Part shown: piece by piece, positions 1 through 64,000 of the stretch
How positions within the stretch are numbered: position 1 is the first letter of the stretch
Layout of the letters: each line of letters begins with the position of its first letter
IMG/VR virus record: IMGVR_UViG_3300021185_003284
Location: 1 to 64,000 of that record
Reading direction: 5' to 3' (one strand)
Source: a virus
DNA length: 64,000 nt
Made by a program: the position numbers and the translations under genes
Notes under the pieces: model-generated
Told to the model about the DNA's origin: nothing
Databases searched by the model: none
What the model saw: only the letters and a program-made list of their open reading frames with translations

Positions 1-1
1 A

Positions 2-103
2 GCTACAGAGTTACTTAACTCTAACAAAGAGTATAAAAGTGTTAAAACCTATGTAGATACATATAATAATATCACAGACAAGATTACTTCTATGATGAAG
101 TAA
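2..103 (+). CDS. C-terminal end of an unidentified protein
   Basis: The window opens inside a reading frame that stays open from base 2 to a TAA at 101-103, giving 33 residues rich in Lys, Thr and Asn. The start lies upstream of the window. The stretch is too short to assign a family. It is in the same orientation as all neighbours and ends 55 bases before queC. Confidence 0.5.
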   Translation, partial: ATELLNSNKEYKSVKTYVDTYNNITDKITSMMK

Positions 104-158
104 TTTTAACGTTAGCCTATACGTTTACAATACCTGGCAAATATTAAATTTAAATAAA

Positions 159-980
159 ATGGCAAAAAATGTTGTTGTTAGTCTAAGCGGAGGGATGGAC
201 TCCTCTACATTATTACTCAGATGTTTAAAAGAGTATGATCAAGTAACTGCTATATCGTTTGATTACGGTCAAAAGCATAGAGTAGAGCTTGAAAGAGCAC
301 AATCATTAGTAGATTATATTAATGAAACTTGTCCTTCAGATAATGAATGTTTTGGAGGTTGCAAGATTAACTATCAAGTTATTAAGTTAGACGGTTTAGT
401 AAATCTGTTAAATTCTAACCTTGTAGAAGGAGGAGAAGATGTACCGGAAGGTCATTACGAAGAAGATAACATGAAAGCTACTGTAGTACCTAATCGTAAT
501 AAAATTTTCGCTTCATTAGTTCAAGCTGTAGCTTTATCTGCTGCAAATGCGAATGGAAATGATACTGATATTGCTTTAGGAATACATGCAGGTGATCATG
601 CTATTTATCCAGACTGTAGACAAGAGTTTAGAGATGCAGACGATAATGCCTTTAGATTAGGTAACTGGGAAGCAGATAAGGTAGGGTATTTTACTCCTTA
701 CTTAGATACAGATAAATTAGGAATTTTACAAGATGGACAATTACTTATAGATGCATTGGAACTGGATTTTGTACAAGTATACAAGAGAACAAACACGTCT
801 TACAAACCTTACCCGTCCGGTAACTCAGACTACAAGTCTGCATCATCGGTGGAAAGAATTGAAGCGTTTATTGAGTTGGGTGTTGATGATCCCGTTCAGT
901 ATGAAGACGAAACTGGACCTGTGGATTACGCAATTGCGAAAGCACATGTTAAAAAATTATTAGCAGAGCATGAGCAATAA
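159..980 (+). CDS. queC: 7-cyano-7-deazaguanine (preQ0) synthase QueC
   Basis: QueC is an ATP-dependent amidotransferase-like enzyme that converts 7-carboxy-7-deazaguanine plus ammonia to preQ0. The N-terminus carries the PP-loop ATP-binding motif SGGMDSS at about residues 10-16, and FDYGQKH follows at about 34-40. The middle has the family signature VVPNRNKIFASL, and there is a Cys near residue 158 in YPDCRQEF. The length of 273 residues is slightly above the usual 220-250. The gene is separated from the other pathway genes (queD/queE at 7.9-9.1 kb, folE at 9.9 kb, queF at 14 kb) by fibre and protease genes. In phages this pathway serves DNA modification. Family assignment is firm; the DNA-modification role is inferred from the DpdA homologue downstream. 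Confidence 0.95.
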   Translation: MAKNVVVSLSGGMDSSTLLLRCLKEYDQVTAISFDYGQKHRVELERAQSLVDYINETCPSDNECFGGCKINYQVIKLDGLVNLLNSNLVEGGEDVPEGHYEEDNMKATVVPNRNKIFASLVQAVALSAANANGNDTDIALGIHAGDHAIYPDCRQEFRDADDNAFRLGNWEADKVGYFTPYLDTDKLGILQDGQLLIDALELDFVQVYKRTNTSYKPYPSGNSDYKSASSVERIEAFIELGVDDPVQYEDETGPVDYAIAKAHVKKLLAEHEQ

Positions 981-1116
981 CGATAACACAAGTACAGGAA
1001 ACCCACATACTAATAGTACTCGAAATGATTTTAATAGAAGAATTGAAAAGTATAAGATGTTGGGAGCGACAAAGAGAGTAGAGTGGGAGAACAGAAGAAG
1101 AAACCGCTCTATATAG
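970..1116 (+). CDS. small basic hypothetical protein
   Basis: This 48-residue frame starts with an ATG inside the last codons of queC, an 11-base overlap typical of translational coupling, and ends seven bases before the tRNA. The N-terminal half is Asn/Thr-rich and the C-terminal half is strongly basic (RRIEKYK, ENRRRNR). No family is recognised. The overlap and the absence of other coding content support it as a real gene, but it is short. Confidence 0.45.
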   Translation: MSNNDNTSTGNPHTNSTRNDFNRRIEKYKMLGATKRVEWENRRRNRSI

Positions 1117-1122
1117 TAGGTA

Positions 1123-1196
1123 GGGGGATTAGCTCAGCTGGCTAGAGCGCCTGCCTTGCACGCAGGAGGTCATCGGTTCGACTCCGATATTCTCCA
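1123..1196 (+). tRNA. tRNA-Ala (TGC anticodon)
   Basis: A full cloverleaf can be drawn. The acceptor pairs 1123-1129 with 1189-1195 (two G-T wobbles), with discriminator A1196. The D arm is GCTC/GAGC with AGCTGGCTA. The anticodon stem is CCTGC/GCAGG with loop CTTGCAC, giving anticodon TGC at 1157-1159. The T arm is ATCGG/CCGAT with loop TTCGACT. No CCA is encoded (the next bases are CAA), so the 3' end must be added by the host. An open frame that starts inside the tRNA is an artefact. Confidence 0.95.
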
Positions 1197-1212
1197 CAAA
1201 CACTTCAGTAAT

Positions 1213-1887
1213 ATGAAATCAACGGCACATTTTTTCGGAGATAGTTTTACATGTGGTCACACTTTGTATAAAACCTCTAGTATTTGGCCTAGATTAATTG
1301 CTAAAGGATTAGATTTAAAGTATAAAAATTATGCTCAAGGAGGAGCAAGTCCACAGTTTATAATTAATCAAGTTATTAAAGCATTGCCGAATATTAAAGA
1401 AGGTGATAAAGTATTTTTACTAGAAACTGTACCGGATAGAATAGAGGTCTATAATGAATATAAGGATGAAATTGTTTCTGTTACGAATGGTAAATTAGTA
1501 GATGCACTTGAATTTGGAGTTCCTTTTGACAAAAATTATTTTAATAATCAAGATGAAATAAAAAGTATATTTAACTTTATATACGACCATAGATATAAGA
1601 AACTAAATCCTTTTGGTAAGTACTTTTCTAGTATATTCTCTGATTTCGGTATATTTTTTAAATCAATAAAAGTAGAATACATACATTTACCGTATAAGCT
1701 CTCTTTTGCTAATATTCAAAAAGGCGAAATGTTTGAAACTTCAAGAGTAGCATCTAATGGTAGTACTGCTGATGATCATTTTAGTATAAAAGGACATTGG
1801 CAATTTGCCAAATTTATCTCAAAGAATTACTTTAACAGTAGTATAAAACTCCCAGAGGAACCTAAAAGAGGATACAACATAATATGA
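1213..1887 (+). CDS. SGNH-type hydrolase/esterase-like protein
   Basis: This 224-residue protein looks like a GDSL/SGNH hydrolase. The block GDSF with the likely nucleophile Ser lies at about residues 9-12, an NYAQGGAS block resembling the Gly/Asn oxyanion blocks follows, and DDHFSIKGHWQFA near the C-terminus matches the Asp-x-x-His block. I chose the ATG at 1213 because the longer frame begins inside the tRNA. Family members acylate or deacylate glycans and other substrates. The gene overlaps the carbamoyltransferase by four bases, so the two may modify the same surface sugar. The substrate is unknown. Confidence 0.7.
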   Translation: MKSTAHFFGDSFTCGHTLYKTSSIWPRLIAKGLDLKYKNYAQGGASPQFIINQVIKALPNIKEGDKVFLLETVPDRIEVYNEYKDEIVSVTNGKLVDALEFGVPFDKNYFNNQDEIKSIFNFIYDHRYKKLNPFGKYFSSIFSDFGIFFKSIKVEYIHLPYKLSFANIQKGEMFETSRVASNGSTADDHFSIKGHWQFAKFISKNYFNSSIKLPEEPKRGYNII

Positions 1888-3551
1888 TACAGTTAGGAAT
1901 ATCTGCTTTTTACCATGACTCAGCTGCTTGTTTAGTAGTAGACGGTAAAGTTATTGCAGCAGCAGAAGAAGAAAGATTTACCGGAATTAAGCATGACAGT
2001 TCATTTCCTTTTAATGCTATTAATTGGTGTTTAAGGTATACTAGAACAACTCTTAAAGCAGTAGATCAAGTCTGTTGGTATGAAAATCCTGAATTAAAAA
2101 AAGATAGAGTACTTACTACTTTTAATAAACATTTCTTTAAAACGTTATTGTTAAGGTATAGATATTTAAGAGATTATAAAAAATATAATCCTGAAACTAT
2201 TTTAAGAAGAGGTGGGTTTAAAGGTGAAATAGTATACACCGACCATCATACTTCTCATGCAGCTTTTAGCCTACATACAAGTCCCTATGAAAATCCTGCA
2301 ATACTAACAGTCGACGGAGTAGGTGAATGGGATACCACAGCAGTATATAGAAGTAGAAACGGCAAAGTACAGAAAATGCAATCTATTAAATATCCTAATT
2401 CTTTAGGATTAGTATACTCTACTATTACTGCGTATTTAGGGTTTAAACCTAATGAAGGAGAATATAAAATTATGGGATTAGCACCATACGGTAATCCAGA
2501 TGTATATTTAGGTAAGTTAATGAGTTTAGTAGAAAATACATCTAATCAGTTTAGATTAAATACTAAACCATTCTCTTGGGAATACTCTGATAAAGTAATG
2601 TTTAATAAAAACTTATTTAAGGCACTTGGCATACTTCCTAGATTTCCAGAAGAACCAGTTACTCAGGAACACAAAGATTTAGCAGCAGCTTTACAGAAAT
2701 GGTATGAATATCAATTTACTAAATTGCTGATAACTGCAAAAAATATGTCGAAGTCACCTAATTTATGTTTAGGAGGAGGATGTGCCTATAATGGAGTAGC
2801 AAATGCTTTAGCTTATAAATATTTTGACTCAGTACATATCCCTTTTTCTCCATCAGATGCAGGATCAGCTATAGGTGCATGTTTACACCACTATAAAGGA
2901 GAACGTAAGGATAATAGTAATCCGTATTTAGGACCAGACTATAAAGATATCGAAATACACAAGGCTATTAATGACTTTCAAGAAAAATGGCCTGATTTTA
3001 TAACTTCGTTTAGACTGTCTGATGATTTAATAGTTAAAAAAACTGCTGAGTTGCTTTCTAAACAGAAAATAGTAGCATGGTTTCAAGGTAGGATGGAATT
3101 TGGAGCAAGAGCATTAGGTAATAGGTCTATATTAGCAGCTCCTCAAGATCCTAAGATGAGAGAAAAATTAAATTATGTTATAAAGAAAAGAGAAGGGTTT
3201 AGACCTTTTGCTCCTTCTGTAAAAGCTGATGAAGCAAGTAAATATTTTGATCTAAAAGAAGAAGTTCCATATATGAACATAGTAGTTCAAGCTAAGACTA
3301 AAAGGATACCTTCAGCTGTTCATATTGACAATTCAGCAAGGGTACATACAGTAACACCAGAACAAAACGAACGTTACTATTTATTATTAGATGAAATTAA
3401 GAGGTTAACTGGATCTCCTATACTACTTAATACTTCGTTTAATTTAAAAGATCAAACTATAACAATGTCCCCAGAACAAGCTATATCAAGATTTATGAAA
3501 TCTAATATAGATTTTTTAGTTATCAATAATCATCTTATACAGAAATTATGA
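1884..3551 (+). CDS. carbamoyltransferase, NodU/TobZ family
   Basis: At 555 residues this is a full-length member of the family that transfers a carbamoyl group from carbamoyl phosphate, via carbamoyl-adenylate, to a hydroxyl on a sugar or other small molecule. The N-terminal Kae1-like domain shows LGISAFYHDSAAC, AAAEEERF and the metal-binding TDHHTSHAA. LTVDGVGEW and the LGGGCAYNG block follow, and the C-terminal domain has ARALGNRSILA and KKREGFRPFAPS. It overlaps the SGNH hydrolase start-to-stop. NodU-family members are known in phages; the acceptor could be a cell-surface glycan or a modified nucleotide. The sequence does not say which. Confidence 0.92.
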   Translation: MIQLGISAFYHDSAACLVVDGKVIAAAEEERFTGIKHDSSFPFNAINWCLRYTRTTLKAVDQVCWYENPELKKDRVLTTFNKHFFKTLLLRYRYLRDYKKYNPETILRRGGFKGEIVYTDHHTSHAAFSLHTSPYENPAILTVDGVGEWDTTAVYRSRNGKVQKMQSIKYPNSLGLVYSTITAYLGFKPNEGEYKIMGLAPYGNPDVYLGKLMSLVENTSNQFRLNTKPFSWEYSDKVMFNKNLFKALGILPRFPEEPVTQEHKDLAAALQKWYEYQFTKLLITAKNMSKSPNLCLGGGCAYNGVANALAYKYFDSVHIPFSPSDAGSAIGACLHHYKGERKDNSNPYLGPDYKDIEIHKAINDFQEKWPDFITSFRLSDDLIVKKTAELLSKQKIVAWFQGRMEFGARALGNRSILAAPQDPKMREKLNYVIKKREGFRPFAPSVKADEASKYFDLKEEVPYMNIVVQAKTKRIPSAVHIDNSARVHTVTPEQNERYYLLLDEIKRLTGSPILLNTSFNLKDQTITMSPEQAISRFMKSNIDFLVINNHLIQKL

Positions 3552-3661
3552 CAGACAAAGAAAAAAAAGAGAAGATTTTAAAAGAAAAGAAAGAAAAAGA
3601 ATTTCAAGAGAGGTTAAAGGAACTTAAAAAGAGAGACCCTTTTGTTTATAAGAATTTCTAG
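3548..3661 (+). CDS. very small lysine/glutamate-rich protein
   Basis: A 37-residue frame starts within the stop codon of the carbamoyltransferase (ATGA overlap). It is almost entirely Lys and Glu until a final RDPFVYKNF. It would form a charged helix. No family is recognised. The ATGA junction favours translation; length keeps confidence moderate. Confidence 0.45.
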   Translation: MTDKEKKEKILKEKKEKEFQERLKELKKRDPFVYKNF

Positions 3662-3662
3662 T

Positions 3663-3676
3663 ACTATTTATAAATA
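3663..3676 (+). promoter_or_regulatory. CTATTTATA late-type promoter candidate for the fibre gene
   Basis: ACTATTTATAAATA lies eleven bases before the ATG of the fibre gene and just after the upstream stop. It contains TATAAATA, the T4 late promoter core, and the CTATTTATA word seen before several other late-type genes in this window. Confidence 0.45.
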
Positions 3677-3686
3677 AACATAATTC

Positions 3687-5270
3687 ATGGCTACTTTAAC
3701 AGGAAATACAATAAAAGACACTTACTATAAGTTAGTGCAAGTTGACGATGGTCAATTAGTGCAGAATGGAATAGGTTCTCCACTCACAGGGTCAATAAAA
3801 CTTAGCGGTAGTTTGCATGTTACCGGTAGTCAAACAGTTGGAGGTGATTTAACAGTTACCGGTGATGTAAAAGCAAGAGCATTTATTACAGAATTAACTC
3901 AATCTACCGTATTATATAAGTCTGGTTCTACAGCTTTCGGGGATGATGCAACAGACACACATAGCTTTTCAGGATCAGTAACAATGCATAATTCTTTAGC
4001 ATTAGGAAACTATGCTAACGTATCAGCTTCATTAGATGCTGCAGAAGATGCTATTATTGCTAACTCACAATCAGCACATATTCATAGAGTAGCTTTAGAC
4101 ACAATATTAAGTGCTTCAGTAGATGCACATTTAGATGCCAATATTAGTGCTTTATCAGCTTCAACTGATAGTCATTTAGATTCTGAAATATCATTACTTT
4201 CAGCTTCAGCAGATACTCACTTAGACGCAAACATAACTGCTTTAAGTAGTTCAGCTCATTCTCAAAGAGTATCTGAAGATATAGTATTATCTGGTTCTGC
4301 ACACATACAGAGAGAAGCAATTAAAGGATTAGCATCAAGTGCTAATACAGCATTATCTACTTCTGCAGATGTAAGAAGAAACGAATTAAGTGGTTCAAGC
4401 GCAAGTGCTTTAAGAGCTGAATATATAGCAGCAGATAGTGCGTTAAGTGCATCACAAAACACCTACATTAATGCTAAAGTAGCAGCATTAGTAGATAGCT
4501 CACCAGGAACTTTAGATACGTTAAATGAATTAGCAGCAGCTTTAGGAGATGATGCAACATTTTCAGCTTCTATAGCAACTACTATAGGTACTAAATTACC
4601 TACAGCAACACATACAGCATTTTCATCTTCTAATGCATCAGCATTAAGAACAGAATTTTTAGCTGGTGACACTTCTTTGAGTTCTTCATTAAATACTAGA
4701 ATTGTTACTTTAGAAAGTGCAGAAACAACTGCTACAATATCAGCTTCAGCTCATACACAAAGAACAGCAATCTCAGGAGCATTAGATACAGCAATAGACA
4801 GTGTGATTTCATCAAACGTTTCTCATTCAGGAGGAATAGTAGACTTACCAGGTAAAAAGATACAATTTTCTAATGTTTATGCTACAGAAGGAGATCTACC
4901 AACTGCAGCTGACTACCATGGAATGTTCGCACATGTACATGCTACTGGATTAGGGTATTTTGCTCACGGAGGTAATTGGATAAAATTAGCTAATTCTGGT
5001 TCTGAAGCATCTGCAATAAGAACAGAATATATAGCAGCAGATAGTGCGTTAAGTAGTTCAGCAGCAACTGCATTAAGAAGTGAATATGTAGCAGGAGATA
5101 CAGCCTTATCTAGCTCAGCTCATACACAAAGAACAGCATTAAGTGCGAGCTCAGCAACAGTAATTCAAACATCAGCAAGTATTGCATCAGACTATATTAG
5201 TATAGAAAAGCTTAAAACATTTATTACAGGTTCATACGCAGAATTTCAAGCAGCTATAGGATCACTATAA
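3687..5270 (+). CDS. repetitive coiled-coil tail fibre / virion surface protein
   Basis: This 527-residue protein has no signal peptide. An N-terminal beta-rich part (GSIKLSGSLHVTGSQT, GGDLTVTGDV) resembles repeated strands of phage fibres. From about residue 110 it becomes a long Ala/Ser-rich region of degenerate repeats such as SASVDAHLDANISAL, ALRAEYIAADSALS and SAHTQRTALS, with heptad spacing expected for trimeric coiled coils. A small globular insert occurs near residues 380-430 (GKKIQFSNVYATEG). The subtilisin-like protease follows eleven bases downstream and may process it. Host-binding fibre is the best guess; the exact position on the virion is unknown. Confidence 0.7.
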   Translation: MATLTGNTIKDTYYKLVQVDDGQLVQNGIGSPLTGSIKLSGSLHVTGSQTVGGDLTVTGDVKARAFITELTQSTVLYKSGSTAFGDDATDTHSFSGSVTMHNSLALGNYANVSASLDAAEDAIIANSQSAHIHRVALDTILSASVDAHLDANISALSASTDSHLDSEISLLSASADTHLDANITALSSSAHSQRVSEDIVLSGSAHIQREAIKGLASSANTALSTSADVRRNELSGSSASALRAEYIAADSALSASQNTYINAKVAALVDSSPGTLDTLNELAAALGDDATFSASIATTIGTKLPTATHTAFSSSNASALRTEFLAGDTSLSSSLNTRIVTLESAETTATISASAHTQRTAISGALDTAIDSVISSNVSHSGGIVDLPGKKIQFSNVYATEGDLPTAADYHGMFAHVHATGLGYFAHGGNWIKLANSGSEASAIRTEYIAADSALSSSAATALRSEYVAGDTALSSSAHTQRTALSASSATVIQTSASIASDYISIEKLKTFITGSYAEFQAAIGSL

Positions 5271-5281
5271 AATAAATTTAT

Positions 5282-6889
5282 ATGCCAGAATTTAATGAGA
5301 GAGAATATAATATTATCCTTCATAAAGAAGTAGACTATGATTTATTTTGGGAAGATCTAAAAGAAATTACAGAAAAAGATAATGTACCTAATAGGCAAGT
5401 GGAAATAGCCAATCCGAGATTAGGTAGTTATCGCCAAACACACTACTGGTTGACAGAAGCTGAAAAAGATGACCTCTTAGAACATCCTAGTGTTTTAGAT
5501 ATTGAAATACCACCTGAACAGAGAAATGATATAGTAAAAGAACACGGAGCTATAATTAGCGGATCGTATAATAGAAGCCCTTCATTATCTTCAGGAGATA
5601 AAAACTGGGGACTATTAAGATGCAATACTAAAGATAATACCTATAACGGTAATGAAATTATAGATGAAACTTATAATTATACTTTAGATGGAAAAGGAGT
5701 AGACGTAGTTATTGTTGATTCCGGAGTACAAACTGATCATCCAGAATGGGAAGATCAGCATGGAGTATCCAGGTATACATTTATAGATTGGGGTTCTATT
5801 CATACAGGATTTACTCAAAATGCTAACCATGAAAGAGATAATGATGGTCACGGTACTCATTGTGCAGGTATAGCAGCAGGAAAAACCTTTGGATGGGCTA
5901 AGAATGCAAAAATATACTCCTTAAAAATAAGAGGTTTAGAAGGCTCTGGTGACGGTGCTACTGGAATAGATGATAGTTATGCATTAGATGCAATTAAATT
6001 ATTCCACAGACAAAAGGCTATTGACCCTGCTACCGGGTATAAAAGACCGACAGTAGTCAATATGTCTTGGGGGTATTCTGCAAAATTTACAGGAGGCTCT
6101 ACAGCATACGCAGTAAATTATAGAGGAACGTCATATAGTTCTACCGTCATACAAAACTCCTTTGGAGGAGAACTTAAAGCGTTTGGGCTAAACGAATTTG
6201 CGCCTAGTATAGGTTTGTTAGGCACATGGAAACACCCAGTAAGAATAACTTCTGTAGATACCGATATTGAAGAAATGGTAGAAGAAGGCATCCACGTAAT
6301 AATTGCTTCAGGAAATAGTAATCATAAGATAGATGTACCTTCAGGAGCTGATTATAATAATCAAGCATTGATTAAAAATACTCAATGGAGATATTATTCT
6401 AGAGGTTCATCACCTTATTCTGATAAAGCTTTTATGGTTGGATGTATTGATGAAGATCAAGTACAATCTGGAAGTAACTACATAGATAAAAGAGCTTCTT
6501 TTTCAAATCACGGACCTGGAGTAAACATTTATGCACCCGGTTCACGTATACTTTCATCAGTAAGTAATACCTCAGGATACGCAAGAGGTTCTTATACTCA
6601 TAACGGTGCGTATTGGGAATCTATATTAAATGGTACATCAATGGCAGCTCCACAAGTATGCGGTGTAGTAGCTCTATATGCACAGTCATCCCCAGGATTA
6701 ACACCAGCTAAAATGCAAGAAGTAGTCTTTGCAAATGCTAGTGAAGTAATTTATAATCCTACAGAACATTTATCCGGTAGTTACTCACTACAGGCTGATT
6801 CAGTTAAAATGTTACATAATAAGTACGGTCAAAATTCACCATTAACATTCTCTGGGAGTTTTACTGCTACTACAAACTTAGACTTTTAA
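5282..6889 (+). CDS. subtilisin-like serine protease (S8 family)
   Basis: A 535-residue subtilase with an intact catalytic triad: Asp146 in VIVDSGV, His190 in DGHGTHCAG and Ser453 in LNGTSMAAP. The oxyanion Asn lies in IIASGNS. The first about 120 residues (EREYNIILHKEVDYDLFWED onward) resemble a propeptide-like alpha/beta domain rather than a signal peptide. The C-terminal tail after about residue 480 contains SGSYS and SGSFTAT motifs like those of the upstream fibre, suggesting a virion location. It stands between the fibre and a glycosyltransferase, with a one-base overlap to the latter. Maturation of the fibre or digestion of host surface proteins are both possible. Confidence 0.92.
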   Translation: MPEFNEREYNIILHKEVDYDLFWEDLKEITEKDNVPNRQVEIANPRLGSYRQTHYWLTEAEKDDLLEHPSVLDIEIPPEQRNDIVKEHGAIISGSYNRSPSLSSGDKNWGLLRCNTKDNTYNGNEIIDETYNYTLDGKGVDVVIVDSGVQTDHPEWEDQHGVSRYTFIDWGSIHTGFTQNANHERDNDGHGTHCAGIAAGKTFGWAKNAKIYSLKIRGLEGSGDGATGIDDSYALDAIKLFHRQKAIDPATGYKRPTVVNMSWGYSAKFTGGSTAYAVNYRGTSYSSTVIQNSFGGELKAFGLNEFAPSIGLLGTWKHPVRITSVDTDIEEMVEEGIHVIIASGNSNHKIDVPSGADYNNQALIKNTQWRYYSRGSSPYSDKAFMVGCIDEDQVQSGSNYIDKRASFSNHGPGVNIYAPGSRILSSVSNTSGYARGSYTHNGAYWESILNGTSMAAPQVCGVVALYAQSSPGLTPAKMQEVVFANASEVIYNPTEHLSGSYSLQADSVKMLHNKYGQNSPLTFSGSFTATTNLDF

Positions 6890-7521
6890 TGTTATCTATA
6901 CAGATTCCAACAACTGTTTCTCGTTCTCATGTTTTTAATCCTCTATTAGCTGAGCTAAAAAGACAAGCAGAACCTTTTGGCGATAAAGTAGAAATAATAT
7001 ACCTTTCAGATCAAAAAGAAATGCCTTTAGGTAAGAAAAGAAGACTTCTTTATGAAATGTCTACTATGCCTTACAGCGTACAGTGGGATGATGATGATTG
7101 GATTCACCCTTTAGGTATACATCATATAATGAAAGAATTAGAATTCCAACCAGACTCTGTATCGTATAGAATGGTACAAGAATTTGATGGAAAACCTAAC
7201 GAAAGTATCCCCGGCAAAATGTTAGTATGTGATTTTAGAAAGAGGTACGCGGAAAGATGGGAGAATATGTACGGTTTCGATATAGTAGCACCTACAGACT
7301 GCAAATGTGTTATTAAAACAGATATAGCAAAAGAAGCATGGAAAGAAATACCAGATAATACAAGATATGGTGAAGATGGAATGCTAGGTAGAATACTATA
7401 TAAGAGGAGGCTATTAAAGGTTGAGAGATATATAGATAAACATATTTATTGGTATTTAAATCTTACCGGAGATGCATTTGGATTTTGGAGGTATGGGTTA
7501 GAAGAAAATTATATAATCTAG
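6889..7521 (+). CDS. family 2-like glycosyltransferase
   Basis: A 210-residue protein with a GT-A style nucleotide-sugar fold. IQIPTTVSRSHVFNPLL is at the start, and the run QWDDDDWIHP at about residues 64-73 supplies the metal-binding DxD. A later GEDGMLGRIL could carry the catalytic Asp. The start overlaps the protease stop by one base. It probably glycosylates a virion or surface component; the substrate is unknown. Confidence 0.7.
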   Translation: MLSIQIPTTVSRSHVFNPLLAELKRQAEPFGDKVEIIYLSDQKEMPLGKKRRLLYEMSTMPYSVQWDDDDWIHPLGIHHIMKELEFQPDSVSYRMVQEFDGKPNESIPGKMLVCDFRKRYAERWENMYGFDIVAPTDCKCVIKTDIAKEAWKEIPDNTRYGEDGMLGRILYKRRLLKVERYIDKHIYWYLNLTGDAFGFWRYGLEENYII

Positions 7522-7550
7522 TTGGAAATTAGAAATAACTTTCTTATATT
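7520..7550 (+). promoter_or_regulatory. class 1 promoter AGTTG-N16-TTCTTATATT
   Basis: AGTTG at 7520-7524 and TTCTTATATT at 7541-7550 are separated by exactly 16 bases. It lies 50 bases before the first gene of the queD-queE-ferredoxin run. The layout matches the Bacteroidota pattern TTG...TAnnTT. Confidence 0.65.
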
Positions 7551-7599
7551 ATAGTATAATTAGACGACAGTGTCACAGCACCACTTAAAAAACACGAAA

Positions 7600-7872
7600 A
7601 TGATGGACTTAAAGGAAGTCGAGAATGATCTCTATGATGTAGAGTCTCGCAGAATGACGGAAGAGCAATACTTAGCGAACCGTATACATCAAAACAAAAT
7701 TACATCTGATGAATCGATTAACTACCCTGATGCAAAGAAGCACCAGATTGTATCGTTTATTAAATCCGGTATTAGAATACTAGGATACTGTTTTATACCA
7801 TTTAATTTGGTAACCTCAGCTATTCTTCTTATATTATCTGAAATAGTAGGTATAATAGAAGAATTAGTATAA
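7600..7872 (+). CDS. small membrane-anchored protein
   Basis: This 90-residue protein has an acidic, hydrophilic N-terminal half (DLKEVENDLYDVESRRM) and two closely spaced hydrophobic stretches at the C-terminus (IRILGYCFIPFNLVTSAILL and beyond). ATG 7600 is preferred over the GTG at 7570, which lies too close to the promoter. It is the first gene of the queD transcript. No family is recognised. Confidence 0.6.
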   Translation: MMDLKEVENDLYDVESRRMTEEQYLANRIHQNKITSDESINYPDAKKHQIVSFIKSGIRILGYCFIPFNLVTSAILLILSEIVGIIEELV

Positions 7873-7882
7873 AAAATAAGTT

Positions 7883-8350
7883 ATGGCAAAATATCAATCA
7901 ACAAAAGTATTCGATGGATTTAGTACCGTCTTTCGTCAATGGAAAGCCGAAACAACTCACTGTAGATTTCTTCACGGTTATGGAGTATCATTTAAACTCT
8001 GGTTTGAAGGAGAATTAGATAATCGTAATTGGGTCTGGGACTTTGGAGGAATGAAAAGAGCTAAAACCTTAATTGACGGAAAATCACCTAAAGCATGGAT
8101 GGATTATATGTTTGATCATACATACTTGATAGCAGAAGACGATCCATTTTTACCTGAAGCATTAAAGCTAGATGAGAAGGGTATAGCACAGGTTAGAGTA
8201 GTACCTGCTACAGGAGCAGAGAAGTTCTCACAATATATATACGAAAAGCTAGCTCCGTTCATAGAGACGGAAACTGAAGGTAGAGTAAAAGTTATAAAAG
8301 TAGAATTTAGAGAACACGGTAAAAACTCAGCACTATATGTCCCTAGGTAG
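7883..8350 (+). CDS. queD: 6-carboxy-5,6,7,8-tetrahydropterin synthase QueD
   Basis: QueD turns dihydroneopterin triphosphate, made by FolE, into 6-carboxytetrahydropterin. The 155-residue protein shows the PTPS-fold elements: CRFLHGYG with zinc His and catalytic Cys, VWDFGGMK, the DHTYLI block with a zinc-site His, PATGAEKFSQYIYEKL and a C-terminal VEFREHGKNSA containing the substrate-anchoring Glu. The first zinc His sits in ETTHC at about residue 26. It overlaps queE by 14 bases. Assignment is secure at family level. Confidence 0.92.
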   Translation: MAKYQSTKVFDGFSTVFRQWKAETTHCRFLHGYGVSFKLWFEGELDNRNWVWDFGGMKRAKTLIDGKSPKAWMDYMFDHTYLIAEDDPFLPEALKLDEKGIAQVRVVPATGAEKFSQYIYEKLAPFIETETEGRVKVIKVEFREHGKNSALYVPR

Positions 8351-9116
8351 AATAGAAGATTATGATAAAAACTTACCGATTGTAGAAATATATACTGCAG
8401 TCCAATCAGAAGGCTCAAGAGCAGGATACCCAACGGTAGTAATTAGGACTACAGGATGTACTCACAGATGTTATTTTGGTGAAGGCGGTTGGTGTGATTC
8501 TTGGTATACAAGTATTCATCCAGAAAAAGGTCAATATTCGTTTAACGATATTATAGAAATGTACGATAAGAATCCTCAAATATCAGAAATGATGTTAACT
8601 GGAGGTTCACCTACTATGCATAAAAAACTTGTAAACGAATTAACACACTTTGCTAATGAAAGAAATATCTTTATTACTATCGAGACTGAAGGAAGCCATT
8701 TTCTACCCACTGATTATCCTATTAATTTGCTTTCTATTAGTCCTAAGTTCTCCAATAGTGTTCCTGTACTGGGAGTATCTACGCCTCAAGGAGCGACTAC
8801 AGACGAAAGAATGATTAAACAACATAATAAATTTAGATTAAAATACGATACTATAAAACAGAGTATGGACTATCATTCTGATTACCATATTAAACCTGTT
8901 TGGGACGGTAAAGATAATAATGCTCTAAATGAAATTATGGAATGTATTGAAACACTAAATGCTCCAAAAGATAAAGTATGGTTTATGCCTGCTGGAGATA
9001 GTAGAGAAGCTTTATATAAATCTTACCCTATATTATTTGATTGGGTTAGAGATAATGGTTATAGAATGACCTGGAGACCTCATATTATTGCATTTGAAGA
9101 TCAAAGAGAAGTCTAA
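8337..9116 (+). CDS. queE: 7-carboxy-7-deazaguanine synthase QueE (radical SAM)
   Basis: QueE rearranges 6-carboxytetrahydropterin to 7-carboxy-7-deazaguanine using a 4Fe-4S cluster and SAM. The N-terminus has the family substrate motif YTAVQSEGSRAGYPTVVIRTTG. The cluster cysteines are Cys41, Cys45 and Cys53, that is C-x3-C-x7-C, whereas most QueE proteins have C-x3-C-x2-C; the insert is YFGEGGW. LTGGSPTMH and TIETEGS match the SAM-binding GGEP-like and following strands. At 259 residues it is somewhat longer than usual. The ferredoxin gene starts on its stop codon, suggesting a dedicated electron donor. Confidence 0.93.
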   Translation: MSLGRIEDYDKNLPIVEIYTAVQSEGSRAGYPTVVIRTTGCTHRCYFGEGGWCDSWYTSIHPEKGQYSFNDIIEMYDKNPQISEMMLTGGSPTMHKKLVNELTHFANERNIFITIETEGSHFLPTDYPINLLSISPKFSNSVPVLGVSTPQGATTDERMIKQHNKFRLKYDTIKQSMDYHSDYHIKPVWDGKDNNALNEIMECIETLNAPKDKVWFMPAGDSREALYKSYPILFDWVRDNGYRMTWRPHIIAFEDQREV

Positions 9117-9430
9117 TGAGTTATATAATTGGACATCCTTGCGTTAGTACCTGTGATACAGCTTGTGTAGCAGTTTGCCCAGTAGATTGTATACATGGTC
9201 CTATTAAAGTAGATGGAGCAGGAGCTGAAGTAGCAGATATGAGTAAAGAAGAGCTAGTTAATAAAATGCTCTATATTAATCCTGAAGAATGTATCGACTG
9301 TGGTGCTTGTCTTCCGGAATGTCCAGTAGATGCAATCTACGAAGATGAAGAAACAGCCATAGAAAAAGATGGCACAGATAAATATGTTAAATTAAATTAT
9401 GAATTTTTTGGAGAAAAGTGGAACGGATAA
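9116..9430 (+). CDS. two-cluster bacterial-type ferredoxin
   Basis: A 104-residue 7Fe/8Fe ferredoxin. The first half has CDTACVAVCPVDCI and the second has CIDCGACLPECPVDAI, the classic C-x2-C-x2-C-x3-CP cluster ligands; an extra N-terminal Cys lies in HPCVSTC. The C-terminal extension is acidic. It starts one base inside the queE stop (TAATG junction), so it is co-translated with a radical-SAM enzyme that needs low-potential electrons. A ferredoxin-NADP reductase gene occurs at 58.4 kb. The partnership with QueE is an inference from position. Confidence 0.92.
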   Translation: MSYIIGHPCVSTCDTACVAVCPVDCIHGPIKVDGAGAEVADMSKEELVNKMLYINPEECIDCGACLPECPVDAIYEDEETAIEKDGTDKYVKLNYEFFGEKWNG

Positions 9431-9484
9431 CTCAGTTATCGCAACAATAGAATTACCAGATAATTACTGGACAACAAATCATAC

Positions 9485-9883
9485 ATGGGAGTAGAGAAAG
9501 TATATTTAACTTGGGACGATATAAATGTACTTTTAGATAAGTTACATGAACAAGTAGGAGGGAAAGCTAGATTAGTAACAGGTATTCCAAGAGGAGGAGC
9601 AATAATAGCTATCTTATATTCTCATAGATTTGGAGTTGAGTATTTTAACAACATTAGTAATCATTATCCTCACTTATTAGTTATTGATGATATAGCTGAC
9701 ACAGGAAAAACATTTAAAAAGTATTATGATGAATGTCCAAAACCTATGTATGCATCTCTACACTATAAAAAACAATCAGTATTTAAACCTAATTACTATG
9801 TTGAAGAAGTAGGACCTGAATGGATTGTATACCCATGGGAAAATGAAAACGCAAAATCCATCCAAGATTATTTGGATAATTAA
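9485..9883 (+). CDS. type I phosphoribosyltransferase
   Basis: A 132-residue PRTase with the PRPP-binding loop LLVIDDIADTGKTF and an upstream TGIPRGGAI that fits the pyrophosphate loop. The size and the aromatic YPWE near the end resemble xanthine/hypoxanthine-guanine phosphoribosyltransferases. It could salvage the guanine released from DNA when a DpdA-type transglycosylase swaps the base. That role is an inference; the substrate cannot be read from the sequence. Confidence 0.82.
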   Translation: MGVEKVYLTWDDINVLLDKLHEQVGGKARLVTGIPRGGAIIAILYSHRFGVEYFNNISNHYPHLLVIDDIADTGKTFKKYYDECPKPMYASLHYKKQSVFKPNYYVEEVGPEWIVYPWENENAKSIQDYLDN

Positions 9884-9900
9884 AAATAAATTACTATATT
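9870..9900 (+). promoter_or_regulatory. class 1 promoter variant before folE
   Basis: ATTTG at 9870-9874, 16 bases, then TTACTATATT at 9891-9900. The spacing equals that of the other class 1 sites and TTG is kept, although the outer bases differ. FolE starts 47 bases downstream. Confidence 0.5.
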
Positions 9901-9947
9901 GTATTAACAATGAGTCGTAGAACCTCAATAAAAACAGAAGTTATATT

Positions 9948-10661
9948 ATGCCTAAAAAGTTTATAGAAGGAACAGAATTAGTTCGAGCCGGTTTTGCTAA
10001 CGGAATATCAAGTCAATTAGCAAAGAAACAGGAGAAAGAAGGACCTGAAGCAAGGTTAAATGCTGAAGAGAAGCAAGTTATTATAGATAATGCAGCAAAA
10101 GCATATGCAGATTTTCTAACTGCCTTAGGATGTGATTATGCTGATGATCCTAACTCTTCAGATACTCCAATGAGAGTAGCAAAAGCATACGTTAACGATT
10201 TATGGGCTGGAAGATATGCTCCACTAGATCGTATTACAGCATTTCCATCTGACGGTTATGACGGTATTGTACAGGAAAGTAATATACCTGTAACGTCTAT
10301 GTGCTCTCATCACCATCAAGCTATTAGAGGTACAGTAAGTATTGCTTATATAGCATCAGAAGATGGTAAGGTAGTAGGACTATCTAAATTAAATAGAATA
10401 GTAGAGCAATTCGGCAGAAGAGGAGCTATTCAAGAACAGCTAACTGTAGCTATACATAATGCTGTAGATAAGATATGTGAAGGTAATTTAGGAGTAGCAG
10501 TTCAAGTAAATGCAACTCATGCATGTGTATCATGTAGAGGAGTTAAGCATGGAGGAGCTTCTATGCAAACAGCTAAATTAACTGGAGCATTTCTAAATGA
10601 AGACTCAGCTAAAGCAGAGTTTTATAAAAATATAGAATTAGCAAGTATATGCAAGCATTAG
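9948..10661 (+). CDS. folE: GTP cyclohydrolase I
   Basis: FolE opens the GTP ring to form dihydroneopterin triphosphate, the first step to both folate and 7-deazaguanines. The 237-residue protein shows SDTPMRVAKAYV, then SMCSHHHQAI with the zinc Cys and His, GLSKLNRIVEQFGRR and a C-terminal HACVSCRGVKH carrying the second zinc Cys. The N-terminal about 50 residues are an extension. It is followed by a cupin gene that overlaps by 13 bases. With queD, queE, queC and queF in the window, a role in deazaguanine synthesis is well supported. Confidence 0.95.
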   Translation: MPKKFIEGTELVRAGFANGISSQLAKKQEKEGPEARLNAEEKQVIIDNAAKAYADFLTALGCDYADDPNSSDTPMRVAKAYVNDLWAGRYAPLDRITAFPSDGYDGIVQESNIPVTSMCSHHHQAIRGTVSIAYIASEDGKVVGLSKLNRIVEQFGRRGAIQEQLTVAIHNAVDKICEGNLGVAVQVNATHACVSCRGVKHGGASMQTAKLTGAFLNEDSAKAEFYKNIELASICKH

Positions 10662-10996
10662 AACACGATGAAAGACCTTGGGGTTGTTATGATGTATTAT
10701 TAGATACTGATACAACTAAGGTTAAAATTATAACTGTAAAACCAGGCGGTAGATTATCTTATCAATACCATCATAAAAGATCAGAAGTTTGGGCTTGTGT
10801 AAAAGGTAAATTATCAGTTATTTTAGATGATGTTTTACATGAGTTATATCCTGGGGATTCAATAGTTATTCCTCAAGGAGCTAAACACAGAGCATTTAAC
10901 GATACTATGGAAGTATCACAATTTATAGAAACACAAACAGGAAGCTATTTCGGAGAAGACGATATAGTAAGATTAGAAGACGATTATGAAAGATAA
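10649..10996 (+). CDS. single-domain cupin, mannose-6-phosphate isomerase type
   Basis: A 115-residue cupin resembling the C-terminal domain of ManC/type II phosphomannose isomerase: RPWGCYDVL, KIITVKPGGRLSYQYHHKRSEVWACVKG and PGDSIVIPQGAKHRAFN. The metal-binding pattern H-H...E and the later H are present. It overlaps folE and the MazG-like gene at its two ends. It could act in sugar-nucleotide supply for the glycosylation locus; position alone links it to nucleotide metabolism. Confidence 0.8.
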   Translation: MQALEHDERPWGCYDVLLDTDTTKVKIITVKPGGRLSYQYHHKRSEVWACVKGKLSVILDDVLHELYPGDSIVIPQGAKHRAFNDTMEVSQFIETQTGSYFGEDDIVRLEDDYER

Positions 10997-11531
10997 CCAA
11001 TTAACATTATTCTCAGATAATGAGATGAAAGACATGGAACCGCTACCAGTATGGACTAACGGAGTTCCTTTTGTAGATGAAGTAGAAACATTTAATAATA
11101 CATTCGGAAAAACTAATAACTATGAACCAGTCATCCCAGAATACAAAGAGTGGAAATTTGTCTATGATTTTATCCTCGAAGAACTCGAAGAATATAGAGA
11201 AGCTTGCGAAAGAGGGGACATTGTGGAAGTTTTGGACGCTTTGTGCGACATTACTTATGTTTCCCTTGGGAACGGTACTATGCTACATGGCCTTAAAGAT
11301 AAGATATGGCCAGCATATCAAGAAGTACAAGCTTCTAATATGTCAAAAGCTTGCAAAACTGAAGAAGAGGCCATACAGAGTGTCAGCCAAAGAGCTAAGG
11401 AGCAAGGTGAGGCCTGTCATTTTGAGAAGGTTGCGGAAGGACGGTACGTTGTCTACAGAACAAGAGATAGAAAAGTATTGAAAAGCCTTAGTTATTTTAG
11501 ACCCGACCTTAAACAATTTTTTAATGATTAA
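10986..11531 (+). CDS. MazG-like / PRA-PH-type nucleotide pyrophosphohydrolase
   Basis: A 181-residue protein whose central helices carry EELEEYREACERGD and EVLDALCDITYVSLG, the E-E-x-x-E ... E-x-x-D pattern of all-alpha NTP pyrophosphatases. The C-terminal 70 residues are a basic extension. Phage MazG-like enzymes hydrolyse nucleotides or alarmones and are often found next to nucleotide-modification genes. The start overlaps the cupin by 11 bases. Confidence 0.75.
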   Translation: MKDNQLTLFSDNEMKDMEPLPVWTNGVPFVDEVETFNNTFGKTNNYEPVIPEYKEWKFVYDFILEELEEYREACERGDIVEVLDALCDITYVSLGNGTMLHGLKDKIWPAYQEVQASNMSKACKTEEEAIQSVSQRAKEQGEACHFEKVAEGRYVVYRTRDRKVLKSLSYFRPDLKQFFND

Positions 11532-11706
11532 CTTAGACGAACATAAAAAAGAAGTAGAAGGTACTTTATATGTACCTTACGATATAGCAGTGAAAGCTCT
11601 AGCAGAGGCTTATGCAAGTAATAAGTCACTTGAACAGGTAGTAGATACAATAAAAAAATCTACTATGGATTTAAATAACGCATTTAAAGATTTAGATATT
11701 GATTAA
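11524..11706 (+). CDS. small hypothetical protein
   Basis: A 60-residue, charged, probably all-helical protein (AVKALAEAYASNKSLEQVVD). It overlaps the MazG-like gene by eight bases and the dpdA-like gene by eight bases, so it is translationally linked to both. No family is recognised. Confidence 0.55.
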   Translation: MINLDEHKKEVEGTLYVPYDIAVKALAEAYASNKSLEQVVDTIKKSTMDLNNAFKDLDID

Positions 11707-12526
11707 GATAGCACACGAATCACCAAAGAGTATTTTTAGTACTGTACAGAAATTTACAGACTACGATTATGCTTTAGTACATTTATTTGAAGAAGACGAA
11801 GAGTACCTTCAACACTTTAAAGATGCATTAGCAAACGGTAGAGAAGTAATTTTAGATAATTCTATATTTGAATTAGAAGAAGCATTCGATGCTGATAGAT
11901 TTGCATACTGGATAAAAGAACTAAAACCCACTTGGTATATAGTTCCAGATGCTTTAGAGCAATGTTTTAAGACTTGTGATCAAGCTCATAAGTTTTTTGA
12001 AAAGTATCCTAAAGATAGTCTACCGGGAAAAGCAATTGGAGTAGTACAAGGTAAAACATATGAATCAATAGCTAGCTGTTACGACTATATGGATAAAGTA
12101 GCTCCTGTAGATATGATTGCTATATCTTTTGATTATTCGTATTATGAAGAGGTTTGTCCGCATCCTAACAAGTACGTTAGTTGGATGCTAGGACGTGCAA
12201 AGCTACTTGGAGATTTAGTTAAAAACGATGTTATTAATAAAGATAAGCCTCATCATTTATTAGGATGTGGTTTACCTCAAGAGTTTATGTTATATAGAGA
12301 ATCTAACTATGATTGGATATACTCTTTAGATACATCTAATCCTGTAGTACATGGAATAAAAGAAATAATCTATAAAGATCAAGGACTATGGGATAAAGAA
12401 TCTCAGAAGTTATTTGAATTAATTAACTATGAAGTTAATGAAGATCAATTAACATATATTAAAAGTAATATTCAAAAATTTAGATGGTTTACAAATGGAC
12501 AGCAAAATGTGGATAACGTTCTTTAG
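11699..12526 (+). CDS. dpdA: DpdA-like DNA 7-deazaguanine transglycosylase
   Basis: A 275-residue protein that I read as a TGT-fold (TIM-barrel) transglycosylase of the phage DpdA type, which exchanges guanine in DNA for a 7-deazaguanine base. Four blocks line up with tRNA-guanine transglycosylase logic: LDNSIFE with Asp53 (general acid region), GVVQG at about 114-118, LLGCGLPQE at about 187-194 (counterpart of the GGLAVGE loop) and SLDTSNPVVHG with Asp211, the likely nucleophile. It lacks the zinc-binding C-terminus of TGT. The start is a TTG overlapping the previous stop. It is surrounded by preQ1 pathway genes. The fold call is pattern-based and needs a structure or profile comparison. Confidence 0.78.
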   Translation: MIKIAHESPKSIFSTVQKFTDYDYALVHLFEEDEEYLQHFKDALANGREVILDNSIFELEEAFDADRFAYWIKELKPTWYIVPDALEQCFKTCDQAHKFFEKYPKDSLPGKAIGVVQGKTYESIASCYDYMDKVAPVDMIAISFDYSYYEEVCPHPNKYVSWMLGRAKLLGDLVKNDVINKDKPHHLLGCGLPQEFMLYRESNYDWIYSLDTSNPVVHGIKEIIYKDQGLWDKESQKLFELINYEVNEDQLTYIKSNIQKFRWFTNGQQNVDNVL

Positions 12527-13043
12527 CCAAACTGGTAAAGAAATAGCAGACATAGCGGAATCAATAGGTCGATGGCCTGATAGAATTTATACTAACGATA
12601 GACCGGAAGATCTTCGAACTGTAGATCCTAGAATTGTAGAAAAAGGATTCTATACATTACCTAATAAACCTACGTTAGAGGATTATGAAGAGTTTTTAGT
12701 TTATTTTCCGGAAGCTACAATAACATTACATGGTTGGTTAAGAATTATGCCTCCTGAAATTTGTGATAAGTTTAATATATACAATGGACATCCAGGTTTG
12801 ATTACTAGGTACCCTGAATTAAAAGGTAAAGATCCTCAACTTAAAGCATATCTAGCAAAACATGAAGTAATGGGAGCAGTAATACATAAAGTTACTGCAG
12901 GAGTAGATGAAGGAAGAGTCTTAAAGGAAATATTCTTTAACTCTTGGGGTATTACAGAAACGGAGATGTGGGAAACTATGAGGGATAGATCGTTATATTT
13001 GTGGTTAGAATTTTTAAAAGAATTATTAGGAAATACGAAGTAA
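12495..13043 (+). CDS. dpdN: formyltransferase, DpdN-like (dPreQ1 formylation candidate)
   Basis: A 182-residue one-domain formyltransferase related to GART/methionyl-tRNA formyltransferase. The catalytic triad Asn97, His99 (YNGHPG) and Asp138 (AGVDEGR) is intact, and LHGWLRIMPPEICDKF and YPELKGKDPQ match the family. It overlaps the dpdA-like gene by 32 bases. In phage 7-deazaguanine systems a formyltransferase called DpdN is proposed to make 7-(formylamino)methyl-7-deazaguanine from dPreQ1. The adjacency here, plus queF, makes that role likely; a purine-synthesis role is the alternative. ATG 12507 is another possible start. Confidence 0.75.
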   Translation: MDSKMWITFFSQTGKEIADIAESIGRWPDRIYTNDRPEDLRTVDPRIVEKGFYTLPNKPTLEDYEEFLVYFPEATITLHGWLRIMPPEICDKFNIYNGHPGLITRYPELKGKDPQLKAYLAKHEVMGAVIHKVTAGVDEGRVLKEIFFNSWGITETEMWETMRDRSLYLWLEFLKELLGNTK

Positions 13044-13055
13044 ATTTCTTATCTT
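13025..13055 (+). promoter_or_regulatory. weak class 1-like promoter
   Basis: TTCTTATCTT at 13046-13055 matches the downstream element, but the expected AGTTG position holds TATTA. It lies in the 32-base gap before the next gene. Low-confidence member of the class. Confidence 0.3.
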
Positions 13056-13075
13056 TATATAAATAAAAAGGTTTT

Positions 13076-13597
13076 ATGATTAAAAGAATAGCATTAGTAG
13101 GAGCTAGTAGTACAGGTAAGACTACTGTTTATGAACTACTTAAAAATAAATTACCTAAGTATGAATTCGTAAATGAGTCTACTAGAACTGTAAGTAGTTA
13201 CGAATTTCCTATTAATGAGAAAGGAACAGAAGCTACTCAGTTAGCTATTAGCTGTTTTCACTTAGAGGCTTTATTGCAACCTTATAATCAAGTTCTCGAT
13301 AGATGTTTTATGGATGTTGTAGTATATACAAGATTTATGGATAATGTTGGAGGAGGAACAATCAAGTATATTAATGATACTTGGAATAGAATAAAGCATG
13401 AATATACTCATTATATTTATTTTCCTATAGAATTTGATTCTGTAGATGATGGAGTTAGAAGTGTAAATGAAAAGTGGAGAACAGATATTGATGAAGAGTT
13501 TAAAGCAGTATTAGAAGGTGTACGTCAGCCTTACTTGACGATAACTGGTTCCCCTATGCAAAGGGTAGAACAAATATTAAAATTTATAAATGTTTAG
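13076..13597 (+). CDS. NadR-like P-loop kinase
   Basis: A 173-residue P-loop protein with GASSTGKTT at about residues 9-17, followed by NESTRTV and a DRCFMDVVVYTRF block. This order resembles the ribosylnicotinamide-kinase half of NadR and the AAA_28 group. It may phosphorylate nicotinamide riboside or another nucleoside. The nuclease gene overlaps its end by eight bases. An NMN-adenylyltransferase-like gene lies at 45.4 kb. Confidence 0.7.
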   Translation: MIKRIALVGASSTGKTTVYELLKNKLPKYEFVNESTRTVSSYEFPINEKGTEATQLAISCFHLEALLQPYNQVLDRCFMDVVVYTRFMDNVGGGTIKYINDTWNRIKHEYTHYIYFPIEFDSVDDGVRSVNEKWRTDIDEEFKAVLEGVRQPYLTITGSPMQRVEQILKFINV

Positions 13598-13955
13598 ATA
13601 CGGAGCAAAATTACTAAGAGTAGTAGATGGTGACACAGCAGATGTTATGATCGATTTAGGATTTAGTACCTGGGTAAAAGCTAGGTTAAGATTTAAAGGT
13701 GTTGACACCTGGGAAAAGAGAACAAGAAACCTAGAGGAAAAAGCTAAAGGTTTACTTGCTTCGGAATTTACGAAAAAATACCTAGAGATGAATGATGGTA
13801 AGTTTGAAATACAATCTTACGGTAAAGGTAAGTACGGTAGAGTACTTGCAGAAATATTCATAGATGGAGAAGAAAAATCTCTTAATGATTTATTAATAGA
13901 AAACGGTCACGCTTATGTTTATGAGGGTGGTAAAAAACAATTATTTAAAGGTTAA
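13590..13955 (+). CDS. thermonuclease-like (SNase) nuclease
   Basis: A 121-residue staphylococcal-nuclease fold. VVDGDTADVMIDLGF starts the barrel, RLRFKGVDTWEKR carries the catalytic Arg and Glu, and GKYGRVLAEIF carries the second Arg. There is no signal peptide, so it acts inside the host or in the virion. It may degrade host DNA while modified phage DNA is spared, which is speculation from the context. It ends one base before the queF start. Confidence 0.88.
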   Translation: MFRYGAKLLRVVDGDTADVMIDLGFSTWVKARLRFKGVDTWEKRTRNLEEKAKGLLASEFTKKYLEMNDGKFEIQSYGKGKYGRVLAEIFIDGEEKSLNDLLIENGHAYVYEGGKKQLFKG

Positions 13956-13956
13956 T

Positions 13957-14865
13957 ATGGCAGAAGTTAAAAATTATCAAGAAGTTGTAGATATTGCATC
14001 TAAACATTTAGGAACTGTAGGAGGTGCTGGGTACAAAGATACCTATGCTCCTGAGCTACTAGTAAAAATACCAAGATACTTAAATAGAGAAGGTTACGGA
14101 TTAACATCTGATAGCTTTGTAGGAGTAGATACATGGAATTGTTACGAAGTATCAGCAATTACTACTAAAGGTCAACCAGTAGCAGGAATGCTAAAAATCG
14201 TTTGCCCTAGTAATAGTGAATTTCACGTAGAATCTAAGTCAATTAAATTATATTTGAATTCATTTAATATGACCAGAATAGGAGATAATGCAGCTGATTG
14301 TATTAGTGGTATTGAAGCAAGAGTTAAGAGAGATCTAGATGAATTATTAGAGACTACAACAACTGTTACTTTCTATGCTTCAGATCTAGAAACTGAACCT
14401 TTATCTTTTCAAGAGTATACAGATTTAGGAGAAATAGCTAACTTAGATGCTATAGACTTTACAGCTTTCCAATCAGATGAAAGTCAGCTTGATATTGAAG
14501 AGCATAGCGATACTACTACTGTTAGATTTAGTTCTAACTTATTAAGGTCTAATTGTAGAGTGACTAACCAACCAGATTGGGGTGATGTATTTATTAAGAT
14601 TATAGGTAAAAACGTACCAACAGCAGAATCAATAGCTAAATATATTGTTAGTCATAGAACAGTTAGTCATTTTCACGAGGAAATATGTGAAATGGTATTT
14701 AAGCATTTATCTGATGCTTGTAAACCAGAACAGTTAATGGTTGCTTGTTTATATACTCGTAGAGGAGGATTAGATATTAATCCTATTAGAGCTACTCATC
14801 AATCATTAATTCCAGAATTTTTTACTAACCCAGAATATACTATTAGGAAGACTTTAAGACAGTAA
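13957..14865 (+). CDS. queF: NADPH-dependent preQ0 reductase QueF (long type)
   Basis: QueF reduces the nitrile of preQ0 to the aminomethyl group of preQ1. The 302-residue size fits the two-lobed Escherichia coli type. The signature ESKSIKLYLNSFN lies at about residues 92-104, the catalytic Cys200 in RSNCRVTNQPDWGD, and the C-terminal lobe has SHFHEEICEMVF and TRRGGLDINPIR. ATG 13957 fits better than the upstream in-frame start inside the nuclease gene. Its presence predicts that the DNA base inserted is preQ1-derived rather than preQ0. Confidence 0.93.
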   Translation: MAEVKNYQEVVDIASKHLGTVGGAGYKDTYAPELLVKIPRYLNREGYGLTSDSFVGVDTWNCYEVSAITTKGQPVAGMLKIVCPSNSEFHVESKSIKLYLNSFNMTRIGDNAADCISGIEARVKRDLDELLETTTTVTFYASDLETEPLSFQEYTDLGEIANLDAIDFTAFQSDESQLDIEEHSDTTTVRFSSNLLRSNCRVTNQPDWGDVFIKIIGKNVPTAESIAKYIVSHRTVSHFHEEICEMVFKHLSDACKPEQLMVACLYTRRGGLDINPIRATHQSLIPEFFTNPEYTIRKTLRQ

Positions 14866-15539
14866 TGGAAACTTGCATCATCAATGGACCACTGGGGTGT
14901 GATTTATCGCTCAGTCATGTAAATAAACATAATGGAGGAGGACCTTTCTTTATAGAAAAGTTTTTGAGTAAACCAGGTGTTCTCGATAAGTTTAATGCTA
15001 CTACATCCGTAATGGAAATGTGTAGCGGTCCAGGGTTTATGGGCTACTACCTAGCATATAAGTTAAACCTTAATAATGCTTACTTTTTAGATATTAATCC
15101 TGAAGTAGCAGATTCTTATAAGGAGAATAAAAAGAGAGTTAATTTTAAAGTTAGTCATAAAGTGTCTGATGGTTTTAAATCATATACAGGTCCAAAAGTT
15201 AATTTAATAGTTCTTAACCCTCCTCATTTAGTAGAAGAAAAACAATTTGATAATCTAGCTAAGACTGTCCCTGAATGGTTTCCTACAGAAACACCAGAAG
15301 AAGAGAGACAATCTAGATTAATTTTATTAGACGAAGATTTTAAATTTCATACTCATTTTTGTGAGGAAGTTTACGACAGGTTAACTAAAAATGGTCAAAT
15401 AGCTTTTTTAGAAAATGAAAAGTTTATACCTCATAAAAGACTAGAAGAACATTTAGGAGATAGATTTAGTTATGAGTTTATACAATTTCAAGATACACTC
15501 GATGAAGGATACTATTTATTAATAGCCACTAAAAAATAA
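14865..15539 (+). CDS. class I SAM methyltransferase with NPP motif (HemK/N6-adenine-like)
   Basis: A 224-residue Rossmann methyltransferase. VMEMCSGPGFMGYYLA is motif I, AYFLDINPEV is motif II and LIVLNPPH is the NPPY-type motif of enzymes that methylate amide or exocyclic amino nitrogens, with His in place of Tyr. It could methylate DNA adenines, a protein Gln or the modified base. It starts on the queF stop (TAATG), so a link to base modification is plausible but unproven. Confidence 0.75.
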   Translation: METCIINGPLGCDLSLSHVNKHNGGGPFFIEKFLSKPGVLDKFNATTSVMEMCSGPGFMGYYLAYKLNLNNAYFLDINPEVADSYKENKKRVNFKVSHKVSDGFKSYTGPKVNLIVLNPPHLVEEKQFDNLAKTVPEWFPTETPEEERQSRLILLDEDFKFHTHFCEEVYDRLTKNGQIAFLENEKFIPHKRLEEHLGDRFSYEFIQFQDTLDEGYYLLIATKK

Positions 15540-15541
15540 TT

Positions 15542-15802
15542 ATGCCAGAAATACAAATTGAGGAAGAAAGAGTACTTATAGCGAATAGAATGCCTCCTGG
15601 AGATAACTGGGAATTAGTCATTGATCAGGGAACAACAATCGAGAGCCTTGTAATGGCTCTTACAATGTATATGCGTAAAACTAAATTTAAAGGATCTTAC
15701 CAACTAGATCCATTAGACGGTAAACTTTATGCTATTGAAAAACAAGAAGTAGAAGTTGTTGAACCAGAACCAATGAAATTCGATCTTTATGGAGAGTACT
15801 AA
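15542..15802 (+). CDS. hypothetical protein
   Basis: An 86-residue acidic protein with several predicted strands (EERVLIANRMPPGDNWELVI) and a C-terminal EPEPMKFDLYGEY. Its stop overlaps the next ATG by one base. No family is recognised. Confidence 0.65.
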   Translation: MPEIQIEEERVLIANRMPPGDNWELVIDQGTTIESLVMALTMYMRKTKFKGSYQLDPLDGKLYAIEKQEVEVVEPEPMKFDLYGEY

Positions 15803-16368
15803 TGGACAAATCACTTGCCAAAATTTCACATAAGTATGAGTTCTTAAGATTAGAACTCGAAGAAAATCAAGAACAACTAGACGAGTATCTTGATAAGTGG
15901 AATAGCATTATCGGTAAGTACTTAATGGACAAACAAAAGGTTATGTGGGTTGATGAAGAAACTGGTGAGATTAGAGAGGAAAAACCTGATAAAGAATCTA
16001 AACCAGAAGCAGATCCAAGATTAAGAAAACTTTATAAAAGACTTAGTAAGCATGCTCACCCAGACAAAGGAGGAACTGTAGATGACTTTAATGAGTTAAA
16101 AAAAGCATACGAAGAAAGAGATGTAATAGAGCTTATTAAATTTGCTGTTAAGTATAACGTTAAAGTAAAATTGGTAGAGTCAGATTCTAAATTAATAGAA
16201 GCTAGGATAAACTCTTTATCTAATAAAATAAACACTATACATCAGAGCTTAGTATGGACTTATTTTAATGGCGACATACCTACAAAACAAGCAGTAATTA
16301 ATGAACTAGAAAAAGTTCATCAGATTAAATTATCAGAAAAAGATATAGGTACTTTCTTGGCATTCTGA
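15802..16368 (+). CDS. J-domain (DnaJ-like) cochaperone
   Basis: A 188-residue protein with a long N-terminal helical coil (about 1-70) and a J-domain at about 75-115: RLRKLYKRLSKHAHPDKGG with the invariant HPD, then DFNELKKAYEER. The C-terminal 75 residues form another helical region. J-domains stimulate DnaK ATPase. No dnaK is visible in the window, so it would recruit the host Hsp70. With Hsp20 and GroES/EL nearby, the phage carries an unusually broad chaperone set. Confidence 0.85.
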   Translation: MDKSLAKISHKYEFLRLELEENQEQLDEYLDKWNSIIGKYLMDKQKVMWVDEETGEIREEKPDKESKPEADPRLRKLYKRLSKHAHPDKGGTVDDFNELKKAYEERDVIELIKFAVKYNVKVKLVESDSKLIEARINSLSNKINTIHQSLVWTYFNGDIPTKQAVINELEKVHQIKLSEKDIGTFLAF

Positions 16369-16385
16369 TATATTATTCGTATATT
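16355..16385 (+). promoter_or_regulatory. class 1 promoter before the polymerase region
   Basis: TCTTG at 16355-16359, 16 bases, TTCGTATATT at 16376-16385 followed by GTATA. TTG and the spacing are kept. The gene starts 19 bases downstream after AAACGGTT. Confidence 0.55.
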
Positions 16386-16403
16386 GTATATTATTAAACG
16401 GTT

Positions 16404-16862
16404 ATGGATTACTTAAATCAATTAGAGTGGGAAAAGATAATAGATATCACTAAAACTCCCTCTGGTCTATTTTGGCCTGAATGTCCTAGAGAATTTGCAA
16501 CGTTGTATAAACAAGGAGTTTATCGTATCTTAGTACAAGATAATGAAGGTGTAGTTAGAGTACGTAAAAATGGTATATACGGTGAAGGAAAAAAGAAAGG
16601 CGTAAACAATAGGATTAGTCAATATAGGAGTGCTAATAATAATCTACTTGAGTGGAGAAAAGGTAATAAAAAAGATAACGGTAGTTTTAAGACTTGTGAT
16701 ATATTAGATAAAAAGCTTAAAAATGGCCAAAAAGCAGTTATGATATCAGCTAAACTACCTGATAATTGGGTTAATGATACTGGATTTCCTTGCAAGATAG
16801 ACTTATACGAAATTGAATACGATCTTAAACAACAAACTTTAGAAGAAATATGGCTAACTTAG
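16404..16862 (+). CDS. hypothetical protein, possible distant GIY-YIG nuclease
   Basis: A 152-residue protein overlapping the polymerase start by 13 bases. The stretch from GVYRILVQDN through NGIYGEGKKKGVNNRISQY weakly resembles a GIY-YIG core, with a tyrosine strand, a second GIY and a following Arg helix. The rest is basic and unremarkable. The nuclease idea is only a pattern impression; DNA handling is suggested by the neighbouring polymerase. Confidence 0.5.
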   Translation: MDYLNQLEWEKIIDITKTPSGLFWPECPREFATLYKQGVYRILVQDNEGVVRVRKNGIYGEGKKKGVNNRISQYRSANNNLLEWRKGNKKDNGSFKTCDILDKKLKNGQKAVMISAKLPDNWVNDTGFPCKIDLYEIEYDLKQQTLEEIWLT

Positions 16863-19381
16863 AAAAAAAGTACTACACAGTCCAAGATAAAGCGGACTTA
16901 AAATTATTACATCAGCATATTGTAGAATCTGATATACTTGCAGTCGATACAGAGACTACTGGTCTTAATCCTAGGAAGGATAAGATAGTAGGTTGGTCTG
17001 TTTCTGGTGATGAAGGTATAGGATTTTATCTTCCTACGTTAGTATGGAACTTTGATAAAGGAGAATTAGAGTTGCAAACTATCGATGGTACTTCTACTGA
17101 GACTATTTCCAGAAACTTACTTAACTTACTTAAAGGTAAAAAACTAGTATTCCATAACGCATCGTTTGATGTTCAATTTATTAAGAATTACTTAGGAGTT
17201 GATTTATTACCTGACGTATGGGTAGATACTGGATTACTAGTACATACTGTATTTGAAGAAGGAGCATTTGGTTTTGGTAACCCCTTTGGTTTAAAGTCTA
17301 TTGCTAAGATGAATCAGAAAGAGCTAGGTCTTGATATGGACAAAGCGGCTAATGATGAGCAAGTAGAATTGAAAGAGAGTATTAAAGGTAACGGAGGTTC
17401 TGTTACTAAAGATTTATATGAAATTTATAAAGCCGATCTTAGTATTCTTTCTAAGTATGCTTCTGCAGATACCGATTTAACATTACGTATATGTAATATG
17501 TACCTTAAAAAACTTGAAGAAGAAGGACTAACTAAATTCTTCTTTGAAGATGAGGTAATGCCAATCTATAGAGAAGTTACTGTTCCTATGGAAGCTTATG
17601 GAGTAGATTTAGATAATGACCTTATTGAAAAGATTCATAGTGAGATTGAAAAAGATCAGAAAGAGAATAAAGAGATTGTTATGAAATCCCTACTTGACTT
17701 AAGACAGGTTCAGGAATGGGTAATACATACTGCTACGTCTGCTTACCCTCCTAATCATAAAGGTACTTGGGCTCAGAGATTAATTAGCAGGTATTCATTA
17801 CCGTTACCTAAGTCTGAAAAGACAGGTAAGTATTCTATTACTCAAAAGAATATAGAGGAGTTAGAAGACTCTAACATTAAAGAGTTTCTTCTCACTGGTA
17901 ATTTAGAATTGATTGAGTTAAAAGAACAGGCTCGTATATCTATGGACTTGTGGAGAGAATCTAATGATGGAGATTATATTAATATTCAATCTAAGAAGCA
18001 TTTAGGTGAAATAGTTTTTCAATACCTAAAAGAAAAGCCTAAAACGTCAGGTGCTAATACCAAGTCAGGTAGAGATAAATTTGATATGACTATGGTAGAA
18101 GAGTTAGCTAAGAAGTATCCCTGGGCTGAAAACTTACGTATATATAATAAGTTACTTAAGATTAAATCTACCTACGTAGACAGGTTTAGAGACCGTCAGG
18201 AAGACGGTAAGTACTTCTTTTACTTTAAGCAGAACGGTACAGTATCTGGTCGTTATGGATCTGATGCTCAACAGCTACCTAAGCCTTTAGAAGAAGGAGA
18301 AGATGCTCCTATTATTATGAAGTATGTTAATATAGTTAGAGCTTTCCTGACTGCTGGTAAAGGTAGAAAAGTTATTGACTGTGATTACGAATCTCTAGAA
18401 CCTCACTGCTTTGCATCTGTATCAGGAGATAAAAAACTGCAAGAGATATTTGCTAATAATTGGGACTTTTATTCTTATGTAGCTATACAAACTGAAAATC
18501 TTGAAGGAGTATCTGCTGATAAAAAAGCTGATAACTATCTTAAGAAGTTAGATCCTGTAAAGAGAAATAAAGCTAAAGCTTATTCGTTAGGAGTTGCATA
18601 CGGTATGGAGGCATTTGCTTTAAAAATGACTTTAGGAGTAGAGCAGAATGTAGCTGAAGAGTTAATCAAAGGTTATCTAGAGGGATTCCCAGGATTAGCT
18701 AAATGGAGAGAGGATTCTAGATTACAAGTAGAAACTCATGGTAGAATTACTAATTATCTTGGCAGGATACGTCATTTACCTAAGGTGCAGAGAATACAAG
18801 AAGAGCACGGTACTTATATAGATAAGAAATCTGGTGATGTTAAATGTAATATACTAAACTGGAGATATAGACAAGATTGGCAAGATACTACTCTAACTGA
18901 AAAGTGGAGAGAAGAGACTTGGGATAAAATATCAGATGGGGATACTTGGGACTTAGAATCGTTTCATGAAATTATAGGAGCTCCTAAGGTAAAAGAGTCT
19001 ATGCCTCCTCAACAGATTAATCAAATGTATACCGATGCTTTTACTCGTTTTGTTAGAGATAAAGCTAAAGCTGAAGCTTTACAGACTTATAGAGATTATA
19101 GAAACGGTAGAAATAACTGCTTAAACTTTCAATTGCAATCATTAGCAGCTGCTGTAGTCAATAGAGCTGCTTTAAAGATTAATAGAAAAGCTAAAGAATT
19201 AGGTATCGATGCTATAGTGCAAGCACAGGTTCATGATCAACTTGTTGTTAACGTAGATGAGAAAGATGCTAAGATGTTCGCCCCTATAGTCCAAGAGTTA
19301 ATGGAGAATACTACAATACTACCTGGCGTAACTTTAAAAGCTCCTCCAGAGATAGCTAATAACTGGAAAGACGGTCACTAG
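16850..19381 (+). CDS. polA: family A DNA polymerase with 3'-5' exonuclease
   Basis: An 843-residue replicative polymerase. The exonuclease domain begins with VDTETTG (Asp33, Glu35) and continues with FHNASFDVQF and YASADTDLT. In the polymerase domain, motif A is DCDYESLEPH (about 510-519), motif B is RNKAKAYSLGVAYG (about 572-585) and motif C is QVHDQL with Asp796. No 5'-3' exonuclease domain is present, as in T7-type phage enzymes. Having a family A polymerase argues against a T4-like replisome. It will copy a genome predicted to carry modified guanine. Confidence 0.96.
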   Translation: MANLEKKYYTVQDKADLKLLHQHIVESDILAVDTETTGLNPRKDKIVGWSVSGDEGIGFYLPTLVWNFDKGELELQTIDGTSTETISRNLLNLLKGKKLVFHNASFDVQFIKNYLGVDLLPDVWVDTGLLVHTVFEEGAFGFGNPFGLKSIAKMNQKELGLDMDKAANDEQVELKESIKGNGGSVTKDLYEIYKADLSILSKYASADTDLTLRICNMYLKKLEEEGLTKFFFEDEVMPIYREVTVPMEAYGVDLDNDLIEKIHSEIEKDQKENKEIVMKSLLDLRQVQEWVIHTATSAYPPNHKGTWAQRLISRYSLPLPKSEKTGKYSITQKNIEELEDSNIKEFLLTGNLELIELKEQARISMDLWRESNDGDYINIQSKKHLGEIVFQYLKEKPKTSGANTKSGRDKFDMTMVEELAKKYPWAENLRIYNKLLKIKSTYVDRFRDRQEDGKYFFYFKQNGTVSGRYGSDAQQLPKPLEEGEDAPIIMKYVNIVRAFLTAGKGRKVIDCDYESLEPHCFASVSGDKKLQEIFANNWDFYSYVAIQTENLEGVSADKKADNYLKKLDPVKRNKAKAYSLGVAYGMEAFALKMTLGVEQNVAEELIKGYLEGFPGLAKWREDSRLQVETHGRITNYLGRIRHLPKVQRIQEEHGTYIDKKSGDVKCNILNWRYRQDWQDTTLTEKWREETWDKISDGDTWDLESFHEIIGAPKVKESMPPQQINQMYTDAFTRFVRDKAKAEALQTYRDYRNGRNNCLNFQLQSLAAAVVNRAALKINRKAKELGIDAIVQAQVHDQLVVNVDEKDAKMFAPIVQELMENTTILPGVTLKAPPEIANNWKDGH

Positions 19382-19382
19382 A

Positions 19383-20402
19383 GTGTACAACCTTAAAGTT
19401 ACATATAAATCTAAAGTTACACTGGATATCAGACTACTTGATACACCGGCAGTTAGAAAATGGGTTTATTGCTTTCTTAAAAACAAGCCTTCAAATGATA
19501 TGGAAGCTACGAATGTCAAATGGGCATTGGACGGTAATTCTAAATCGAGCTCAGTATCCCAAAAAGATAAAAAAGATATTAGCATAAAATTAAATACTGC
19601 TATAAGCAATGTTAATAAAGCAATAAAAGGAAAGAAATTTCCACATTGGGCAAAACAAAAAATGACAATTGCTGAGACTCAGCTAATACACAGATGTTTC
19701 ACAACGGGAATCACCACACTTAAAGCTTGGAAGCATAACTGGGATCATAAACAATTGCTGCAGTTTAAGAGTATGAATTGGCCGGAAAAACGTCAAGCAT
19801 TTATTGATCTCGCTCCTAAGCAATTCGAAATTTTAGACCAAACAGTATTCGAAGAAAACTGTCACCTAATTAATGACCTTATACATCAATACGAACCGTC
19901 AATAGTCTTACCAAGGAGTATACAGAGTCTTAGTAAAAAAGAATCCGCAGATTACGTTTATGTTAAATTTATGAGAAAAGAAGCACAACACGTAACTTCA
20001 TTAACTCTTACGGTTAAGGAACTTCAATCATGTTTTCCTGGTGACTATGCGGATTACGATGTTCATATACATTCTTCTATTTTTGGGAAATCATATAGAG
20101 AAACTTATTTTGAAGAAGACCCTCCTATTGAATTTGACGTAACAAACGTTGAAAATATAGAAGGAGAGTTTTTATTCTTTACTCCTAGTCTTAATAAAAA
20201 CGAAGCAAATTATAAACGATGTGTAGATAACTCAGACTGGAGTAAATGGCTCGACGATACTAACATACCTTTCTATTTAACTAGGAACCCACCTTTAGGT
20301 AAGATAGTTGGTTGGACTAATCTAAAAGATAATTACGAAGAACGCACTAAACAATTACAAGGAGAAATAGAACATGTAGATGTAATATGGGAAGATAATT
20401 AA
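19383..20402 (+). CDS. large hypothetical protein
   Basis: A 339-residue protein starting with GTG one base after the polymerase stop. It has a basic middle (SVSQKDKKDISIKLN), several Trp-containing segments (WKHNWDHKQ, MNWPEKRQ) and an acidic C-terminus (HVDVIWEDN). There is no signal peptide or membrane segment. Position after polA suggests a replication-linked role. No family is recognised. Confidence 0.7.
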   Translation: MYNLKVTYKSKVTLDIRLLDTPAVRKWVYCFLKNKPSNDMEATNVKWALDGNSKSSSVSQKDKKDISIKLNTAISNVNKAIKGKKFPHWAKQKMTIAETQLIHRCFTTGITTLKAWKHNWDHKQLLQFKSMNWPEKRQAFIDLAPKQFEILDQTVFEENCHLINDLIHQYEPSIVLPRSIQSLSKKESADYVYVKFMRKEAQHVTSLTLTVKELQSCFPGDYADYDVHIHSSIFGKSYRETYFEEDPPIEFDVTNVENIEGEFLFFTPSLNKNEANYKRCVDNSDWSKWLDDTNIPFYLTRNPPLGKIVGWTNLKDNYEERTKQLQGEIEHVDVIWEDN

Positions 20403-20417
20403 TATAATTTAATAGGT

Positions 20418-20448
20418 AGTTGGTTCGTTTAGTTTTTTTTCATATATT
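20418..20448 (+). promoter_or_regulatory. class 1 promoter before hsp20
   Basis: Perfect AGTTG at 20418-20422, 16 bases, TTCATATATT at 20439-20448. The long leader of about 75 bases before the hsp20 ATG contains one arm of an inverted repeat (20469-20478). Confidence 0.65.
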
Positions 20449-20468
20449 TATATTATATAAAGGTCGAC

Positions 20469-20997
20469 TCGAGAGCGATTTTTTATTTTAACCCGATGAT
20501 CTTAGGACATCACAAAACATAATGATATGAGTACATTAATTTACGAACGTAATCCGTTCGACATTTTAGTCAGGAACTTCCTGCAAACAACAAATAGGTA
20601 TCAACCTATATCAGATTCAAAATTACCTCACCCAGTAGATATTTACGAAATTGAAAACGGCCTAGCTTTAGATATAGCTTGTACCGGTATTTCTAAAGAA
20701 GATATCGAAATTCTTATTGAAGGTAATATAATCAGAATAAATTACGATAAAGACAAAGACGACTGCCATTGTGCTCCAGAGTGCGATTGCAAAGACGTGT
20801 CTTATATACATAAAGGTATTGCTAAAAGATCCTTCAACTTAGGTTGGAAAATTGATAGTAAGTTTAACCTTTCTAAAGCATCGGCTGACTTTAAGAACGG
20901 TCTATTGCAAGTTATAATTCCTTTTGCTAAAGGATCAGAGCCAAAAACTCTGAAGATTAGCTAAATTTTAAGTTTTTTAGTTTTTTTTCGCTCTCGA
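20469..20997. repeat. inverted repeat flanking hsp20
   Basis: TCGAGAGCGA at 20469-20478 is exactly complementary to TCGCTCTCGA at 20988-20997. The arms bracket the hsp20 gene, and both touch AT-rich tracts. The right arm abuts the upstream element of the groES promoter. The arms are GC-richer than the background. Function unknown: a regulator site or a trace of cassette insertion. Confidence 0.55.
20527..20964 (+). CDS. small heat-shock protein, Hsp20/alpha-crystallin family
   Basis: A 145-residue ATP-independent holdase. The alpha-crystallin domain spans about 38-140: PVDIYEIENGLALDIACTGISKEDIEI, then a Cys-rich loop CHCAPECDCKD, then IAKRSFNLGW and a terminal strand FKNGLLQVIIPF. The loop with four or five cysteines inside the domain is odd for Hsp20 and could bind metal or be a redox switch. 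It has its own promoter and sits just ahead of groES-groEL. Confidence 0.88.
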   Translation: MSTLIYERNPFDILVRNFLQTTNRYQPISDSKLPHPVDIYEIENGLALDIACTGISKEDIEILIEGNIIRINYDKDKDDCHCAPECDCKDVSYIHKGIAKRSFNLGWKIDSKFNLSKASADFKNGLLQVIIPFAKGSEPKTLKIS

Positions 20998-21028
20998 CGT
21001 TGGTCCTTTAATTAAATTTTCTTATATT
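20998..21028 (+). promoter_or_regulatory. class 1 promoter before groES-groEL
   Basis: CGTTG at 20998-21002, 16 bases, TTCTTATATT at 21019-21028. GroES starts 29 bases downstream. Only the first base of AGTTG differs. Confidence 0.62.
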
Positions 21029-21057
21029 AATTAATATTAAAAGTTATAAAATATTTT

Positions 21058-21402
21058 ATGGATAAAAAGTTATACCCAAAAAACGATCGAATACTGTTAA
21101 TACCTATAGACGAAGGTGAGCAGACATACGGTTCGATTGTAATCCCTGACATGGGGAAGGAAAAGCCTGAAATGGGCAAAGTTATTGCAGTTGGTCCTGG
21201 TAGACTATCTGAATATGGAAAAAACATTCCCGTTAGAACTTGTAGAGAAGGAGATATAGTACTTGTACCTAAAATTGGTACTTTGAGAATTGACTTTGAA
21301 GGTCAAGAGTATTATATTGCTCAAGATAGAGAAGTATTAGCGGTGATTAAAGAAGTAGAATCAGAACCAAAAACTAAAATAGATCCAGAGTACTATGACT
21401 AA
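21058..21402 (+). CDS. groES: GroES-type co-chaperonin
   Basis: A 114-residue Cpn10. KLYPKNDRILLIPIDEGEQTYGSIVIPDMGKEKPEMGKVIAVGPG covers the barrel and the mobile loop, and EGDIVLVPKIGTLRIDFEGQEYYIAQDREVLAVI is the usual C-terminal half. The tail is an acidic/proline extension. The mobile-loop residues differ from the canonical GGIVL, here YGSIVI, which still gives a hydrophobic tripeptide. It overlaps groEL by eight bases. Confidence 0.9.
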   Translation: MDKKLYPKNDRILLIPIDEGEQTYGSIVIPDMGKEKPEMGKVIAVGPGRLSEYGKNIPVRTCREGDIVLVPKIGTLRIDFEGQEYYIAQDREVLAVIKEVESEPKTKIDPEYYD

Positions 21403-23038
21403 AAAGATTACATTTTCAGACGATGCTAGGAATAATCTAGCTGATGGAGTCGATAAACTAGCAAATGCAGTTACGGCAACCTTAGGACCTGCAGGACGAA
21501 ACGTTATTATAGAACAAGATATGGGTAACCCAGTATCTACTAAAGACGGAGTTACTGTAGCAAAATCAATTACATTAAAAAATAAAGTAGAGAACCTAGG
21601 AGCACAAATAGTTAAACAAGCAGCTATTAAAACAGCTGACTTAGCTGGAGATGGAACTACTACTTCAACATTATTAGCCCAATCTATACTTAATGAAGGA
21701 CTGGATAGGCTAAAAGCAGGATCAAATGCCGTAGACGTAAAGAGAGGTATTGAGAAAGCTGTTAAAATAATTGTAGAAGGACTACAAGAAGATTACTCTA
21801 AAGAAATCACGGACGAGGAACAGTTGAAACAGGTAGCCACCATTTCAGCTAATAATGATAAAGAAGTTGGTGAATTAATTTCCACTGCCATGGACAAAGT
21901 TGGTCAGGATGGAGTCGTAACAATTGAAGAATCTAAAACAGGAGAAACATATCTCGAAACAGTCGAAGGTATGCAATTCAATCGCGGTTATAAGTCTCCT
22001 TACTTCGTTACAGACAATAATACCATGTCAGCTGTTCTCTCGAATCCGTTAGTATTATTAATCGACAAAAGAGTTAGTGCTATTAAAGAGTTACTACCTA
22101 TCTTAGAAGGAGCTTCTCAGCAAAACAAATCATTACTAGTAATAGCAGATGATATAGAAGGAGAGGCACTATCTACTATGGTAGTTAATAAGATGAGAGG
22201 TATTTTGCCTGTAGTAGCAGTTAAAGCTCCTGAATTTGGTGATAGAAAAAAAGCAATGTTAGAAGATATAGCAGTGCTTACTGGTGCAACAGTCATATCT
22301 CCAGATAAAGGAATGAGGTTAGAAAAGTTCGATGCTAAATGGTTAGGTTCTTCCGGAAAGGTAACCGTTACAAAAGATACCTGTACTATAATCGATGCAA
22401 AAGGAGAAGAGTCAGTAATTACACAGAGGATTGAAGAAATCAAAACTCAAATAGATGAAAGCAATTCACCTTATGAAAAAGAAAAACTTCAAGATAGGTT
22501 AGCAAAATTTATGGGTGGCGTAGCTCTAGTTCATGTTGGAGGACATACTGAAGTTGAAATGAAAGAGAAAAAAGATAGAGTTGATGATGCTCTACATGCC
22601 ACCAAAGCTGCCTTGGAAGAAGGAATTTTACCTGGAGGAGGAGTAGCTTTACTTAACGCTTCTATGGAATTAGTACATACATTAAGTTCTTTTGATAGTG
22701 ATGATGAAAGATTAGGAGCTGATATAGTTATTAATGCTTGTGAAAGACCATTCTATACTATCTTATTAAATGCAGGTTATACTAATGATCAGATAGGAGA
22801 TATAGAAGAAGATTTAAAAACCAACTATGATAAATGGTCAGGTTATAATCCAAGAAACAAAAACATAGTTAATATGTTTGCAGAAGGAATAATCGATCCA
22901 ACTAAGGTAACGAGACTAGCCTTAGAAAATGCAGCATCAGTAGCAGGTACGTTACTTATTACTGAAGCAGTTGTCTCAAAAGGAAAAGAGAAAAAAGATA
23001 CAGCACCGGGAGTAGATCCTAATATGCTGTTAGGTTAA
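21395..23038 (+). CDS. groEL: GroEL-type chaperonin
   Basis: A complete 547-residue chaperonin. ATLGPAGRNV lies near 30-40, the nucleotide motif GDGTTTSTLLAQ near 86-97, a helical apical domain follows, and LEEGILPGGGVALLNA lies near 408-423. The C-terminus ends GVDPNMLLG instead of the flexible Gly-Gly-Met repeats, so the cavity tail is absent. With groES it could fold phage capsid or tail proteins independently of host GroEL or support modified client preference. Phage chaperonins are known but uncommon. Confidence 0.96.
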   Translation: MTKKITFSDDARNNLADGVDKLANAVTATLGPAGRNVIIEQDMGNPVSTKDGVTVAKSITLKNKVENLGAQIVKQAAIKTADLAGDGTTTSTLLAQSILNEGLDRLKAGSNAVDVKRGIEKAVKIIVEGLQEDYSKEITDEEQLKQVATISANNDKEVGELISTAMDKVGQDGVVTIEESKTGETYLETVEGMQFNRGYKSPYFVTDNNTMSAVLSNPLVLLIDKRVSAIKELLPILEGASQQNKSLLVIADDIEGEALSTMVVNKMRGILPVVAVKAPEFGDRKKAMLEDIAVLTGATVISPDKGMRLEKFDAKWLGSSGKVTVTKDTCTIIDAKGEESVITQRIEEIKTQIDESNSPYEKEKLQDRLAKFMGGVALVHVGGHTEVEMKEKKDRVDDALHATKAALEEGILPGGGVALLNASMELVHTLSSFDSDDERLGADIVINACERPFYTILLNAGYTNDQIGDIEEDLKTNYDKWSGYNPRNKNIVNMFAEGIIDPTKVTRLALENAASVAGTLLITEAVVSKGKEKKDTAPGVDPNMLLG

Positions 23039-23057
23039 TTAACATTAAATTTAAAAG

Positions 23058-23228
23058 ATGAACAAAGAAGAATTATTCGAACAAATTGCAGAGCAATTTA
23101 ACGTACTAGCTGAAAATAATAGCGGAAGTACAAAAGCTTCTCAAGCAAGAGCTAGAAAAGCAGCAGGAGAAATTAAGAAATTAATTACCCCTTATAAGAA
23201 AGCCAATATGGAGGCTACAAAATCCTAG
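23058..23228 (+). CDS. histone H1-like DNA-binding protein (Bacteroidota type)
   Basis: A 56-residue helical protein. The stretch from STKASQARARKAAGEIKKL closely follows the pattern of the small histone H1-like proteins of Bacteroidota (K-A-A-G-T-R-x-R-K-x-x-x-E-I-K-x-L), with an acidic N-terminal helix. It would bind DNA or RNA. It starts 20 bases after groEL, which suggests cotranscription. If real it may compact phage DNA or alter the host nucleoid. It could also be a host-derived gene. Confidence 0.65.
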   Translation: MNKEELFEQIAEQFNVLAENNSGSTKASQARARKAAGEIKKLITPYKKANMEATKS

Positions 23229-23246
23229 AGAAGCAATTCTCATATA

Positions 23247-23279
23247 AAAAGGTTAGGGGTTCGATTCCCCTTTCCTTTT
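23247..23279 (+). other. tRNA T-arm plus acceptor-like hairpin (tRNA remnant or tRNA-like element)
   Basis: AGGGG/CCCCT with loop TTCGATT at 23255-23271 is a textbook T arm, and the flanks AAAAGG (23247-23252) and CCTTTT (23274-23279) pair around two T-T mismatches, giving a tRNA minihelix shape. A GAGAA-GCAA-TTCTC hairpin with a GNRA loop lies just upstream at 23228-23241. I could not draw D or anticodon arms, so it is not a complete tRNA. Options are a decayed tRNA, a copied tRNA 3' end such as an attachment core, or a processing signal. Confidence 0.5.
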
Positions 23280-23302
23280 CTACGTTAATTAAATACGTAA
23301 TT

Positions 23303-24130
23303 ATGAATAAATCAATTTTTATTTTAATGTTTATACTTGCTGGTGTAAGTGTAAGCTGTGAGAAATCAGACTGGTTCTCACCTGAAGATGTTCAAGAAAT
23401 TAGAAGTAGTTATCAAGCACAAATTAATGAGCTTACTATTTCTAAAAATGAGTTAACTACTCAAACAACATCTTTAACAGAGCAGATTGACGATTTAAAT
23501 GCTACGATTACTGCATTGGGAGTAACTTCTGATGACCAAGTAGCCGAAATCGCCACTCTAACTACATCTGTAACAACTCTGACAGATCAGATTGCTACTT
23601 TAGATGCAGAAATAGTGACTCTTAACGCTACAATTACAGCGAATGGGAGTTCAACTACTGACTTAAATGCACAAATTACTACATTAACTTCACAAGTAAC
23701 TAGCCTTACAGCAAACGCAGTTACTCTACAAGCATCAATAGATGCAGCAGAAGCTGATGTTTTAGTTTTACAGCAATTCAAAGATTTAAGACATAAAGTC
23801 GATGCAATGGTTGCAGCTACTATCTCAGATACAAATCTGAATAAAGCTATAGACTCTGTATCGATTGGATTAACTTCAACAAGTATAACTCCAGCAACTC
23901 TTAAAGGATTAATTACAGCAGAATCTAATTGGGTTTTTAATAACGCAGTTAAATCTGGTACTGTATCAATGACTACAGCAGCAAGTTCATTTTATGATAC
24001 TTCAACTGATACTAACGTTGTAAACTTTAGAACATTAGTAACAGAAATGACAGCAGCATGGGATGCAGCTAAAGAGTCAAAATTCATTTTATGGTGGATT
24101 GAATTTATAAAAGAGTTCGAGAACTTATAA
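23303..24130 (+). CDS. coiled-coil lipoprotein
   Basis: A 275-residue lipoprotein: an N-terminal hydrophobic helix ends in the lipobox-like VSVSC with Cys19. Residues about 30-155 form a long coiled coil of degenerate 7- and 11-residue repeats (LTTQTTSLTEQIDDLN, ATLTTSVTTLTDQIA). The C-terminal 110 residues are helical and end in WWIEFIKEFENL. It would sit on the inner or outer membrane with a rod in the periplasm. Superinfection exclusion or lysis timing are possible roles; nothing decides between them. A terminator follows. Confidence 0.75.
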   Translation: MNKSIFILMFILAGVSVSCEKSDWFSPEDVQEIRSSYQAQINELTISKNELTTQTTSLTEQIDDLNATITALGVTSDDQVAEIATLTTSVTTLTDQIATLDAEIVTLNATITANGSSTTDLNAQITTLTSQVTSLTANAVTLQASIDAAEADVLVLQQFKDLRHKVDAMVAATISDTNLNKAIDSVSIGLTSTSITPATLKGLITAESNWVFNNAVKSGTVSMTTAASSFYDTSTDTNVVNFRTLVTEMTAAWDAAKESKFILWWIEFIKEFENL

Positions 24131-24200
24131 AAGCATGGACGAGGGGGTGAGGGGGCGTTTTTCTCTCTCTCCTCCGAAGGAGCCACGCGCGAATTTAACT

Positions 24201-24230
24201 AACCCTTCCCTAATCGGAGGGGTTTTTTAT
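24201..24230 (+). terminator. intrinsic terminator after the chaperone-lipoprotein run
   Basis: A nine-pair stem AACCCTTCC/GGAGGGGTT (one G-T pair) with loop CTAATC at 24201-24224 is followed by four more T residues. It closes the transcript that began near groES. A smaller CTCC/GGAG hairpin precedes it at 24169-24182. Confidence 0.8.
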
Positions 24231-24238
24231 TGGGTAAT

Positions 24239-24269
24239 AGTTGCATATTCGAGATATTATTCATATATT
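24239..24269 (+). promoter_or_regulatory. class 1 promoter of a probable small RNA
   Basis: Perfect AGTTG at 24239-24243, 16 bases, TTCATATATT at 24260-24269 then GTGG. It starts 11 bases after a terminator and points into about 120 bases without a convincing reading frame that end in a second terminator. Confidence 0.65.
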
Positions 24270-24275
24270 GTGGTA

Positions 24276-24423
24276 AATTAGTTAAGGTAAGAAAGTCGGT
24301 AAGGAGTAGTCCGGCGTCAAGTACCCCAATAGCGTAAAAGAAATTTCCGGTAATCTTAAATGCATCCGGTTGCAGTACACTTCTTAACAGTATAAGCCCG
24401 GCAGACGTGCCGGGTTTTTTATT
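24276..24423 (+). ncRNA. candidate small non-coding RNA
   Basis: The segment lies between a class 1 promoter and a strong intrinsic terminator. It is richer in GC than its surroundings and has no open frame with a plausible start. Possible pairing includes TAAGGAG (24300-24306) with CTTCTTA (24380-24386) and a small TGCA-TCCGGT-TGCA hairpin at 24361-24374. CCGG occurs three times. The 5' end is only estimated from the promoter. No known RNA family is recognised. Confidence 0.55.
24397..24423 (+). terminator. intrinsic terminator of the small RNA
   Basis: CCCGGCA/TGCCGGG, a perfect seven-pair stem with loop GACG at 24397-24414, followed by TTTTTT. It is the most GC-rich hairpin in the region. 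Confidence 0.85.
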
Positions 24424-24441
24424 GGAGATATATGGCCATAT

Positions 24442-24472
24442 TGTTGCTTATAAAAAGTTTAATTCTTATATT
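24442..24472 (+). promoter_or_regulatory. class 1 promoter before the SAM/adenine operon
   Basis: TGTTG at 24442-24446, 16 bases, TTCTTATATT at 24463-24472. The next ATG is only seven bases further (24480), so the first mRNA could be leaderless or nearly so. Confidence 0.6.
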
Positions 24473-24479
24473 TATTAAT

Positions 24480-24632
24480 ATGACAGAATTTACTTACTTC
24501 AATGAAGAGTGGAATGATGAAAAAATTAGAAAAGGTAATATTGACAAGGGAAGAGTGGCACCATGCGTTGGTCATGCCTACGCCAGTGAAGAACAAGAAG
24601 AAATATACCAGAACAGTAAAACACAAAAATGA
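24480..24632 (+). CDS. small hypothetical protein
   Basis: A 50-residue protein beginning MTEFTYFNEEWNDEK. The ATG at 24480 is preferred over an upstream in-frame ATG at 24432 because the promoter lies between them. It is charged and has no membrane segment. It overlaps the next gene by four bases. Confidence 0.55.
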   Translation: MTEFTYFNEEWNDEKIRKGNIDKGRVAPCVGHAYASEEQEEIYQNSKTQK

Positions 24633-24934
24633 TAAATCATCTTAAAAAGTACTTAGGGTGGTATGTAGTTATACCAACAGTCTATCTAATATTAGCAGGA
24701 GAATCCGAAATGTGGTTCGTGCTCATTATATGTCTTTTAAAAATGCCACCATTTGATTGGGTGGGTAGATATGAGTCATGGTTAGCTAAGAAAATGAAAA
24801 TCGAAGAAAGAAGTGAGAAGATATCGACATGGAGGTCAAAACAATCCGTGCCGGTTAAGATAGTTCTTACTATAGTTGGTATAATAGTTTTAATTTTATG
24901 GGCATTATATATGCCTGAATGTGAGTTATGTTAG
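24629..24934 (+). CDS. small membrane protein
   Basis: A 101-residue protein with hydrophobic segments at about 10-35 (WYVVIPTVYLILAG and WFVLIICLL) and about 74-93 (VKIVLTIVGIIVLILWALYM), separated by a basic helix. It ends with MPECELC. It overlaps apt by seven bases. Function unknown. Confidence 0.65.
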   Translation: MINHLKKYLGWYVVIPTVYLILAGESEMWFVLIICLLKMPPFDWVGRYESWLAKKMKIEERSEKISTWRSKQSVPVKIVLTIVGIIVLILWALYMPECELC

Positions 24935-25410
24935 AAAAATTTATTAAGGAAGTGCCCGACTTTCCAAAAAAAGGGATAATCTATAAAGACATACAGCCTT
25001 TACTTGAAGATGCAGGTGCTTTCAAGCACAGCATAGTAGGAATGAAACAACTATGCAATTTTGTAGGAGTTGACTATTGGGTAGGTATAGAATCTAGAGG
25101 GTTTATATTTGCAGCAGCTATTGCTGATCATTCTTATGATGGTTTTAAAATGATACGTAAAGCTGGAAAGCTTCCTAATCAAAAAAATCTTGTATCCTTT
25201 CAGTACGATCTAGAATATGGTTCTGATACTATTGAAATGAAAAAAGGAAAAGGAAATGTTATAATAGTAGATGATGTTTATGCTACCGGAGGAACTATGC
25301 AAGCTGCAAAAGAGCTTTGTGTGCAAGCGGGTTACACCGTACTAGATACAGTATGCTTACTTGATATCGGATTAGTAAAAGATCATGATACAAAAGTTTT
25401 AATAAAATAA
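24928..25410 (+). CDS. apt: adenine phosphoribosyltransferase
   Basis: Apt converts adenine plus PRPP to AMP. The 160-residue protein shows VPDFPKKGIIYKDIQPLL and GIESRGFIFAAAIA, the adenine-PRT hallmarks, and the PRPP loop VIIVDDVYATGGTM at about residues 112-125. It is slightly shorter than host enzymes. It is immediately followed by the nucleosidase that would make its adenine substrate. Confidence 0.93.
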   Translation: MLEKFIKEVPDFPKKGIIYKDIQPLLEDAGAFKHSIVGMKQLCNFVGVDYWVGIESRGFIFAAAIADHSYDGFKMIRKAGKLPNQKNLVSFQYDLEYGSDTIEMKKGKGNVIIVDDVYATGGTMQAAKELCVQAGYTVLDTVCLLDIGLVKDHDTKVLIK

Positions 25411-25950
25411 ATGAGCAAAATATTATTAGTTTCAGCTACTGACTTGGAGCACGGTCAGACTGAGTTACATGGAGTGCCTATACACATTATAGGTATAGGT
25501 AAAGTAAACGCAGCAGTAAATACAACTAGACTTATCAAAGAATACGATCCAGATATCGTAGTTAATTTTGGTTCCTGCGGTAGCGTTCAAGATCATAAAG
25601 TAGGAGATGTCTTAGAAGTAGGTACAGCTGTATATGATTTTGATGGCGGAGGTACAGTAGAATTTGAACCTATTACATTCAATGAAAAAGCAAATAAAAC
25701 CTGCTTTACTACGGATTCATTCTACAATAAATCAAGCAGTCAATATACAAATCAATACCTAAGACTTATAGAGACTTGTGATGTAGTTGATATGGAATTA
25801 TATTCTATAGCAGTTAGTTGCCTCTTCGAAGAAAAATCCTTATATTGTTATAAATGGGTTAGTGATGATGGTGATCCATCTCATTGGCTAGAGAATGCAG
25901 CTTTAGGCTTCGAAAATTTTAAAGAAATATTTAAATCAAAGTTTTTATGA
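25411..25950 (+). CDS. mtnN: MTA/SAH/5'-deoxyadenosine nucleosidase-like (PNP_UDP_1 family)
   Basis: A 179-residue nucleoside phosphorylase-fold protein. GIGKVNAAVNTTRLI, VVNFGSCGS, VDMELYSIA with the ribose-contacting Glu and VSDDGD with the catalytic-position Asp match MTA/SAH nucleosidases. The N-terminus is shortened compared with the usual 230 residues. Such enzymes release adenine from MTA, SAH and 5'-deoxyadenosine, the last being the by-product of radical-SAM enzymes such as QueE. It has no gap to apt and overlaps metK by four bases. Confidence 0.82.
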   Translation: MSKILLVSATDLEHGQTELHGVPIHIIGIGKVNAAVNTTRLIKEYDPDIVVNFGSCGSVQDHKVGDVLEVGTAVYDFDGGGTVEFEPITFNEKANKTCFTTDSFYNKSSSQYTNQYLRLIETCDVVDMELYSIAVSCLFEEKSLYCYKWVSDDGDPSHWLENAALGFENFKEIFKSKFL

Positions 25951-26918
25951 TACAGAGAACAGCAGAGGTAGTTTCACCAAAGCACCCTGATAAATTATGT
26001 GATAGAGTTTCTGACGCTATCCTAGATTTATTTTTAGAAAAAGATCCATTAGTAAGATGTGCAGTTGAAACATGCGGCGGTCACGGTAAGTTATTTATTA
26101 CAGGAGAGATAACATATTATGGTCCAGTAATTGAAGAGAGTCAAATTAAAAATATTGCTAAAATTATTACAGGTATTGAACCTGAAAACGTCACTCTTAA
26201 TATTGTAGCACAATCACCAGAAATAGCACAAGGAGTCGACACAGGAGGTGCAGGTGATCAAGGTATTATGATAGGTTATGCATGTAACGACAATGAGGAA
26301 TACATACCGCAAGAGTATTACTTGGCTAGAAAATTAAATAGGGAGATATACAAAGAGTATCCATACGATGGAAAAACTCAAGTTACTATAGCCGGTAAAA
26401 ATGTTTCAATTGTTGCTTCATTTCAAATGGCTCCTAAGAGTGCATTAGAGAGAATATGTAAAGCTTTTGCTAAAACAGAGAAATTAAAAATTAAATCACT
26501 TCATTGTAACCCGGCGGGAGACTGGAAGCTTGGAGGATTTGATGCAGATGCAGGAGTAACTGGTAGAAAACTAGCAGTAGATAATTACGGACCAAGAGTA
26601 CCTTTGGGAGGAGGAGCTTTTAGCGGTAAAGATGCTACTAAGGTTGACAGATCAGCTGCATATATGGCAAGGTATATTGCTGTAGATTTACTTAAAAAGA
26701 AGAAAGCTGAAGAAGTCTTTGTTGAATTGTCATATGCAATTGGACATAATAGACCTATTCAAGCTACTGCTACTGTAGACGGTAAGCAGATATCGTTAGC
26801 TAAATATGATTATAAATTAGCTCCTAATAGTATTATTAGTTTCTTAGATTTGAGAAAACCTATATTTGCAGGAACTGCTACTTGGGGTCATATGGGAAGA
26901 GGATTTAATTGGAATTAG
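25947..26918 (+). CDS. metK: S-adenosylmethionine synthetase (short form)
   Basis: MetK makes SAM from methionine and ATP. The 323-residue protein has SPKHPDKLCDRVSDAILD, AQSPEIAQGVD, GAGDQGIMIGYA, DAGVTGRKLAVDNYGPRVPLGGGAFSGKD (broken here only for description) and KVDRSAAYMARYIA. It is about 60 residues shorter than bacterial MetK, chiefly by trimming of loops. It overlaps mtnN and is followed after one base by a methyltransferase. It is thus the source of SAM in a compact phage methyl-cycle cassette. Confidence 0.94.
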   Translation: MIQRTAEVVSPKHPDKLCDRVSDAILDLFLEKDPLVRCAVETCGGHGKLFITGEITYYGPVIEESQIKNIAKIITGIEPENVTLNIVAQSPEIAQGVDTGGAGDQGIMIGYACNDNEEYIPQEYYLARKLNREIYKEYPYDGKTQVTIAGKNVSIVASFQMAPKSALERICKAFAKTEKLKIKSLHCNPAGDWKLGGFDADAGVTGRKLAVDNYGPRVPLGGGAFSGKDATKVDRSAAYMARYIAVDLLKKKKAEEVFVELSYAIGHNRPIQATATVDGKQISLAKYDYKLAPNSIISFLDLRKPIFAGTATWGHMGRGFNWN

Positions 26919-26919
26919 T

Positions 26920-28053
26920 ATGATTACAGATGAGGTTATAATTTATCAGTCCTTATTATTAGATAAGATAGCTAAACCTAATAAATGCGTCTTAGACGTT
27001 GGTTTTGGATGGGGGATGACTTCTAAGTATATATACGAAAAAGGATGTAAGTCTCTTACTATTATCGAACAGAGAAGTGATATAGCTGCAAGAGCAAGTG
27101 AATGGGCAGCAGATAAACCTAATGTAACTGTTTATCAAGGGGACTGGCAAGATGTAATCCCAGAGTTAGCAGCAGCAGGAGAAAAGTACGATGGTATATA
27201 TATGGATACTTTCTGCCCTGAAAATGAAGATTTTACTTTTAATAAAACTGAAGAAGAGTATAAAGAAATGCTTAACTATTTTTATGTTAAGCCTACTCAA
27301 GCAGAAGAGAATAAGTATAGTTCATTTGAAAGTTATGCTGAATCTGTAGCAGATGAAAATTGTATCTTATGTTTATACGAGTATAGTAAATATAGAAAGT
27401 TAGAAGATTTAAATTTTTACTACGTTGATACTCCATGGATGACTTCTGGATTTCCTTCTACTCATAAGATATGTTGGACGTATTTTACTGCAGGTAAATT
27501 TAGAAAAGATAAGTATTTCGATAGAGAAGATAATTTTCTTTCTGATAAACTATGTGATGAACTAATATCAGATAATAAAGAAACTCTAGTATATACAGAA
27601 CAAGAAGCTGTTATAAATAAAATAAAACATCAAAGAAAATTTTATTTTACTCATATAAAATATAATGCTGAATTAGAATCTATATTAAATAATACCATTT
27701 TTAGTAGATTTAAAGAAATAGATATTAATGATTTATGGATAGCATTAGTTAAATATGAACCTGGACAAGGTTATGATAGACATGTAGAATCATTAAAAGG
27801 TATGCCGTTAGACGATAAAGAACAGTATGTAGATACTGTGGAAATATCACTTACTGATAATGGAGTAACTCAGATATACGATGATTTTAGAAAAGAGAAT
27901 AGACTTATTTATTCTACTCTTAAATGTAAAAAAGGACAAATGTTGAAATATAAGACCTATCAACATGTTCAGTATAATAAATTAAAAGAAGGAGTTAGAT
28001 ATCAACTTTTAATTTTCTTAAAAAACAGTGATTATAATAAATTTTTAATTTAA
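26920..28053 (+). CDS. fusion of SAM methyltransferase and 2-oxoglutarate/Fe(II) dioxygenase-like domain
   Basis: A 377-residue two-domain protein. The N-terminal part (1-190) is a Rossmann methyltransferase with VLDVGFGWGMTSKYI, SLTIIEQRSD and YDGIYMDTFC, resembling guanidinoacetate/arginine N-methyltransferases. The C-terminal part (about 195-377) looks like a prolyl-hydroxylase-type double-stranded beta-helix: LVKYEPGQGYDRHVES, a DNGVTQIYDDFRKEN strand and TYQHVQYNKLKEGVRYQLLIFL with a distal His and an Arg that could bind 2-oxoglutarate. I chose ATG 26920, two bases after metK. Which substrate is methylated or hydroxylated is unknown. Confidence 0.72.
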   Translation: MITDEVIIYQSLLLDKIAKPNKCVLDVGFGWGMTSKYIYEKGCKSLTIIEQRSDIAARASEWAADKPNVTVYQGDWQDVIPELAAAGEKYDGIYMDTFCPENEDFTFNKTEEEYKEMLNYFYVKPTQAEENKYSSFESYAESVADENCILCLYEYSKYRKLEDLNFYYVDTPWMTSGFPSTHKICWTYFTAGKFRKDKYFDREDNFLSDKLCDELISDNKETLVYTEQEAVINKIKHQRKFYFTHIKYNAELESILNNTIFSRFKEIDINDLWIALVKYEPGQGYDRHVESLKGMPLDDKEQYVDTVEISLTDNGVTQIYDDFRKENRLIYSTLKCKKGQMLKYKTYQHVQYNKLKEGVRYQLLIFLKNSDYNKFLI

Positions 28054-28058
28054 ATGTT

Positions 28059-28253
28059 ATGAGCGATTCAGTAAAGAAGTATTACGAAATGGTTGAAGAT
28101 GGTATTTTAAAAGATACTACATTATCACCCAAACCAAATATTGATAGTTACCTTGTTAGTGAAGGACATAAGAAAGAAGCTTACACCATCTTATGTACGT
28201 ACCAATCGGAATCTATAATAGAGGCAGCTAGAATTTTAAAGAGTGGGAACTAA
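28059..28253 (+). CDS. small hypothetical protein
   Basis: A 64-residue helical protein (MSDSVKKYYEMVEDGIL, then HKKEAYTILCTYQSESIIEAARILK). It ends inside the start of the acetyltransferase. No family is recognised. Confidence 0.6.
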   Translation: MSDSVKKYYEMVEDGILKDTTLSPKPNIDSYLVSEGHKKEAYTILCTYQSESIIEAARILKSGN

Positions 28254-28674
28254 CGAAGTTTGGTATACTATAGAGAATAATTTAAGTTACCCTCATGTTG
28301 ACGGAGTAGTCTGCATCGGACCAGATACTTTTTGTTCTTATAAGAATACTATTCAAGCTAGTATTGACTCTTTTAATAATAGTATAGTTTGGACTGAGAT
28401 GTGGGACTTAGAAGATGCTAAATCTAGATTAGATGAAGGTCATGTTCTATTTATAGGAGTAGATAAAGATGGTCCACTTGCACATGTTTGGTTTGACAAC
28501 GATTATCTTTATAATATGTACGTTAATCCTAGACGGCCAGAAGGTTATGGAGTTAACTTTGTACAGTTTTGCCTTCAATTTATAGTACATGATAAGATAC
28601 GTTTATATTGTGATGACTGGAATATTAGAGCACAGAAATTTTTTGAAAAGATAGGATTTGAAAAAAATAGTTGA
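28243..28674 (+). CDS. GNAT-type N-acetyltransferase
   Basis: A 143-residue protein with the late GNAT elements: LYNMYVNPRRPEGYGVNFVQFCLQF (strand 4 and the acetyl-CoA helix), then IRLYCDDWNIRAQKFFEKIGFE, the usual N-x-x-A-x-x-x-Y/F-x-x-x-G-F ending. The GTG start lies inside the preceding gene. The substrate is unknown. Confidence 0.75.
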   Translation: MGTNEVWYTIENNLSYPHVDGVVCIGPDTFCSYKNTIQASIDSFNNSIVWTEMWDLEDAKSRLDEGHVLFIGVDKDGPLAHVWFDNDYLYNMYVNPRRPEGYGVNFVQFCLQFIVHDKIRLYCDDWNIRAQKFFEKIGFEKNS

Positions 28675-29173
28675 AGTTAGTAATTTATTATCAAAGAAAG
28701 ATATAACTTTCATTATGTCTAATCTTACGCTTCTAGGTGAACTTAGAAATGAGGACGAGACTTTTAACAGATCTATTTACATTGCCAAAAGAGAAAATAA
28801 GTTATTTACTAACTTGTTCGATAAATGTGATAATACTTTTTTTGAACACTTTGGGAAGAAACTTAAGAGCCATGAATTATACTTTATAAAATATTACAAA
28901 GGAGATTATATTAAAAAGCATAATGACAATTGGCAAACATCTACAAGTTCTGGCAGACTCTATTCCTTAGTAGCACAAATGACTCATCCTAATTTGTATA
29001 AAGGAGGAGATACTATAGTTTATGGAGATAAAGAAGTAAAGCTTTCGAAAAATCAAGGAGACGGTATAATTTTTCCTAGTAGTACTGATCACGAACTAAC
29101 AGAAATAACAGAAGGAATAAGGTTTTCTTTTGTAGTTATGTTCAAAGAAACTCTAAAGTTTCCTCTCTTATAG
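28658..29173 (+). CDS. 2-oxoglutarate/Fe(II)-dependent dioxygenase
   Basis: A 171-residue stand-alone prolyl-hydroxylase-type domain. FIKYYKGDYIKKHNDNW supplies the His-x-Asp pair, LYKGGDTIVYGDKEVKL the central strands, and DGIIFPSSTDHELTEITEGIRFSFVVMF the distal His and the Arg for 2-oxoglutarate. The start is a TTG overlapping the acetyltransferase. The target may be protein, nucleic acid or glycan. Confidence 0.82.
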   Translation: MKKIVEVSNLLSKKDITFIMSNLTLLGELRNEDETFNRSIYIAKRENKLFTNLFDKCDNTFFEHFGKKLKSHELYFIKYYKGDYIKKHNDNWQTSTSSGRLYSLVAQMTHPNLYKGGDTIVYGDKEVKLSKNQGDGIIFPSSTDHELTEITEGIRFSFVVMFKETLKFPLL

Positions 29174-29202
29174 TTGTTATTCAGAAAAAAGTTTCTTATA
29201 TT
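29172..29202 (+). promoter_or_regulatory. class 1 promoter, near-leaderless
   Basis: Perfect AGTTG at 29172-29176, 16 bases, TTCTTATATT at 29193-29202, and an ATG only five bases later at 29208. It begins on the stop codon of the dioxygenase. Confidence 0.65.
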
Positions 29203-29207
29203 TAAGT

Positions 29208-29732
29208 ATGAATCAGTTACCTTATAAACCTCGTTTTTCTAGACAATGGATTGAAACGAAACTACGAAAGACTCACTACAAGAAACCTTATGATAGATTT
29301 ATGTGGTGGAGAAGTTATACTCCTAAGAATAAACCTCTAGATAAAAGAGCTTCCTTTAGGGATAGAATTTTAAATGGTGACTTCGAACAAGCAACTTATC
29401 TACTTGAAATCGACTTAGCTCAACATACTATGAACGACAAGTATCTGAATACTATTACAACAAATGGTGATGCCGATACTGGTAAGTTTCATAGTGAAAC
29501 TGCAATCGATAGAGCTCGTATCAAACGATTGAACGAAGACTACGAGAAAGACGAACATAACAAGTTAGAAGATATACGTAAAGGGTTTGTACTGCATCTT
29601 AAAATGACTAAAGAGCAGTATGACAAGGAAGTAATTAAGACTACTTCTAAAGATTTATTAGCCTTTTATGACAAGATGTCCGATAAATATGGGACATATT
29701 GGAAACCTTTATCTTATGTTAAGAAAACATAG
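29208..29732 (+). CDS. basic hypothetical protein
   Basis: A 174-residue protein with a very basic, aromatic N-terminus (YKPRFSRQWIETKLRKTHYK) and a helical, charged rest. No signal peptide. No family is recognised; a nucleic-acid-binding or virion role would fit the composition. Confidence 0.65.
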   Translation: MNQLPYKPRFSRQWIETKLRKTHYKKPYDRFMWWRSYTPKNKPLDKRASFRDRILNGDFEQATYLLEIDLAQHTMNDKYLNTITTNGDADTGKFHSETAIDRARIKRLNEDYEKDEHNKLEDIRKGFVLHLKMTKEQYDKEVIKTTSKDLLAFYDKMSDKYGTYWKPLSYVKKT

Positions 29733-29743
29733 ATATTTATAAG
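29732..29743 (+). promoter_or_regulatory. CTATTTATA-type late promoter candidate
   Basis: GATATTTATAAG overlaps the upstream stop and lies 31 bases before the ATG at 29775. It shares the core TATTTATA with the other class 2 sites. Confidence 0.4.
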
Positions 29744-29774
29744 TAACACTAATTATTAACTAAATTTAGAATTC

Positions 29775-30002
29775 ATGAAAGTTATTATCATTTTATTAAT
29801 TATTGCCGTCGGAGTCGGAGTGTATCTCTGGAAACGCGGTGACCAAGATGGAGATGGAGATGTCGATGTAAATGACATTAAAATATCCGCAAAAGAAGTT
29901 TCTAAAGAAGCCAAAGACAAAATCGAAGACGTGGTCGATGACGCCAAAGAAGTTGTCAAAAAGGTGACTAGAAAGAAACCAGGTAGGAAGAAAAAGTCCT
30001 AG
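29775..30002 (+). CDS. small membrane-anchored protein with a calcium-loop motif
   Basis: A 75-residue protein: one N-terminal membrane helix (VIIILLIIAVGVGVYLW), then DQDGDGDVDVNDI, which matches a dockerin/EF-hand calcium loop, then an amphipathic Lys/Glu helix ending KKPGRKKKS. It opens the run that leads into the envelope module. Function unknown. Confidence 0.7.
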   Translation: MKVIIILLIIAVGVGVYLWKRGDQDGDGDVDVNDIKISAKEVSKEAKDKIEDVVDDAKEVVKKVTRKKPGRKKKS

Positions 30003-30003
30003 T

Positions 30004-30228
30004 ATGCAAAACCTAAATGTTGACATTAATCAAACACTTCCGGTTGTATGCGAGGAATGTAATGAGAAGTATTTTGAACAAAGACTACTCCTCAGAAAAG
30101 CCTCAGGACTACTCACGGGTCAATCGAAACCCACCTATATCCCAATCCCCGTCTTCGCCTGCACAGACTGCGGACACGTCAACGGAGATTTCCTCCCAAG
30201 AGAAATTGAATCGCTTGATAAGGAATAG
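30004..30228 (+). CDS. zinc-ribbon protein
   Basis: A 74-residue protein with two Cys pairs, CEEC and CTDC, about 36 residues apart, consistent with one zinc ribbon. It ends with an acidic tail. It starts one base after the previous stop. It probably binds nucleic acid or protein; no family is assigned. A longer frame in another phase over 30017-30277 is a shadow. Confidence 0.65.
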   Translation: MQNLNVDINQTLPVVCEECNEKYFEQRLLLRKASGLLTGQSKPTYIPIPVFACTDCGHVNGDFLPREIESLDKE

Positions 30229-30265
30229 TTATTCCGGACTACACGAATACGGACAATCAAAGGAG

Positions 30266-30293
30266 TGGGATCATTAGATCCCATTTTTTTTTT
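30266..30293 (+). terminator. strong intrinsic terminator
   Basis: TGGGATC/GATCCCA, a perfect seven-pair stem with loop ATTA at 30266-30283, followed by ten T residues. It separates the preceding genes from the envelope module. Confidence 0.88.
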
Positions 30294-30469
30294 GCCTACT
30301 TTTTTTTAAATAAGTTTAAGAATATTTTGTATTTTCCTCGTTGAATGCATATTTATTACCGATGAACGTTTCTTCGTTCACAACAACCGTTTTTCCTAAC
30401 CGTTTTCTCATATTGTTTCATTATTGGTAACCGTTTTTTAATTGTTGCAGTCGCAAAGCAGTAATTAGT
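30294..30469. other. AT-rich gene-free stretch with repeats and a hairpin
   Basis: No gene fits here. The stretch holds a hairpin TGAACG-TTTCTT-CGTTCA at 30363-30380 and three copies of AACCGTTTT at 30385, 30398 and 30429. Their reverse complement, AAAACGGTT, also appears in leaders before some genes (for example near 53795). No class 1 promoter is found, so the region may contain another kind of promoter or an operator set for the envelope module. Confidence 0.5.
30385..30439. repeat. three direct repeats AACCGTTTT
   Basis: Copies start at 30385, 30398 and 30429, spaced 13 and 31 bases. They lie 30-85 bases before the ATG of the first envelope gene. The number of copies and the position suggest a binding site cluster. 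Confidence 0.45.
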
Positions 30470-30946
30470 ATGAGACTATTATTATTTTTACTTAGTTTCC
30501 TTTTTAGTTTTAGTTTAGTTGCACAAGAACTGAAAATAGGGGACGTAGAGAATAACATCGTTCTAGGTGAGCTAGCTGGTAACAGAGACTTATCATTCGG
30601 AGTAAAGAATGTATTAGAGGAAGTTGTCCAAGACTACGGCTGGTATCTCAATCCTAATTCAAACAACATTTTAGAAGTTGAACTGCTTTATTTTGACGTT
30701 CAGAGAAATAACGTTCAGTTGGCAGCATTCGCTAAAAACATAGACGTATATCAAATAGTAGCTAGAGGTACTTTTACTAGAGAAGGTAAAAAACCTAAAA
30801 AAGCAACAGCAAAGGGAGTTGCTAAAAGCATATCAACAGCTACATTAATCATAGATCAAGGAGGTAACTTCTCCCAAGCTAATGTTTCATCAGCAATTAA
30901 AAAGCTTTGTGAACAGTTAGTTAAAAAGTTAAAAATGGAATTATGA
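30470..30946 (+). CDS. exported hypothetical protein (envelope module)
   Basis: A 158-residue protein with a clear signal peptide (LLLFLLSFLFSFSLVAQ). The mature part resembles the small alpha/beta domain of CsgG/LpoB-like periplasmic proteins, with VELLYFDVQRNNVQ followed by a basic strand and a C-terminal helix SAIKKLCEQLVKKL. This similarity is weak. It ends in an ATGA overlap with a 33-residue frame. It opens the module that includes the CsgG-like channel. Confidence 0.65.
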   Translation: MRLLLFLLSFLFSFSLVAQELKIGDVENNIVLGELAGNRDLSFGVKNVLEEVVQDYGWYLNPNSNNILEVELLYFDVQRNNVQLAAFAKNIDVYQIVARGTFTREGKKPKKATAKGVAKSISTATLIIDQGGNFSQANVSSAIKKLCEQLVKKLKMEL

Positions 30947-31044
30947 ATAAAATAATTAATATAATATTAAAAATCGACAAATGGCTCTCTGATCAGGTAC
31001 ATGATATGTACCCTGGGCTGACTAAACACATGAAAAAAAAATGA
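30943..31044 (+). CDS. 33-residue peptide between envelope genes
   Basis: The frame starts in an ATGA overlap with the previous gene and ends in an ATGA overlap with the next, so its limits match coupling on both sides. It encodes an amphipathic N-terminal helix (NKIINIILKIDKWLSDQ) and a basic end. A hairpin GGTACAT/ATGTACC lies within it (30996-31012). Not similar to anything I recognise. Confidence 0.5.
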   Translation: MNKIINIILKIDKWLSDQVHDMYPGLTKHMKKK

Positions 31045-32726
31045 GACAACTACTTTTAACCCTTTTATTAGTACCTGCTCTAGCTCTAGGTCAATCATCT
31101 TCAGATGGTATAGACATAGACTTAGATTTTAAAGGTACGACCTCAGGTGAAAACGATATTACTAAAATTCAGGTTAATGATACCTTAGTGTTCGCACTAA
31201 ATATTACTGATTTGAACGATAGTAACGACGTTACTTATATTCACACTGATGTAGAATACAATAAGAACGCTTATACGTTACTAGACCCAGTATGGAAAGT
31301 ATCAGGAGCAAATAATAATTTATTCTTCTATGACGATACAAAATGGAATCCTAACACAAATTACGACCTTAGTGACTTATGGGCACAGTGGTCTGGAGGA
31401 GGAGGAAATTATGCCTCTACTACTGGATGGAAAGTAGGACATTGGACAACACAATATACTAGTGCATTTGCTGGAGATTATGTTGAACTACACTTTATAG
31501 CTAAGACTACAGATAATTCTAATTATGCAAAAGCAATAAATGTAACAATGGCTAAAGTAACTGATAACAATACTGGATATACTTATCCAATTGGTAAAGT
31601 TAGAGGACACGATACTCAGTTTATATCTCAAGTACCTTTAGAAGATTTTGATAACAATGTATATATTAAAGTAGAAACTAGTTCAAATGTAGATGCAACT
31701 AAAATTAAAGCAACATTAGGTAAAGGATCAAATAATGAAACTATTACTACTTTAAATTTAGATGCAAATGGAGAAGCTAATGTAACAGATTACTTTAATA
31801 GTTCTTCAGAGACTTATCATATTACTTTCGACTGGGATGGAACAGAACAAGAATGGCAAGATTTAAAAGATGATGCAATTACGATTTCAGATGCTGTTCT
31901 ACTATTAAAAGAAACTGGAGACTTTGAACATGGTAATGCTGGTAATGCTTATGAGCATCCTATTCAGTATATAGCTACAGATTTTGATGCTAACGGAACT
32001 CTTAATAATCAAGATTCATTTGATCTATTAGCACACGTATTAGATGTAGCAGATGTATTTGTTAAGTACATAGAAGATACATTTAGTTCTGGTTTTGCAT
32101 TAGTACCTAGTGCTGTTTACAATGCAATAACAATGAACAATTGGACAGATGAAGACTTACCTGATATGGGAGATGGATCATTTAGTTTAGATTTATCAAA
32201 TGGAGATGTTAATTTAGCTTATAAATCTGCTCTATGGGGGGATGCTAACTTATCTCACGGAACAGTACAAGATAATGCAACAGGATCAGGAGTTACTTAT
32301 TCTATAGCTAACTCTTCACCATTAACTTCTAAATCAATGACTCAATATGCAGTATCAGATTCTACAGTAGAAGCTACATTAGTTACTGAGATAAAAGACA
32401 ATGGTAATGTTCATGTTGAATTTGAAATTTTATCTGATGATACAGCAGCATTACAATTAAAAGTTAATTACGATAGTTCAAGATTACAATTTAAAGAAGT
32501 AATATTTGACACAGGTGATACTACTACTAACTTTGGTAACTCAGATTACTCTACAGTTAATATGGGTAGTATAATCCAAAATGGAGGAGCTATACCAGTC
32601 AATTCAACAATGAAAATTGTATTTGAACCATTAGAAACAATAACATCCGCTGCAGGATTGGTAAGTATAAGAAATACTGATGCAGCAAGCACAGAAGGAT
32701 TACAACAACATTTAAATATACAATAA
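31041..32726 (+). CDS. secreted cohesin/dockerin-like protein
   Basis: A 561-residue protein with signal peptide (LLLTLLLVPALALGQ). Two beta-sandwich regions resembling cohesin-type domains lie at about 25-175 (VNDTLVFALNITDL, YIHTDVEYNKNAYTLLDP) and about 430-555 (LQLKVNYDSSRLQFKEV). Between them a dockerin-like calcium segment TDFDANGTLNNQDSFDLLAH occurs near residue 318. The pattern suggests a secreted, self-associating protein. The next gene starts on its stop codon and encodes a lipoprotein. Adhesion or matrix formation is an inference. Confidence 0.65.
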   Translation: MRQLLLTLLLVPALALGQSSSDGIDIDLDFKGTTSGENDITKIQVNDTLVFALNITDLNDSNDVTYIHTDVEYNKNAYTLLDPVWKVSGANNNLFFYDDTKWNPNTNYDLSDLWAQWSGGGGNYASTTGWKVGHWTTQYTSAFAGDYVELHFIAKTTDNSNYAKAINVTMAKVTDNNTGYTYPIGKVRGHDTQFISQVPLEDFDNNVYIKVETSSNVDATKIKATLGKGSNNETITTLNLDANGEANVTDYFNSSSETYHITFDWDGTEQEWQDLKDDAITISDAVLLLKETGDFEHGNAGNAYEHPIQYIATDFDANGTLNNQDSFDLLAHVLDVADVFVKYIEDTFSSGFALVPSAVYNAITMNNWTDEDLPDMGDGSFSLDLSNGDVNLAYKSALWGDANLSHGTVQDNATGSGVTYSIANSSPLTSKSMTQYAVSDSTVEATLVTEIKDNGNVHVEFEILSDDTAALQLKVNYDSSRLQFKEVIFDTGDTTTNFGNSDYSTVNMGSIIQNGGAIPVNSTMKIVFEPLETITSAAGLVSIRNTDAASTEGLQQHLNIQ

Positions 32727-33088
32727 TGAAGAAACTTACTTACTTACTATTCGCCATACTTGCAGTATCATGTATGAAAGACGAAGAAATGTTTATCGAT
32801 GCTCCCGTTGATTCTCAGTTAGAGATATTAGATATAGAAGGATTAAAATTTCAAAGCAGCGATATAACAGATGGTTCATTATGGAACTTTAAAACATTAA
32901 CAGAGGGAAAATATACTCTAGAAATTAGAAATCATTTTAAAACATTAATATCAAAAAATAAATTCAACGCTGAAATCGGAGATAATGTATCTAAATTTTA
33001 TACTAAAGCGCTCCTAGACGGTGACTATACAATAGTCATATTGAATGGACAGGACGTCATCCATGAGAGGAAATTAACAATTCGTTAA
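32726..33088 (+). CDS. probable surface-exposed lipoprotein
   Basis: A 120-residue lipoprotein with lipobox LAVSC and the sequence MKDEE directly after the Cys. That K-D-E-E pattern fits the lipoprotein export signal described for surface lipoproteins of Bacteroidota. The mature part is beta-rich (GKYTLEIRNHFKTLISKN, DGDYTIVILNGQDVI). It is co-translated with its neighbours. It may anchor the preceding dockerin-like protein; this is inference. Confidence 0.7.
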   Translation: MKKLTYLLFAILAVSCMKDEEMFIDAPVDSQLEILDIEGLKFQSSDITDGSLWNFKTLTEGKYTLEIRNHFKTLISKNKFNAEIGDNVSKFYTKALLDGDYTIVILNGQDVIHERKLTIR

Positions 33089-33634
33089 ATGAGAAAAGCA
33101 ATTATCGCAGTAATAGGTTTCGTAATGGTTGGGTGTGCAAACCCTTCCTTGGAAAGAGGATTTGAATCCTTAAGTGAATCATTAGCAGAGTTAGATGCAG
33201 CTTTTATAGCATTAGACATCGAACAAATGCAAAATGATATAGCATCTGCACAAGACGCAGTAGACCAAATGACATTAGACATGGAAGCTACTGAAGCAAT
33301 GTTGCAGGAAATGGCAGACAATCTAGCATGGGGTGACGATTTCGACACTACTGTTCTAGGTCAACTAACAGCCATGGAGCAGATCGTACTTAACATAACT
33401 GTTAGGCTACAGGAAACTCTCACAGTTGTAGAAAATATGGCAACAACAGAACAAGTTCAAGCTTTATTAGCTCAAGTACAAGATGCAGGAGATAAAGTAA
33501 AGCAACTTGTAGCTATAGCTGACTACGACTATGATGGAGTTATTAACGCATTAGATCAATGCCCAGATACTCCAATAGAAGAAATAAACGAAGTAGATGG
33601 AAACGGATGTAGTCCATCTCAATTATCTAATTAA
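33089..33634 (+). CDS. coiled-coil lipoprotein with thrombospondin type 3 calcium motif
   Basis: A 181-residue lipoprotein: lipobox MVGC, then about 130 residues of helix with heptads (LAELDAAFIALDIEQMQND), then DYDYDGVINALDQCPDTP, a thrombospondin type 3 repeat as found before OmpA domains. No OmpA domain follows; the protein stops soon after VDGNGCSPSQ. It starts on the base after the previous stop. Confidence 0.7.
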   Translation: MRKAIIAVIGFVMVGCANPSLERGFESLSESLAELDAAFIALDIEQMQNDIASAQDAVDQMTLDMEATEAMLQEMADNLAWGDDFDTTVLGQLTAMEQIVLNITVRLQETLTVVENMATTEQVQALLAQVQDAGDKVKQLVAIADYDYDGVINALDQCPDTPIEEINEVDGNGCSPSQLSN

Positions 33635-33635
33635 A

Positions 33636-33935
33636 ATGAGTAAAGAAAAAAAAGAAGGATTCTTTTCAAACGTCAGAAATCAATTAATAGCAGGAGCTGG
33701 AGTAGTGTTAACTACCTTAGGTACTGTATTTACTGATAAGATCGAAGAGTTATTCGGAGTAGAAGATGATACAGCAATTGAAGTCGTTCAAGAACAAAAT
33801 GTAAATGTTGAAGGACCCTCGATTACTATCAATATTCCGGAACAACAAAAAGATACTGTAGTTAAAAAAGTTTACGTTAAACCTAAACCTAAATTAACAG
33901 ATACAGAAAAACGTAAGAAAGAAATCGACTGGTAA
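33636..33935 (+). CDS. small membrane protein
   Basis: A 99-residue protein with one hydrophobic helix (QLIAGAGVVLTTLGTVF) near the N-terminus and a basic, proline-rich C-terminus (YVKPKPKLTDTEKRKKEIDW). ATG 33636 fits better than the upstream start within the preceding gene. Orientation in the membrane is uncertain. Confidence 0.65.
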   Translation: MSKEKKEGFFSNVRNQLIAGAGVVLTTLGTVFTDKIEELFGVEDDTAIEVVQEQNVNVEGPSITINIPEQQKDTVVKKVYVKPKPKLTDTEKRKKEIDW

Positions 33936-34027
33936 GAAACAAAAAAGAAGGGCCTGAATGTCGCAAATCCAGACCCCTCACATAGTTTCGAAAGAACTTG
34001 ATTGGTAACCTTTAAAATTAACTAACT

Positions 34028-34252
34028 ATGAATGTAATTAACTTTTTCGCAAGCCCCTTCATCTTAATGTATGAAGAAATCTTCGAGCAGCCAACTTTAT
34101 TATGGAAAATTTGGCAAACTCTTTTGCTAGTATGGGTATCTAGCTTATTTTTATTGTTTATTGTAGGCTGGTCTAGCTTAGTATTTGAACTAATTACTAA
34201 CCCATCATCATTCGACAACGCAACATTCGGGGTATTCGATACCCTTGGGTAA
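34028..34252 (+). CDS. small membrane protein upstream of the CsgG-like gene
   Basis: A 74-residue protein with a strongly hydrophobic centre (TLLLVWVSSLFLLFIVGWSSL). It overlaps the csgG-like gene by eight bases. A GGGCCTG/CAGACCC hairpin with one mismatch lies in the 92-base gap before it (33953-33976) without a T tract. Confidence 0.6.
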   Translation: MNVINFFASPFILMYEEIFEQPTLLWKIWQTLLLVWVSSLFLLFIVGWSSLVFELITNPSSFDNATFGVFDTLG

Positions 34253-34964
34253 GTATATTAGTGTATTATTCGTAATATTCGGATTTGCACTAGTAAATGG
34301 ACAAGTCGTCGGAAAGACTACGACTGAGAATTATCAAGCGGAATTTGAGAGACAAGCCTCGTTATACTCAATTCCCGAATACTTTGGTGATCCAGTACCA
34401 GTAGCACTTCTAGACGTAGGTTTAACAGATGACATATTGCTACAGTATCCTGAACTAGGAGACTATCGTGTAGGCTTAGGTCTAACAAATATTACTGTAG
34501 CTTTTTTAGATGAAACTTTTAGATTTGAATTTGTAGAAACTAAAGATGAGATAAAGGACCGTATGATTGTACAGTTCAAAGCATCTCAGAAAGGATTTAC
34601 TGCTAATGAAATAGAGATAAGAGGAAAGATAACTCTTGCTCGATATTTTGCTTATGTAGAGATCTATGACTTTTCTATATCTGAAGATGAATCAATCAAT
34701 TTAAAAGACGGAGTGAAAAATACTCTTGTGACCAGACTTGGGCTCCAAGTTAAAATGGTCGATGCTCAAACCGGTCTATATATGACTGGTTCGGGATTAG
34801 GACTCGCTACAACTACTAGAGAGGTGACCATACTTAATGATCAAAATTTATCAGAAGTATCTTTCAATCAATCATCGATTGGGGTATCAACACGTAAAGC
34901 ATTAGAGACAGCAGTTGCTAAGATCGTTAAAAGGATGATAAGAAAGAAAATATTTGATCACTAA
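34245..34964 (+). CDS. CsgG-like curli secretion channel protein
   Basis: A 239-residue exported protein similar to CsgG, the outer-membrane channel for curli subunits. The C-terminal half is most telling: LGLQVKMVDAQTGLYMTGSG, then a strand pair, then SFNQSSIGVSTRKALETAVAKIVKRM. The start is a TTG and the signal peptide ends ALVNGQ without a lipobox Cys, unlike Escherichia coli CsgG. CsgG homologues have been noted in marine phage sequences. The likely passenger is unknown; the low-complexity neighbour or the cohesin-like protein are candidates. Confidence 0.75.
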   Translation: MGKYISVLFVIFGFALVNGQVVGKTTTENYQAEFERQASLYSIPEYFGDPVPVALLDVGLTDDILLQYPELGDYRVGLGLTNITVAFLDETFRFEFVETKDEIKDRMIVQFKASQKGFTANEIEIRGKITLARYFAYVEIYDFSISEDESINLKDGVKNTLVTRLGLQVKMVDAQTGLYMTGSGLGLATTTREVTILNDQNLSEVSFNQSSIGVSTRKALETAVAKIVKRMIRKKIFDH

Positions 34965-34974
34965 TTCAAGTGTT

Positions 34975-36825
34975 ATGAGATGGTTACTATTCATAGTAAT
35001 TGCTGCGATGGGGATGTTCAAGGGTCATTCACAGGCCCTTGTTCAAACCTATACTGACAGATGTACAGGAGAAGTCAAAGTAATGACTGTACAGATGAAC
35101 AGCTCTACTGTGGTGGCTTATTATAATAGATCTAGAGTCTTTACAGCGGCTGAGTTTACTAACGGTACTTTAATAACATGGTTAGAAGAAACTTATTCAT
35201 GGTGGCAAGCATTATCACCTTGTTCAACAAATAATGCTACGTCTAATACAACTCAACAGACGACTCAAAACGCTACAACAAACGCTACTAATGCAGCATC
35301 TAATGCTACTAGTAATGCTACTAGTAATGCAACATCAAGTGCTGCTGGAACAACAGGTACAACTGGGACTACCGGAACAACTAATACAGGTAGTACTAAT
35401 ACAGGTAGTACTAATACAGGTACAACTAATACAAACACATCAAATGGAAATACAGGATCAACAGGATCTTCAAGCTCAGGAAGCTCAGGATCATCAACAG
35501 GAAATGGATCAAGCAGTGGTAGTTCAGGAAGCTCCTCTGGATCAAGCAGTTCAGGAAGCAGCGAAGGAAACTCTAGTGGATCAAGCTCAGGAGGGGATTC
35601 AGGCAGTTCTTCAAATGATAACTCAGGAGGAAGTGATTCCGGCAACAGTGGAGGAGGAGACTCTTCTGGCGATAGCAGCTCAGGAGGGAGTGAAGATTCA
35701 GGTGGGTCTGATAGCTCGGGTGATAACAGTGATTCGTCAGATTCAGATAACTCTTCTGGGGATGGAGATAGCAGCGATGGTGATTCGTCAGGAGGAGAAG
35801 AAAGTGATTCAGGAAGCGAAACAGAAGAAAATTCAGACGATTCAAAAAATGAGGAAAGTAAGGATGAAAAGTCTGACGAAAAGTCTGAAGAAAAATCTGA
35901 AGAAAAAGAAAAAGAAGAAGAAGTAGAAGAAGATAAGAAAGAAGAAAAGGAAGAGGAAAAAGAAGAGGAAAAGAAAGAAGAGGAAGAAGAAGAAAAGAAA
36001 GAAGATAAAGAAGAAGAAGAGGAAGAAGAAAAAAAGGAAGATAGTAAAGAAGAGGAAGAGGAAGAAGAAGAGGAGAAAGAAAAAACTTTAGCTCCTCCAA
36101 TTGTTACAGCTAACTTGGTAACAATGCAAATGATAGATGGAGCACTAACTAATGCTGCATCTTTTGGTTACTCTCAATCTTCATTAACAGGAGAAGATAC
36201 ATATGCAGCTAATGCAATGCTCTGGTCTAATCTTAAACAGTATAGTATTAACTTATCAAAGAGTCATGTATTCTTTAAATACGACAAACCAGTAGATTAT
36301 TATATTGATAATCCTATGACTGGAGGAAAAGATAAGCTAGGTACTCATATGGAGAGAGGATCTATAATGAAAGTACAATCTATATCAGCAGGATATATGA
36401 GAATGTTTTCAACTCATATTGCAACAGCAGGTATTAGTGATGTATATATGGGACAGAAAGATAATAAATGGAAAGGATTTGTAGGTGGATGGGCATTAAC
36501 TGGAATGTCAATATTCCCAGAAGGGAGTAAACCTATTTTAGTAGCAGCAGTTACAGTATTTGGTACTAAACCTTTTAATTTTAAAAAATGGGATAGATTA
36601 ACTGTTTCACCTATGCTTGCTTATTCTATGACTCCTATAACATTTGATATTAACCTAATGTATCCACAAGGTAATTATCATGGTACATGGATAGCAGGTA
36701 GTAACTTTGATTTTAATTTAACTCAAAGATTTAAAGCTAACATAGGAGGAACTTTAATTGGAAATACTGGACCAGGAGTACCACTTTCATGGGCAATCAC
36801 AGTAGGCTCTAGATTCCAATTCTAG
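34975..36825 (+). CDS. low-complexity exported protein with C-terminal outer-membrane beta-barrel
   Basis: A 616-residue protein. A signal peptide (WLLFIVIAAMGMFKGHSQA) precedes a 60-residue domain with Cys pair TDRC and SPCS. About residues 85-160 are Asn/Thr/Gly repeats, 160-285 Ser/Gly/Asp repeats and 285-375 almost only Glu, Lys and Asp. The last 240 residues alternate in beta strands with aromatic girdle residues and end in GSRFQF, a C-terminal Phe as in BAM substrates. Reverse-strand frames over the repeats are shadows. It would display or thread a long disordered acidic linker at the cell surface. ATG 34975 starts the signal peptide directly. Confidence 0.75.
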   Translation: MRWLLFIVIAAMGMFKGHSQALVQTYTDRCTGEVKVMTVQMNSSTVVAYYNRSRVFTAAEFTNGTLITWLEETYSWWQALSPCSTNNATSNTTQQTTQNATTNATNAASNATSNATSNATSSAAGTTGTTGTTGTTNTGSTNTGSTNTGTTNTNTSNGNTGSTGSSSSGSSGSSTGNGSSSGSSGSSSGSSSSGSSEGNSSGSSSGGDSGSSSNDNSGGSDSGNSGGGDSSGDSSSGGSEDSGGSDSSGDNSDSSDSDNSSGDGDSSDGDSSGGEESDSGSETEENSDDSKNEESKDEKSDEKSEEKSEEKEKEEEVEEDKKEEKEEEKEEEKKEEEEEEKKEDKEEEEEEEKKEDSKEEEEEEEEEKEKTLAPPIVTANLVTMQMIDGALTNAASFGYSQSSLTGEDTYAANAMLWSNLKQYSINLSKSHVFFKYDKPVDYYIDNPMTGGKDKLGTHMERGSIMKVQSISAGYMRMFSTHIATAGISDVYMGQKDNKWKGFVGGWALTGMSIFPEGSKPILVAAVTVFGTKPFNFKKWDRLTVSPMLAYSMTPITFDINLMYPQGNYHGTWIAGSNFDFNLTQRFKANIGGTLIGNTGPGVPLSWAITVGSRFQF

Positions 36826-36826
36826 A

Positions 36827-36840
36827 AACTATTTATATTA
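36827..36840 (+). promoter_or_regulatory. CTATTTATA late promoter candidate before the lysis genes
   Basis: AACTATTTATATTA lies just after the stop of the barrel protein and 33 bases before the holin-like gene. Confidence 0.45.
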
Positions 36841-36873
36841 AATAACGTTACACTAAAAACAGTTTTCATTATT

Positions 36874-37128
36874 ATGAACTATATAAAACGTAAATGGATG
36901 AGCTTTAGAGACATATTTAAAGACGAAAACGATATCAATGAAAAATCAGTAGTTGGTTTCGCAGCTTTCATAATCATGGTAATATTTGCATTTGCAGATT
37001 TAATTACTGGATATGTAGGCAAAGATTTAGTTATCAATGAGTACATATACAACTCATTTGTATGGATTGTATTAGGTGCTTTTGGTATTGCAGAAGCAGG
37101 AAAAGCTTTTGGACAAAGAAATAAATAA
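36874..37128 (+). CDS. holin-like small membrane protein
   Basis: An 84-residue protein with two membrane helices (VVGFAAFIIMVIFAFADLI and YNSFVWIVLGAFGIAEAG), a short polar turn and a basic end. The size, topology and position, three bases ahead of a lysin-like gene, fit a class II holin. The identification rests on context. Confidence 0.68.
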   Translation: MNYIKRKWMSFRDIFKDENDINEKSVVGFAAFIIMVIFAFADLITGYVGKDLVINEYIYNSFVWIVLGAFGIAEAGKAFGQRNK

Positions 37129-37131
37129 ATT

Positions 37132-37611
37132 ATGAAATTAGAAGTATTAAGATTCAGCTCACAGAGCGATTCTACACTCGGGTTATTATTCGATGTAACT
37201 AATGGTAGAAAGTTTTTATGTTTCACTATAGAAGATGAAGCAAGAGAAACTAAAGTAAAAGGAGAAACTAGAATACCTCAAGGTACGTATAAACTTAATT
37301 TACGTAAAGAAGGAGGATATCATAACAGATATGTTAAGAAGTACGGTTCAATGCATAAAGGTATGATTCATGTACAAGATGTACCGAATTTTACTTACAT
37401 ACTATGGCATACCGGTAATACTGACGAACATACAATGGGATGTTTACTATTCGGAGATACATCTCAGCAAAATATTTCTAAATCAGGATTTATAGGAGCT
37501 TCTACTGAAGCTTACAAAAGAGTTTACCCATCTATAGCAGAAGCTATTGAAAGAGATGGAGAAGCAGAAGTAACATATATTGACTTTGACGAAGGAATTA
37601 TCCACGGATAG
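37132..37611 (+). CDS. DUF5675 family protein, predicted endolysin
   Basis: A 159-residue protein matching the DUF5675 pattern: FTIEDEARETKVKGETRIPQG, KYGSMHKGMIHVQDVPNF, then ILWHTGNTDEHTMGCLLFG with His and Cys in the arrangement of an L,D-transpeptidase-like active site. No signal peptide, in line with release by the holin upstream. The spanin-like pair follows. Cell-wall hydrolysis is the inferred activity. Confidence 0.8.
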   Translation: MKLEVLRFSSQSDSTLGLLFDVTNGRKFLCFTIEDEARETKVKGETRIPQGTYKLNLRKEGGYHNRYVKKYGSMHKGMIHVQDVPNFTYILWHTGNTDEHTMGCLLFGDTSQQNISKSGFIGASTEAYKRVYPSIAEAIERDGEAEVTYIDFDEGIIHG

Positions 37612-37640
37612 TTGCTCGTCTGAGAAATATTTATTATATT
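37610..37640 (+). promoter_or_regulatory. class 1 promoter before the spanin-like pair
   Basis: Perfect AGTTG at 37610-37614, 16 bases, TTATTATATT at 37631-37640, and the ATG seven bases later at 37648. It is unusual for a lysis gene to carry this class. Confidence 0.6.
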
Positions 37641-37647
37641 GTATTAT

Positions 37648-38010
37648 ATGAAAGTAAAAGGTTTACAAGGATACCTACTGTTCGCTATATTAGGCGGGTT
37701 CGTAGCTTGGATGATATGGGGTCAACCTAAGATAAGTGTTGACATAGAGTCTTATGAATTAAAGATTCAGCTACTAGAACAGAGAATCGATTCTATAAAT
37801 ACTCAGAATAATGCTTTAAAATTAGAAGCTGATTCATTATATTTAAGAATAACCTCTTACGATCAAGAGATAAAGAAATTAAATTCTAGAATTTATGTTA
37901 TTAAGAAACAAACAGAGCAAAAAATTAATGCTGTTGATAGTATGTTTGATGATGAGCTTCAACAGTTTTTCGCAAACCGCTACAGACAGCATAAAGATTC
38001 AATTAACTAA
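37648..38010 (+). CDS. i-spanin-like (Rz-like) protein
   Basis: A 120-residue protein with one N-terminal membrane helix (GYLLFAILGGFVAWMIWG) and a long periplasmic coiled coil (YELKIQLLEQRIDSINTQNN). This is the topology of an inner-membrane spanin. The 3' end overlaps the next gene by 83 bases in a different frame, as Rz and Rz1 often do. ATG 37648 is chosen over an upstream TTG. Confidence 0.7.
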   Translation: MKVKGLQGYLLFAILGGFVAWMIWGQPKISVDIESYELKIQLLEQRIDSINTQNNALKLEADSLYLRITSYDQEIKKLNSRIYVIKKQTEQKINAVDSMFDDELQQFFANRYRQHKDSIN

Positions 38011-38323
38011 GCCTATAGCTAAGTTAGTTATTAAAGACTTAATTCAGTTTGATGGACTATCAACTGAAATGCTTACTATGCAGTCTATTCTTACTGAGAC
38101 TAATAATAAGCTACTCACTCAGAACCAATTAGTTGTTAATTTAGAGCTACAAAATAACAATTTACAATCAGTTATCTCAGGTCTGAATAAGAAATATGAT
38201 GTTCAAACTAATCTTTCCAAGGATTTGGAAATAGCTTTAAAGAGACAAAAGAGACAATCTACTATTTATAAAATAGGAGCGGGTATCGGTGCAGCAGCTA
38301 CTCTTTTATTGCTAGTACAATGA
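37928..38323 (+). CDS. second spanin-like protein, embedded start
   Basis: A 131-residue protein that begins inside the i-spanin-like gene in the +1 frame. It has a signal peptide-like start (LLIVCLMMSFNSFSQ), a coiled-coil body (LLTQNQLVVNLELQNNNLQ) and a C-terminal hydrophobic helix (AGIGAAATLLLLVQ). No lipobox is present, so it is not a classic o-spanin. It overlaps the next gene by four bases. Confidence 0.65.
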   Translation: MLLIVCLMMSFNSFSQTATDSIKIQLTKPIAKLVIKDLIQFDGLSTEMLTMQSILTETNNKLLTQNQLVVNLELQNNNLQSVISGLNKKYDVQTNLSKDLEIALKRQKRQSTIYKIGAGIGAAATLLLLVQ

Positions 38324-39438
38324 TAAAAAGATTTAAACAGAACATATTCCCAAGTATTATAGCAATTTCAGCATTGTCTGTTAGTGCTTCAGCTGCTTTC
38401 TATTCAGTTAGCGGACTATCTAAACTATTTGCAGGAGCTACATTTGAAGTAATTATAATGGCTGGTTCATTAGAGGTAGCAAAGTTAGTAATTGCATCTC
38501 TTTTATACCAATACTGGAATACAATTAATAAGCTTCTTAGAACGTATCTCACTATAGCTGCAGTAGTATTGGTACTCATTACTAGTATGGGTATATACGG
38601 CTTTTTAAGTGCAGCATATCAAGATACTTACAGACAGTTAACAGTTAAGAATAATCAAGTAGCATTTCTAGAACAAAAGACAGATTTTTATGGAAAGGAT
38701 GTGGCAAGGTATGATCAGGAACTTGAAAGAATCTCTAATAACATTTCTACTCTATCTGGTGCGAAAGCGACCTCGATTCAAGTACGAGACACGACATCAT
38801 CTACAGGCTTTCGATCAACAGTTAGTACTGCCGAACTTAGATTATCCCAAAGTCGTATTAATGTTGAAGAGGAAAATAGAGCATCTGTTCAATTAAAAAG
38901 AGAACAAGTAGCTGATAGTCTTCAGAAATACCAATTAGAAATATTAGATTTAGAGAATAATACAGATCTAGCAGGAGAGTTAGGACCACTAGAATACCTT
39001 TCTGGATTAACTGGCACTCCAATGGATAAGATTATTAATATACTACTCCTTGTAATTATATTTGTATTTGATCCTTTAGCTATTTCATTAGTAATAGCAG
39101 CAAACTTTGCCTTCGATCAAGCTAATAGAAAAAACTTATATGATGAATATGAGGATGAGGTTGAAGATGACTTATGGGATAGTAACGATAGTCCTAAAGA
39201 ATCAGAAGATACTTTACTGAACTACGATGAAGAAGATGAGAAAAGAATGGACGTTATAGGACGTAACGGTAATGATGGAGAACATTATGATGAGGATCCT
39301 AAAGACTGGAAAGTTGTAGACGGAGATCCAGTACCACAAAAGATACTACAAAAAGGACCAAGTGAACACAGAGTACTTTACAGTGATGGTTCTGAAAGAA
39401 AGGTTAGTAAAGACGACAACATTATCAAATATCTGTAG
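38320..39438 (+). CDS. polytopic membrane protein with coiled coil and acidic tail
   Basis: A 372-residue protein with three N-terminal membrane helices (about 12-35, 44-62, 70-92), a periplasmic or cytoplasmic coiled coil at about 100-215, a fourth helix (IINILLLVIIFVFDPLAISLVIAA) and an acidic tail containing EYEDEVEDDLWDS and a final SDGSERKVSKDDN. It follows the lysis genes and may act in lysis inhibition or membrane remodelling. No family name is assigned. Confidence 0.7.
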   Translation: MIKRFKQNIFPSIIAISALSVSASAAFYSVSGLSKLFAGATFEVIIMAGSLEVAKLVIASLLYQYWNTINKLLRTYLTIAAVVLVLITSMGIYGFLSAAYQDTYRQLTVKNNQVAFLEQKTDFYGKDVARYDQELERISNNISTLSGAKATSIQVRDTTSSTGFRSTVSTAELRLSQSRINVEEENRASVQLKREQVADSLQKYQLEILDLENNTDLAGELGPLEYLSGLTGTPMDKIINILLLVIIFVFDPLAISLVIAANFAFDQANRKNLYDEYEDEVEDDLWDSNDSPKESEDTLLNYDEEDEKRMDVIGRNGNDGEHYDEDPKDWKVVDGDPVPQKILQKGPSEHRVLYSDGSERKVSKDDNIIKYL

Positions 39439-39464
39439 GTATTCTGATTTTTTCTTCGTATATT
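39434..39464 (+). promoter_or_regulatory. class 1-like promoter
   Basis: TTCGTATATT at 39455-39464 followed by GTATAG is a good downstream element. At the expected upstream position lies TGTAG, a poorer match. The gene starts 29 bases downstream. Confidence 0.42.
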
Positions 39465-39493
39465 GTATAGATATACAAACTTAAATAATAGTT

Positions 39494-39712
39494 ATGGCAC
39501 AGCATAGAGTTATAAAAATGCTCACAAAGACCTATGAGGCTCAAAGAGAAAAGGCACTAATGACTTTCGACTTATTAATAGACCATCCTGCTGGTATAGG
39601 AGATCATTCAACTTCTGATTTCTATAAGAATGCTGAAGAAGCAGCAGTGGCATTAGCTGAAAGTGAAGACGTTTTAGAAACCCTTAAAAGACATTTTGGA
39701 AAGTATGAGTAG
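39494..39712 (+). CDS. small hypothetical protein
   Basis: A 72-residue helical protein (MLTKTYEAQREKALMTFDLLI ... EEAAVALAESEDVLETLKR). The next gene starts inside its last codons. No family is recognised. Confidence 0.6.
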   Translation: MAQHRVIKMLTKTYEAQREKALMTFDLLIDHPAGIGDHSTSDFYKNAEEAAVALAESEDVLETLKRHFGKYE

Positions 39713-40082
39713 TAGAGAAATTAGCGATGCAATGAGTGGGAAAAGAACCACAGCAATTGAGATACTTAGAGATGAGTACCCAACAATTTATAATGCTTAC
39801 AAAGAAGTAGTTGACGAACAGTTTGAACTATTTGCTAAGAAGCATCTTGATTACGGAATGCATAATGTAAGTGCTGGTACGAATTTAGATACACCAGATG
39901 AAATCGAATTTGCAATGACAGGATTATGGTACAGACTTTCAGATAAAATTAATAGATGGAAGAATATGATCATATCAGGCCGTAAAGCTCAAAATGAAAC
40001 TCTAATAGATACTTTTCAAGATGTTACTAACTATGGTATTATAGCGCAGTTAGTACAGAGAGGTCTCTGGAAAAACGATTAA
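39705..40082 (+). CDS. DUF1599 / nucleotide-modification-associated (Nmad1-like) protein
   Basis: A 125-residue all-helical protein. QFELFAKKHLDYGMHNVS, GLWYRLSDKINRWKNMI and LIDTFQDVTNYGIIAQLV match the DUF1599/Nmad1 pattern with paired acidic residues, related in style to MazG-type folds. The Nmad name reflects its frequent occurrence near phage base-modification genes. ATG 39705 overlaps the previous gene by eight bases. Confidence 0.75.
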   Translation: MSSREISDAMSGKRTTAIEILRDEYPTIYNAYKEVVDEQFELFAKKHLDYGMHNVSAGTNLDTPDEIEFAMTGLWYRLSDKINRWKNMIISGRKAQNETLIDTFQDVTNYGIIAQLVQRGLWKND

Positions 40083-41024
40083 ATGCCGAAAAGAATATAT
40101 CCTGATTCTGAAAAGAAGAAGACTAATCCTTTAGTTAAAGAAGTTTGGGAGAGTAAAATTAAACAATCTCCTTCTAAGAATAAACATATTTCATATAGTT
40201 CACTTAGTACATATAATAAATGTCCTAAGAAATGGGAGCTAATGTATTTGAGAAATGAAATACCATTTACTCAGAACATTTATACTTGCTTCGGTACAGC
40301 TATGCATGAAACATTACAAACTTACTTAGAAACTTTATACTACGATAAGGTAAAGACAGCTAATGATATAAACATTAATCAATTGCTTTATGATAATATG
40401 ATTAAGTCATATAAATCTGGCAAAGCAATAAATGGACATACTCACTTCTCTTCAGCAGAAGAGTTACAAGAATTCTGGTTAGACGGAAAACATATTCTAG
40501 AGTTTATCAAGAAGAAAAGAGCTGCATACTTTAGTACTAAGACAGCTAAATTGGCTGGGATAGAGACACTCTTATACCAGGAGATACGTCCTGGAGTAAT
40601 GTTTAAAGGACTAGTAGATTTGATCTTCTACCATCCAAATACTGATAGATGGACTGTTATGGACATAAAGACTTCTACTAGAGGTTGGAATGATGCTTAC
40701 AAGAAGAATCCTAATCTAACTGCTCAAGTTATTCTATATAGAGAGTTTTTTGCTAAGCAGTTTAAAATTGATCCTAGTAAAATAGATGTTGAGTTTTTTA
40801 TCGTTAAGAGAAGAGTACCTGCAGAAGCAGAGTTTGCTACTCAACAGAGAAGAGTTCAAGAATTTACTCCTGCATCTGGACCTAGAAAGACAAAACAAGT
40901 TATTGAATCTATGAACAAATTTATATCAGATGTATTAGATAGCGATAACAACTATATAGATAAGGAATACTCTTGTACTTCTCCTTTAGGTAAGTGCAAT
41001 GAATGTAAAGATTATGTAAATTAA
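40083..41024 (+). CDS. PD-(D/E)XK nuclease, RecB/Cas4-like
   Basis: A 313-residue nuclease. ISYSSLSTYNKCPKKWEL starts with a Cys; GTAMHETLQTYLE is motif I; MFKGLVDLIFYH and WTVMDIKTSTRGW give the catalytic D...D-x-K; LTAQVILYREF is the following QxxxY motif. The C-terminus has SCTSPLGKCNEC, so four cysteines could bind a 4Fe-4S cluster as in Cas4/AddB. No Cas genes are nearby. It probably acts in DNA replication or recombination. Confidence 0.88.
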   Translation: MPKRIYPDSEKKKTNPLVKEVWESKIKQSPSKNKHISYSSLSTYNKCPKKWELMYLRNEIPFTQNIYTCFGTAMHETLQTYLETLYYDKVKTANDININQLLYDNMIKSYKSGKAINGHTHFSSAEELQEFWLDGKHILEFIKKKRAAYFSTKTAKLAGIETLLYQEIRPGVMFKGLVDLIFYHPNTDRWTVMDIKTSTRGWNDAYKKNPNLTAQVILYREFFAKQFKIDPSKIDVEFFIVKRRVPAEAEFATQQRRVQEFTPASGPRKTKQVIESMNKFISDVLDSDNNYIDKEYSCTSPLGKCNECKDYVN

Positions 41025-41025
41025 G

Positions 41026-41040
41026 CCTATTTATATATAA
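41026..41040 (+). promoter_or_regulatory. CTATTTATA late promoter candidate before the glycosyltransferases
   Basis: CCTATTTATATATAA lies directly after the nuclease stop, 20 bases before the next ATG. Confidence 0.42.
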
Positions 41041-41060
41041 ATATATAATTATATACTGTT

Positions 41061-41249
41061 ATGATAAAAGACGAAAAGCTTACCTCGGTTAAAATCACAC
41101 AACCTCTTTTTGACGAATTTAAAATGGCTGCCCTCAAAGACAACTTTTCTTTTAAAAAGCTTGCAGATCGGGCAATTTTTCTCTATCTTACTGATAAGGA
41201 GTTTAAGAAGCAAATACACAAAATAAATTCAATCAATATAAAAAGTTAA
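41061..41249 (+). CDS. small ribbon-helix-helix-like protein
   Basis: A 62-residue protein: KLTSVKITQPLFDEFKMAALKDN resembles the strand-helix of ribbon-helix-helix DNA-binding proteins, followed by a second helix KLADRAIFLYLTDKEF. It could regulate the glycosylation genes whose run it opens. Weak family support. Confidence 0.55.
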   Translation: MIKDEKLTSVKITQPLFDEFKMAALKDNFSFKKLADRAIFLYLTDKEFKKQIHKINSINIKS

Positions 41250-42697
41250 TGGAAGAAAAATTAGGTTATATACCAAAGGATAAAAGAAAGAAGATACTAC
41301 TTTTATCTGATGATATCAGAATGCACTCAGGAGTTGCTACTATGTCGAGAGAGATTGTAGTAAAAACTGCTCATCACTTTAATTGGTTTCAATTAGGAGC
41401 AGCTTTAAAGCATCCAGAAGCAGGTAAGACATTTGATCTATCAGAAGATATAAATAAAAGAAGAGGTCTTAAAGATGCGGATATTAAAGTTCAACCTTAC
41501 AATGGATATGGAGATGCATTGAAAATACGTCAGCTACTCTTTACTGAAAAGCCAGATGCTATTTTTATATTTACTGACCCTAGATATTGGATATGGTTAT
41601 TTGAAATAGAAAGAGAGATAAGAAGTAAGATTCCTATTTTTTGGTTAAACATATGGGATGAGTATCCTGCTCCTATGTACAACAAACAGTATTATAATTC
41701 TGTTGATACTCTTATGGGTATATCTAAACAGACAGTTAATATTAATAAACTAGTATTAGGAGAAGAAGCTAAAGATAAGGTTATAGAGTATGTTCCTCAC
41801 GGAATAGATGAAGAGGCATTCTATCCTATTACTAAAGAACATCCATCTTGGGATAACTTTTCTAACTTTAGAAAAGACTTATTCGGAGAAAAAGAGATCG
41901 AGTATGTAGTTTTCTTTAACTCCAGAAATATTCAAAGGAAGCACCCAGGTGATACTATATTAGCTTATAAATACTTCTGTGATAAGATAGGACCTGAAAA
42001 AGCTAAGAAATGTGCTTTAGTAATGAAAGGAGAGATAAGTTCACCTCATGGTACAGATCTAAGAGCAGTAAGAGATGCTATATGTGATACAGAGTATGTT
42101 AATGTATTCTTTAACGAAGAGAGATTAACTCCAGAACAAATGAATATGTTATATAACGTAGCAGATGTTAATGTTTTAATGAGCTCTAATGAAGGATGGG
42201 GATTATCTTTAACTGAATCAATGATGTCAGGTACTATGATTATTCCTAACACTACTGGAGGTATGCAAGACCAATCTAGGTTCGAAGATGAAAATGGGAA
42301 GTGGATAGACTTTGATTCTGATTTTCCTTCTAACCATAGAGGTAAGTATAAAAAATGTGGAGAGTGGTCATTACCAGTCTTTCCTTCTAACTTAGCTCTT
42401 ATGGGGTCTCCTTTAACTCCTTATATATTTGACGATAGATGTAACTCAGAAGACGTAGCAGATAGAATGCTAGAGGCATATGAATTAGGTCAGGATGAAA
42501 GAAATAGAAGAGGCCTTAAAGGACGTGAGTGGGCTATGTCGGATGAAGCTAGTATGACAGCTGAGAAGATGGGCGATAGAATTATCGAAGTTATGGATAA
42601 AGGGTTTGATAGCTTTACTCCTAGAAGTGAATTCGATATTATTAAAGTAGAAAATTATGTTAAACCAAAAGTTACCCATAACTTGTTAGATTATTAA
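41249..42697 (+). CDS. glycosyltransferase, GT4-like (GT-B fold)
   Basis: A 482-residue protein with an N-terminal KKILLLSDDIRMHSGVATMSRE and a C-terminal sugar-nucleotide domain: YVVFFNSRNIQRKHP, NMLYNVADVNVLMSSNEGWGLSLTESMMSG (E-x7-E region) and IIPNTTGGMQD. It begins one base inside the previous stop. It probably builds glycan on virion proteins or the host surface. Donor and acceptor are unknown. Confidence 0.88.
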   Translation: MEEKLGYIPKDKRKKILLLSDDIRMHSGVATMSREIVVKTAHHFNWFQLGAALKHPEAGKTFDLSEDINKRRGLKDADIKVQPYNGYGDALKIRQLLFTEKPDAIFIFTDPRYWIWLFEIEREIRSKIPIFWLNIWDEYPAPMYNKQYYNSVDTLMGISKQTVNINKLVLGEEAKDKVIEYVPHGIDEEAFYPITKEHPSWDNFSNFRKDLFGEKEIEYVVFFNSRNIQRKHPGDTILAYKYFCDKIGPEKAKKCALVMKGEISSPHGTDLRAVRDAICDTEYVNVFFNEERLTPEQMNMLYNVADVNVLMSSNEGWGLSLTESMMSGTMIIPNTTGGMQDQSRFEDENGKWIDFDSDFPSNHRGKYKKCGEWSLPVFPSNLALMGSPLTPYIFDDRCNSEDVADRMLEAYELGQDERNRRGLKGREWAMSDEASMTAEKMGDRIIEVMDKGFDSFTPRSEFDIIKVENYVKPKVTHNLLDY

Positions 42698-42698
42698 T

Positions 42699-43958
42699 AT
42701 GAGTAAACCGTTATTTATTATAAGCGCTCCTGTAGATACCTATTCAGGATATGGAGCAAGATCAAGAGATATAGTTGATGCTATCATTGCAACAGATAGA
42801 TATGATGTAAAAATATTATCTCAACGATGGGGTAATACTAGATTTGGATATTTAGCTGATCATAAACGTCAAGATATGATTAAACTAATACTACCTCATG
42901 TAGTAAAGAAACCAGATTATTGGATGCAGATTACAGTACCTAATGAGTTTACTCCTGCAGGTAAATATAATATAGGTTGTACTGCTGGGATGGAAAATAC
43001 ATTAGTAGCCCCTCAATGGATTGAAGGTGTAAACAGAATGGACGTAGTATGGACATCATCAGAACATTCTAAGTTAGTATTTGAAGCAACTGCATATGAT
43101 ACTGAAGATAAGAAAACTAAAACGAAAGGACAGTTAAAATGTACTACACCTATAGAGGTAATATTTGAAGGAGTAGATACTACAAAGTACCTACCATCTC
43201 CAGGTGATAAGTTAGATTTATCTGATATACAAGAGCAGTTCTGTTATCTACTTGTTGGTCATTGGATGCAAGGAGACTTTGGAGAGGACAGAAAGAATGT
43301 AGGGTATACAATTAAAACTTTCTTAGAAACATTTAAAAATAAACCTAAGCAACCAGCATTAATATTAAAGACTTCTTTAGTTAATACATCTATATTAGAT
43401 AGAGATAGGTTACTACAGAGAATAGATGATATTAGAAAAACTGTAAAAGGTAAGTTACCCAACATTTATTTACTGCATGGAGAGCTTTCTGATGATAATA
43501 TAAACAATTTATATAATCACTCTAAGGTTAAAGTAATGGTAAGCCATACAAAAGGTGAAGGCTTTGGAAGACCTCTCTTAGAGTTTACTACTACAGGTAA
43601 ACCAGTTATAGCTTCCGGATGGTCAGGACAGGTAGACTTTTTAGATAAAGATAAAAGTATATTAATAGGAGGAACATTAGAGAATGTACATCAGTCGGCT
43701 ACGGTTAAAGATATGATACTTAAAGATGCGAAATGGTTTAAACCTAATGATGGAGAAACAGCTAGAGCATATAAAGAAACTTTTAAGCATTATAAGAAAT
43801 ACTTAATACCTGCTAAACAACAAAGAGCTAGAACTAATAAAGAGTTTACTCTAAATCATATGTTTACTTTAGTAGACAATAGACTAAAAGAATTACTTCC
43901 TGAGTTTCCTCAAGAGGTAGAATTGAAATTACCTGAATTAGAATTACCTAAATTATAG
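42699..43958 (+). CDS. glycosyltransferase, GT4-like
   Basis: A 419-residue GT-B enzyme. SAPVDTYSGYGARSRDI is the donor-side start, IYLLHGELSDDNINNLYNHSKVKVMVSHTKGEGFGRPLLEFTTTGKPVIASGWSGQ (quoted for position, about 258-310) is the GT4 catalytic segment with EGFGRPLLE. It follows the previous glycosyltransferase after one base. Confidence 0.88.
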   Translation: MSKPLFIISAPVDTYSGYGARSRDIVDAIIATDRYDVKILSQRWGNTRFGYLADHKRQDMIKLILPHVVKKPDYWMQITVPNEFTPAGKYNIGCTAGMENTLVAPQWIEGVNRMDVVWTSSEHSKLVFEATAYDTEDKKTKTKGQLKCTTPIEVIFEGVDTTKYLPSPGDKLDLSDIQEQFCYLLVGHWMQGDFGEDRKNVGYTIKTFLETFKNKPKQPALILKTSLVNTSILDRDRLLQRIDDIRKTVKGKLPNIYLLHGELSDDNINNLYNHSKVKVMVSHTKGEGFGRPLLEFTTTGKPVIASGWSGQVDFLDKDKSILIGGTLENVHQSATVKDMILKDAKWFKPNDGETARAYKETFKHYKKYLIPAKQQRARTNKEFTLNHMFTLVDNRLKELLPEFPQEVELKLPELELPKL

Positions 43959-43960
43959 TT

Positions 43961-44419
43961 ATGAATATAGAAAAAGATCAATTAGTAGAAGGTCCATTCG
44001 GGAGTAATGCTTGTTATGAGCAAAACTTCGAACAAGATGGACAACAGATAACAACTTGGTTATGTTTCGGAAGTGGGTTTACAACTTCAACTTTAATGAC
44101 AGAAGGATCTAAACCTGTAAAAGATTTAACTGAAACATCTCCTGAATTATATAAAGACTTAATGCATACTGATAAGAACGGTAGAGTTTGGTTCCCTGCT
44201 ACTATTACTCTTCCGGAAAAAGGAATGGTGTTTGTGGACGGTAAAACAACTAAAGACTGGAAATGGTCATCAGTAAATGCGATCAAGTTGACAGAAGAAG
44301 AACTTAGTAGCGGTAAGTTCCCTAAAGGACAAGAGTGGAAGATGGATATGGCAAACGCTAAGTTATATGATCAAAGAGACTTTATGGATGCTTTAGAAAC
44401 TATAGGGTTCTATAATTAG
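43961..44419 (+). CDS. hypothetical protein
   Basis: A 152-residue, mixed alpha/beta protein with several Trp residues (TTWLCFGSGFTTSTLM, DWKWSSVNAI). The size and placement among glycosyltransferase genes are its only clues. No family is recognised. Confidence 0.65.
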   Translation: MNIEKDQLVEGPFGSNACYEQNFEQDGQQITTWLCFGSGFTTSTLMTEGSKPVKDLTETSPELYKDLMHTDKNGRVWFPATITLPEKGMVFVDGKTTKDWKWSSVNAIKLTEEELSSGKFPKGQEWKMDMANAKLYDQRDFMDALETIGFYN

Positions 44420-44422
44420 AAT

Positions 44423-45034
44423 ATGAAAATAAGTTATGCTATTACAGTTTGTAATGAGGTTAAAGAGATTAAGAAACTCATTTCTATTCTTCTTGAAAGT
44501 AAAAGAGAAGATGATGAAGTAGTAGTACTCTTTGATAAACAGAACGGTACGGCTGAGGTCTGGTCTTATTTACAAGACCAAGATGTAATATGTGAAGCTA
44601 AGTCTTTTAAGAATCATTTTGCAGACTGGAAGAACTACTTAACAGGTATGTGCTCAGGAGATTATATCTTTCAAATAGATGCAGATGAATTTCCTCACAA
44701 GTCACTCTTAACTGCTCTTCCAGTCATCTTAGGATCAAATCCTGATAACGAAGTATATTTAGTTCCTAGAGTTAATACTGTAAATGGTTTAACAGAAGAG
44801 CATAGAGCTAAATGGAATTGGAGAGTAGATGAGAACGGATGGGTAAACTATCCAGACTATCAATGGAGATTATGGAAGAATAAATCAGAGATTAAATGGG
44901 TAAATAAAGTACATGAAGTATTAGAAGGTTTTAAAACTTATGCTCCATTACCTCCTAAAGAAGAATTATCTTTATATCATCCAAAAGAGATAAAAAGACA
45001 AGAGAAACAAAATGCTTATTACGACACACTATGA
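44423..45034 (+). CDS. glycosyltransferase family 2-like
   Basis: A 203-residue GT-A protein. ISYAITVCNEVKEIKKLI is the first strand-helix, YIFQIDADEFP carries the DxD motif and the C-terminal part is rich in Trp (WNWRVDENGWVNYPDYQWRLW) as in WaaE/KdtX-like enzymes. It overlaps cysC by four bases. Confidence 0.85.
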   Translation: MKISYAITVCNEVKEIKKLISILLESKREDDEVVVLFDKQNGTAEVWSYLQDQDVICEAKSFKNHFADWKNYLTGMCSGDYIFQIDADEFPHKSLLTALPVILGSNPDNEVYLVPRVNTVNGLTEEHRAKWNWRVDENGWVNYPDYQWRLWKNKSEIKWVNKVHEVLEGFKTYAPLPPKEELSLYHPKEIKRQEKQNAYYDTL

Positions 45035-45459
45035 TATATTGGTTTACAGGACAGCCTTGTGCAGGTAAGACAACATTAGCAGATTTATTAAAGAAAGAAA
45101 AGCCTGGTGCTTTTAGAATCGATGGTGACGATATGAGAGAGTTATTTTCTAATAAAGATTATTCTGCTAAAGGTAGAATAGATAATGTAGGAACAGCTCA
45201 ACGTATTGCTCACTACCTACACAATCAAGGTAGAGATGTAATTGTATCATTAGTATCTCCTTATGTTGATCAAAGAGAAGAATTTAAAACTCTCTTAGGT
45301 GATAATATAAAAGAGATATATGTACATACAACAGAACCAAGAGAAAGAGATCATTTTAAAGCTATAGCTTATACTCCACCTCTTGAGAACTATATAGATA
45401 TTGACACAACAAAAGATTCAATCAATGAATCATTCGAAAAAATATTAAATGAAATATAG
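45031..45459 (+). CDS. cysC: adenylylsulfate (APS) kinase
   Basis: CysC phosphorylates APS to PAPS, the donor for sulfotransferases. The 142-residue protein has the P-loop GQPCAGKTT at about residues 7-15, RIDGDDMRELF, then a conserved-type RDVIVSLVSPYVDQRE and the YEPP-like AYTPPLENY. It is shorter than the usual 180-200 residues. It is followed by a nucleotidyltransferase and DUF2061, and a PAPS-type sulfotransferase lies at 63.1 kb. Confidence 0.9.
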   Translation: MIYWFTGQPCAGKTTLADLLKKEKPGAFRIDGDDMRELFSNKDYSAKGRIDNVGTAQRIAHYLHNQGRDVIVSLVSPYVDQREEFKTLLGDNIKEIYVHTTEPRERDHFKAIAYTPPLENYIDIDTTKDSINESFEKILNEI

Positions 45460-45799
45460 TTTATTTATAGGTAGATGGCAACCATGGCATTCAGGCCACA
45501 GATGGTTAATAGATCAAAGATTAAAAGAAGGTAAAAAAGTTTGGATAGCAATTAGAGATGTAGAACCAAACGAAAAACAACCTTGGACTCCTCAAGAAGT
45601 TTTAATGAATCTCTCTAATGAATTAGCAGATCTTTTAGAAGAGGGCAGTATAAAAATTACAATAGTACCTGATATAGAATCTATCAATTACGGTAGAGGT
45701 GTAGGGTATGAAATTATAGAACATGTACCTCCTCAGAATGTTGAAGAAATATCAGCTACAAAGATTAGAGAACAAATGAGGAAAGATGGCAAGTTATAA
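45449..45799 (+). CDS. cytidylyltransferase-fold nucleotidyltransferase
   Basis: A 116-residue protein with GRWQPWHSGHRWLI, the H-x-G-H nucleotidyltransferase motif, and ISATKIREQM near the end, the I-S-x-T-x-x-R motif seen in NMN adenylyltransferases. Candidate activities are NMN adenylylation or transfer of a nucleotidyl group to a sugar or phosphate. It overlaps cysC by 11 bases and DUF2061 by 14. Confidence 0.82.
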   Translation: MKYSLFIGRWQPWHSGHRWLIDQRLKEGKKVWIAIRDVEPNEKQPWTPQEVLMNLSNELADLLEEGSIKITIVPDIESINYGRGVGYEIIEHVPPQNVEEISATKIREQMRKDGKL

Positions 45800-45983
45800 A
45801 AGTACTTTAATAAAGACTCTCATATGGAGAGTAATAGCAACTAGTATAACTTTTCTAGTCGGCTGGGTAGTTTCAGGTAATTGGAGATTTGGTTTAGTTA
45901 TAGGAAGTATAGATACAGTTTTAAAGACTATAGGTTACTTTAGTTTTGAAAGACTCTGGATTAAATATAAAGGTAATGATTAA
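45786..45983 (+). CDS. DUF2061 membrane protein
   Basis: A 65-residue two-helix membrane protein: KTLIWRVIATSITFLVGWVVSG and FGLVIGSIDTVLKTIGYF then FERLWIKY. This is the DUF2061 pattern, often found beside sulfate-activation genes in bacteria. It overlaps the genes on both sides. Exact function unknown. Confidence 0.85.
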   Translation: MASYKSTLIKTLIWRVIATSITFLVGWVVSGNWRFGLVIGSIDTVLKTIGYFSFERLWIKYKGND

Positions 45984-46134
45984 AATAAATGTTAAGGTCG
46001 GCGATACTATTATGGTAGGTCGATTTAAGAATAAGAGAGTAAAAGTTAAGAGTATAGAATATGATGAATTTGGTATGCCAATGATAAATGGTAAACCCGG
46101 ATGTAATTTTAGGTTAGTACCTAACCCAAGATAA
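45976..46134 (+). CDS. small conserved-looking phage protein
   Basis: A 52-residue beta-rich protein beginning MIKINVKVGDTIMVGRFKNK and ending NGKPGCNFRLVPNPR. The KVGDTI...GRFKNK...VKSIEYDEFGMP pattern gives an SH3-like barrel impression. ATG 45976 overlaps the DUF2061 stop by eight bases. Function unknown. Confidence 0.6.
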   Translation: MIKINVKVGDTIMVGRFKNKRVKVKSIEYDEFGMPMINGKPGCNFRLVPNPR

Positions 46135-46140
46135 ATTACA

Positions 46141-46152
46141 ACCTATTTATAT
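46141..46152 (+). promoter_or_regulatory. CTATTTATA late promoter candidate
   Basis: ACCTATTTATAT lies two bases before the ATG at 46155, just after the upstream stop, implying a minimal leader. Confidence 0.38.
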
Positions 46153-46154
46153 AC

Positions 46155-46697
46155 ATGGCAATGATACAAACTTTAGAGACAAACCAGCAATACGTAGGAA
46201 AAACAGTCGTATTAGGTTGCATTAACTATTCGATTACAGATTTACTACTCACTAACATGAATAGCGGTAATCTTGTAAAGAGAGATGTAGACTTTTACCT
46301 TCCTGTCAATACTCAAGGTTGGCAAAAATGGTACGATAGTCATATATCGTTACAAAATGATACTGGAGTAAAATCATCATTCATTAAAAAGAAAGACATA
46401 TACAGTATTGACTATAGTGATACAGGAAATATAGGAATAGCTATAGTAGAAGCACCAGATGTTGATTATGCTATTAAACTTATTAATAAAATAACTCCCA
46501 GCATTAAAGAATCTGGATTAATAATTGTTCCCTATAAACCTCTACACAGAATTCAATTTGTATCAAAAATAAATTCTGAATTTGATGCACAATATCTTGT
46601 CCATCTGGAAAATTATTCTTATATTAATTTTATCAAAGGTAAGGTACCTTTAAATAAGAATAAAAAGATTAGCAGGAGTAGATCGATACTCACTTAA
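46155..46697 (+). CDS. hypothetical protein in the sugar locus
   Basis: A 180-residue alpha/beta protein (KTVVLGCINYSITDLLLTN, NIGIAIVEAPDVDYAIKLI, SGLIIVPYKPLHRIQF) that may have a Rossmann-like core, with a basic tail KNKKISRSRS. No family is recognised. It precedes the nucleotide-sugar dehydrogenase gene. Confidence 0.6.
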   Translation: MAMIQTLETNQQYVGKTVVLGCINYSITDLLLTNMNSGNLVKRDVDFYLPVNTQGWQKWYDSHISLQNDTGVKSSFIKKKDIYSIDYSDTGNIGIAIVEAPDVDYAIKLINKITPSIKESGLIIVPYKPLHRIQFVSKINSEFDAQYLVHLENYSYINFIKGKVPLNKNKKISRSRSILT

Positions 46698-46716
46698 ATT
46701 TACAGGTTAAAAAGTT

Positions 46717-47547
46717 ATGAAAAGAAAAGTAGGAGTTATAGGTAATGGTTTCGTAGGTGAAGCTATTTCATTTGCATTTTCCCCAACTACAGACTTAAGA
46801 GTATACGATATTGATCCTTTAAGGTCAACTCATACGAAAGAAGAAATAGACGAATGTGAGTTTATATTTGTCTGTGTTCCTACTCCGATGTTTAGAGACG
46901 GTACTCAAGATTTAAGTTATATAGAAAAAGTATTTGAAGATGCAGTAGACGGGCCTGTATACATAATAAAATCTACGGTTCTACCCGGTACTACTAACAC
47001 CTTATGTAGTAAGTTCCCAACATTAAGTATTATATTTAATCCTGAATTTCTTACTGAGAGAACCGCTAAGTTAGATATGCTTACTCAAGCTAGAATTATA
47101 CTAGGAGGTAGGAAAGATCTTACTATGCGAACTAAAGAGCTTTATGAAGAGAGGTTTATGAATAGACATATTATAGAAACTGACTCTGCAACAGCTGAAT
47201 TAACTAAATATATGAACAATACTTATTTTGCTACTAAAGTTAGTATAATGAATGAGTTCAAAAGACTATCAGATAAATTAGGAACCAATTGGCCAGATGC
47301 TTTATATGGTTTCGCTTCTGATCATAGAATAGGAGACAGTCATTTGCATGTTCCTGGACCAGACGGTAAGCATGGCTACGGAGGTACTTGTTTTCCTAAA
47401 GATGTAAACGCATTAATTAAGTTAGGTAATAAATTAGATACTCCTATGCATACTATAGAGGCAGGATGGAAAACTAACTTAGAAGTAAGACCAGAAAAAG
47501 ATTGGGAATCAAAATTAGGAAGAGCAGTTAGCGATGATAAAAAATAG
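46717..47547 (+). CDS. UDP-glucose/GDP-mannose dehydrogenase family protein (lacks the third domain)
   Basis: A 276-residue nucleotide-sugar dehydrogenase-like protein. VGVIGNGFVGEAISFAF binds NAD, EFIFVCVPTPM and IIKSTVLPGTT follow, FNPEFLTERTA is the substrate block, and GYGGTCFPKDVNALI contains the catalytic Cys. Typical enzymes have over 400 residues; here the C-terminal UDP-binding domain is missing. It may oxidise a sugar nucleotide with altered binding, or serve another oxidation. It overlaps the next gene by 14 bases. Confidence 0.85.
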   Translation: MKRKVGVIGNGFVGEAISFAFSPTTDLRVYDIDPLRSTHTKEEIDECEFIFVCVPTPMFRDGTQDLSYIEKVFEDAVDGPVYIIKSTVLPGTTNTLCSKFPTLSIIFNPEFLTERTAKLDMLTQARIILGGRKDLTMRTKELYEERFMNRHIIETDSATAELTKYMNNTYFATKVSIMNEFKRLSDKLGTNWPDALYGFASDHRIGDSHLHVPGPDGKHGYGGTCFPKDVNALIKLGNKLDTPMHTIEAGWKTNLEVRPEKDWESKLGRAVSDDKK

Positions 47548-48223
47548 TTTTAGAGAAGATATAGAATTTCTTTATACCAGATTAAGCAATAAAGATAAGT
47601 TTAGCTTCAGCAAATATGCTGATGGTGAATTTGCTATATTGGCAAATCAGAATATTACTAACGTTGACAATTGGACTTTCGATAACACTAAGCATGATTA
47701 TGTTAGAGACCAATTAATAGAATCATTTAAATTTAATGATCCAGATTACTACGTAGGAGTTAGTTGTGTATGCTGTCAACCTGTTAATCATGTTATGTGG
47801 ATGAGAGAACAATCACAACAAGATAAGTTAACTTGGGCAAATATATTTGTTAACAGCAATTATCCATATTTTGTAGATAAGTTTATACCTGAATTTAGTA
47901 ATCATAAAGTAATACTATTTGCTAGAGATGATGCAAGGTATACAGAATTACCATTTGCTGTAGATCAATTCGTACCTATCACATCAGAAGCAATGATAGA
48001 TAACTTTGAGTTAGTAAACGAATTTCCAGTAGAAAGCTATAAAGATTACTTATTTCTATTTTGTGCTGGTCCACTAGGTAATATGTTAGCAGCTAAATTC
48101 TGGGAGAAAAATAAAACTAATACTTATCTTGATATAGGATCTACACTCAATCCTTATTTAACTGAAACTAATAGAAGCTATCTAAGAGGAGGAGCTACAG
48201 AATTAAAAACTTGCATATGGTAG
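47534..48223 (+). CDS. GT-D-fold glycosyltransferase-like protein
   Basis: A 229-residue protein whose FSFSKYADGEFAI and LFLFCAGPLGNMLAAKFWEKN with YLDIGSTLNPYL resemble the DUF1792/GT-D type glycosyltransferases (F-x-R-x-G-D-G-E; C-A-G-P; D-x-G-S). It lies between sugar-nucleotide enzymes. Confidence 0.65.
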   Translation: MIKNSFREDIEFLYTRLSNKDKFSFSKYADGEFAILANQNITNVDNWTFDNTKHDYVRDQLIESFKFNDPDYYVGVSCVCCQPVNHVMWMREQSQQDKLTWANIFVNSNYPYFVDKFIPEFSNHKVILFARDDARYTELPFAVDQFVPITSEAMIDNFELVNEFPVESYKDYLFLFCAGPLGNMLAAKFWEKNKTNTYLDIGSTLNPYLTETNRSYLRGGATELKTCIW

Positions 48224-49224
48224 TAGGTAAAGAATTATTAATATGTTTTGGAACTAGACCTGAATGGTTAAAAGTTAAGCCATTACTTAAGGAGATAAGT
48301 AACTACAAATTGTTATTTACTGGTCAACATAAAGACTTATTAAAAGATATTAAAGTAGATTATAGAATCGAAATAGGAGATCAAACTAATAGATTAGATC
48401 AAATCATAAGCGATTGCTTAACCCAGTTCCCAGAAGGAGACTTCGATGTATTAGTTCATGGAGATACTGTATCAGCATTTGCTTGTGCTTTAGCAGCATT
48501 TAGTAGAAAATTAAAGATTATACATTTAGAGGCTGGCTTAAGGTCTTATGACTTAAAGCAACCTTATCCTGAAGAAGGATATAGACAGATGATATCTAGA
48601 ATAGCTGATATAAACTTTCCACCGACTTCTATTTCAGCACAGAATTTATTCAATGAAAAGACAGATGGAATGTCATATGTAGTTGGTAATTCAGTATTAG
48701 ATAATCTTATTGAATATAAAGATGATTGTGAGTATACTGATAAAGTATTAGTTACATTACATAGATGGGAGAATCACCATTGGATGGATGAATGGTTTAC
48801 AGAACTAAATAAAGTAGCTGAGAAGTATTCAAATATTGAATTTACTATTCCTCTTCATCATAACCCAGCTGTAAGAAAACATAAACATTTACTAACAAAT
48901 GTTAATATAGTTCCAGCATTACCTCATGATGAAATGTTAAAGCTTATGTCTAAATGTAAGTTTATTATTTCTGATAGTGGGGGCTTACAAGAAGAAGGAG
49001 CATTTTTAAATAAGAAAGTAATTGTATGTAGAGACGTAACTGAAAGACCAGAAGGTATTTATACAGGTCACTTAACATTATGTAAGACTCCTTCTGATTT
49101 AATGGACATAGTAGACAGAATAAATAGAGATTATATTATAAAAAAAGACTCACCTTACGGTAAAGGTGATACAGCTAAAAGAGTTAAACGAATATTATAT
49201 GGCGAAGATAACAGTAATACTTAA
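48217..49224 (+). CDS. wecB: UDP-N-acetylglucosamine 2-epimerase
   Basis: A 335-residue GT-B-like epimerase: ICFGTRPEWLKVKPLL at the start, HGDTVSAFACALAAF, HLEAGLRSYDLKQPYPEE with the acidic catalytic pair, LVTLHRWEN, and ISDSGGLQEEGAFLNKKVIVCRD for UDP binding. It makes UDP-ManNAc from UDP-GlcNAc. ATG 48217 is preferred to an earlier one by six bases. Confidence 0.92.
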   Translation: MVVGKELLICFGTRPEWLKVKPLLKEISNYKLLFTGQHKDLLKDIKVDYRIEIGDQTNRLDQIISDCLTQFPEGDFDVLVHGDTVSAFACALAAFSRKLKIIHLEAGLRSYDLKQPYPEEGYRQMISRIADINFPPTSISAQNLFNEKTDGMSYVVGNSVLDNLIEYKDDCEYTDKVLVTLHRWENHHWMDEWFTELNKVAEKYSNIEFTIPLHHNPAVRKHKHLLTNVNIVPALPHDEMLKLMSKCKFIISDSGGLQEEGAFLNKKVIVCRDVTERPEGIYTGHLTLCKTPSDLMDIVDRINRDYIIKKDSPYGKGDTAKRVKRILYGEDNSNT

Positions 49225-49924
49225 TTGCTATAAAAGAGCAGAGTACCTTAAAGAGCAGATAGAAGCTGTAACAGGTCAATCAATTCCACCAGAGGATATA
49301 ATGATTTGGTCTAATAAACCTGAAGAAGGTCAGCAATTTAATCTAGATGAATTAGGAGTAAAGGTAGCTTATAGCAATACTAATTTAAAGTTTCATGCTA
49401 GGTTTGCATATGGCTTACTTGCTAAATCTGAGTATGTAGCATTCTTTGATGACGATACAATACCAGGTAAAGATTGGTTTAAGAATTGCCTTGCTTGTAT
49501 GAAACATGGAAATTATATTTTAGGAACTTCAGGAGTAAGGTTAGAAAGTGAGAATTATGACCCTAATAAAAAGGTAGGATGGAATGGAGTTCTAAGCAAT
49601 AAGTTGGAATTAGTTGATTTAGTAGGACATGCCTGGTTTATGAAAAGAGATACGTTAAAGTACCTTTGGCAAGAAGATCCTATTTCATGGGAGAACGGAG
49701 AAGATATACAACTTTCAGCTTTTGCTTATTTACATGGAGGTATTGAAACAGCAGTACCACCGCATCCTGAAGGTAAAGAACACTTATGGGGTAGCATAAA
49801 TGGGTATAAAAAAGGAAATGACCAAAATGCTTCTCATTGGAAGAGCAATCATGCTCCTTTACGTAACGAAATTTGTAGTAAACTATCTGATAAAGGGTAT
49901 AAAAGAGTAATGAAAAGAAAATGA
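49199..49924 (+). CDS. glycosyltransferase-like protein (GT-A)
   Basis: A 241-residue protein with ITVILNCYKRAEYLKEQI, EYVAFFDDDTIPGKDWF carrying the DDD motif, and a later SWENGEDIQLS. The start overlaps the epimerase gene by 26 bases. Donor and acceptor are unknown. Confidence 0.8.
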   Translation: MAKITVILNCYKRAEYLKEQIEAVTGQSIPPEDIMIWSNKPEEGQQFNLDELGVKVAYSNTNLKFHARFAYGLLAKSEYVAFFDDDTIPGKDWFKNCLACMKHGNYILGTSGVRLESENYDPNKKVGWNGVLSNKLELVDLVGHAWFMKRDTLKYLWQEDPISWENGEDIQLSAFAYLHGGIETAVPPHPEGKEHLWGSINGYKKGNDQNASHWKSNHAPLRNEICSKLSDKGYKRVMKRK

Positions 49925-50769
49925 AAAAAATACTAGTAACAGGAGGAGCAGGCTTTGTAGGATCTAATTTAATTAAGTTACTATTAGAAAAAGGTCATAA
50001 GGTAACTTCTTTAGATAATTATGATTCCGGAACAATGAAGAATCATCACCAAGGAGCAGATTATATTCCCGGTGATATAGAATTGATTAATACTTTAGAT
50101 AAGGACTTTGATATAATTTATCACTGTGCAGCTTTATCTAGAATACAACCTTCATTCAATAACCCAGATGAGACTTATAGAGTTAATACCTTAGGTACTC
50201 AGAAAGTATGTGAGTTTGCTAGAAAGAATGGTATAAAGGTAGTTTATGCTGGTTCATCCTCAAAGCATCATGATCCATATCAATCTCCTTATGCTGCTTG
50301 TAAGTATATGGGTGAAGAAGTATGTAAGATGTATAAGAAGACTTACGGTATGGACATAGAGATAGCTAGATTTTATAACGTATACGGTCCAGGAGAGATA
50401 GTTTACGGTGATTGGGCAGCAGTAATAGGAATATGGAGACGTCAATCAGAAGCTAAAGAACCTATAACTATAGTTGGTGATGGAGAACAAAAGAGAGATT
50501 TTACTCATGTCGAAGATATAGTAGAAGGTTTATTTAGAATAGGATTTAAATTAGAAGTGCATGAAGATGCATGGGAGTTAGGAACAGGTATTAATTACTC
50601 TATTAATGATGTTTACTTAATGTTTAAAGAAAAGTTTGGAACAGACTATAAATACATTCCAGATCAAAATGGTAATTATAGAGAAACGTTAAGAGAAAAT
50701 AATGATGCTTTATTAAGATTAGGTTGGAAACCTGAAGATAAATTACTATCTTATATCAATAGCTTATGA
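49921..50769 (+). CDS. NAD-dependent nucleotide-sugar epimerase/dehydratase (extended SDR)
   Basis: A 282-residue SDR enzyme. ILVTGGAGFVGSNLIKLL binds NAD; YHCAALSRIQPS, AGSSSKHHDPYQSPYAACKYMGEE (about 104-127) supply the catalytic Ser, Tyr and Lys with YAACK; FYNVYGPGE and FTHVEDIVEGL complete the signature. It resembles UDP-glucose 4-epimerases. It overlaps both neighbours by four bases. Confidence 0.92.
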   Translation: MKKILVTGGAGFVGSNLIKLLLEKGHKVTSLDNYDSGTMKNHHQGADYIPGDIELINTLDKDFDIIYHCAALSRIQPSFNNPDETYRVNTLGTQKVCEFARKNGIKVVYAGSSSKHHDPYQSPYAACKYMGEEVCKMYKKTYGMDIEIARFYNVYGPGEIVYGDWAAVIGIWRRQSEAKEPITIVGDGEQKRDFTHVEDIVEGLFRIGFKLEVHEDAWELGTGINYSINDVYLMFKEKFGTDYKYIPDQNGNYRETLRENNDALLRLGWKPEDKLLSYINSL

Positions 50770-51515
50770 AACTAGTAGTATACACAGCACTGTTTGCAGA
50801 TGAATCACTACCTTTAGAAGAGGTAGGAAGATTCTTTCCGTTTACTCATGAAAGAGGAGATGTTAAGTATATAGCTTTTACAAACAGAGAAGATTTAAAA
50901 TCAGATTTCTGGGATGTTAAAGTTTTAAAGAAAGATAAAGACAAGTCTTTTAGAATGATGTCAAGATTTCTTAAATGGAATCCATCTAAAGCTAAGTTAC
51001 CGAAACATACTCATAGTCTCTGGATGGACTCTCAATGTTATTTTAAATTTGAACCAAAGGCTATTGTAGATCATTATTTAAAAGATAACAAACATACAGC
51101 TATCCATCACCATACAGATCTAAGAAGTATATATGTAGAAGGAATGGTTACATCGTATGCTTATATGAATGATAAACCTTCTATAGTAAACAGACAGTTA
51201 GAAAGGTATCATGAGAATGGAATGCCATATCAATACGATCATTTCGAAACTGGAGTACTAATTAGAAAAAATAATAAAGACGCAAATGAATTTTCAAAAG
51301 AAGTTTATACTGAGCTTACAACTGATAGTATTAGAGATCAGATATCAACTCCATATATTGTTTGGAATAGAAGAGAAAAAGGAGACAAAGGAATACTAAC
51401 TATAACAGAATCTTTTACAGCACACAAAGGTCAGTTACCTTTAGAGAAATCTAAAATATTTTTTACTGAACCTAAGCCAAGTGATAAGTTAAAAGAGGAT
51501 TTAACAAAAAGATAA
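50766..51515 (+). CDS. DUF616-like putative glycosyltransferase
   Basis: A 249-residue protein with YTALFADESLPLEE, KYIAFTNREDLKSDFWDV, SRFLKWNPSKAKLPKHTHSLWMDSQ (about 65-89) and HHHTDLRSIY, matching the DUF616/TOD1 type. These are probable glycosyltransferases. It ends the sugar run. Confidence 0.72.
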   Translation: MKLVVYTALFADESLPLEEVGRFFPFTHERGDVKYIAFTNREDLKSDFWDVKVLKKDKDKSFRMMSRFLKWNPSKAKLPKHTHSLWMDSQCYFKFEPKAIVDHYLKDNKHTAIHHHTDLRSIYVEGMVTSYAYMNDKPSIVNRQLERYHENGMPYQYDHFETGVLIRKNNKDANEFSKEVYTELTTDSIRDQISTPYIVWNRREKGDKGILTITESFTAHKGQLPLEKSKIFFTEPKPSDKLKEDLTKR

Positions 51516-51516
51516 T

Positions 51517-51690
51517 ATGAAAAAGTATATTGTAGAATTTAACTTATTAGATGGTACATCTGAAGAAATAGAGTTTGTAACTGACAAAATTGATTGGAGT
51601 ATAGAGCAATGGGGACGCAATAGAGCAGTAAGAAGTTACCAAATAATTCAAGAAGGTTCATCAAATACTAAAAGAATGTTATTAGACTAA
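51517..51690 (+). CDS. small hypothetical protein
   Basis: A 57-residue frame from ATG 51517, one base after the previous stop, to TAA 51690. It reads MKKYIVEFNLLDGTSEEIEF then a Trp-containing helix WSIEQWGRNRAVRSYQII. A compact alpha/beta protein is likely. Position and composition support a real gene. Confidence 0.6.
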   Translation: MKKYIVEFNLLDGTSEEIEFVTDKIDWSIEQWGRNRAVRSYQIIQEGSSNTKRMLLD

Positions 51691-51703
51691 CTATTTATTA
51701 AAT
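51691..51703 (+). promoter_or_regulatory. CTATTTATT late-promoter-like site
   Basis: CTATTTATTAAAT sits directly between a stop and the ATG at 51704. One base differs from CTATTTATA. Confidence 0.35.
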
Positions 51704-52081
51704 ATGAAACAGCTAGAAAAGTATATAAGAAACGTATTAAGTGAGTCAGCAAAGATTAATTTTGCTGGACATAAGTTTGTGCTTAAGGTAGATACCAACG
51801 AAGATCCACAGAAGAAAGGTGTCAAAGTTCAATTTCTACCAACAGAGTTTGGTACTCTAACTAAAACTCAACAAGATGATATAGCAATTGAGCTTGAATC
51901 TAGATTGGAGAAAGGGTTAGCAAGCTTTGATATGAGAGTAGAAAGAGATAGAAATCTCAAAGACAAGACTATAATTGGCTTTTTCATCTACATTGAATAT
52001 TTTGATAGAATAATCAGAAAAGCATTATCAGGACAGAATCCAACGACTGATGACCCTGTAGACGGACCAGCCGAAGTTTAA
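51704..52081 (+). CDS. hypothetical protein
   Basis: A 125-residue protein with an N-terminal amphipathic helix (QLEKYIRNVLSESAKINF) and beta strands (HKFVLKVDTNEDP, VKVQFLPTEF). The N-terminal L-E-x-x-I-R-x-x-L-x-E-S pattern is reminiscent of short leader segments in marine phage proteins. No family is recognised. Confidence 0.65.
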   Translation: MKQLEKYIRNVLSESAKINFAGHKFVLKVDTNEDPQKKGVKVQFLPTEFGTLTKTQQDDIAIELESRLEKGLASFDMRVERDRNLKDKTIIGFFIYIEYFDRIIRKALSGQNPTTDDPVDGPAEV

Positions 52082-52096
52082 AAACTAACGCAAAAT

Positions 52097-52504
52097 ATGG
52101 TGTCACCGAACAAGAAGATTAGAGAAGTTCTCTTCTCATTACATCCATTATCTTATCGTATCAAGAAGAAAGGTCTTGATAAAGAATCTATGAATAAAAA
52201 ACTATTTACTGGAATTATTACTCAGTTAAAGAAGATTGAGGACAGGAGAGACTTTATGGCTGAAGAGATAGGAATGGATATGACTACTTACGAAGATCAA
52301 TTCTTTAATGTTATAGAAGATCTAATGAAGATGTCATTTAATAAATCTCAGTTAGGATTAATACAATTATATCTCTACACTCTTTCACCAGATAAAGAAT
52401 GGGATGGAACTATAGTTGTTGAAGTAGGAGAATCAAAAGAAGAGAAAGTAGTAAAATTTAAAACACCTGAAGAGGTTTGGAAAGTAGTTACTGAGTTCTC
52501 ATAA
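52097..52504 (+). CDS. hypothetical protein
   Basis: A 135-residue mostly helical protein (KLFTGIITQLKKIEDRRDFM, NVIEDLMKMSFNKSQLGLIQLYLYTL) with a charged C-terminus. No family is recognised. Confidence 0.65.
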   Translation: MVSPNKKIREVLFSLHPLSYRIKKKGLDKESMNKKLFTGIITQLKKIEDRRDFMAEEIGMDMTTYEDQFFNVIEDLMKMSFNKSQLGLIQLYLYTLSPDKEWDGTIVVEVGESKEEKVVKFKTPEEVWKVVTEFS

Positions 52505-52513
52505 TAATAAGTT

Positions 52514-53734
52514 ATGGATTTAGATTTTTATAATGAGCATGGATATCTCCATATCGAAAATGCTATCCCAAAAGAGTATATAGAAATTGCAAGAGAAAAA
52601 GGCATGCCTTTAGTCAAATGGTCTAGAGAAAATGTTAATAAACCTGCACTAGCTGGCCCACCTACATTAAATCTACATGTAGGATGTGCTGGAGCATATG
52701 AAGGAGAGTTAATGAACCTTTATACTTCTAAAATCTCATATGATTTAGTTACCACTATTTTACAGAAAAAAGATATATTTTTATTTAATGATCAAATGGT
52801 CTATAAGTTTCCAAATGATAACTTTACATTTGCTCCTCATTACGATAATCAATATGGAGCTGAAAATAAGGATGGTAAAATGCATACTGTTAATATGAGT
52901 TGGGTACTAGATGACTTTACAGATGATAACGGAACATTAGAACTTCAAAGCTTAAAAACAAAAGAGTGGCATAGAGTCTATCCTAAAGCAGGAGATATTA
53001 TAGCCATAAACGGAAACTGTATACATAGATCAGGTCCTAATACTTCTGATAAACCTAGAGGACTATATGCTTGTGTGTATTCTGAAGGACAGATAAACTT
53101 ACAAAATTACTATAAGGAACCTTTTCTACTTAAAGATACAGATACACAGCACCTTCATCATCTATCTAATGGCATACCAATACAACAATTTAGAGGATTT
53201 GAGGAGTACTTTACTAAATTTTTAGAACTAAATAAATTTGATAGGATATTAGAATTAGGAACTTCAAGAGGAGGTTTAACATATTTCCTCTCTACTATAT
53301 TTGACGGACCTATTATTACAGTTGATAACGTAACTAAGCTAATAGACCAAAAAGTATATAGTGTAGCACGAGTAATGGAAGCAGATCATATGAGCTTTCA
53401 AACTCAGCAGTTCTTACATAAAGAGTTTATTTCTAAAGAAGGAAAGACATTAGTACTTTGTGATGGAGGTGACAAACCTTCTATCTTTAATGCTTATGCT
53501 ACTTTAATAAAGGAGGGAGACTTTATAGGAGTGCATGATTTCTTTGTATCAAAGGAAGAATATGAAAAACAAAACGCTTGGAACTGGATGGAATGCTCAG
53601 AAGATCAAATAAAAAACGTGATACGTGAGTATAAACTAGAAAAGACTGATACTTATTTACTCAACATCGTTTGGGGTATGTATAAGAAGAACTCTAAGAA
53701 AGTAGATCTACCAACTTATTCATCTATAATATGA
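52514..53734 (+). CDS. fusion of phytanoyl-CoA-dioxygenase-like and methyltransferase-like domains
   Basis: A 406-residue two-domain protein. The first about 205 residues form a PhyH-type 2-oxoglutarate dioxygenase: FYNEHGYLHIENAIP, FAPHYDNQ with the His-x-Asp pair, DDNGTLELQ and CIHRSGPNTSDKPRG with the distal His and Arg. The rest has FDRILELGTSRGGLTYFLS and TLVLCDGGDKP, as in class I methyltransferases close to the CmcI/rhamnosyl O-methyltransferase group. A sugar or small-molecule substrate is probable, given the glycan locus just upstream. Confidence 0.8.
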   Translation: MDLDFYNEHGYLHIENAIPKEYIEIAREKGMPLVKWSRENVNKPALAGPPTLNLHVGCAGAYEGELMNLYTSKISYDLVTTILQKKDIFLFNDQMVYKFPNDNFTFAPHYDNQYGAENKDGKMHTVNMSWVLDDFTDDNGTLELQSLKTKEWHRVYPKAGDIIAINGNCIHRSGPNTSDKPRGLYACVYSEGQINLQNYYKEPFLLKDTDTQHLHHLSNGIPIQQFRGFEEYFTKFLELNKFDRILELGTSRGGLTYFLSTIFDGPIITVDNVTKLIDQKVYSVARVMEADHMSFQTQQFLHKEFISKEGKTLVLCDGGDKPSIFNAYATLIKEGDFIGVHDFFVSKEEYEKQNAWNWMECSEDQIKNVIREYKLEKTDTYLLNIVWGMYKKNSKKVDLPTYSSII

Positions 53735-53750
53735 AAATATACATTAAATT

Positions 53751-53781
53751 AGTTGGAATCCTGGATCTTTATTCTTATCTT
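53751..53781 (+). promoter_or_regulatory. class 1 promoter
   Basis: Perfect AGTTG at 53751-53755, 16 bases, TTCTTATCTT at 53772-53781. The gene starts 27 bases further, after AAAACGGTT. Confidence 0.58.
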
Positions 53782-53808
53782 TATATCTAATTAAAACGGT
53801 TATACTAT

Positions 53809-54207
53809 ATGCAAAAATTAAAAATGATTCCATGCCCTAAATGTGGCAACGATTTCCCAGAACTTAGAAAGACATTATACAACTATCATGTATGTGTTGA
53901 TTGCTCGACTACTAAACCTGTCGTAGGTATTACTACAGTAGAAGGAACAGGCGATCATACCTATAATGATATTATTATAATGGATCAAGATAGAGCTTTG
54001 GCTATTGAAAGAGCAGCTAATGAAGCTATGGGTAAGAAAGCAATTGATGTAGAAGTTTTAGACTTTGATAAAGAGCCTATGAATGATAACGAAGTTACTC
54101 AATCAATTAAAGATCAAACTAAAAACATACTAGAAGGAGAAGAGGAACAATATGATATGTTGGATCCTGATAAAGAACCTGAAGGTATAGAAGGAATAGA
54201 TTATTAA
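53809..54207 (+). CDS. zinc-ribbon protein with acidic tail
   Basis: A 132-residue protein with CPKCG and CVDCS about 20 residues apart (a zinc ribbon) and an acidic C-terminal half (EGEEEQYDMLDPDKEPEG). It overlaps the next gene by one base. It could be a transcription-associated factor; no family is recognised. Confidence 0.65.
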   Translation: MQKLKMIPCPKCGNDFPELRKTLYNYHVCVDCSTTKPVVGITTVEGTGDHTYNDIIIMDQDRALAIERAANEAMGKKAIDVEVLDFDKEPMNDNEVTQSIKDQTKNILEGEEEQYDMLDPDKEPEGIEGIDY

Positions 54208-54836
54208 TGGCAAGACCGTCTAAAATAGTTACTAAAGAAGATATTCTTAGAGCACAACAGAATACTCGTTCTAATATGGCAGCAGCCAGATATCTACATA
54301 TATCTTATAACCACTATAAGAAGTATGCTAAGATGTTTAAAAATGACGAAGGAGTAACTCTGTTGGAAGCTCATAAGAATCAAGAAGGGAAAGGTATCCC
54401 TAAATTTGCTGTAGCTGGTATAGATAATGTACCCTTAATGGATGTACTGGAAGGAAGAGTTCCTATAGAACATTTCGATTCCAGAAAAATTAAGGCTAGA
54501 TTATTAAGTGAAGGTAAGTTAGTTGAGGTATGTACTAGATGTAAATTCTCTGAAAGAAGAATTGTAGATCAAAAAATACCTGTTATCTTAAGTTTTAAAG
54601 ACGGAAATAAAAAAAATTGGCATTTAGAGAATTTAGAGTTTCTCTGTTACAATTGTTCTTTTCTCTATGCAGCATCACCTATCGAGGAGAAACGTGCAGA
54701 GGCAATGGAAGACTACGTAAAAACTAAAAGAGATGAGCCGGATTGGGAACTAGATGAACACCATAAGGAACATTTAAGAGAGTTAGGGCTATTAGACGAA
54801 TCTAACCCCGGAGATGAATTTATCTCTAGATTATAA
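54207..54836 (+). CDS. helix-turn-helix protein with degenerate HNH-like zinc finger
   Basis: A 209-residue protein. The start has TKEDILRAQQNTRSNMAAARYLHIS, an HTH-like segment; CTRCKFSERR ... LENLEFLCYNCSFLY mirrors the C-x2-C ... L-E-N-L-x-x-L-C-x-N-C-H skeleton of HNH nucleases. But the catalytic H-x-D-G-N is replaced by LSFKDGN, and the last His by Ser, so cleavage is doubtful. It may be a DNA-binding regulator that arose from a homing-type nuclease. Confidence 0.7.
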   Translation: MARPSKIVTKEDILRAQQNTRSNMAAARYLHISYNHYKKYAKMFKNDEGVTLLEAHKNQEGKGIPKFAVAGIDNVPLMDVLEGRVPIEHFDSRKIKARLLSEGKLVEVCTRCKFSERRIVDQKIPVILSFKDGNKKNWHLENLEFLCYNCSFLYAASPIEEKRAEAMEDYVKTKRDEPDWELDEHHKEHLRELGLLDESNPGDEFISRL

Positions 54837-54848
54837 ACTATTTATAAC
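54836..54848 (+). promoter_or_regulatory. CTATTTATA late promoter candidate
   Basis: AACTATTTATAAC begins on the upstream stop and ends one base before ATG 54850. Confidence 0.38.
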
Positions 54849-54849
54849 C

Positions 54850-54999
54850 ATGGCCAAAAAAGAAAAGAATAAATTTTCAACATGGAAAAAGAAAAAACCT
54901 TTAGAAAGAAAGGTTGCTGACGATCTAGTCAAGCAGTCTGAGAAAAATGAAAAGCTCAGAGAAAAAAGTATAGGAACTAGTTTCTTAGACTTATTTTAA
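54850..54999 (+). CDS. small lysine-rich protein
   Basis: A 49-residue, very basic protein (AKKEKNKFSTWKKKKPLERK) with a hydrophobic end FLDLF. ATG 54850 is preferred to an upstream frame that starts inside the previous gene. No family is recognised. Confidence 0.5.
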   Translation: MAKKEKNKFSTWKKKKPLERKVADDLVKQSEKNEKLREKSIGTSFLDLF

Positions 55000-55013
55000 C
55001 TTAAAACTATTTT

Positions 55014-55607
55014 ATGAAAAACTTATTATTAACTATAGTTGTGTCTTTAGCCAGCACCGTTGTGATGGCATTTAGTTTAGCAACAAGAGGAGAAGTAAAG
55101 AGTGCAATAGAATTAGAACCAGAGAGGCCCTTGGCCTTAATTAACATCACCCCAGAAATCACAGCTCCAAAAATAGAGCTCATAATTAAAAATCACAGTA
55201 AGTTTCTAGAAGACATCGGAATGAGAGAGTCTTCCGGAAACTATAAAGCAGTCAATCAATTCGGATATTTAGGTAAGTATCAGTTCGGAAGAAGAACTCT
55301 TGATGCATTAGGATATGATAATGTATCTAATAGAGAGTTTTTATCTAATGGATCTATCCAAGAAGAAGCTATGTATGCTCTACTTACTCATAATAGAAAG
55401 ATACTTAGAAGACAGATAAGCAAATACGTAGGACAAACAATAGCAGGTGTATACATTACAGAGTCAGGTCTGTTAGCAGCAGCTCATTTAGCTGGTCCAG
55501 GTAATGTTAAAAAGTTCCTTAGAAAAGGTTATGAATTTAAAGATGGTAACGGTACTACAATGACATCTTATATGACAAAGTTTAGTAACTATAGGTTGGA
55601 ATTCTGA
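55014..55607 (+). CDS. exported lytic-transglycosylase-like peptidoglycan hydrolase
   Basis: A 197-residue protein with a signal anchor (LLLTIVVSLASTVVMAFSLA). The domain at about 60-190 has IGMRESSGNYKAVNQFGYLGKYQFG, with Glu in E-S-S-G as the catalytic residue of the lysozyme superfamily, then AHLAGPGNVKKFL. It resembles virion-associated or tail lysozymes more than secreted lysins. A second cell-wall enzyme, DUF5675, is at 37.1 kb. Confidence 0.8.
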   Translation: MKNLLLTIVVSLASTVVMAFSLATRGEVKSAIELEPERPLALINITPEITAPKIELIIKNHSKFLEDIGMRESSGNYKAVNQFGYLGKYQFGRRTLDALGYDNVSNREFLSNGSIQEEAMYALLTHNRKILRRQISKYVGQTIAGVYITESGLLAAAHLAGPGNVKKFLRKGYEFKDGNGTTMTSYMTKFSNYRLEF

Positions 55608-55624
55608 TATAATTTTCTTATATT
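55594..55624 (+). promoter_or_regulatory. class 1 promoter
   Basis: GGTTG at 55594-55598, 16 bases, TTCTTATATT at 55615-55624, then AAGGTATAATT. It overlaps the end of the transglycosylase gene. The next ATG is 32 bases further. Confidence 0.6.
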
Positions 55625-55656
55625 AAGGTATAATTAATTAATAAAAAATAAAGGTT

Positions 55657-55959
55657 ATGACAAAAGCGAAACGCCACTACGAATCTTGGTCAATTGATGA
55701 AGCAAGATTATTTATGAATTACTATTTAGCTAATATTACTAGAAAAGATTATAGTCTAGTATTAGATAATTTTTCAAAGGAAGTTGATAGAACTTATGAT
55801 GCTATTGCATTTAGAGTAAAAGAAGTTTTGAGTATATTAACTGATGGAGATCAAGGTCTTAAAAAAGATAAATGGACAAAAGAATTTATCTATGTTGTTG
55901 ATGAAAAGCTAAATGAAGGCTCTATTTCTAAAGCTAAAATGATAATGTTGTTTGAATAA
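55657..55959 (+). CDS. hypothetical protein, possible Myb/SANT-like domain
   Basis: A 100-residue helical protein. WSIDEARLFMNYYLANITRKDYSLVL ... EVDRTYDAIAFRVKEVL has the spacing of a Myb/SANT DNA-binding helix triplet, though this is weak. It has its own promoter and overlaps the next gene by one base. Confidence 0.6.
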   Translation: MTKAKRHYESWSIDEARLFMNYYLANITRKDYSLVLDNFSKEVDRTYDAIAFRVKEVLSILTDGDQGLKKDKWTKEFIYVVDEKLNEGSISKAKMIMLFE

Positions 55960-56294
55960 TGGGTAGAGAAAAAGCAGGACATACTGAGAAAATCAGGTTC
56001 GACTTTCCTACTGAAGCAGTATTGGAAGTTAATATTAAAGGTAATTGGTATAGAGTCACTTCACAAGACTTTAGATCTTTTGACGGTAAAAGAAGATATT
56101 CTAAACCTACTCGTCAACCAGGCCTTGGCATGAAAGATATGCACGAGATAGAATTTATTACTGTTGATTATACTGATGAACCTCTTTACATGTTTGGTAC
56201 TAATATTCAGGTACTAGATAGAGAGATGAATGAAAAGATAGTCAATAGTCCTTATTACGAAAAAGTAACTAAAGTATCAGGATCAAGAACATGA
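55959..56294 (+). CDS. hypothetical protein
   Basis: A 111-residue beta-rich protein (VLEVNIKGNWYRVTSQDFRSF, MHEIEFITVDYTDEPLYMFGT). It overlaps the next gene by four bases. No family is recognised. Confidence 0.65.
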   Translation: MGREKAGHTEKIRFDFPTEAVLEVNIKGNWYRVTSQDFRSFDGKRRYSKPTRQPGLGMKDMHEIEFITVDYTDEPLYMFGTNIQVLDREMNEKIVNSPYYEKVTKVSGSRT

Positions 56295-56587
56295 TAAAAT
56301 TACATTTTGAAAATACTAATGAATTTGAAGGTTTATTTAAATCTAAAAAATTAGCAGTCACTCAGGGCATTGTCCAAGGTATAGAAGAAGCTATGAAAAG
56401 AAATGTTAAGAGTGCTGATTTATTTCAACTCTCTTTTGGAGACTCAGATATGATGTATGAACTTTCACTACCTAGATCTCAATGGGTTGTTGCATTAGAG
56501 TCTTGTCTAGAACATTACCATGAATTACAATTAGCAGATGATGCTATAGATACGTGGAAACTTCTAGAAGCAGCTAAAGTCTGGTAA
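56291..56587 (+). CDS. hypothetical protein
   Basis: A 98-residue, mostly helical protein (LAVTQGIVQGIEEAMKRNVKS; SCLEHYHELQLADDAIDTWKLL). It starts in the preceding stop and precedes the RadA-like gene. No family is recognised. Confidence 0.62.
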   Translation: MIKLHFENTNEFEGLFKSKKLAVTQGIVQGIEEAMKRNVKSADLFQLSFGDSDMMYELSLPRSQWVVALESCLEHYHELQLADDAIDTWKLLEAAKVW

Positions 56588-56623
56588 ATAAAGTTAAACT
56601 TTTCCGGAAATAACTATGTAAAT

Positions 56624-56654
56624 AGTTGCCTAGGAACTTAATTATTCATATATT
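56624..56654 (+). promoter_or_regulatory. class 1 promoter before the RadA-like gene
   Basis: Perfect AGTTG at 56624-56628, 16 bases, TTCATATATT at 56645-56654, then AAGGTATAATT. The AAATAGTTGCCT context is identical to that of the next promoter at 57.4 kb. Confidence 0.7.
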
Positions 56655-56685
56655 AAGGTATAATTAAAAAGGTAAAATAAAGGTT

Positions 56686-57429
56686 ATGACAAATATTAAA
56701 ACAGTTAAAATGAAGGACATGAAGTTTGATCCTTCTCTATTCCGTCCAATGAAATCAGGACGTATAATCGATGCTCACTTCTCTTCTCAGAAAGGTTTGA
56801 TGAAAGGTACTAACTATGCAATCGTAGGTGATCCAGGTATTGGTAAAACTACTGTTATGTTAGATATGTTAGCTGACTTACAGAATAAAGGTAAGAAAGT
56901 TTTATTTATTTCTGGTGAAATGAATCAGATTGATATGTACGGTTACGTAAAAAGATACCCTAAGTTTGGTGAACTTCCAATATTATTTATGGGTGACCAT
57001 ACTGAAGATAATAACTTAGAAGTTATTGAAAATATCTTATCAGAAGGTTGGGATGTTGTACTTATAGATTCTATGGCAGAGGTTCAAAATGCTGTTGTAG
57101 ATACTCATAAAGGATGGATGTCATCTAAAAAAGCTGAGACTGAATTATTGAACTTATTTGAAAAGCATAATTTAGGTCAGAATGATTCTAATACTAATAC
57201 TTCTTTCTTAGTTATTCAACAAGTTACTAAAGGTGGTGAGTTTGCTGGATCGAATAGATTTAAGCATATGATGACTGGAATGGCTCATATGAAATGGACT
57301 AAAGAAGGTGATAGAACTTTCTTCTTCTCAAAAAACAGAAGAGGTGGTGATATGTCTGTAAGAATGTTTAGCTTGCAGAATAGAAATAGAATCGGATGGT
57401 TAGGAACTGTTGCAGTAGGTCAAGAATAA
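56686..57429 (+). CDS. RecA/RadA-fold ATPase
   Basis: A 247-residue ATPase with Walker A GDPGIGKTT at about 46-54, a KVLFISGEM strand as in RadA/Sms, and Walker B WDVVLIDSM. Downstream are VIQQVTKGGEFAGSNRFKHMMTGMAHM (about 176-202) and FFFSKNRRGG, the loop pattern of RadA/DnaB-like proteins. It probably acts in recombination or replication. It lacks the zinc finger and Lon-like domain of RadA. Confidence 0.85.
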   Translation: MTNIKTVKMKDMKFDPSLFRPMKSGRIIDAHFSSQKGLMKGTNYAIVGDPGIGKTTVMLDMLADLQNKGKKVLFISGEMNQIDMYGYVKRYPKFGELPILFMGDHTEDNNLEVIENILSEGWDVVLIDSMAEVQNAVVDTHKGWMSSKKAETELLNLFEKHNLGQNDSNTNTSFLVIQQVTKGGEFAGSNRFKHMMTGMAHMKWTKEGDRTFFFSKNRRGGDMSVRMFSLQNRNRIGWLGTVAVGQE

Positions 57430-57441
57430 AGTTACTTAAAT

Positions 57442-57472
57442 AGTTGCCTCACAAAGATAAAATTCGTATATT
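57442..57472 (+). promoter_or_regulatory. class 1 promoter before the DUF932 gene
   Basis: Perfect AGTTG at 57442-57446, 16 bases, TTCGTATATT at 57463-57472, then GTAAATATAA. The gene starts 43 bases downstream. Confidence 0.7.
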
Positions 57473-57515
57473 GTAAATATAAATTAATAATTAATAATTA
57501 AATAAAAATCAGGTT

Positions 57516-58361
57516 ATGTCAGATATTATGTTCAATTTTAAGCAAGATGAAACTTACATGAGTAAGGAAGATCTTAGGAATGAATGCCCTTTAGCATTCG
57601 CTAGTGCACCAACTAACCCTAATGTTAGTGGTAAATACTTATTCGTTAATACAGAAACTATTGTAGACGATTTAGATAAGTTAGGATGGAAACCAGTTCA
57701 AGCTGCTCAAAGAAAAGCTAGAGGTAATGCAGGTACTATTTTTAGTAAGCATATGGTTGCATTCCAGAATCCAGATATTAAGATTAAAGGTGAAGGCGGA
57801 GATGATGCTTGGCCTAGAATTATTATGACGAACAGTCATGATGGTATGCAAGCGTTTAAGTTTAGCGTTGGTATATTTAGAATGGTTTGTTCTAATGGTT
57901 TAGTAGTTGCAGATGAGCAATTTAGTGACTTTAAGATTAAGCATAAAGGTTATACCTTTGGTGAACTTAGAGAAGTAGTTAATCAAGCTGTAGCTGATCT
58001 TCCTAATAGAGTCCAAGTATTAAACGATATGAAAGATAGAGTTCTTACTCAAGAAGAAAAGAATAAATTAGCTTTAGATGCTATGTTAATTAGAGCTAAT
58101 ATTACTCCTGGTTCTGAAAAAGCAAAAGAGTTTAATTATGATGCTGAGACTATTGAAGATATTCTTGATCCTAAAAGAGATGAAGATAAAGGAGATGATC
58201 TTTGGAGAGTATTTAATGTAGTACAAGAAAAGATTACTCAAGGAGATTTCCATGCTGCATTAACAGGTGCAAAAGTAAGAAAAGTTCGTAAAATTAAATC
58301 TTTCGAAAAGGACTTGAAAGTTAATAAGGAACTATTTAAATTAGCGACTAATTTAATTTAG
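57516..58361 (+). CDS. DUF932 (DUF945) family protein
   Basis: A 281-residue protein with the DUF932 order: SGKYLFVNTETIVDDLDKLGW, HMVAFQNP, RIIMTNSHDGMQAFKFSVGIFRMVCSNGLVV (about 102-132) and a helical C-terminus. The family is common in plasmids and phages; function is not established. A replication or recombination link is often suggested. Confidence 0.85.
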   Translation: MSDIMFNFKQDETYMSKEDLRNECPLAFASAPTNPNVSGKYLFVNTETIVDDLDKLGWKPVQAAQRKARGNAGTIFSKHMVAFQNPDIKIKGEGGDDAWPRIIMTNSHDGMQAFKFSVGIFRMVCSNGLVVADEQFSDFKIKHKGYTFGELREVVNQAVADLPNRVQVLNDMKDRVLTQEEKNKLALDAMLIRANITPGSEKAKEFNYDAETIEDILDPKRDEDKGDDLWRVFNVVQEKITQGDFHAALTGAKVRKVRKIKSFEKDLKVNKELFKLATNLI

Positions 58362-58377
58362 AAACATTCTAAATAAA

Positions 58378-58408
58378 AGTTGGTTATTAACTCTTAAAAG
58401 ACTATATT
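58378..58408 (+). promoter_or_regulatory. class 1 promoter, near-leaderless, before the reductase gene
   Basis: Perfect AGTTG at 58378-58382, 16 bases, AGACTATATT at 58399-58408, then GTATAT and the ATG at 58415. Confidence 0.55.
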
Positions 58409-58414
58409 GTATAT

Positions 58415-59140
58415 ATGAATGTAGCAGTATTAGTAGAAATTATAAAAGAGACGGACAAAAATTGGCGATTCATATTTGAGTCGCCTTTGTACGATAAGAT
58501 AGATTTCGTCTCTGGCCAGCTTGTTCAATTAGCGATCCAGGATCCTATTGAGGCAGGCTACTACCATAAAAGAAATTATTCAGTAGCATCTTGGCCAGAT
58601 GGTACAAACAGGTTTGAACTTATCATAACCTACATACCTGGAGGTTTATTCTCTGAGTTTTTATTTAAGGAAGCAAAGATAGGAGATGAATTTCTCTACA
58701 GAGGTCCATTAGGAGTATTTACTTTACCGAACTTACAGAAACTAGATAGAGATATATACTTTGTGAGTACTGGTTCCGGAATAAGTCCTTTTAGATCCAT
58801 AATGGGTTGGATAGGAGAAAATCCTGATAAGATAGAAACTAAGAAGCTTAAATTATTCTTTGGTACACGAACTGAAAAGGAAATACTTTATAGAGATGAA
58901 ATGGAGGCTTTAGAAAAGAAGCTTCCTAACTTTGAATTCATTCCAACATTATCTCAAGAACAATGGGACGGTAAAACAGGATATGTCCATGACCACTACC
59001 TTAAACTAATAGATGAGATGGATGAAAAACCTTTAGTATACTATTGTGGATGGGATAAAATGATTAGAGAAGGAAGAAGCCATCTAGATGCTAGAGGATT
59101 TGAAATGACTAAAGATATCAGAGTAGAAATATTTGGATAA
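58415..59140 (+). CDS. fpr: ferredoxin-NADP(+) reductase
   Basis: A 241-residue FAD/NADP oxidoreductase. The FAD motif KRNYSVAS (R-x-Y-S) is at about 50-57, followed by FELIITYIPGGLFSEFLF, then the NADP-binding VSTGSGISPFRSIMGW and LFFGTRTEKEILY. It ends VEIFG. It transfers electrons between NADPH and ferredoxin. The only ferredoxin in the window is fused by overlap to queE. Pairing the two is an inference; other phage redox enzymes elsewhere cannot be excluded. Confidence 0.92.
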   Translation: MNVAVLVEIIKETDKNWRFIFESPLYDKIDFVSGQLVQLAIQDPIEAGYYHKRNYSVASWPDGTNRFELIITYIPGGLFSEFLFKEAKIGDEFLYRGPLGVFTLPNLQKLDRDIYFVSTGSGISPFRSIMGWIGENPDKIETKKLKLFFGTRTEKEILYRDEMEALEKKLPNFEFIPTLSQEQWDGKTGYVHDHYLKLIDEMDEKPLVYYCGWDKMIREGRSHLDARGFEMTKDIRVEIFG

Positions 59141-59586
59141 TGGAAGGACCAATGGCAGCTTTAGACCTTCTTAACGAAAAGGCATTTCAGCATATAAAAA
59201 ATAACGTCGTCACTCAATTAACTTGTAGAAAAATTGGTCTTACGTTTTGTGCTTTGACCGATATTTATAAAGGACAAGAGGTATTCCTACCTTGGGATGG
59301 ACCAACAAGGGAATACAGCTTTATTGTAGATAGGATCGAAGAACTCCACGGAAACGTATTTGGTACCCTACTACGATACTTTGACAATCATTCTTATTTA
59401 GAAAAGGGTGTTGTTAATTTTAAATTAGTGCACGGTGTTAACTTTATAGTGGCACAACCTGAATGTATTTTATCCCCCGATGGAGAGGGTGGCAACTTAG
59501 AGTCAGGAACTATAAAGGCTAGATGGGATATTATTGCTACAACAGAGCTTTCACTCTATGAAGCAAGAAGTAGACCACTTTTGTAA
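59140..59586 (+). CDS. hypothetical protein, faintly SET-domain-like
   Basis: A 148-residue protein starting in the reductase stop. KIGLTFCALTDIYKGQEVFLPWDG, a central DNHSY and a late IIATTELSLYE fall in the order of SET-domain methyltransferases (I-x-K-G-E, N-H-S, I-x-x-x-E-L). The core tyrosine is not evident and several usual residues differ. A degenerate or divergent SET protein is possible. Confidence 0.5.
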   Translation: MEGPMAALDLLNEKAFQHIKNNVVTQLTCRKIGLTFCALTDIYKGQEVFLPWDGPTREYSFIVDRIEELHGNVFGTLLRYFDNHSYLEKGVVNFKLVHGVNFIVAQPECILSPDGEGGNLESGTIKARWDIIATTELSLYEARSRPLL

Positions 59587-59610
59587 TACTATGCGTAATT
59601 GATAATTAAC

Positions 59611-59626
59611 AATATTTATAATAAAC
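59611..59626 (+). promoter_or_regulatory. TATTTATA late promoter candidate before the Hint-domain protein
   Basis: AATATTTATAATAAAC lies 20 bases before the ATG of the large virion-like protein. It holds the TATTTATA core. Confidence 0.42.
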
Positions 59627-59646
59627 ACTAATAAAACCCAAAAAGA

Positions 59647-61881
59647 ATGAAAGGTACATTATTTTCAGCTGACTTTGTAAAAGACGGAAACGGCGATAGT
59701 AAACTAATCGAAATCAACACTGATACAGCTTGTATCGCAGGATTAGCTTCTAACATCGACTTTACTGATCTTTACTCAGTTTTAGCTACAAACACAATCA
59801 CAGACCTACAGGTAATCTATAAAGAATTTCAAGAGCCAATCTTAGATAGACTTAAAGCTCAGAAACCTGAGGGAGTAACAATCACCGAACATAAGGAAAT
59901 ACACTCTTCTATATATCCAACTTCTATAGCAGACGATGCTACTAAGTTTATATTGAGATTAGCTTATGACGAAAATGCATTATTAGATGCCATTTACGCT
60001 AAAAATGATGCAAACTTACATGGTTTGTTCGGAGCACAAGGACCAGCATCAGCATCACTTGTAGTATCTGCTAAACAGTCAGCAGATTCCTCTAACCTTA
60101 ATTACGTATTAAACGGACCAACAGAACCAGATTTTGCTGTTAAGCCTAAAGTTCCTACTAAATCAGGAATTGACTTTTATAAGCTAGGAGGTTCAACAGG
60201 ATCTATTGAAGACAGGATAAACGAATTTACTGCTTCTATTGATTCAGGCGTTAATGTAATTACAAACTACGTTAGTGATGCAACAGATACAGCTAAGTCA
60301 GTAAGATCATATCAAATCGTATATGGAGCTGATTTAGATATCACTTGGTTAGGTGCTTATACTCTTGATGCTTTATTTACTCATACTTTAAGTTTAGTAT
60401 ACGATGATAATAAAGTAGTTAATAAATTAGCTAACAAGCATTACTATGAATTTGCTACTAATGACATCTCAGATAACGAAGGTGTTTATTATGAGGCTAA
60501 AATTAAGAAAGAAGATGGTAACTACGATGTAGCGGAAGATGCAGTAATAGGTACATTATATGATTCTTATTATGTAAGTGGATCGCCGATGACTGATAAC
60601 AGTCTTATATTAGACTCATGGTCTTTTGCTGGAGATACTCTACCTTCTGGTTCATATAGTACATCATCATCTTTACAGTCAAACACTTCAGTCACAATGG
60701 GAGATAATTCATTAAGAAGAATTACTCTTGATGACGGACAAACAGTACTATTAGGAGGAGCTAACAGAGCATTAGTACATGATAATGTTAATAATGAAAC
60801 TTCTTACTTAAGAGCTAGAGATATTAAAGCTGGATTCAAATTATTTGATGAAAACGGAGCTAGTAAAGGAGTTACTGCACATGATATAATCATATTAGAT
60901 AACGACTCAGATTCTAAAATTATAGAATTAGGAGTAGAGGATGTAGATAACTATGTTGTAAGTGGGTCTAATACTATTATTCACAACGCACCTTGTTTCA
61001 TTGCCGGAACTAAAGTTAATATGGAAGACGGTTCAATGAAGAATATTGAAGACGTTAAAGAAGGAGATCAAGTATGTTGTTGGGACTTTGAAATAAATGG
61101 TTTCTCAAATGAGAAAGTATTAATAACTACTGAAACAGAAGATCAGAAAGTAGTACAGATAACATTTAAATGCTTCGGTAATGATCTAGATATATATGCA
61201 ACTCCAGACCATCCATTCTTTGTAGAAGGTGGTAAAGGTTGGGCATGTCAAGATCCAGAATTACTTAAAGAAAAGACTGGAATGGAAGCTGCTCTATTAG
61301 ATGCAGGAGATAGTATACTGACAGGTAAGGAAGGAGAAACTTCTATTGTTACAGGAATTACTTCTTGTGACTGGACAGCGACAGTATATAACTTAGATAA
61401 CGTATTCAAATATAATAACTACTTTATATATGGAATGTTAGTACACAACAGATTTATCTTTTCTTGTCATACTTATGATAGTAAAGTAGAAATGGCTGAT
61501 GGTACTCACAAAGCTATAGGAGAAGTAAAAGTTGGAGATAAAGTAAAATCTATCAAAGACGGAATCGTAACAGAAGGTACTGTTACTGATCATTTAATTC
61601 ACGTTACTAACGATGTAATGAGAACAATCAAAACTACTAATGGATATACAGAAATCAATCACCCAATCTTAGTTGACGGTGAGTGGGTAGCTGCTAAAGA
61701 ATTAGGAGAAGTAGAAAGTGTATTTGTTGATAACTTCTATAACTTAGAAATTGACGGAAACATTTCTGAAAGTGATCATAACTATATCGTTGACGGAATG
61801 GTATCATCAGGATTAGGAGACAGCAAAGAGCTTAATGCTAAATATCAGAGACAACCTAAACAATTAACTAAACACTTATAA
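59647..61881 (+). CDS. large structural-type protein with three tandem Hint domains
   Basis: A 744-residue protein. Residues 1-345 have phage-structural character (GLFGAQGPASASLVV, many SGS turns) and no signal peptide. Hint-like unit 1 (about 349-447) lacks the first Cys and the block-B His but ends IIHN. Unit 2 starts at Cys450 (CFIAGTKVNMEDGS), has TPDHPFF and ends with His600-Asn601. Unit 3 starts at Cys607 (CHTYDSKVEMADGT), has INHPILVDGEW and ends GMVSSGLG without His-Asn. The residue after Asn601 is Arg, so standard intein splicing is unlikely; self-cleavage or ester-type modification is more likely. A CTATTTATA-type promoter fits late expression. Confidence 0.78.
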   Translation: MKGTLFSADFVKDGNGDSKLIEINTDTACIAGLASNIDFTDLYSVLATNTITDLQVIYKEFQEPILDRLKAQKPEGVTITEHKEIHSSIYPTSIADDATKFILRLAYDENALLDAIYAKNDANLHGLFGAQGPASASLVVSAKQSADSSNLNYVLNGPTEPDFAVKPKVPTKSGIDFYKLGGSTGSIEDRINEFTASIDSGVNVITNYVSDATDTAKSVRSYQIVYGADLDITWLGAYTLDALFTHTLSLVYDDNKVVNKLANKHYYEFATNDISDNEGVYYEAKIKKEDGNYDVAEDAVIGTLYDSYYVSGSPMTDNSLILDSWSFAGDTLPSGSYSTSSSLQSNTSVTMGDNSLRRITLDDGQTVLLGGANRALVHDNVNNETSYLRARDIKAGFKLFDENGASKGVTAHDIIILDNDSDSKIIELGVEDVDNYVVSGSNTIIHNAPCFIAGTKVNMEDGSMKNIEDVKEGDQVCCWDFEINGFSNEKVLITTETEDQKVVQITFKCFGNDLDIYATPDHPFFVEGGKGWACQDPELLKEKTGMEAALLDAGDSILTGKEGETSIVTGITSCDWTATVYNLDNVFKYNNYFIYGMLVHNRFIFSCHTYDSKVEMADGTHKAIGEVKVGDKVKSIKDGIVTEGTVTDHLIHVTNDVMRTIKTTNGYTEINHPILVDGEWVAAKELGEVESVFVDNFYNLEIDGNISESDHNYIVDGMVSSGLGDSKELNAKYQRQPKQLTKHL

Positions 61882-61883
61882 TC

Positions 61884-62021
61884 ATGCCAGAAATATATAA
61901 AACAATCTCACTAGCAGATTACGGAAACAGAAATGCAACGGCTTTGACTGCTGACGAACAAACAGATGTAAGAGCAACTGTTACTAAGTTCATCGAACTT
62001 TTCAAAGCAGAACATTTATAA
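61884..62021 (+). CDS. small hypothetical protein
   Basis: A 45-residue protein from ATG 61884, two bases after the Hint gene stop, to TAA 62021. It reads MPEIYKTISLADYGNRNATA then a helix QTDVRATVTKFIELF. The tight spacing suggests a translated gene. Perhaps a small virion or chaperone partner of the previous product. Confidence 0.55.
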   Translation: MPEIYKTISLADYGNRNATALTADEQTDVRATVTKFIELFKAEHL

Positions 62022-62030
62022 GATAGTTAA

Positions 62031-62573
62031 ATGATCTTAGAGCAAAAGGTTTTATTGACTCCTAAGGAGTGTCAAGATGTAATAGCATCATGTAAAGACA
62101 TTTGGTACCCATCATTATTGGGTAAGGAGGAATATAAACCTAAGCTTAGAAATAGTTTCGTACATATTAAGAAACCAAGAAAAGGAGAGGCCTTGTATGA
62201 ATACATACAAAGAGGCCTTTCCCTTGTTTCTGAAGAGCTCGTATCTGAAGAACCTTTACTTATTCAGATATTAAAATACAAAAAAGGAGGATTTATCTAC
62301 AAGCATAAAGATGACGTTACCTCTTCATTAAATGGTTTAGTTCAAGCACGTTACTACTTTATTATTCTTCTTAATGATGATTTTGAAGGAGGAGATTTTC
62401 TAGCATATGATAATAAAGATACTGTGTATAAATTAGATAGGAAACAAGGTAACATACTTATAGGAGATCCGACTATGTTTCATGAAGTTACTAAAGTTAC
62501 AAAAGGTACAAGATATAGCCTAATATGTTTTATTACACCAGACCTTCTTAAACCTAATAATACTATAATTTAA
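62031..62573 (+). CDS. 2-oxoglutarate/Fe(II)-dependent dioxygenase
   Basis: A 180-residue P4H-like domain protein. ILKYKKGGFIYKHKDD gives the His-x-Asp pair, FEGGDFLAYDNKDTVYKLDRKQGNIL (about 119-144) the central strands and MFHEVTKVTKGTRYSLICF the distal His and Arg. Its stop overlaps the next ATG by one base, so two different oxygenases are made together. Confidence 0.85.
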   Translation: MILEQKVLLTPKECQDVIASCKDIWYPSLLGKEEYKPKLRNSFVHIKKPRKGEALYEYIQRGLSLVSEELVSEEPLLIQILKYKKGGFIYKHKDDVTSSLNGLVQARYYFIILLNDDFEGGDFLAYDNKDTVYKLDRKQGNILIGDPTMFHEVTKVTKGTRYSLICFITPDLLKPNNTII

Positions 62574-63121
62574 TGAAACCTAATTTTAAACATTATGGTT
62601 CTATAAATGTAGCTCCTTTTCTTTCTGCTTTGGAAGCTATCAAACCTCAAGACTGGAGTAAATATACCTACCGTCAAGACTTATTTCCTATGCATAACAA
62701 AACTCAAACTATACCAGTACTATATGATACAGACTACGAAATAGGAGTAAGTAAAAAATCATCTTTTTACAAAATATTTGAAAGTTCAATAGAGCATGCA
62801 ACTAAAAAGATATCTGAGTTAACCAAATCTAACTGCTCTATAATAAGATTTATTATTACTAACCTTCCAGCTAATACAGTAGTCGATGAGCATAGAGATA
62901 AAGCAAATAGTTTTAAACTTTATAATAGAGTACATATACCTTTAATTACTAATGATAAAGTTCTTTTCACAGTAGGAGAAGAAACAATCAATATGCCTGT
63001 AGGAGAAATGTATGAAATAAACAACAATGATCAACTTCATGGAGTAGTAAATAGCAGTAACCAAGACAGGCTACATATTATTTTAGATTGGTATGATTAT
63101 ACTAAAAGAACAGCCATATGA
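62573..63121 (+). CDS. aspartyl/asparaginyl beta-hydroxylase-like dioxygenase
   Basis: A 182-residue protein with the cupin order of the Asp/Asn hydroxylase group: IIRFIITNLPANTVVDEHRD, YNRVHIPLITND, VGEMYEINNNDQLHGVVNSSNQDRLHIILD (about 142-171) with distal His and Arg. The first metal pair would be H-x-D (EHRDK). It is adjacent to another dioxygenase and a sulfotransferase. Confidence 0.82.
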   Translation: MKPNFKHYGSINVAPFLSALEAIKPQDWSKYTYRQDLFPMHNKTQTIPVLYDTDYEIGVSKKSSFYKIFESSIEHATKKISELTKSNCSIIRFIITNLPANTVVDEHRDKANSFKLYNRVHIPLITNDKVLFTVGEETINMPVGEMYEINNNDQLHGVVNSSNQDRLHIILDWYDYTKRTAI

Positions 63122-63609
63122 AAAATATACTAATAATAGCATTACCAAGATCAGGAGGAACTTCTATTATGCATCAGTTAGCTGAAAAGCATAATTTAAA
63201 AGCAAGATTTGAACCTGAATTAACTCAATGGCCAGTAGCACCTAAAGACGACGTTACCAAAGTTATTGTTGATAGATTCAGTATGGTAGATATTTTTTCT
63301 ATAGCTGAAAATTACGATAATATTATATTGCATAGCAGACATGATATAGAATCTACAGCAGAATCTTTAGCTACAATGCTTCATCACTGGGGAGATGAAA
63401 GTCATGCTGAGAAACCATGGCATGCTGATTTACTCAAAGAAGTACCGCAGTGGTATTTAGAGCAAACTAACCATAGAATAGTACATTGTCAATTACTAAT
63501 GCATGTATTAAGTGACGAACTTAAAGTACCTATTCAATATTATGAAGATCTATTTGACCTTAATTCAAAAGAAAGATTAAGAAAAGATTTAGATAGAACA
63601 CTGTTATGA
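63118..63609 (+). CDS. sulfotransferase-family protein
   Basis: A 163-residue P-loop protein with IIALPRSGGTSIMHQLAE, the 5'-phosphosulfate-binding loop of PAPS-dependent sulfotransferases, and IILHSRHDIESTAESLATM, matching the 3'-phosphate-binding R...S segment. It is shorter than most members, but so are several phage and Stf0-like forms. An APS kinase at 45.0 kb would feed it PAPS. It overlaps the next gene by four bases. Confidence 0.78.
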   Translation: MKNILIIALPRSGGTSIMHQLAEKHNLKARFEPELTQWPVAPKDDVTKVIVDRFSMVDIFSIAENYDNIILHSRHDIESTAESLATMLHHWGDESHAEKPWHADLLKEVPQWYLEQTNHRIVHCQLLMHVLSDELKVPIQYYEDLFDLNSKERLRKDLDRTLL

Positions 63610-64000
63610 TAAAAATTATATGGACATACGATAAAAATGTATTTCACGATGAGGGTACCATTAAAAATAATAAAGCTTACTATAAAAGATCTATTATAGA
63701 TGCTAAAATATTTGGACATCCAACAGAAATGTACTCTAATGATAGAGATTTTGAACACCTAGTAGATACTTTTCATTATGTAGATACACCAGTAATGTTC
63801 TGGGATGAATTTAAATCATTTCCTCTTCATGATAATAAAAGTGATTTTCTACTATCAGATGGTGATATAATTTGGCACCAAGGCTTCAAAGTAAATAAAA
63901 ATGTTGATGTTTTAATTGATAGTTATGAAGACTTTAATTGGAAATCACTTTACGAAATAGATGTTAATACATTATCTTATTTAGAAATTAATAAGGTTAT
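63606..64000 (+). CDS. N-terminal part of a glycosyltransferase-like protein (truncated by the window)
   Basis: The frame from ATG 63606 remains open to the end of the window (131 codons). IIWTYDKNVFHDEG starts it and LLSDGDIIWHQG contains a DxD motif in the setting of sugar-processing enzymes. The family cannot be settled from the fragment. Confidence 0.55.
   Translation, partial: MIKIIWTYDKNVFHDEGTIKNNKAYYKRSIIDAKIFGHPTEMYSNDRDFEHLVDTFHYVDTPVMFWDEFKSFPLHDNKSDFLLSDGDIIWHQGFKVNKNVDVLIDSYEDFNWKSLYEIDVNTLSYLEINKV

Follow-up and report, generated by a model that had tools for sequence, protein, structure and literature searches.

Firehammervirus, which we take to be the Campylobacter phages with reported dADG, is known for full replacement of guanine by this base. 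In 2023, Cui et al. are said to have named DpdN and to have proposed that the preQ1 pathway, DpdA and a formyltransferase together lead to fdPreQ1. PMC6884629 reports dADG in the DNA of Campylobacter phages and gives precedents both for insertion that depends on DpdA and for phage DNA containing dPreQ1. The kind of system described here is already known: the related isolate Flavobacterium phage vB_FspM_immuto_2-6A (Immutovirus) has the same gene set, with a DNA guanine transglycosylase and a phosphoribosylglycinamide formyltransferase among its annotations.

We analyzed positions 1 to 64,000 (64,000 nucleotides, hereafter the window) of the IMG/VR record IMGVR_UViG_3300021185_003284, an environmental phage. 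Gene identities are sequence-based and come from open reading frames, matches to Pfam, PHROG and NCBIfam, and alignments. For FolE, QueD, QueE, QueC and QueF, and likewise for the transglycosylase and the formyltransferase, open reading frames are present where the original prediction had placed them; four accompanying genes are listed with them:

159-980, + strand: QueC-family protein, putative preQ0 synthase (PF06508, 1.4e-37, 129.7 bits); with the P-loop SGGMDS but without the four C-terminal Cys
7883-8350, + strand: QueD, 6-carboxytetrahydropterin synthase, HGY variant (PF01242, QueD/PTPS, 2e-13; phrog_2389, 1.7e-40)
8337-9116, + strand: QueE, CDG synthase, radical SAM, Cx3Cx7C (phrog_2076, 5e-53; Pfam radical SAM, 7e-7)
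9116-9430, + strand: ferredoxin-like 4Fe-4S protein (Fer4 families); one-base overlap between its start and the QueE stop
9485-9883, + strand: XGPRT-like 6-oxopurine phosphoribosyltransferase (PRT), adjoining FolE (NCBIfam xanthine PRT, 4.9e-10, below cut-off)
9948-10661, + strand: FolE, GTP cyclohydrolase I (PF01227, 5.3e-42)
10986-11531, + strand: NTP pyrophosphohydrolase (PRA-PH/MazG-like), upstream of DpdA (PF01503, 1.1e-8)
11699-12526, + strand: DpdA, TGT-type DNA guanine transglycosylase, TTG start (phrog_19058, 1.1e-51; structure model and fold searches); D53, D84, Q117 and D211 invariant
12495-13043, + strand: formyltransferase, DpdN-like (PF00551, Formyl_trans_N, 4.6e-8); N97/H99/D138 invariant
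13076-13597, + strand: AAA_28 P-loop kinase-like protein (PF13521, 6e-17)
13915-14865, + strand: QueF, preQ0 reductase, tandem QueF_N + QueF type (QueF_N, 1e-27; QueF, 7e-19; solved QueF 3bp1, E 5.5e-46)

The proposed route from GTP to preQ1, into DNA through DpdA and on to formylation of the amine remains the best reading, supported by the protein families, the fold, the loci baited by the formyltransferase and the immuto_2-6A gene set. In this phage, guanine in DNA is probably swapped for a formyl-capped 7-deazaguanine base. We give a probability of about 80% to 7-(formylamino)methyl-7-deazaguanine in its DNA, arising from synthesis of preQ1 from GTP, exchange by DpdA and capping by the formyltransferase. 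FolE, QueD, QueE, QueC and QueF would convert GTP to preQ1, and the small DpdA would then replace guanine in replicated phage DNA, with Asp211 as nucleophile and Asp53 as acid/base. The formyltransferase encoded by the overlapping gene would cap the aminomethyl group with a formyl from 10-formyl-tetrahydrofolate. The catalytic roles are suggested by analogy with TGT and PurN. The target (DNA), the source of the formyl group, the identity of the final base and a protective role are inferred, the modification most likely blocking host nucleases.

The order QueD-QueE-PRT-FolE-NTP pyrophosphohydrolase-DpdA-formyltransferase-kinase-QueF is near-identical in immuto_2-6A, with QueC apart, and the two phages share 72% identity in DpdA and 51% in the formyltransferase. 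However, tblastn found neither the ferredoxin-like gene nor the MTS methyltransferase (see below) in the 41 kb of immuto_2-6A examined. The Firehammervirus phages CP220, CP21, CPt10 and IBB_35 have DpdA relatives with about 42-44% identity over 94-95%. The relative in CP220 belongs to the same PHROG, 19058, and is directly followed by an AAA_28 gene (gp057), with a PRT elsewhere in the genome. Unlike in the window, QueF is missing from the CP220 record, and the 16.8-kb DpdA locus shows no formyltransferase. The scheme of Cui et al. has the same preQ1 pathway, DpdA and formyltransferase, whereas the window is known from sequence alone. Finally, Cellulophaga phage phiST provides the best named match to DpdA among viral model structures (TM 0.85/0.90, 19% identity) and is also matched by the DpdA profile (6e-15). 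FolE, a MazG-like gene and an AAA-type gene precede its DpdA-like gene but, unlike in the window, QueC and QueF were not found in its record.

The genes had been described as lying in five blocks rather than in one operon. This is literally correct, but the listed genes from 7570 to 15539 follow one another on the same strand, overlapping or separated by short gaps, and only QueC stands apart. In some other phages, the 7-deazaguanine gene set forms one compact operon.

Genes for proposed preQ1 synthesis

The synthesis enzymes were originally credited with intact key residues. This holds for FolE (CSHH, HxC) and QueF (Cys214, Asp221, His254/Glu255), but alignments show otherwise for QueC, QueD and QueE, and the wording is too strong because QueC and QueD lack what we take to be their classical zinc ligands. 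More precisely, none of the four C-terminal cysteines of QueC is present in the window, where the alignment shows TNTSY...SDYKSASS, with Ser and other residues instead, against TCY...CGKCGSC in one compared locus (L020) and SCY...CGTCGPC in Quinobequin. In the alignment, QueD has HGY, not HGH, and the first His of the protein's set is missing, while the QueE motif is Cx3Cx7C versus Cx3Cx2C. With the PF06508 domain present and the C-terminal Cys replaced, QueC-family protein is the safe name for the product of 159-980, which would presumably still make preQ0. The product of 13915-14865 has QueF_N and QueF domains with the catalytic Cys, Asp and His-Glu expected of QueF. It scores 238.5 bits against TIGR03138, below the 293-bit cut-off, and phage QueF and QueF-L are described in PMC6884629 as indistinguishable from sequence alone.

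Transglycosylase and formyltransferase

No Pfam family matched DpdA, and PHROG 19058 is annotated as 'unknown function'. The TGT-type (beta/alpha)8 barrel on which the original prediction hinged was recovered: the AlphaFold2 model made from an alignment has a pLDDT of 94.5 (47 by single-sequence folding) and superposes on tRNA-guanine transglycosylase with a VIA Z of 17.8, at 3.3 A over 238 residues. Among the 50 PDB matches listed, the solved DpdA 7ui4 (E 1.5e-6) is the exception; the others are tRNA-guanine transglycosylases. Asp53 and Asp211, both singled out at the outset, are invariant in 40/40 aligned sequences, and so are D84 and Q117. In the model, D53 closes strand 49-53 and D211 closes strand 207-211, and we take them to correspond to D102 and D280 of TGT. 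The zinc site of tRNA TGT is CxCxxC...H, and a motif search of the 275-aa DpdA sequence found no CxCxxC. Among named proteins, the immuto DpdA and those of the Campylobacter phages are closest to it. The latter, of Firehammervirus type, have 42-44% identity, with CP220 in its PHROG, and through them the protein may be assigned to DpdA3. A high degree of replacement would also be expected because of this kinship.

The formyltransferase gene, which has an alternative in-frame ATG at 12507, overlaps DpdA by 32 bases (DpdA stop at 12526, ATG at 12495), as predicted, and the overlap recurs in relatives. Its Asn97/His99/Asp138 triad held up as well, being invariant in 34/34 aligned sequences. The Formyl_trans_N domain, the triad and the co-occurrence with DpdA and QueF together mark the product as probably DpdN-like. 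The median pI values of DpdA (5.2) and of the formyltransferase (5.6) give no hint of DNA binding and are compatible with either free base or DNA as the substrate of formylation.

The counts of loci are not independent, because most come from one phage group with several copies, but DpdA is present in 98/100 loci baited by the formyltransferase alone and QueF in 95/100, each miss being at a contig end. When DpdA-baited loci are included, 110 of the 118 scored loci have the formyltransferase, and 108 of these have DpdA and 102 QueF. At 90% identity, the formyltransferases fall into 55 clusters, with DpdA in all 55 and QueF in 51. One locus (L128) has DpdA and the formyltransferase with no QueF even in its bin, which is incomplete, and its contig begins 762 bases before DpdA. 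These comparative loci bind the formyltransferase to DpdA and QueF far more firmly than one genome could. IMG/VR contains 371 candidate relatives of the formyltransferase (the best 80 examined), and they would add a family of viruses that probably have formylated 7-deazaguanine DNA.

Alternatively, the formyltransferase could be a PurN used by the phage to increase purine synthesis and unconnected with the modification, leaving unformylated dPreQ1 in the DNA. PurN is indeed its closest curated family, solved PurN/GART proteins are its best PDB matches, and the immuto annotation agrees. We nevertheless consider this improbable, since the PurN score is 33.8 bits, far below the 150-bit cut-off, and since tblastn at 1e-5 matches only the 4 immuto records in the phage collection. 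The presence of DpdA in nearly all formyltransferase-baited loci also speaks against it, as do the overlaps with DpdA (32 bases in 16 and 11 bases in 15 of the 85 loci measured) and the GNAT acetyltransferase that adjoins DpdA in 4/7 loci without formyltransferase. This alternative and the two below are not mutually exclusive.

Route of the base into DNA

Another way to the modified base would be incorporation as a deoxynucleotide: the PRT and the kinase would make a nucleotide from the 7-deazaguanine base, a polymerase would incorporate it, and DpdA would be secondary. PMC6884629 mentions a modified-dGTP route as proposed for Campylobacter phages, and a PRT and an AAA-type kinase do accompany 7-deazaguanine systems. 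Yet the TGT barrel is retained in DpdA along with every catalytic-type residue, many DpdA loci lack the PRT, the kinase or both, and a search restricted to PF02867 (ribonucleotide reductase large subunit) found no match in the 113-kb record, itself possibly a fragment. In addition, 6-oxopurine PRTs contact N7, which is absent from 7-deazaguanine bases. We regard this route as unlikely, and exchange by DpdA together with formylation remains our preferred reading. That the gene set serves tRNA queuosine rather than DNA is very improbable: the enzymes from FolE to QueF do belong to queuosine synthesis, and the barrel is similar to that of tRNA TGT, but the zinc-site motif is lacking and the nearest named relatives of DpdA are those of immuto and of Campylobacter phages, the latter reported with dADG in DNA (PMC6884629).

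Phosphoribosyltransferase and possible guanine recycling

Viral 7-deazaguanine DNA systems may have two unrecognised parts, a guanine-recycling arm and an exchangeable slot for capping the preQ1 amine, a tentative proposal to which we give slightly less than even odds. In the first, every guanine displaced from DNA would be salvaged by the XGPRT-like PRT, possibly together with the kinase, and go back into the GTP pool from which FolE draws. This arm, helped by the kinase in some phages, would pull the exchange towards complete replacement.

In a profile search, the PRT matches solved purine PRTs at 3.5e-21 and the XGPRT of E. coli at about 1e-12. The gene is found in 80/116 DpdA loci. It was not found in the records of L012, L016 and L020, and is missing from several DpdA loci with at least 6 kb upstream (e.g., L015, L115, L118-L120 and L122). 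A further profile, based largely on PRTs from 7-deazaguanine phages, gave at least 562 relatives. Among the best 80 of these, ordered by similarity to the phiST PRT, a QueE-type gene lies within 10 kb in 77, or about 76 on inspection because the call in L159 seems to be a different radical SAM protein; lower-ranked relatives may differ. Three of these 80 loci show none of QueC, QueD, QueE and FolE. A loose base rate for QueE is given by 259 and 56 of 50,697 phage records (two queries, overlap kept, low sensitivity). A scan with the window's adenine PRT as a control anchor found no relative of it. In the phage collection, the union of three PRT queries comprises 47 records (hand count), 43 of which belong to groups with one member shown to hold QueE. 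There was no QueE in MT835497 and none seen in the 4-kb MT839721; the remaining two are the short records OR845500 and OR850930.

These data suggest that the XGPRT-like PRT goes with viral 7-deazaguanine genes, pointing to recycling of displaced guanine. If so, base exchange could reach very high replacement without loss of guanine, and the arm would provide a test separating post-replicative exchange from nucleotide incorporation.

Other accompanying genes

The AAA_28 kinase-like gene is found in 97/116 DpdA loci, at most 300 bases from DpdA or the formyltransferase in 87 of them. It is not universal, being missing from DpdA loci of the L111-L122 type. A profile search returned NadR kinase, deoxyguanosine kinase and thymidylate kinase, all weakly and amid many P-loop matches of a chance type. 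The NTP pyrophosphohydrolase gene occurs in 80/116 loci and the ferredoxin-like gene in 19/116; the product of the latter is a possible electron donor to QueE.

Two other genes had been suggested to add further steps, and we discarded both. The methyltransferase at 14865-15539, considered as a preQ1 N-methylase, occurs only in the window and in L005 (2/94 loci in which 1.5 kb or more follows QueF), and its best curated matches are of PrmC/HemK types, all below cut-off; we rejected it as a core part. The Nmad1-like protein (39696-40082), taken for a neighbour, is about 25 kb away and scores 23.7 bits against PF07659, below the 25-bit cut-off.

Loci without the formyltransferase

In 4/7 DpdA loci that lack the formyltransferase, a GNAT acetyltransferase adjoins DpdA; these four loci represent three lineages, since L018 and L019 are near-identical. 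A profile from three GNATs matched the 4 loci and none of 119 loci with formyltransferase and DpdA (same-contig copies included), though distant GNATs could be missed, because its score for a different GNAT-like protein, encoded in the window, was 0.1 bits. L127 has QueF and lacks the formyltransferase, and there is no GNAT in its 3.8-kb fragment, which starts at DpdA. L126 encodes an amidoligase-like protein (18.4 bits against a Pfam cut-off of 22), whose homologue in L016 has no Pfam match.

The loci without formyltransferase suggest that the amine cap may be exchangeable. The slot would be occupied by the formyltransferase in the lineage of the window, by the GNAT acetyltransferase in L018/L019 and L126, and also by the amidoligase-like protein in L126 and L016. 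It predicts a new DNA base, 7-(acetylamino)methyl-7-deazaguanine and, if true, would both name this base and show which phages to search for it. In L018 and L019, the operon of L017 is kept, with the GNAT in place of the formyltransferase.

The 7-deazaguanine gene set and its known relatives

The virus record is 113,071 bases long, and its bases 1 to 64,000 make up the window. All the genes named in the original prediction, which described a full set for a probably formylated preQ1-type 7-deazaguanine in DNA, are present where it placed them, on the + strand. They are given here with a phosphoribosyltransferase (PRT) found among them.

Genes of the system in the window
159-980, +, QueC (Pfam and PHROGs)
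7883-8350, +, QueD (Pfam and PHROGs)
8337-9116, +, QueE (Pfam and PHROGs)
9485-9883, XGPRT-like PRT (profile matches)
9948-10661, +, FolE (Pfam and PHROGs)
11699-12526, +, DpdA (PHROG 19058, labelled unknown)
12495-13043, +, formyltransferase (domain by Pfam, PF00551, and PHROGs)
13915-14865, +, QueF (Pfam and PHROGs)

The other interspersed or flanking genes encode a ferredoxin-like protein, a cupin, an NTP pyrophosphohydrolase, and an AAA_28 P-loop kinase. The ferredoxin-like gene (9116-9430) overlaps the stop of QueE by one base and is present in 19 of 116 DpdA loci.

The predicted gene set is real and was well interpreted, and it is of an already known type. The isolate Flavobacterium phage vB_FspM_immuto_2-6A (immuto) shares this gene set, and its annotation names DpdA and a "phosphoribosylglycinamide formyltransferase". 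After immuto, the nearest DpdA relatives belong to Campylobacter phages, about 42-44% identical to the DpdA of the window, and one of these phages, CP220, is without QueF, unlike the window. In Firehammervirus DNA, all dG is reportedly replaced. The names DpdN, DpdA3, and fdPreQ1 reportedly come from Cui et al. 2023 (NAR 51:9214). A further study (PMC6884629) describes dPreQ1 in phages with QueF-type genes, insertion of the modified base that depends on DpdA, and dADG in the DNA of Campylobacter phages.

DpdA is predicted to be a TGT-type barrel

No Pfam family matched DpdA. An AlphaFold2 model computed from an alignment of 40 relatives (pLDDT 94.5, pTM 0.91) predicts a TGT-type barrel for 11699-12526, as expected originally, and VIA-align superimposes this model on the TGT 2pwv with a Z of 17.8 (3.3 A, 238 residues). 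The 50 matches listed by Foldseek against the PDB are tRNA-guanine transglycosylases plus 7ui4, the solved DNA preQ0 insertase DpdA (E 1.5e-6). Residues D53, D84, Q117, and D211 are kept without exception in the alignment; in the model, D53 and D211 close strands 49-53 and 207-211, and they are presumably the counterparts of the TGT acid/base and nucleophile, respectively. The top named viral structural match is the Cellulophaga phage phiST entry M4SLA5 (259 aa, probably gp042). In that phage (L229:10049-11327, gp041-gp042), an AAA-type ATPase gene lies directly upstream of the gene of the DpdA-like protein.

The formyltransferase goes together with DpdA and QueF

The formyltransferase matches PurN weakly, far under the cut-off of that family, and its Asn97, His99, and Asp138 are unchanged in 34 of 34 sequences. 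A profile scan of IMG/VR gave 371 relatives, the best 80 of which were fetched, and a second scan with a distant relative as query added 20 loci. Among these 100 formyltransferase-anchored loci, 98 have DpdA, the remaining two being fragments that start inside the formyltransferase, and 95 have QueF, the remaining five ending at most 1.2 kb past the formyltransferase. Adding the DpdA-anchored loci and removing 10 that repeat a contig left 118 scored loci, among them L003, which is another record of the virus in the window, and two named phages. The formyltransferase is present in 110 of them, accompanied by DpdA in 108 and by QueF in 102. The sole QueF miss other than contig ends is L128, which starts 762 bases before DpdA and has no QueF downstream or in its bin. 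When the formyltransferases are clustered at 90% identity, DpdA occurs in all 55 clusters and QueF in 51. Several lineages (L108-L110, L129) have a single tight operon, QueE-PRT-QueD-FolE-DpdA-formyltransferase-kinase-QueF-QueC. The overlap between DpdA and the formyltransferase recurs, with 32 bases in 16 and 11 bases in 15 of 85 measurable loci (near-copies counted), which fits coupled translation.

The formyltransferase is missing in 8 of 116 DpdA loci, one of which (L011) is cut. QueF is present in four that lack the formyltransferase (L018, L019, L126, L127); no QueF above the cut-off was found in the records of L016, L020, and CP220. L018 and L019 share the operon of L017, L101, and L102, three loci with the formyltransferase, and in its place have a GNAT gene immediately upstream of DpdA (2999-3406 in L018). 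L126 (10980-12926) and L016 (7464-9510) each encode a GNAT as well as a protein with weak similarity to Amidoligase_2, close to a kinase and DpdA. A profile that misses distant GNATs detected no GNAT of this kind in any of 119 loci with formyltransferase and DpdA. This apparent swap of amine-acylating enzymes within the same operon supports the idea that the formyltransferase would act on the preQ1 amine. The formyl/acetyl exchange, which would amount to a slot for alternative caps, goes beyond the original prediction and is a testable proposal; if true, it predicts DNA with N-acetyl-preQ1.

A phosphoribosyltransferase associated with the pathway

The PRT is classed as XGPRT-like from a profile of seven relatives, which hits purine PRTs of solved structure at 3.5e-21 and E. 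coli XGPRT at about 1e-12. In the window and in immuto, the gene immediately precedes FolE, whereas in Brevundimonas phage MaInes it follows FolE directly; in Pseudomonas phage Quinobequin-P09, the two are fused in one frame (PRT profile at residues 38-123, E 4e-8; FolE at residues 127-297). The PRT also occurs in CP220 and in Synechococcus phage BUCT-ZZ01. In a DpdA-independent scan of viral contigs, the best 80 of at least 562 loci, ranked by a broad profile itself built mostly from PRTs of 7-deazaguanine phages, had a QueE-type gene within 10 kb in 77 cases (about 76 on inspection), FolE in 49, and QueD in 48. By cluster, QueE accompanies the PRT of these best 80 in 29 of 32 at 60% identity and in 5 of 7 at 40%. 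For comparison, two QueE queries match no more than 259 and 56 of 50,697 phage records, a loose base rate, taken from whole records rather than a matched anchor gene, that the link exceeds by far. The PRT is absent from the records of the viral loci L012, L016, and L020, and is therefore not obligatory for such systems.

TGT-type exchange frees one guanine per base replaced, so the simplest role of the PRT, judging from this association, would be salvage: guanine freed by DpdA would be converted to GMP by the PRT and then feed FolE as GTP. Alternatively, the PRT may make a modified nucleotide. No paper in the literature that we searched joined a PRT and guanine with DpdA and phage 7-deazaguanine. 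The PRT association goes beyond the original prediction, and the salvage role is a testable proposal. Elsewhere in the window (24928-26918), consecutive genes for an adenine PRT, an MTA/SAH nucleosidase-like protein, and a methionine adenosyltransferase look like a cassette that would supply SAM and salvage adenine, much as the PRT is proposed to salvage guanine.

Diverged enzymes and other genes of the window

The original prediction described the key residues as intact, which does not hold for QueC, QueD, and QueE. QueC of the window lineage is without the four zinc-binding Cys of the family. In these loci, 39 of 61 QueC have DYKSASS and 12 more are without CxxCxxC, such that the C-terminal-cysteine loss of the window QueC (159-980) is common to 51 of 61 (near-copies counted). 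In QueD, HGY replaces HGH in 126 of 131 sequences from these viral sets, and the first of the zinc-ligand His residues is absent from the window protein. The cluster loop of QueE is longer than usual. Judged by sequence, these three enzymes have therefore diverged from the textbook forms.

Further steps had been suggested for an NPP methyltransferase and an Nmad1-like protein, and neither belongs to the conserved system. The methyltransferase (14865-15539), of the PrmC/HemK-like NPP type and directly 3' of QueF, occurs, among 94 comparable loci, only in the window and in L005, another viral locus; the Nmad1-like gene is likewise outside.

Weak NCBIfam matches, under their cut-offs, point to a subtilisin-type protease (5282-6889) and a NodU-type carbamoyltransferase (1884-3551). 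By eye, GroES- and GroEL-like genes lie at 21058-23038, and immuto has such a pair too, after its DNA polymerase. Also by eye, one large protein (59647-61881) contains two Hint-like stretches (CFIAGTKV..., CHTYDSKV...).

Follow-up and report, generated by a model that had tools for sequence, protein, structure and literature searches.

Curli (type VIII) genes are carried by pelagiphages and by the OM43 phage Melnitz, where a phage-encoded CsgG-fold protein lies in a conserved cluster of exported proteins (PMC7029224, PMC9599517, PMC9004378). The candidate roles that have been discussed for these clusters are the same as those that we consider below. A second precedent is the cargo of the type IX secretion system (T9SS) encoded by cryophages: these genes have type A sorting domains, include a PA14 protein and are highly variable between variants, and superinfection exclusion was suggested as their role (PMC7468147).

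We analysed a window of 64,000 nucleotides (positions 1 to 64,000 of the IMG/VR virus record IMGVR_UViG_3300021185_003284), in which a block of envelope genes at 30470-36825 is reminiscent of both. The pelagiphage and Melnitz systems, found in phages of Proteobacteria, have CsgF and partly CsgA/B, whereas the module described here shows no CsgA/B/E/F matches. In their place it has cohesin/lectin proteins, which either bear T9SS tails or come with a surface lipoprotein, a paralogue (A) of its CsgG-like protein, a 12-strand barrel and the membrane protein F. With the cryophage cargo it shares T9SS type A sorting domains, PA14 and the proposal of superinfection exclusion; that cargo, however, was reported as isolated variable genes with no CsgG-like or barrel frame (PMC7468147), while the cargo of the present module comes with a constant frame in 46/46 loci. 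The cultured Flavobacterium phage vB_FspM_immuto has all five core families of the module in gp13-gp19, with an H protein 46% identical to that of the window. F, H, I and A are gp16, gp17, gp18 and gp19 there, respectively. Immuto differs in gene order, in having three genes of the C family, whose products bear C-type lectin and a T9SS tail, and in lacking D, E and an adjacent endolysin; its genes are mostly annotated as hypothetical. Finally, H resembles the bacterial CsgG/HfaB family (PF03783) in fold and full-length profile, but falls below Pfam detection, has no lipobox in the window and is surrounded by other genes. Phage CsgG and phage T9SS cargo were each known before, and we found no description of the combined module in the literature searched, in agreement with the original prediction that the system was undescribed.

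A conserved block of envelope genes

A sequence check confirmed the nine packed genes of the original prediction: nine ORFs, all on the + strand, lie at the predicted coordinates, and neighbours mostly overlap or are separated by a few bases. They form one same-strand block that starts just 3′ of a strong terminator hairpin (z-score -4.4; 0/200 shuffles equally stable). The features of the block and its surroundings are as follows.

30259..30293, + strand: terminator-like hairpin with a T-run, separating the block from the upstream gene (-16.8 kcal/mol)
30470..30946, + strand: A, signal-peptide protein, short CsgG-superfamily relative of H (hhalign of A against H; 46/46 loci)
30943..31044, + strand: B, 33-residue peptide, not widely conserved (five relatives/loci)
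31041..32726, + strand: C, signal-peptide surface-protein candidate with a cohesin-type C-terminus by clade homology (Pfam matches in the clade); the putative cargo
32726..33088, + strand: D, lipoprotein that carries the surface-export signal C-M-K-D-E-E and has a fold like that of T9SS tails (signal (LES) present in the family, hhalign; varies with C)
33089..33634, + strand: E, accessory lipoprotein without the surface-export signal, with a coiled coil and a calcium-loop-like end (7 loci only; weak TSP_3 match)
33636..33935, + strand: F, single-span membrane protein with a tail of ~70 residues (46/46 loci)
34028..34252, + strand: G, small membrane protein, holin-like in size, variable (21 loci)
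34245..34964, + strand: H, CsgG-superfamily protein, proposed outer-membrane ring (fold and profile comparison)
34954..36825, + strand: I, N-terminal two-cysteine domain, long low-complexity acidic linker and C-terminal barrel (46/46 loci; structure prediction)
36874..37128, + strand: J, small membrane protein, holin-like; a frequent neighbour, not core (52 loci)
37132..37611, + strand: K, DUF5675 protein (PF18925, E 9.7e-26), at the position of the endolysin in other loci
37639..38323, + strand: L/M, overlapping pair resembling Rz/Rz1 spanins (gene overlap; L has a weak PHROG Rz-like match, 0.0017)

The products of the block comprise signal-peptide proteins, two lipoproteins, membrane proteins, the CsgG-fold protein H and the 12-stranded outer-membrane barrel I. 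The earlier claim that all nine are exported or membrane proteins holds for these, but not for the 33-residue B, in which no export signs were seen. The start of the small membrane gene F was corrected to 33636. A PHROGs search of the module proteins gave no informative match, and a flavobacterial promoter pattern was not enriched, its sole match lying inside C.

Gene content and conservation were established computationally, as were the folds, sorting signals and joint variation described below. The families of A (30470), C (31041), F (33636), H (34245) and I (34954) co-occur in 46/46 non-redundant viral loci, and the next-commonest neighbouring family is found in only 21/46, so the grouping goes far beyond chance. 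This five-gene set occurs in many viruses of Flavobacterium-type bacteria, the cultured phage immuto among them. A cellular origin was considered and rejected: the one match in 296 Bacteroidota genomes is on a phage-like contig, and a genome scan returned three loci, of which one is clearly cellular. A bacterial neighbour considered as a homologue of I was likewise dismissed, as it is similar in architecture only and the profiles do not match (32% and 10%). The weaker Cloacimonadota matches proved to be an ordinary CsgG-type lipoprotein triad.

We examined the assignment of H (34245-34964) as a CsgG-like channel. Its predicted monomer fold (pLDDT 63.5, moderate confidence) gave CsgG chains as the first 19 PDB matches (best E 1.7e-8, probability 1.00), with TM values of only about 0.3-0.46. 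Profile comparison of H with bacterial CsgG gave a probability of 94.7%, whereas 60 controls with shuffled columns reached 7.2% at most. The Pfam CsgG model PF03783 matched none of 27 H family members and nothing in the whole record, a Pfam scan of H relatives gave chance matches only, and a HMMER search of PDB with the H profile gave nothing meaningful. The profile of H did not match a small set of CsgG proteins from Bacteroidota that have a barrel fused at the C-terminus, whereas it did match a larger set. Predicted fold and profile together confirm the assignment of H to the CsgG superfamily, at a level below Pfam detection. The signal peptide of the window's H ends without a lipobox, so that the protein has no lipid-anchor cysteine of CsgG; a lipobox-like motif is present in 34/126 H relatives.

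The CsgG fold of H, together with the CsgA/B, F and G genes of pelagiphages, would fit a true curli-type (type VIII) system, in which the cell is coated with amyloid subunits exported by H. Export of amyloid subunits, part of the original prediction, is however not supported. No curlin repeat, CsgA/B, CsgE or CsgF Pfam match was found among the module proteins, CsgF (PF10614) is absent from the whole record, the conserved partners are cohesin/lectin proteins rather than amyloid repeats, and H has no anchor cysteine. We regard this as the least probable of the readings considered here.

The A family matched the H family by hhalign (97%; shuffled controls at most 6.3%), and A is probably located in the periplasm. 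In F, the C-terminal residue is an invariant Trp (111/111 members of the family), and the protein is a possible inner-membrane tether. I had been described as a low-complexity barrel protein. Its C-terminal part is indeed a 12-stranded barrel predicted with high confidence (pLDDT 91.7), but the low-complexity part is a linker between the barrel and the N-terminal two-cysteine domain, and the ATG probably lies at 34975.

The oligosaccharide porins KdgM and NanC are the closest matches to the I barrel (moderate scores), and import was suggested for pelagiphage CsgG, both of which would suit a pore produced in the course of infection to take up nutrients. Likeness between barrels carries little weight, however, the core contains no degrading enzyme or inner-membrane transporter, and C varies like a recognition protein. 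We find such a pore quite improbable.

The variable genes C and D

For C of the window itself, Pfam gave no domain match. Within its clade, 9/17 members match Cohesin (PF00963; up to 3.5e-5), and in other C clades the match is clear (1.4e-12). The cohesin/dockerin-like secreted protein of the original prediction has support from the relatives of C. A domain scan of 42 diverse C proteins found Lectin_C in 15, Cohesin in 14 and LamG in 4; the domains of the family are cohesin, C-type lectin, LamG or PA14. The T9SS type A C-terminal sorting domain was detected in 16/42 of these proteins (best 1.7e-11), and C of immuto has the TIGR04183 sorting domain (9.3e-12). The window's C showed no match to this sorting domain; in its clade C has no sorting tail, and the lipoprotein D follows.

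The D family matched phage T9SS tails by hhalign (94%), and D gave a weak match to TIGR04183 (E 0.005). Members often carry C-x-[KRQ]-D-[DE], and the window's D fits a lipobox plus C-X-K-(D/E)2-X, the export signal of surface-exposed lipoproteins in Bacteroidota. D is likely to be an anchor or partner of C. Sequence identities of C and D are strongly correlated (0.86; partial correlation 0.84 given H; 0/2000 permutations), while the correlation of C with A is 0.02, so that C and D read as a variable cassette for specificity within a frame that stays constant.

Virions commonly bear lectin and Ig-like domains, and the proteins could be virion components, for example decorations binding glycans or mucus. 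Signal peptides, lipoboxes, T9SS tails and an outer-membrane barrel argue against this; moreover, the genes recognised by eye as baseplate-like are located at about 80-90 kb of the record, and in immuto the module comes after replication genes. A virion structural block is unlikely given the baseplate-like genes and the export signals, and we consider the virion reading very unlikely.

Proposed surface display and the lysis neighbourhood

The T9SS sorting tails, the lipoprotein surface-export signal and the lectin, LamG and PA14 domains point to the cell surface, and uphold the earlier view that the module acts on the envelope and surface of the host. Our preferred reading, held with slightly better than even confidence, is that the module places adhesin-like proteins on the outside of infected flavobacterial cells. 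In the model that follows, we infer that a complex forms and acts as a pore, as well as the location at the surface, the timing and the biological effect. C would be the cargo, a secreted cohesin-type protein that in relatives is accompanied by proteins with C-type lectin, LamG or PA14 domains. A C-terminal sorting tail would, in many relatives, take C into the host type IX secretion system; in the window clade the separate surface lipoprotein D, with its tail-like fold, would replace the tail and probably anchor C. A, F, H and I would make up the constant frame, with H as a CsgG-like outer-membrane ring, A as a shorter H-related protein in the periplasm, I as a barrel in the outer membrane and F as an inner-membrane tether, whose invariant tryptophan at the C-terminus may bind to the ring. 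Most likely, the result would be a changed cell surface that keeps other phages off or catches nearby cells ahead of lysis.

Display is favoured by the sorting, lectin, cohesin and LamG domains of diverse C proteins, by the export signal and tail-like fold of D in the window's clade, by the joint variation of C and D, by the retention of the five-family core in all loci though gene orders differ, by the spanin-like pair that the window phage already has, and by a cellular Cloacimonadota locus, where an H homologue is accompanied by two T9SS-tailed proteins with no lysis genes in view. Several observations count against it. In F. johnsoniae itself the LES reads SDDFE, which is not of the K-D-E type. 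Export of C by T9SS would leave no evident reason for H and I. The missing Pfam domain in the window's C and the moderate confidence of the H model also weigh against display.

If display is correct, a widespread group of Bacteroidota phages would give infected cells phage-coded surface adhesins, using host export routes (T9SS or surface lipoprotein export) together with a dedicated CsgG-like frame, and phage exploitation of type IX secretion would be routine. Unexplained phage CsgG genes would gain a testable function, with immuto on Flavobacterium sp. LMO8 as a culturable model, and the module would be relevant to superinfection exclusion, and to aggregation, among aquatic bacteria.

The endolysin/holin neighbourhood of the module had been missed in the original prediction. 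In 36/46 loci the module adjoins or encloses a lytic-enzyme gene, a neighbourhood that display alone does not predict and that counts against it. The adjoining endolysin-type genes belong to unrelated families (GH19, Amidase_2, PG-binding + Amidase_2, M15, DUF5675 and phrog_3000), and in some loci a holin is adjacent. Since the module usually lies beside such genes, a lysis-related role is possible: a complex of H, A, I and F in the outer membrane would open the envelope or time lysis together with endolysin, holin and spanin, the role also proposed for the CsgG/CsgF pore of Melnitz. However, the immuto group has no adjacent lytic gene, the bacterial H homologue sits beside T9SS cargo, the window has its own Rz/Rz1-like genes, and the T9SS tails and lectin domains of the core C proteins would be left unexplained. 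We hold a part in the lysis apparatus to be rather unlikely, if a serious alternative to display.

It is improbable, in our estimate, that the module is a trans-envelope sensor or gate, which would detect what binds the infected cell (e.g. another phage) and adjust lysis timing by the neighbouring endolysin and holin, as a Bacteroidota counterpart of lysis inhibition. Lectin or cohesin proteins would then lie outside, the CsgG-like ring and the barrel in the outer membrane, and the tether in the inner membrane.

The module and its conserved core

The 64-kb window belongs to a linear virus record of 113 kb. The original prediction of a nine-gene block was sound. Genes A–I lie on a single strand, mostly overlapping or with small gaps, after a stable hairpin:

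30259-30293: stable hairpin with T-run, upstream of A
30470-36825, + strand: genes A–I
30470-30946, + strand: A
31041-32726, + strand: C, candidate surface cargo
32726-33088, + strand: D, lipoprotein
33636-33935, + strand: F, membrane protein
34245-34964, + strand: H, CsgG-fold candidate
34954-36825, + strand: I, linker and barrel
36874-38323: J, small membrane protein; then K, DUF5675 protein (E 9.7e-26); then L/M, overlapping pair weakly matching Rz/Rz1 spanins

Among annotated phages, tblastn matched H in the cultured Flavobacterium phage immuto and otherwise gave one weak chance match. IMG/VR was scanned twice, with H (44 loci) and with its immuto homologue (80 loci). When all ORFs were clustered, five families, A, C, F, H and I, were found in nearly every locus. 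After removal of near-identical and short-flank loci, the five occurred together in 46/46 loci (43 directly, 3 via profile search), and no other family exceeded 21/46. Since gene order varies among groups (A-C-D-F-H-I in the window's clade, C-C-C-F-H-I-A in immuto, C-F-H-I-A-C elsewhere), the set has been kept together through rearrangement. F has a single membrane span, and tryptophan is the last residue in 111/111 of its members. The C-terminal part of I is confidently predicted as a 12-stranded barrel (pLDDT 91.7), nearest, with moderate scores, to KdgM/NanC porins; two cysteines are conserved in the N-terminal domain of I.

H, A and the CsgG superfamily

H had been proposed to be a CsgG-like channel, related to the curli-type channels that export amyloid subunits. 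The Pfam CsgG model does not recognise H. The AlphaFold model of H (31 sequences, pLDDT 63.5) matched CsgG in its first 19 PDB hits, followed by GNA1162, PelC and LptE relatives, with TM-scores of only about 0.3–0.46; we therefore claim superfamily membership and not pore geometry. Its best match among predicted viral proteins was CsgG of an uncultured phage. The profile of H with its Cloacimonadota homologue matched Bacteroidota CsgG at 94.7% (50% without that homologue; 60 column-shuffled controls all below 8%). On profile comparison, A is homologous to H (97%; controls below 7%). Amyloid or curli export is not supported. CsgG genes are known in pelagiphages and phage Melnitz, with proposed roles in sibling capture, superinfection defence, uptake or lysis timing (PMC7029224, PMC9599517, PMC9004378). 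In Bacteroidota CsgG proteins at L139 and L144, a barrel-like domain is fused to the C terminus, which echoes the H–I gene pair.

The Cloacimonadota homologue, in a cellular locus (L129:2451-10818), carries a lipobox and lies downstream of two large proteins with type IX secretion (T9SS) tails (E 6e-12, 2e-12), which suggests that H-type proteins also partner T9SS-exported surface proteins outside phages. The protein encoded downstream combines a charged linker with a probable barrel; no homology between it and I could be demonstrated. At the expected position of I, a Flavobacterium MAG contig has a 139-residue barrel-like protein (L127:9667-10086), followed by a GH19 endolysin.

Predicted surface export and the C–D pair

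Among 42 diverse C proteins, all outside the window's clade, 16 have a T9SS sorting tail, and C-type lectin (15), cohesin (14), LamG (4) and PA14 (1) domains occur. Within the clade, C lacks the tail, cohesin matches occur in 9/17 proteins, and the lipoprotein D follows C. The D profile resembles T9SS tails (94% in profile comparison). In the window, the residues after the lipobox cysteine of D, M-K-D-E-E, fit C-X-K-(D/E)2-X, the surface-export signal defined for Capnocytophaga; the F. johnsoniae counterpart is SDDFE, so D matches only a related variant (PMC5080379).

Across 24 representatives, sequence identity of C correlated with that of D at 0.86 (0.84 given H; 0/2000 permutations), with that of A at 0.02 and with that of H at 0.33. 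C of the window is only 26–27% identical to that of L003/L005, although H is 89–92% identical (64% and 84%, respectively, for L006). These sequence comparisons are best explained by joint exchange of C and D as a specificity cassette.

The T9SS tails, lectin, LamG and PA14 domains and D signal make remodelling of the host surface, as originally predicted, the best reading of the module, and one we hold slightly probable overall; we infer complex formation, surface location and biological effect. Cryophage encodes T9SS cargo, reported as a unique case for a phage (PMC7468147). We found no description of this module in open-licence papers, a scope that makes this weak evidence of absence.

Lytic and other neighbouring genes

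The main rival, a role in lysis, draws on endolysin-type genes, found inside the module or within 3.5 kb in 32/46 loci, and in 36/46 after inspection and Pfam searches added L022 (PG-binding plus Amidase_2), L012 (M15), and L025 and L026 (M15-type). DUF5675 and phrog_3000 were scored lytic from position and weak similarity only. The lytic families are unrelated, so the conserved trait is position, not common enzyme descent, and this adjacency may reflect late co-expression or direct involvement in lysis. The immuto group, whose module comes after replication genes, has no such neighbour. We regard a lysis role as rather improbable. At L044:10607-11137, a protein anchored in a membrane at its N terminus continues as a long charged rod and finishes in a barrel-like segment; it is perhaps a spanin-like bridge between membranes.

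A secreted endonuclease of the DNA/RNA non-specific type (L125:3270-3857, PF01223 at E 6.5e-21; cluster 15, 28 loci) is often encoded near or inside the module; such a nuclease, if periplasmic, could cut superinfecting DNA. A small secreted HExxH-motif protein without a Pfam match (L108:12506-12937; cluster 9, 44 loci) often adjoins the module.

Elsewhere in the window, QueC-, QueD-, QueE- and GTP cyclohydrolase FolE-like genes of the preQ0 pathway (159-980, 7883-9116, 9948-10661), perhaps serving 7-deazaguanine DNA modification, were recognised by eye, as were adjoining GroES- and GroEL-like phage genes (21058-23038), a large protein with apparent Hint/intein-type segments (59647-61881), and a long run of glycosyltransferase- and nucleotide-sugar-type genes (41249-51515), possibly a second surface-modifying block.
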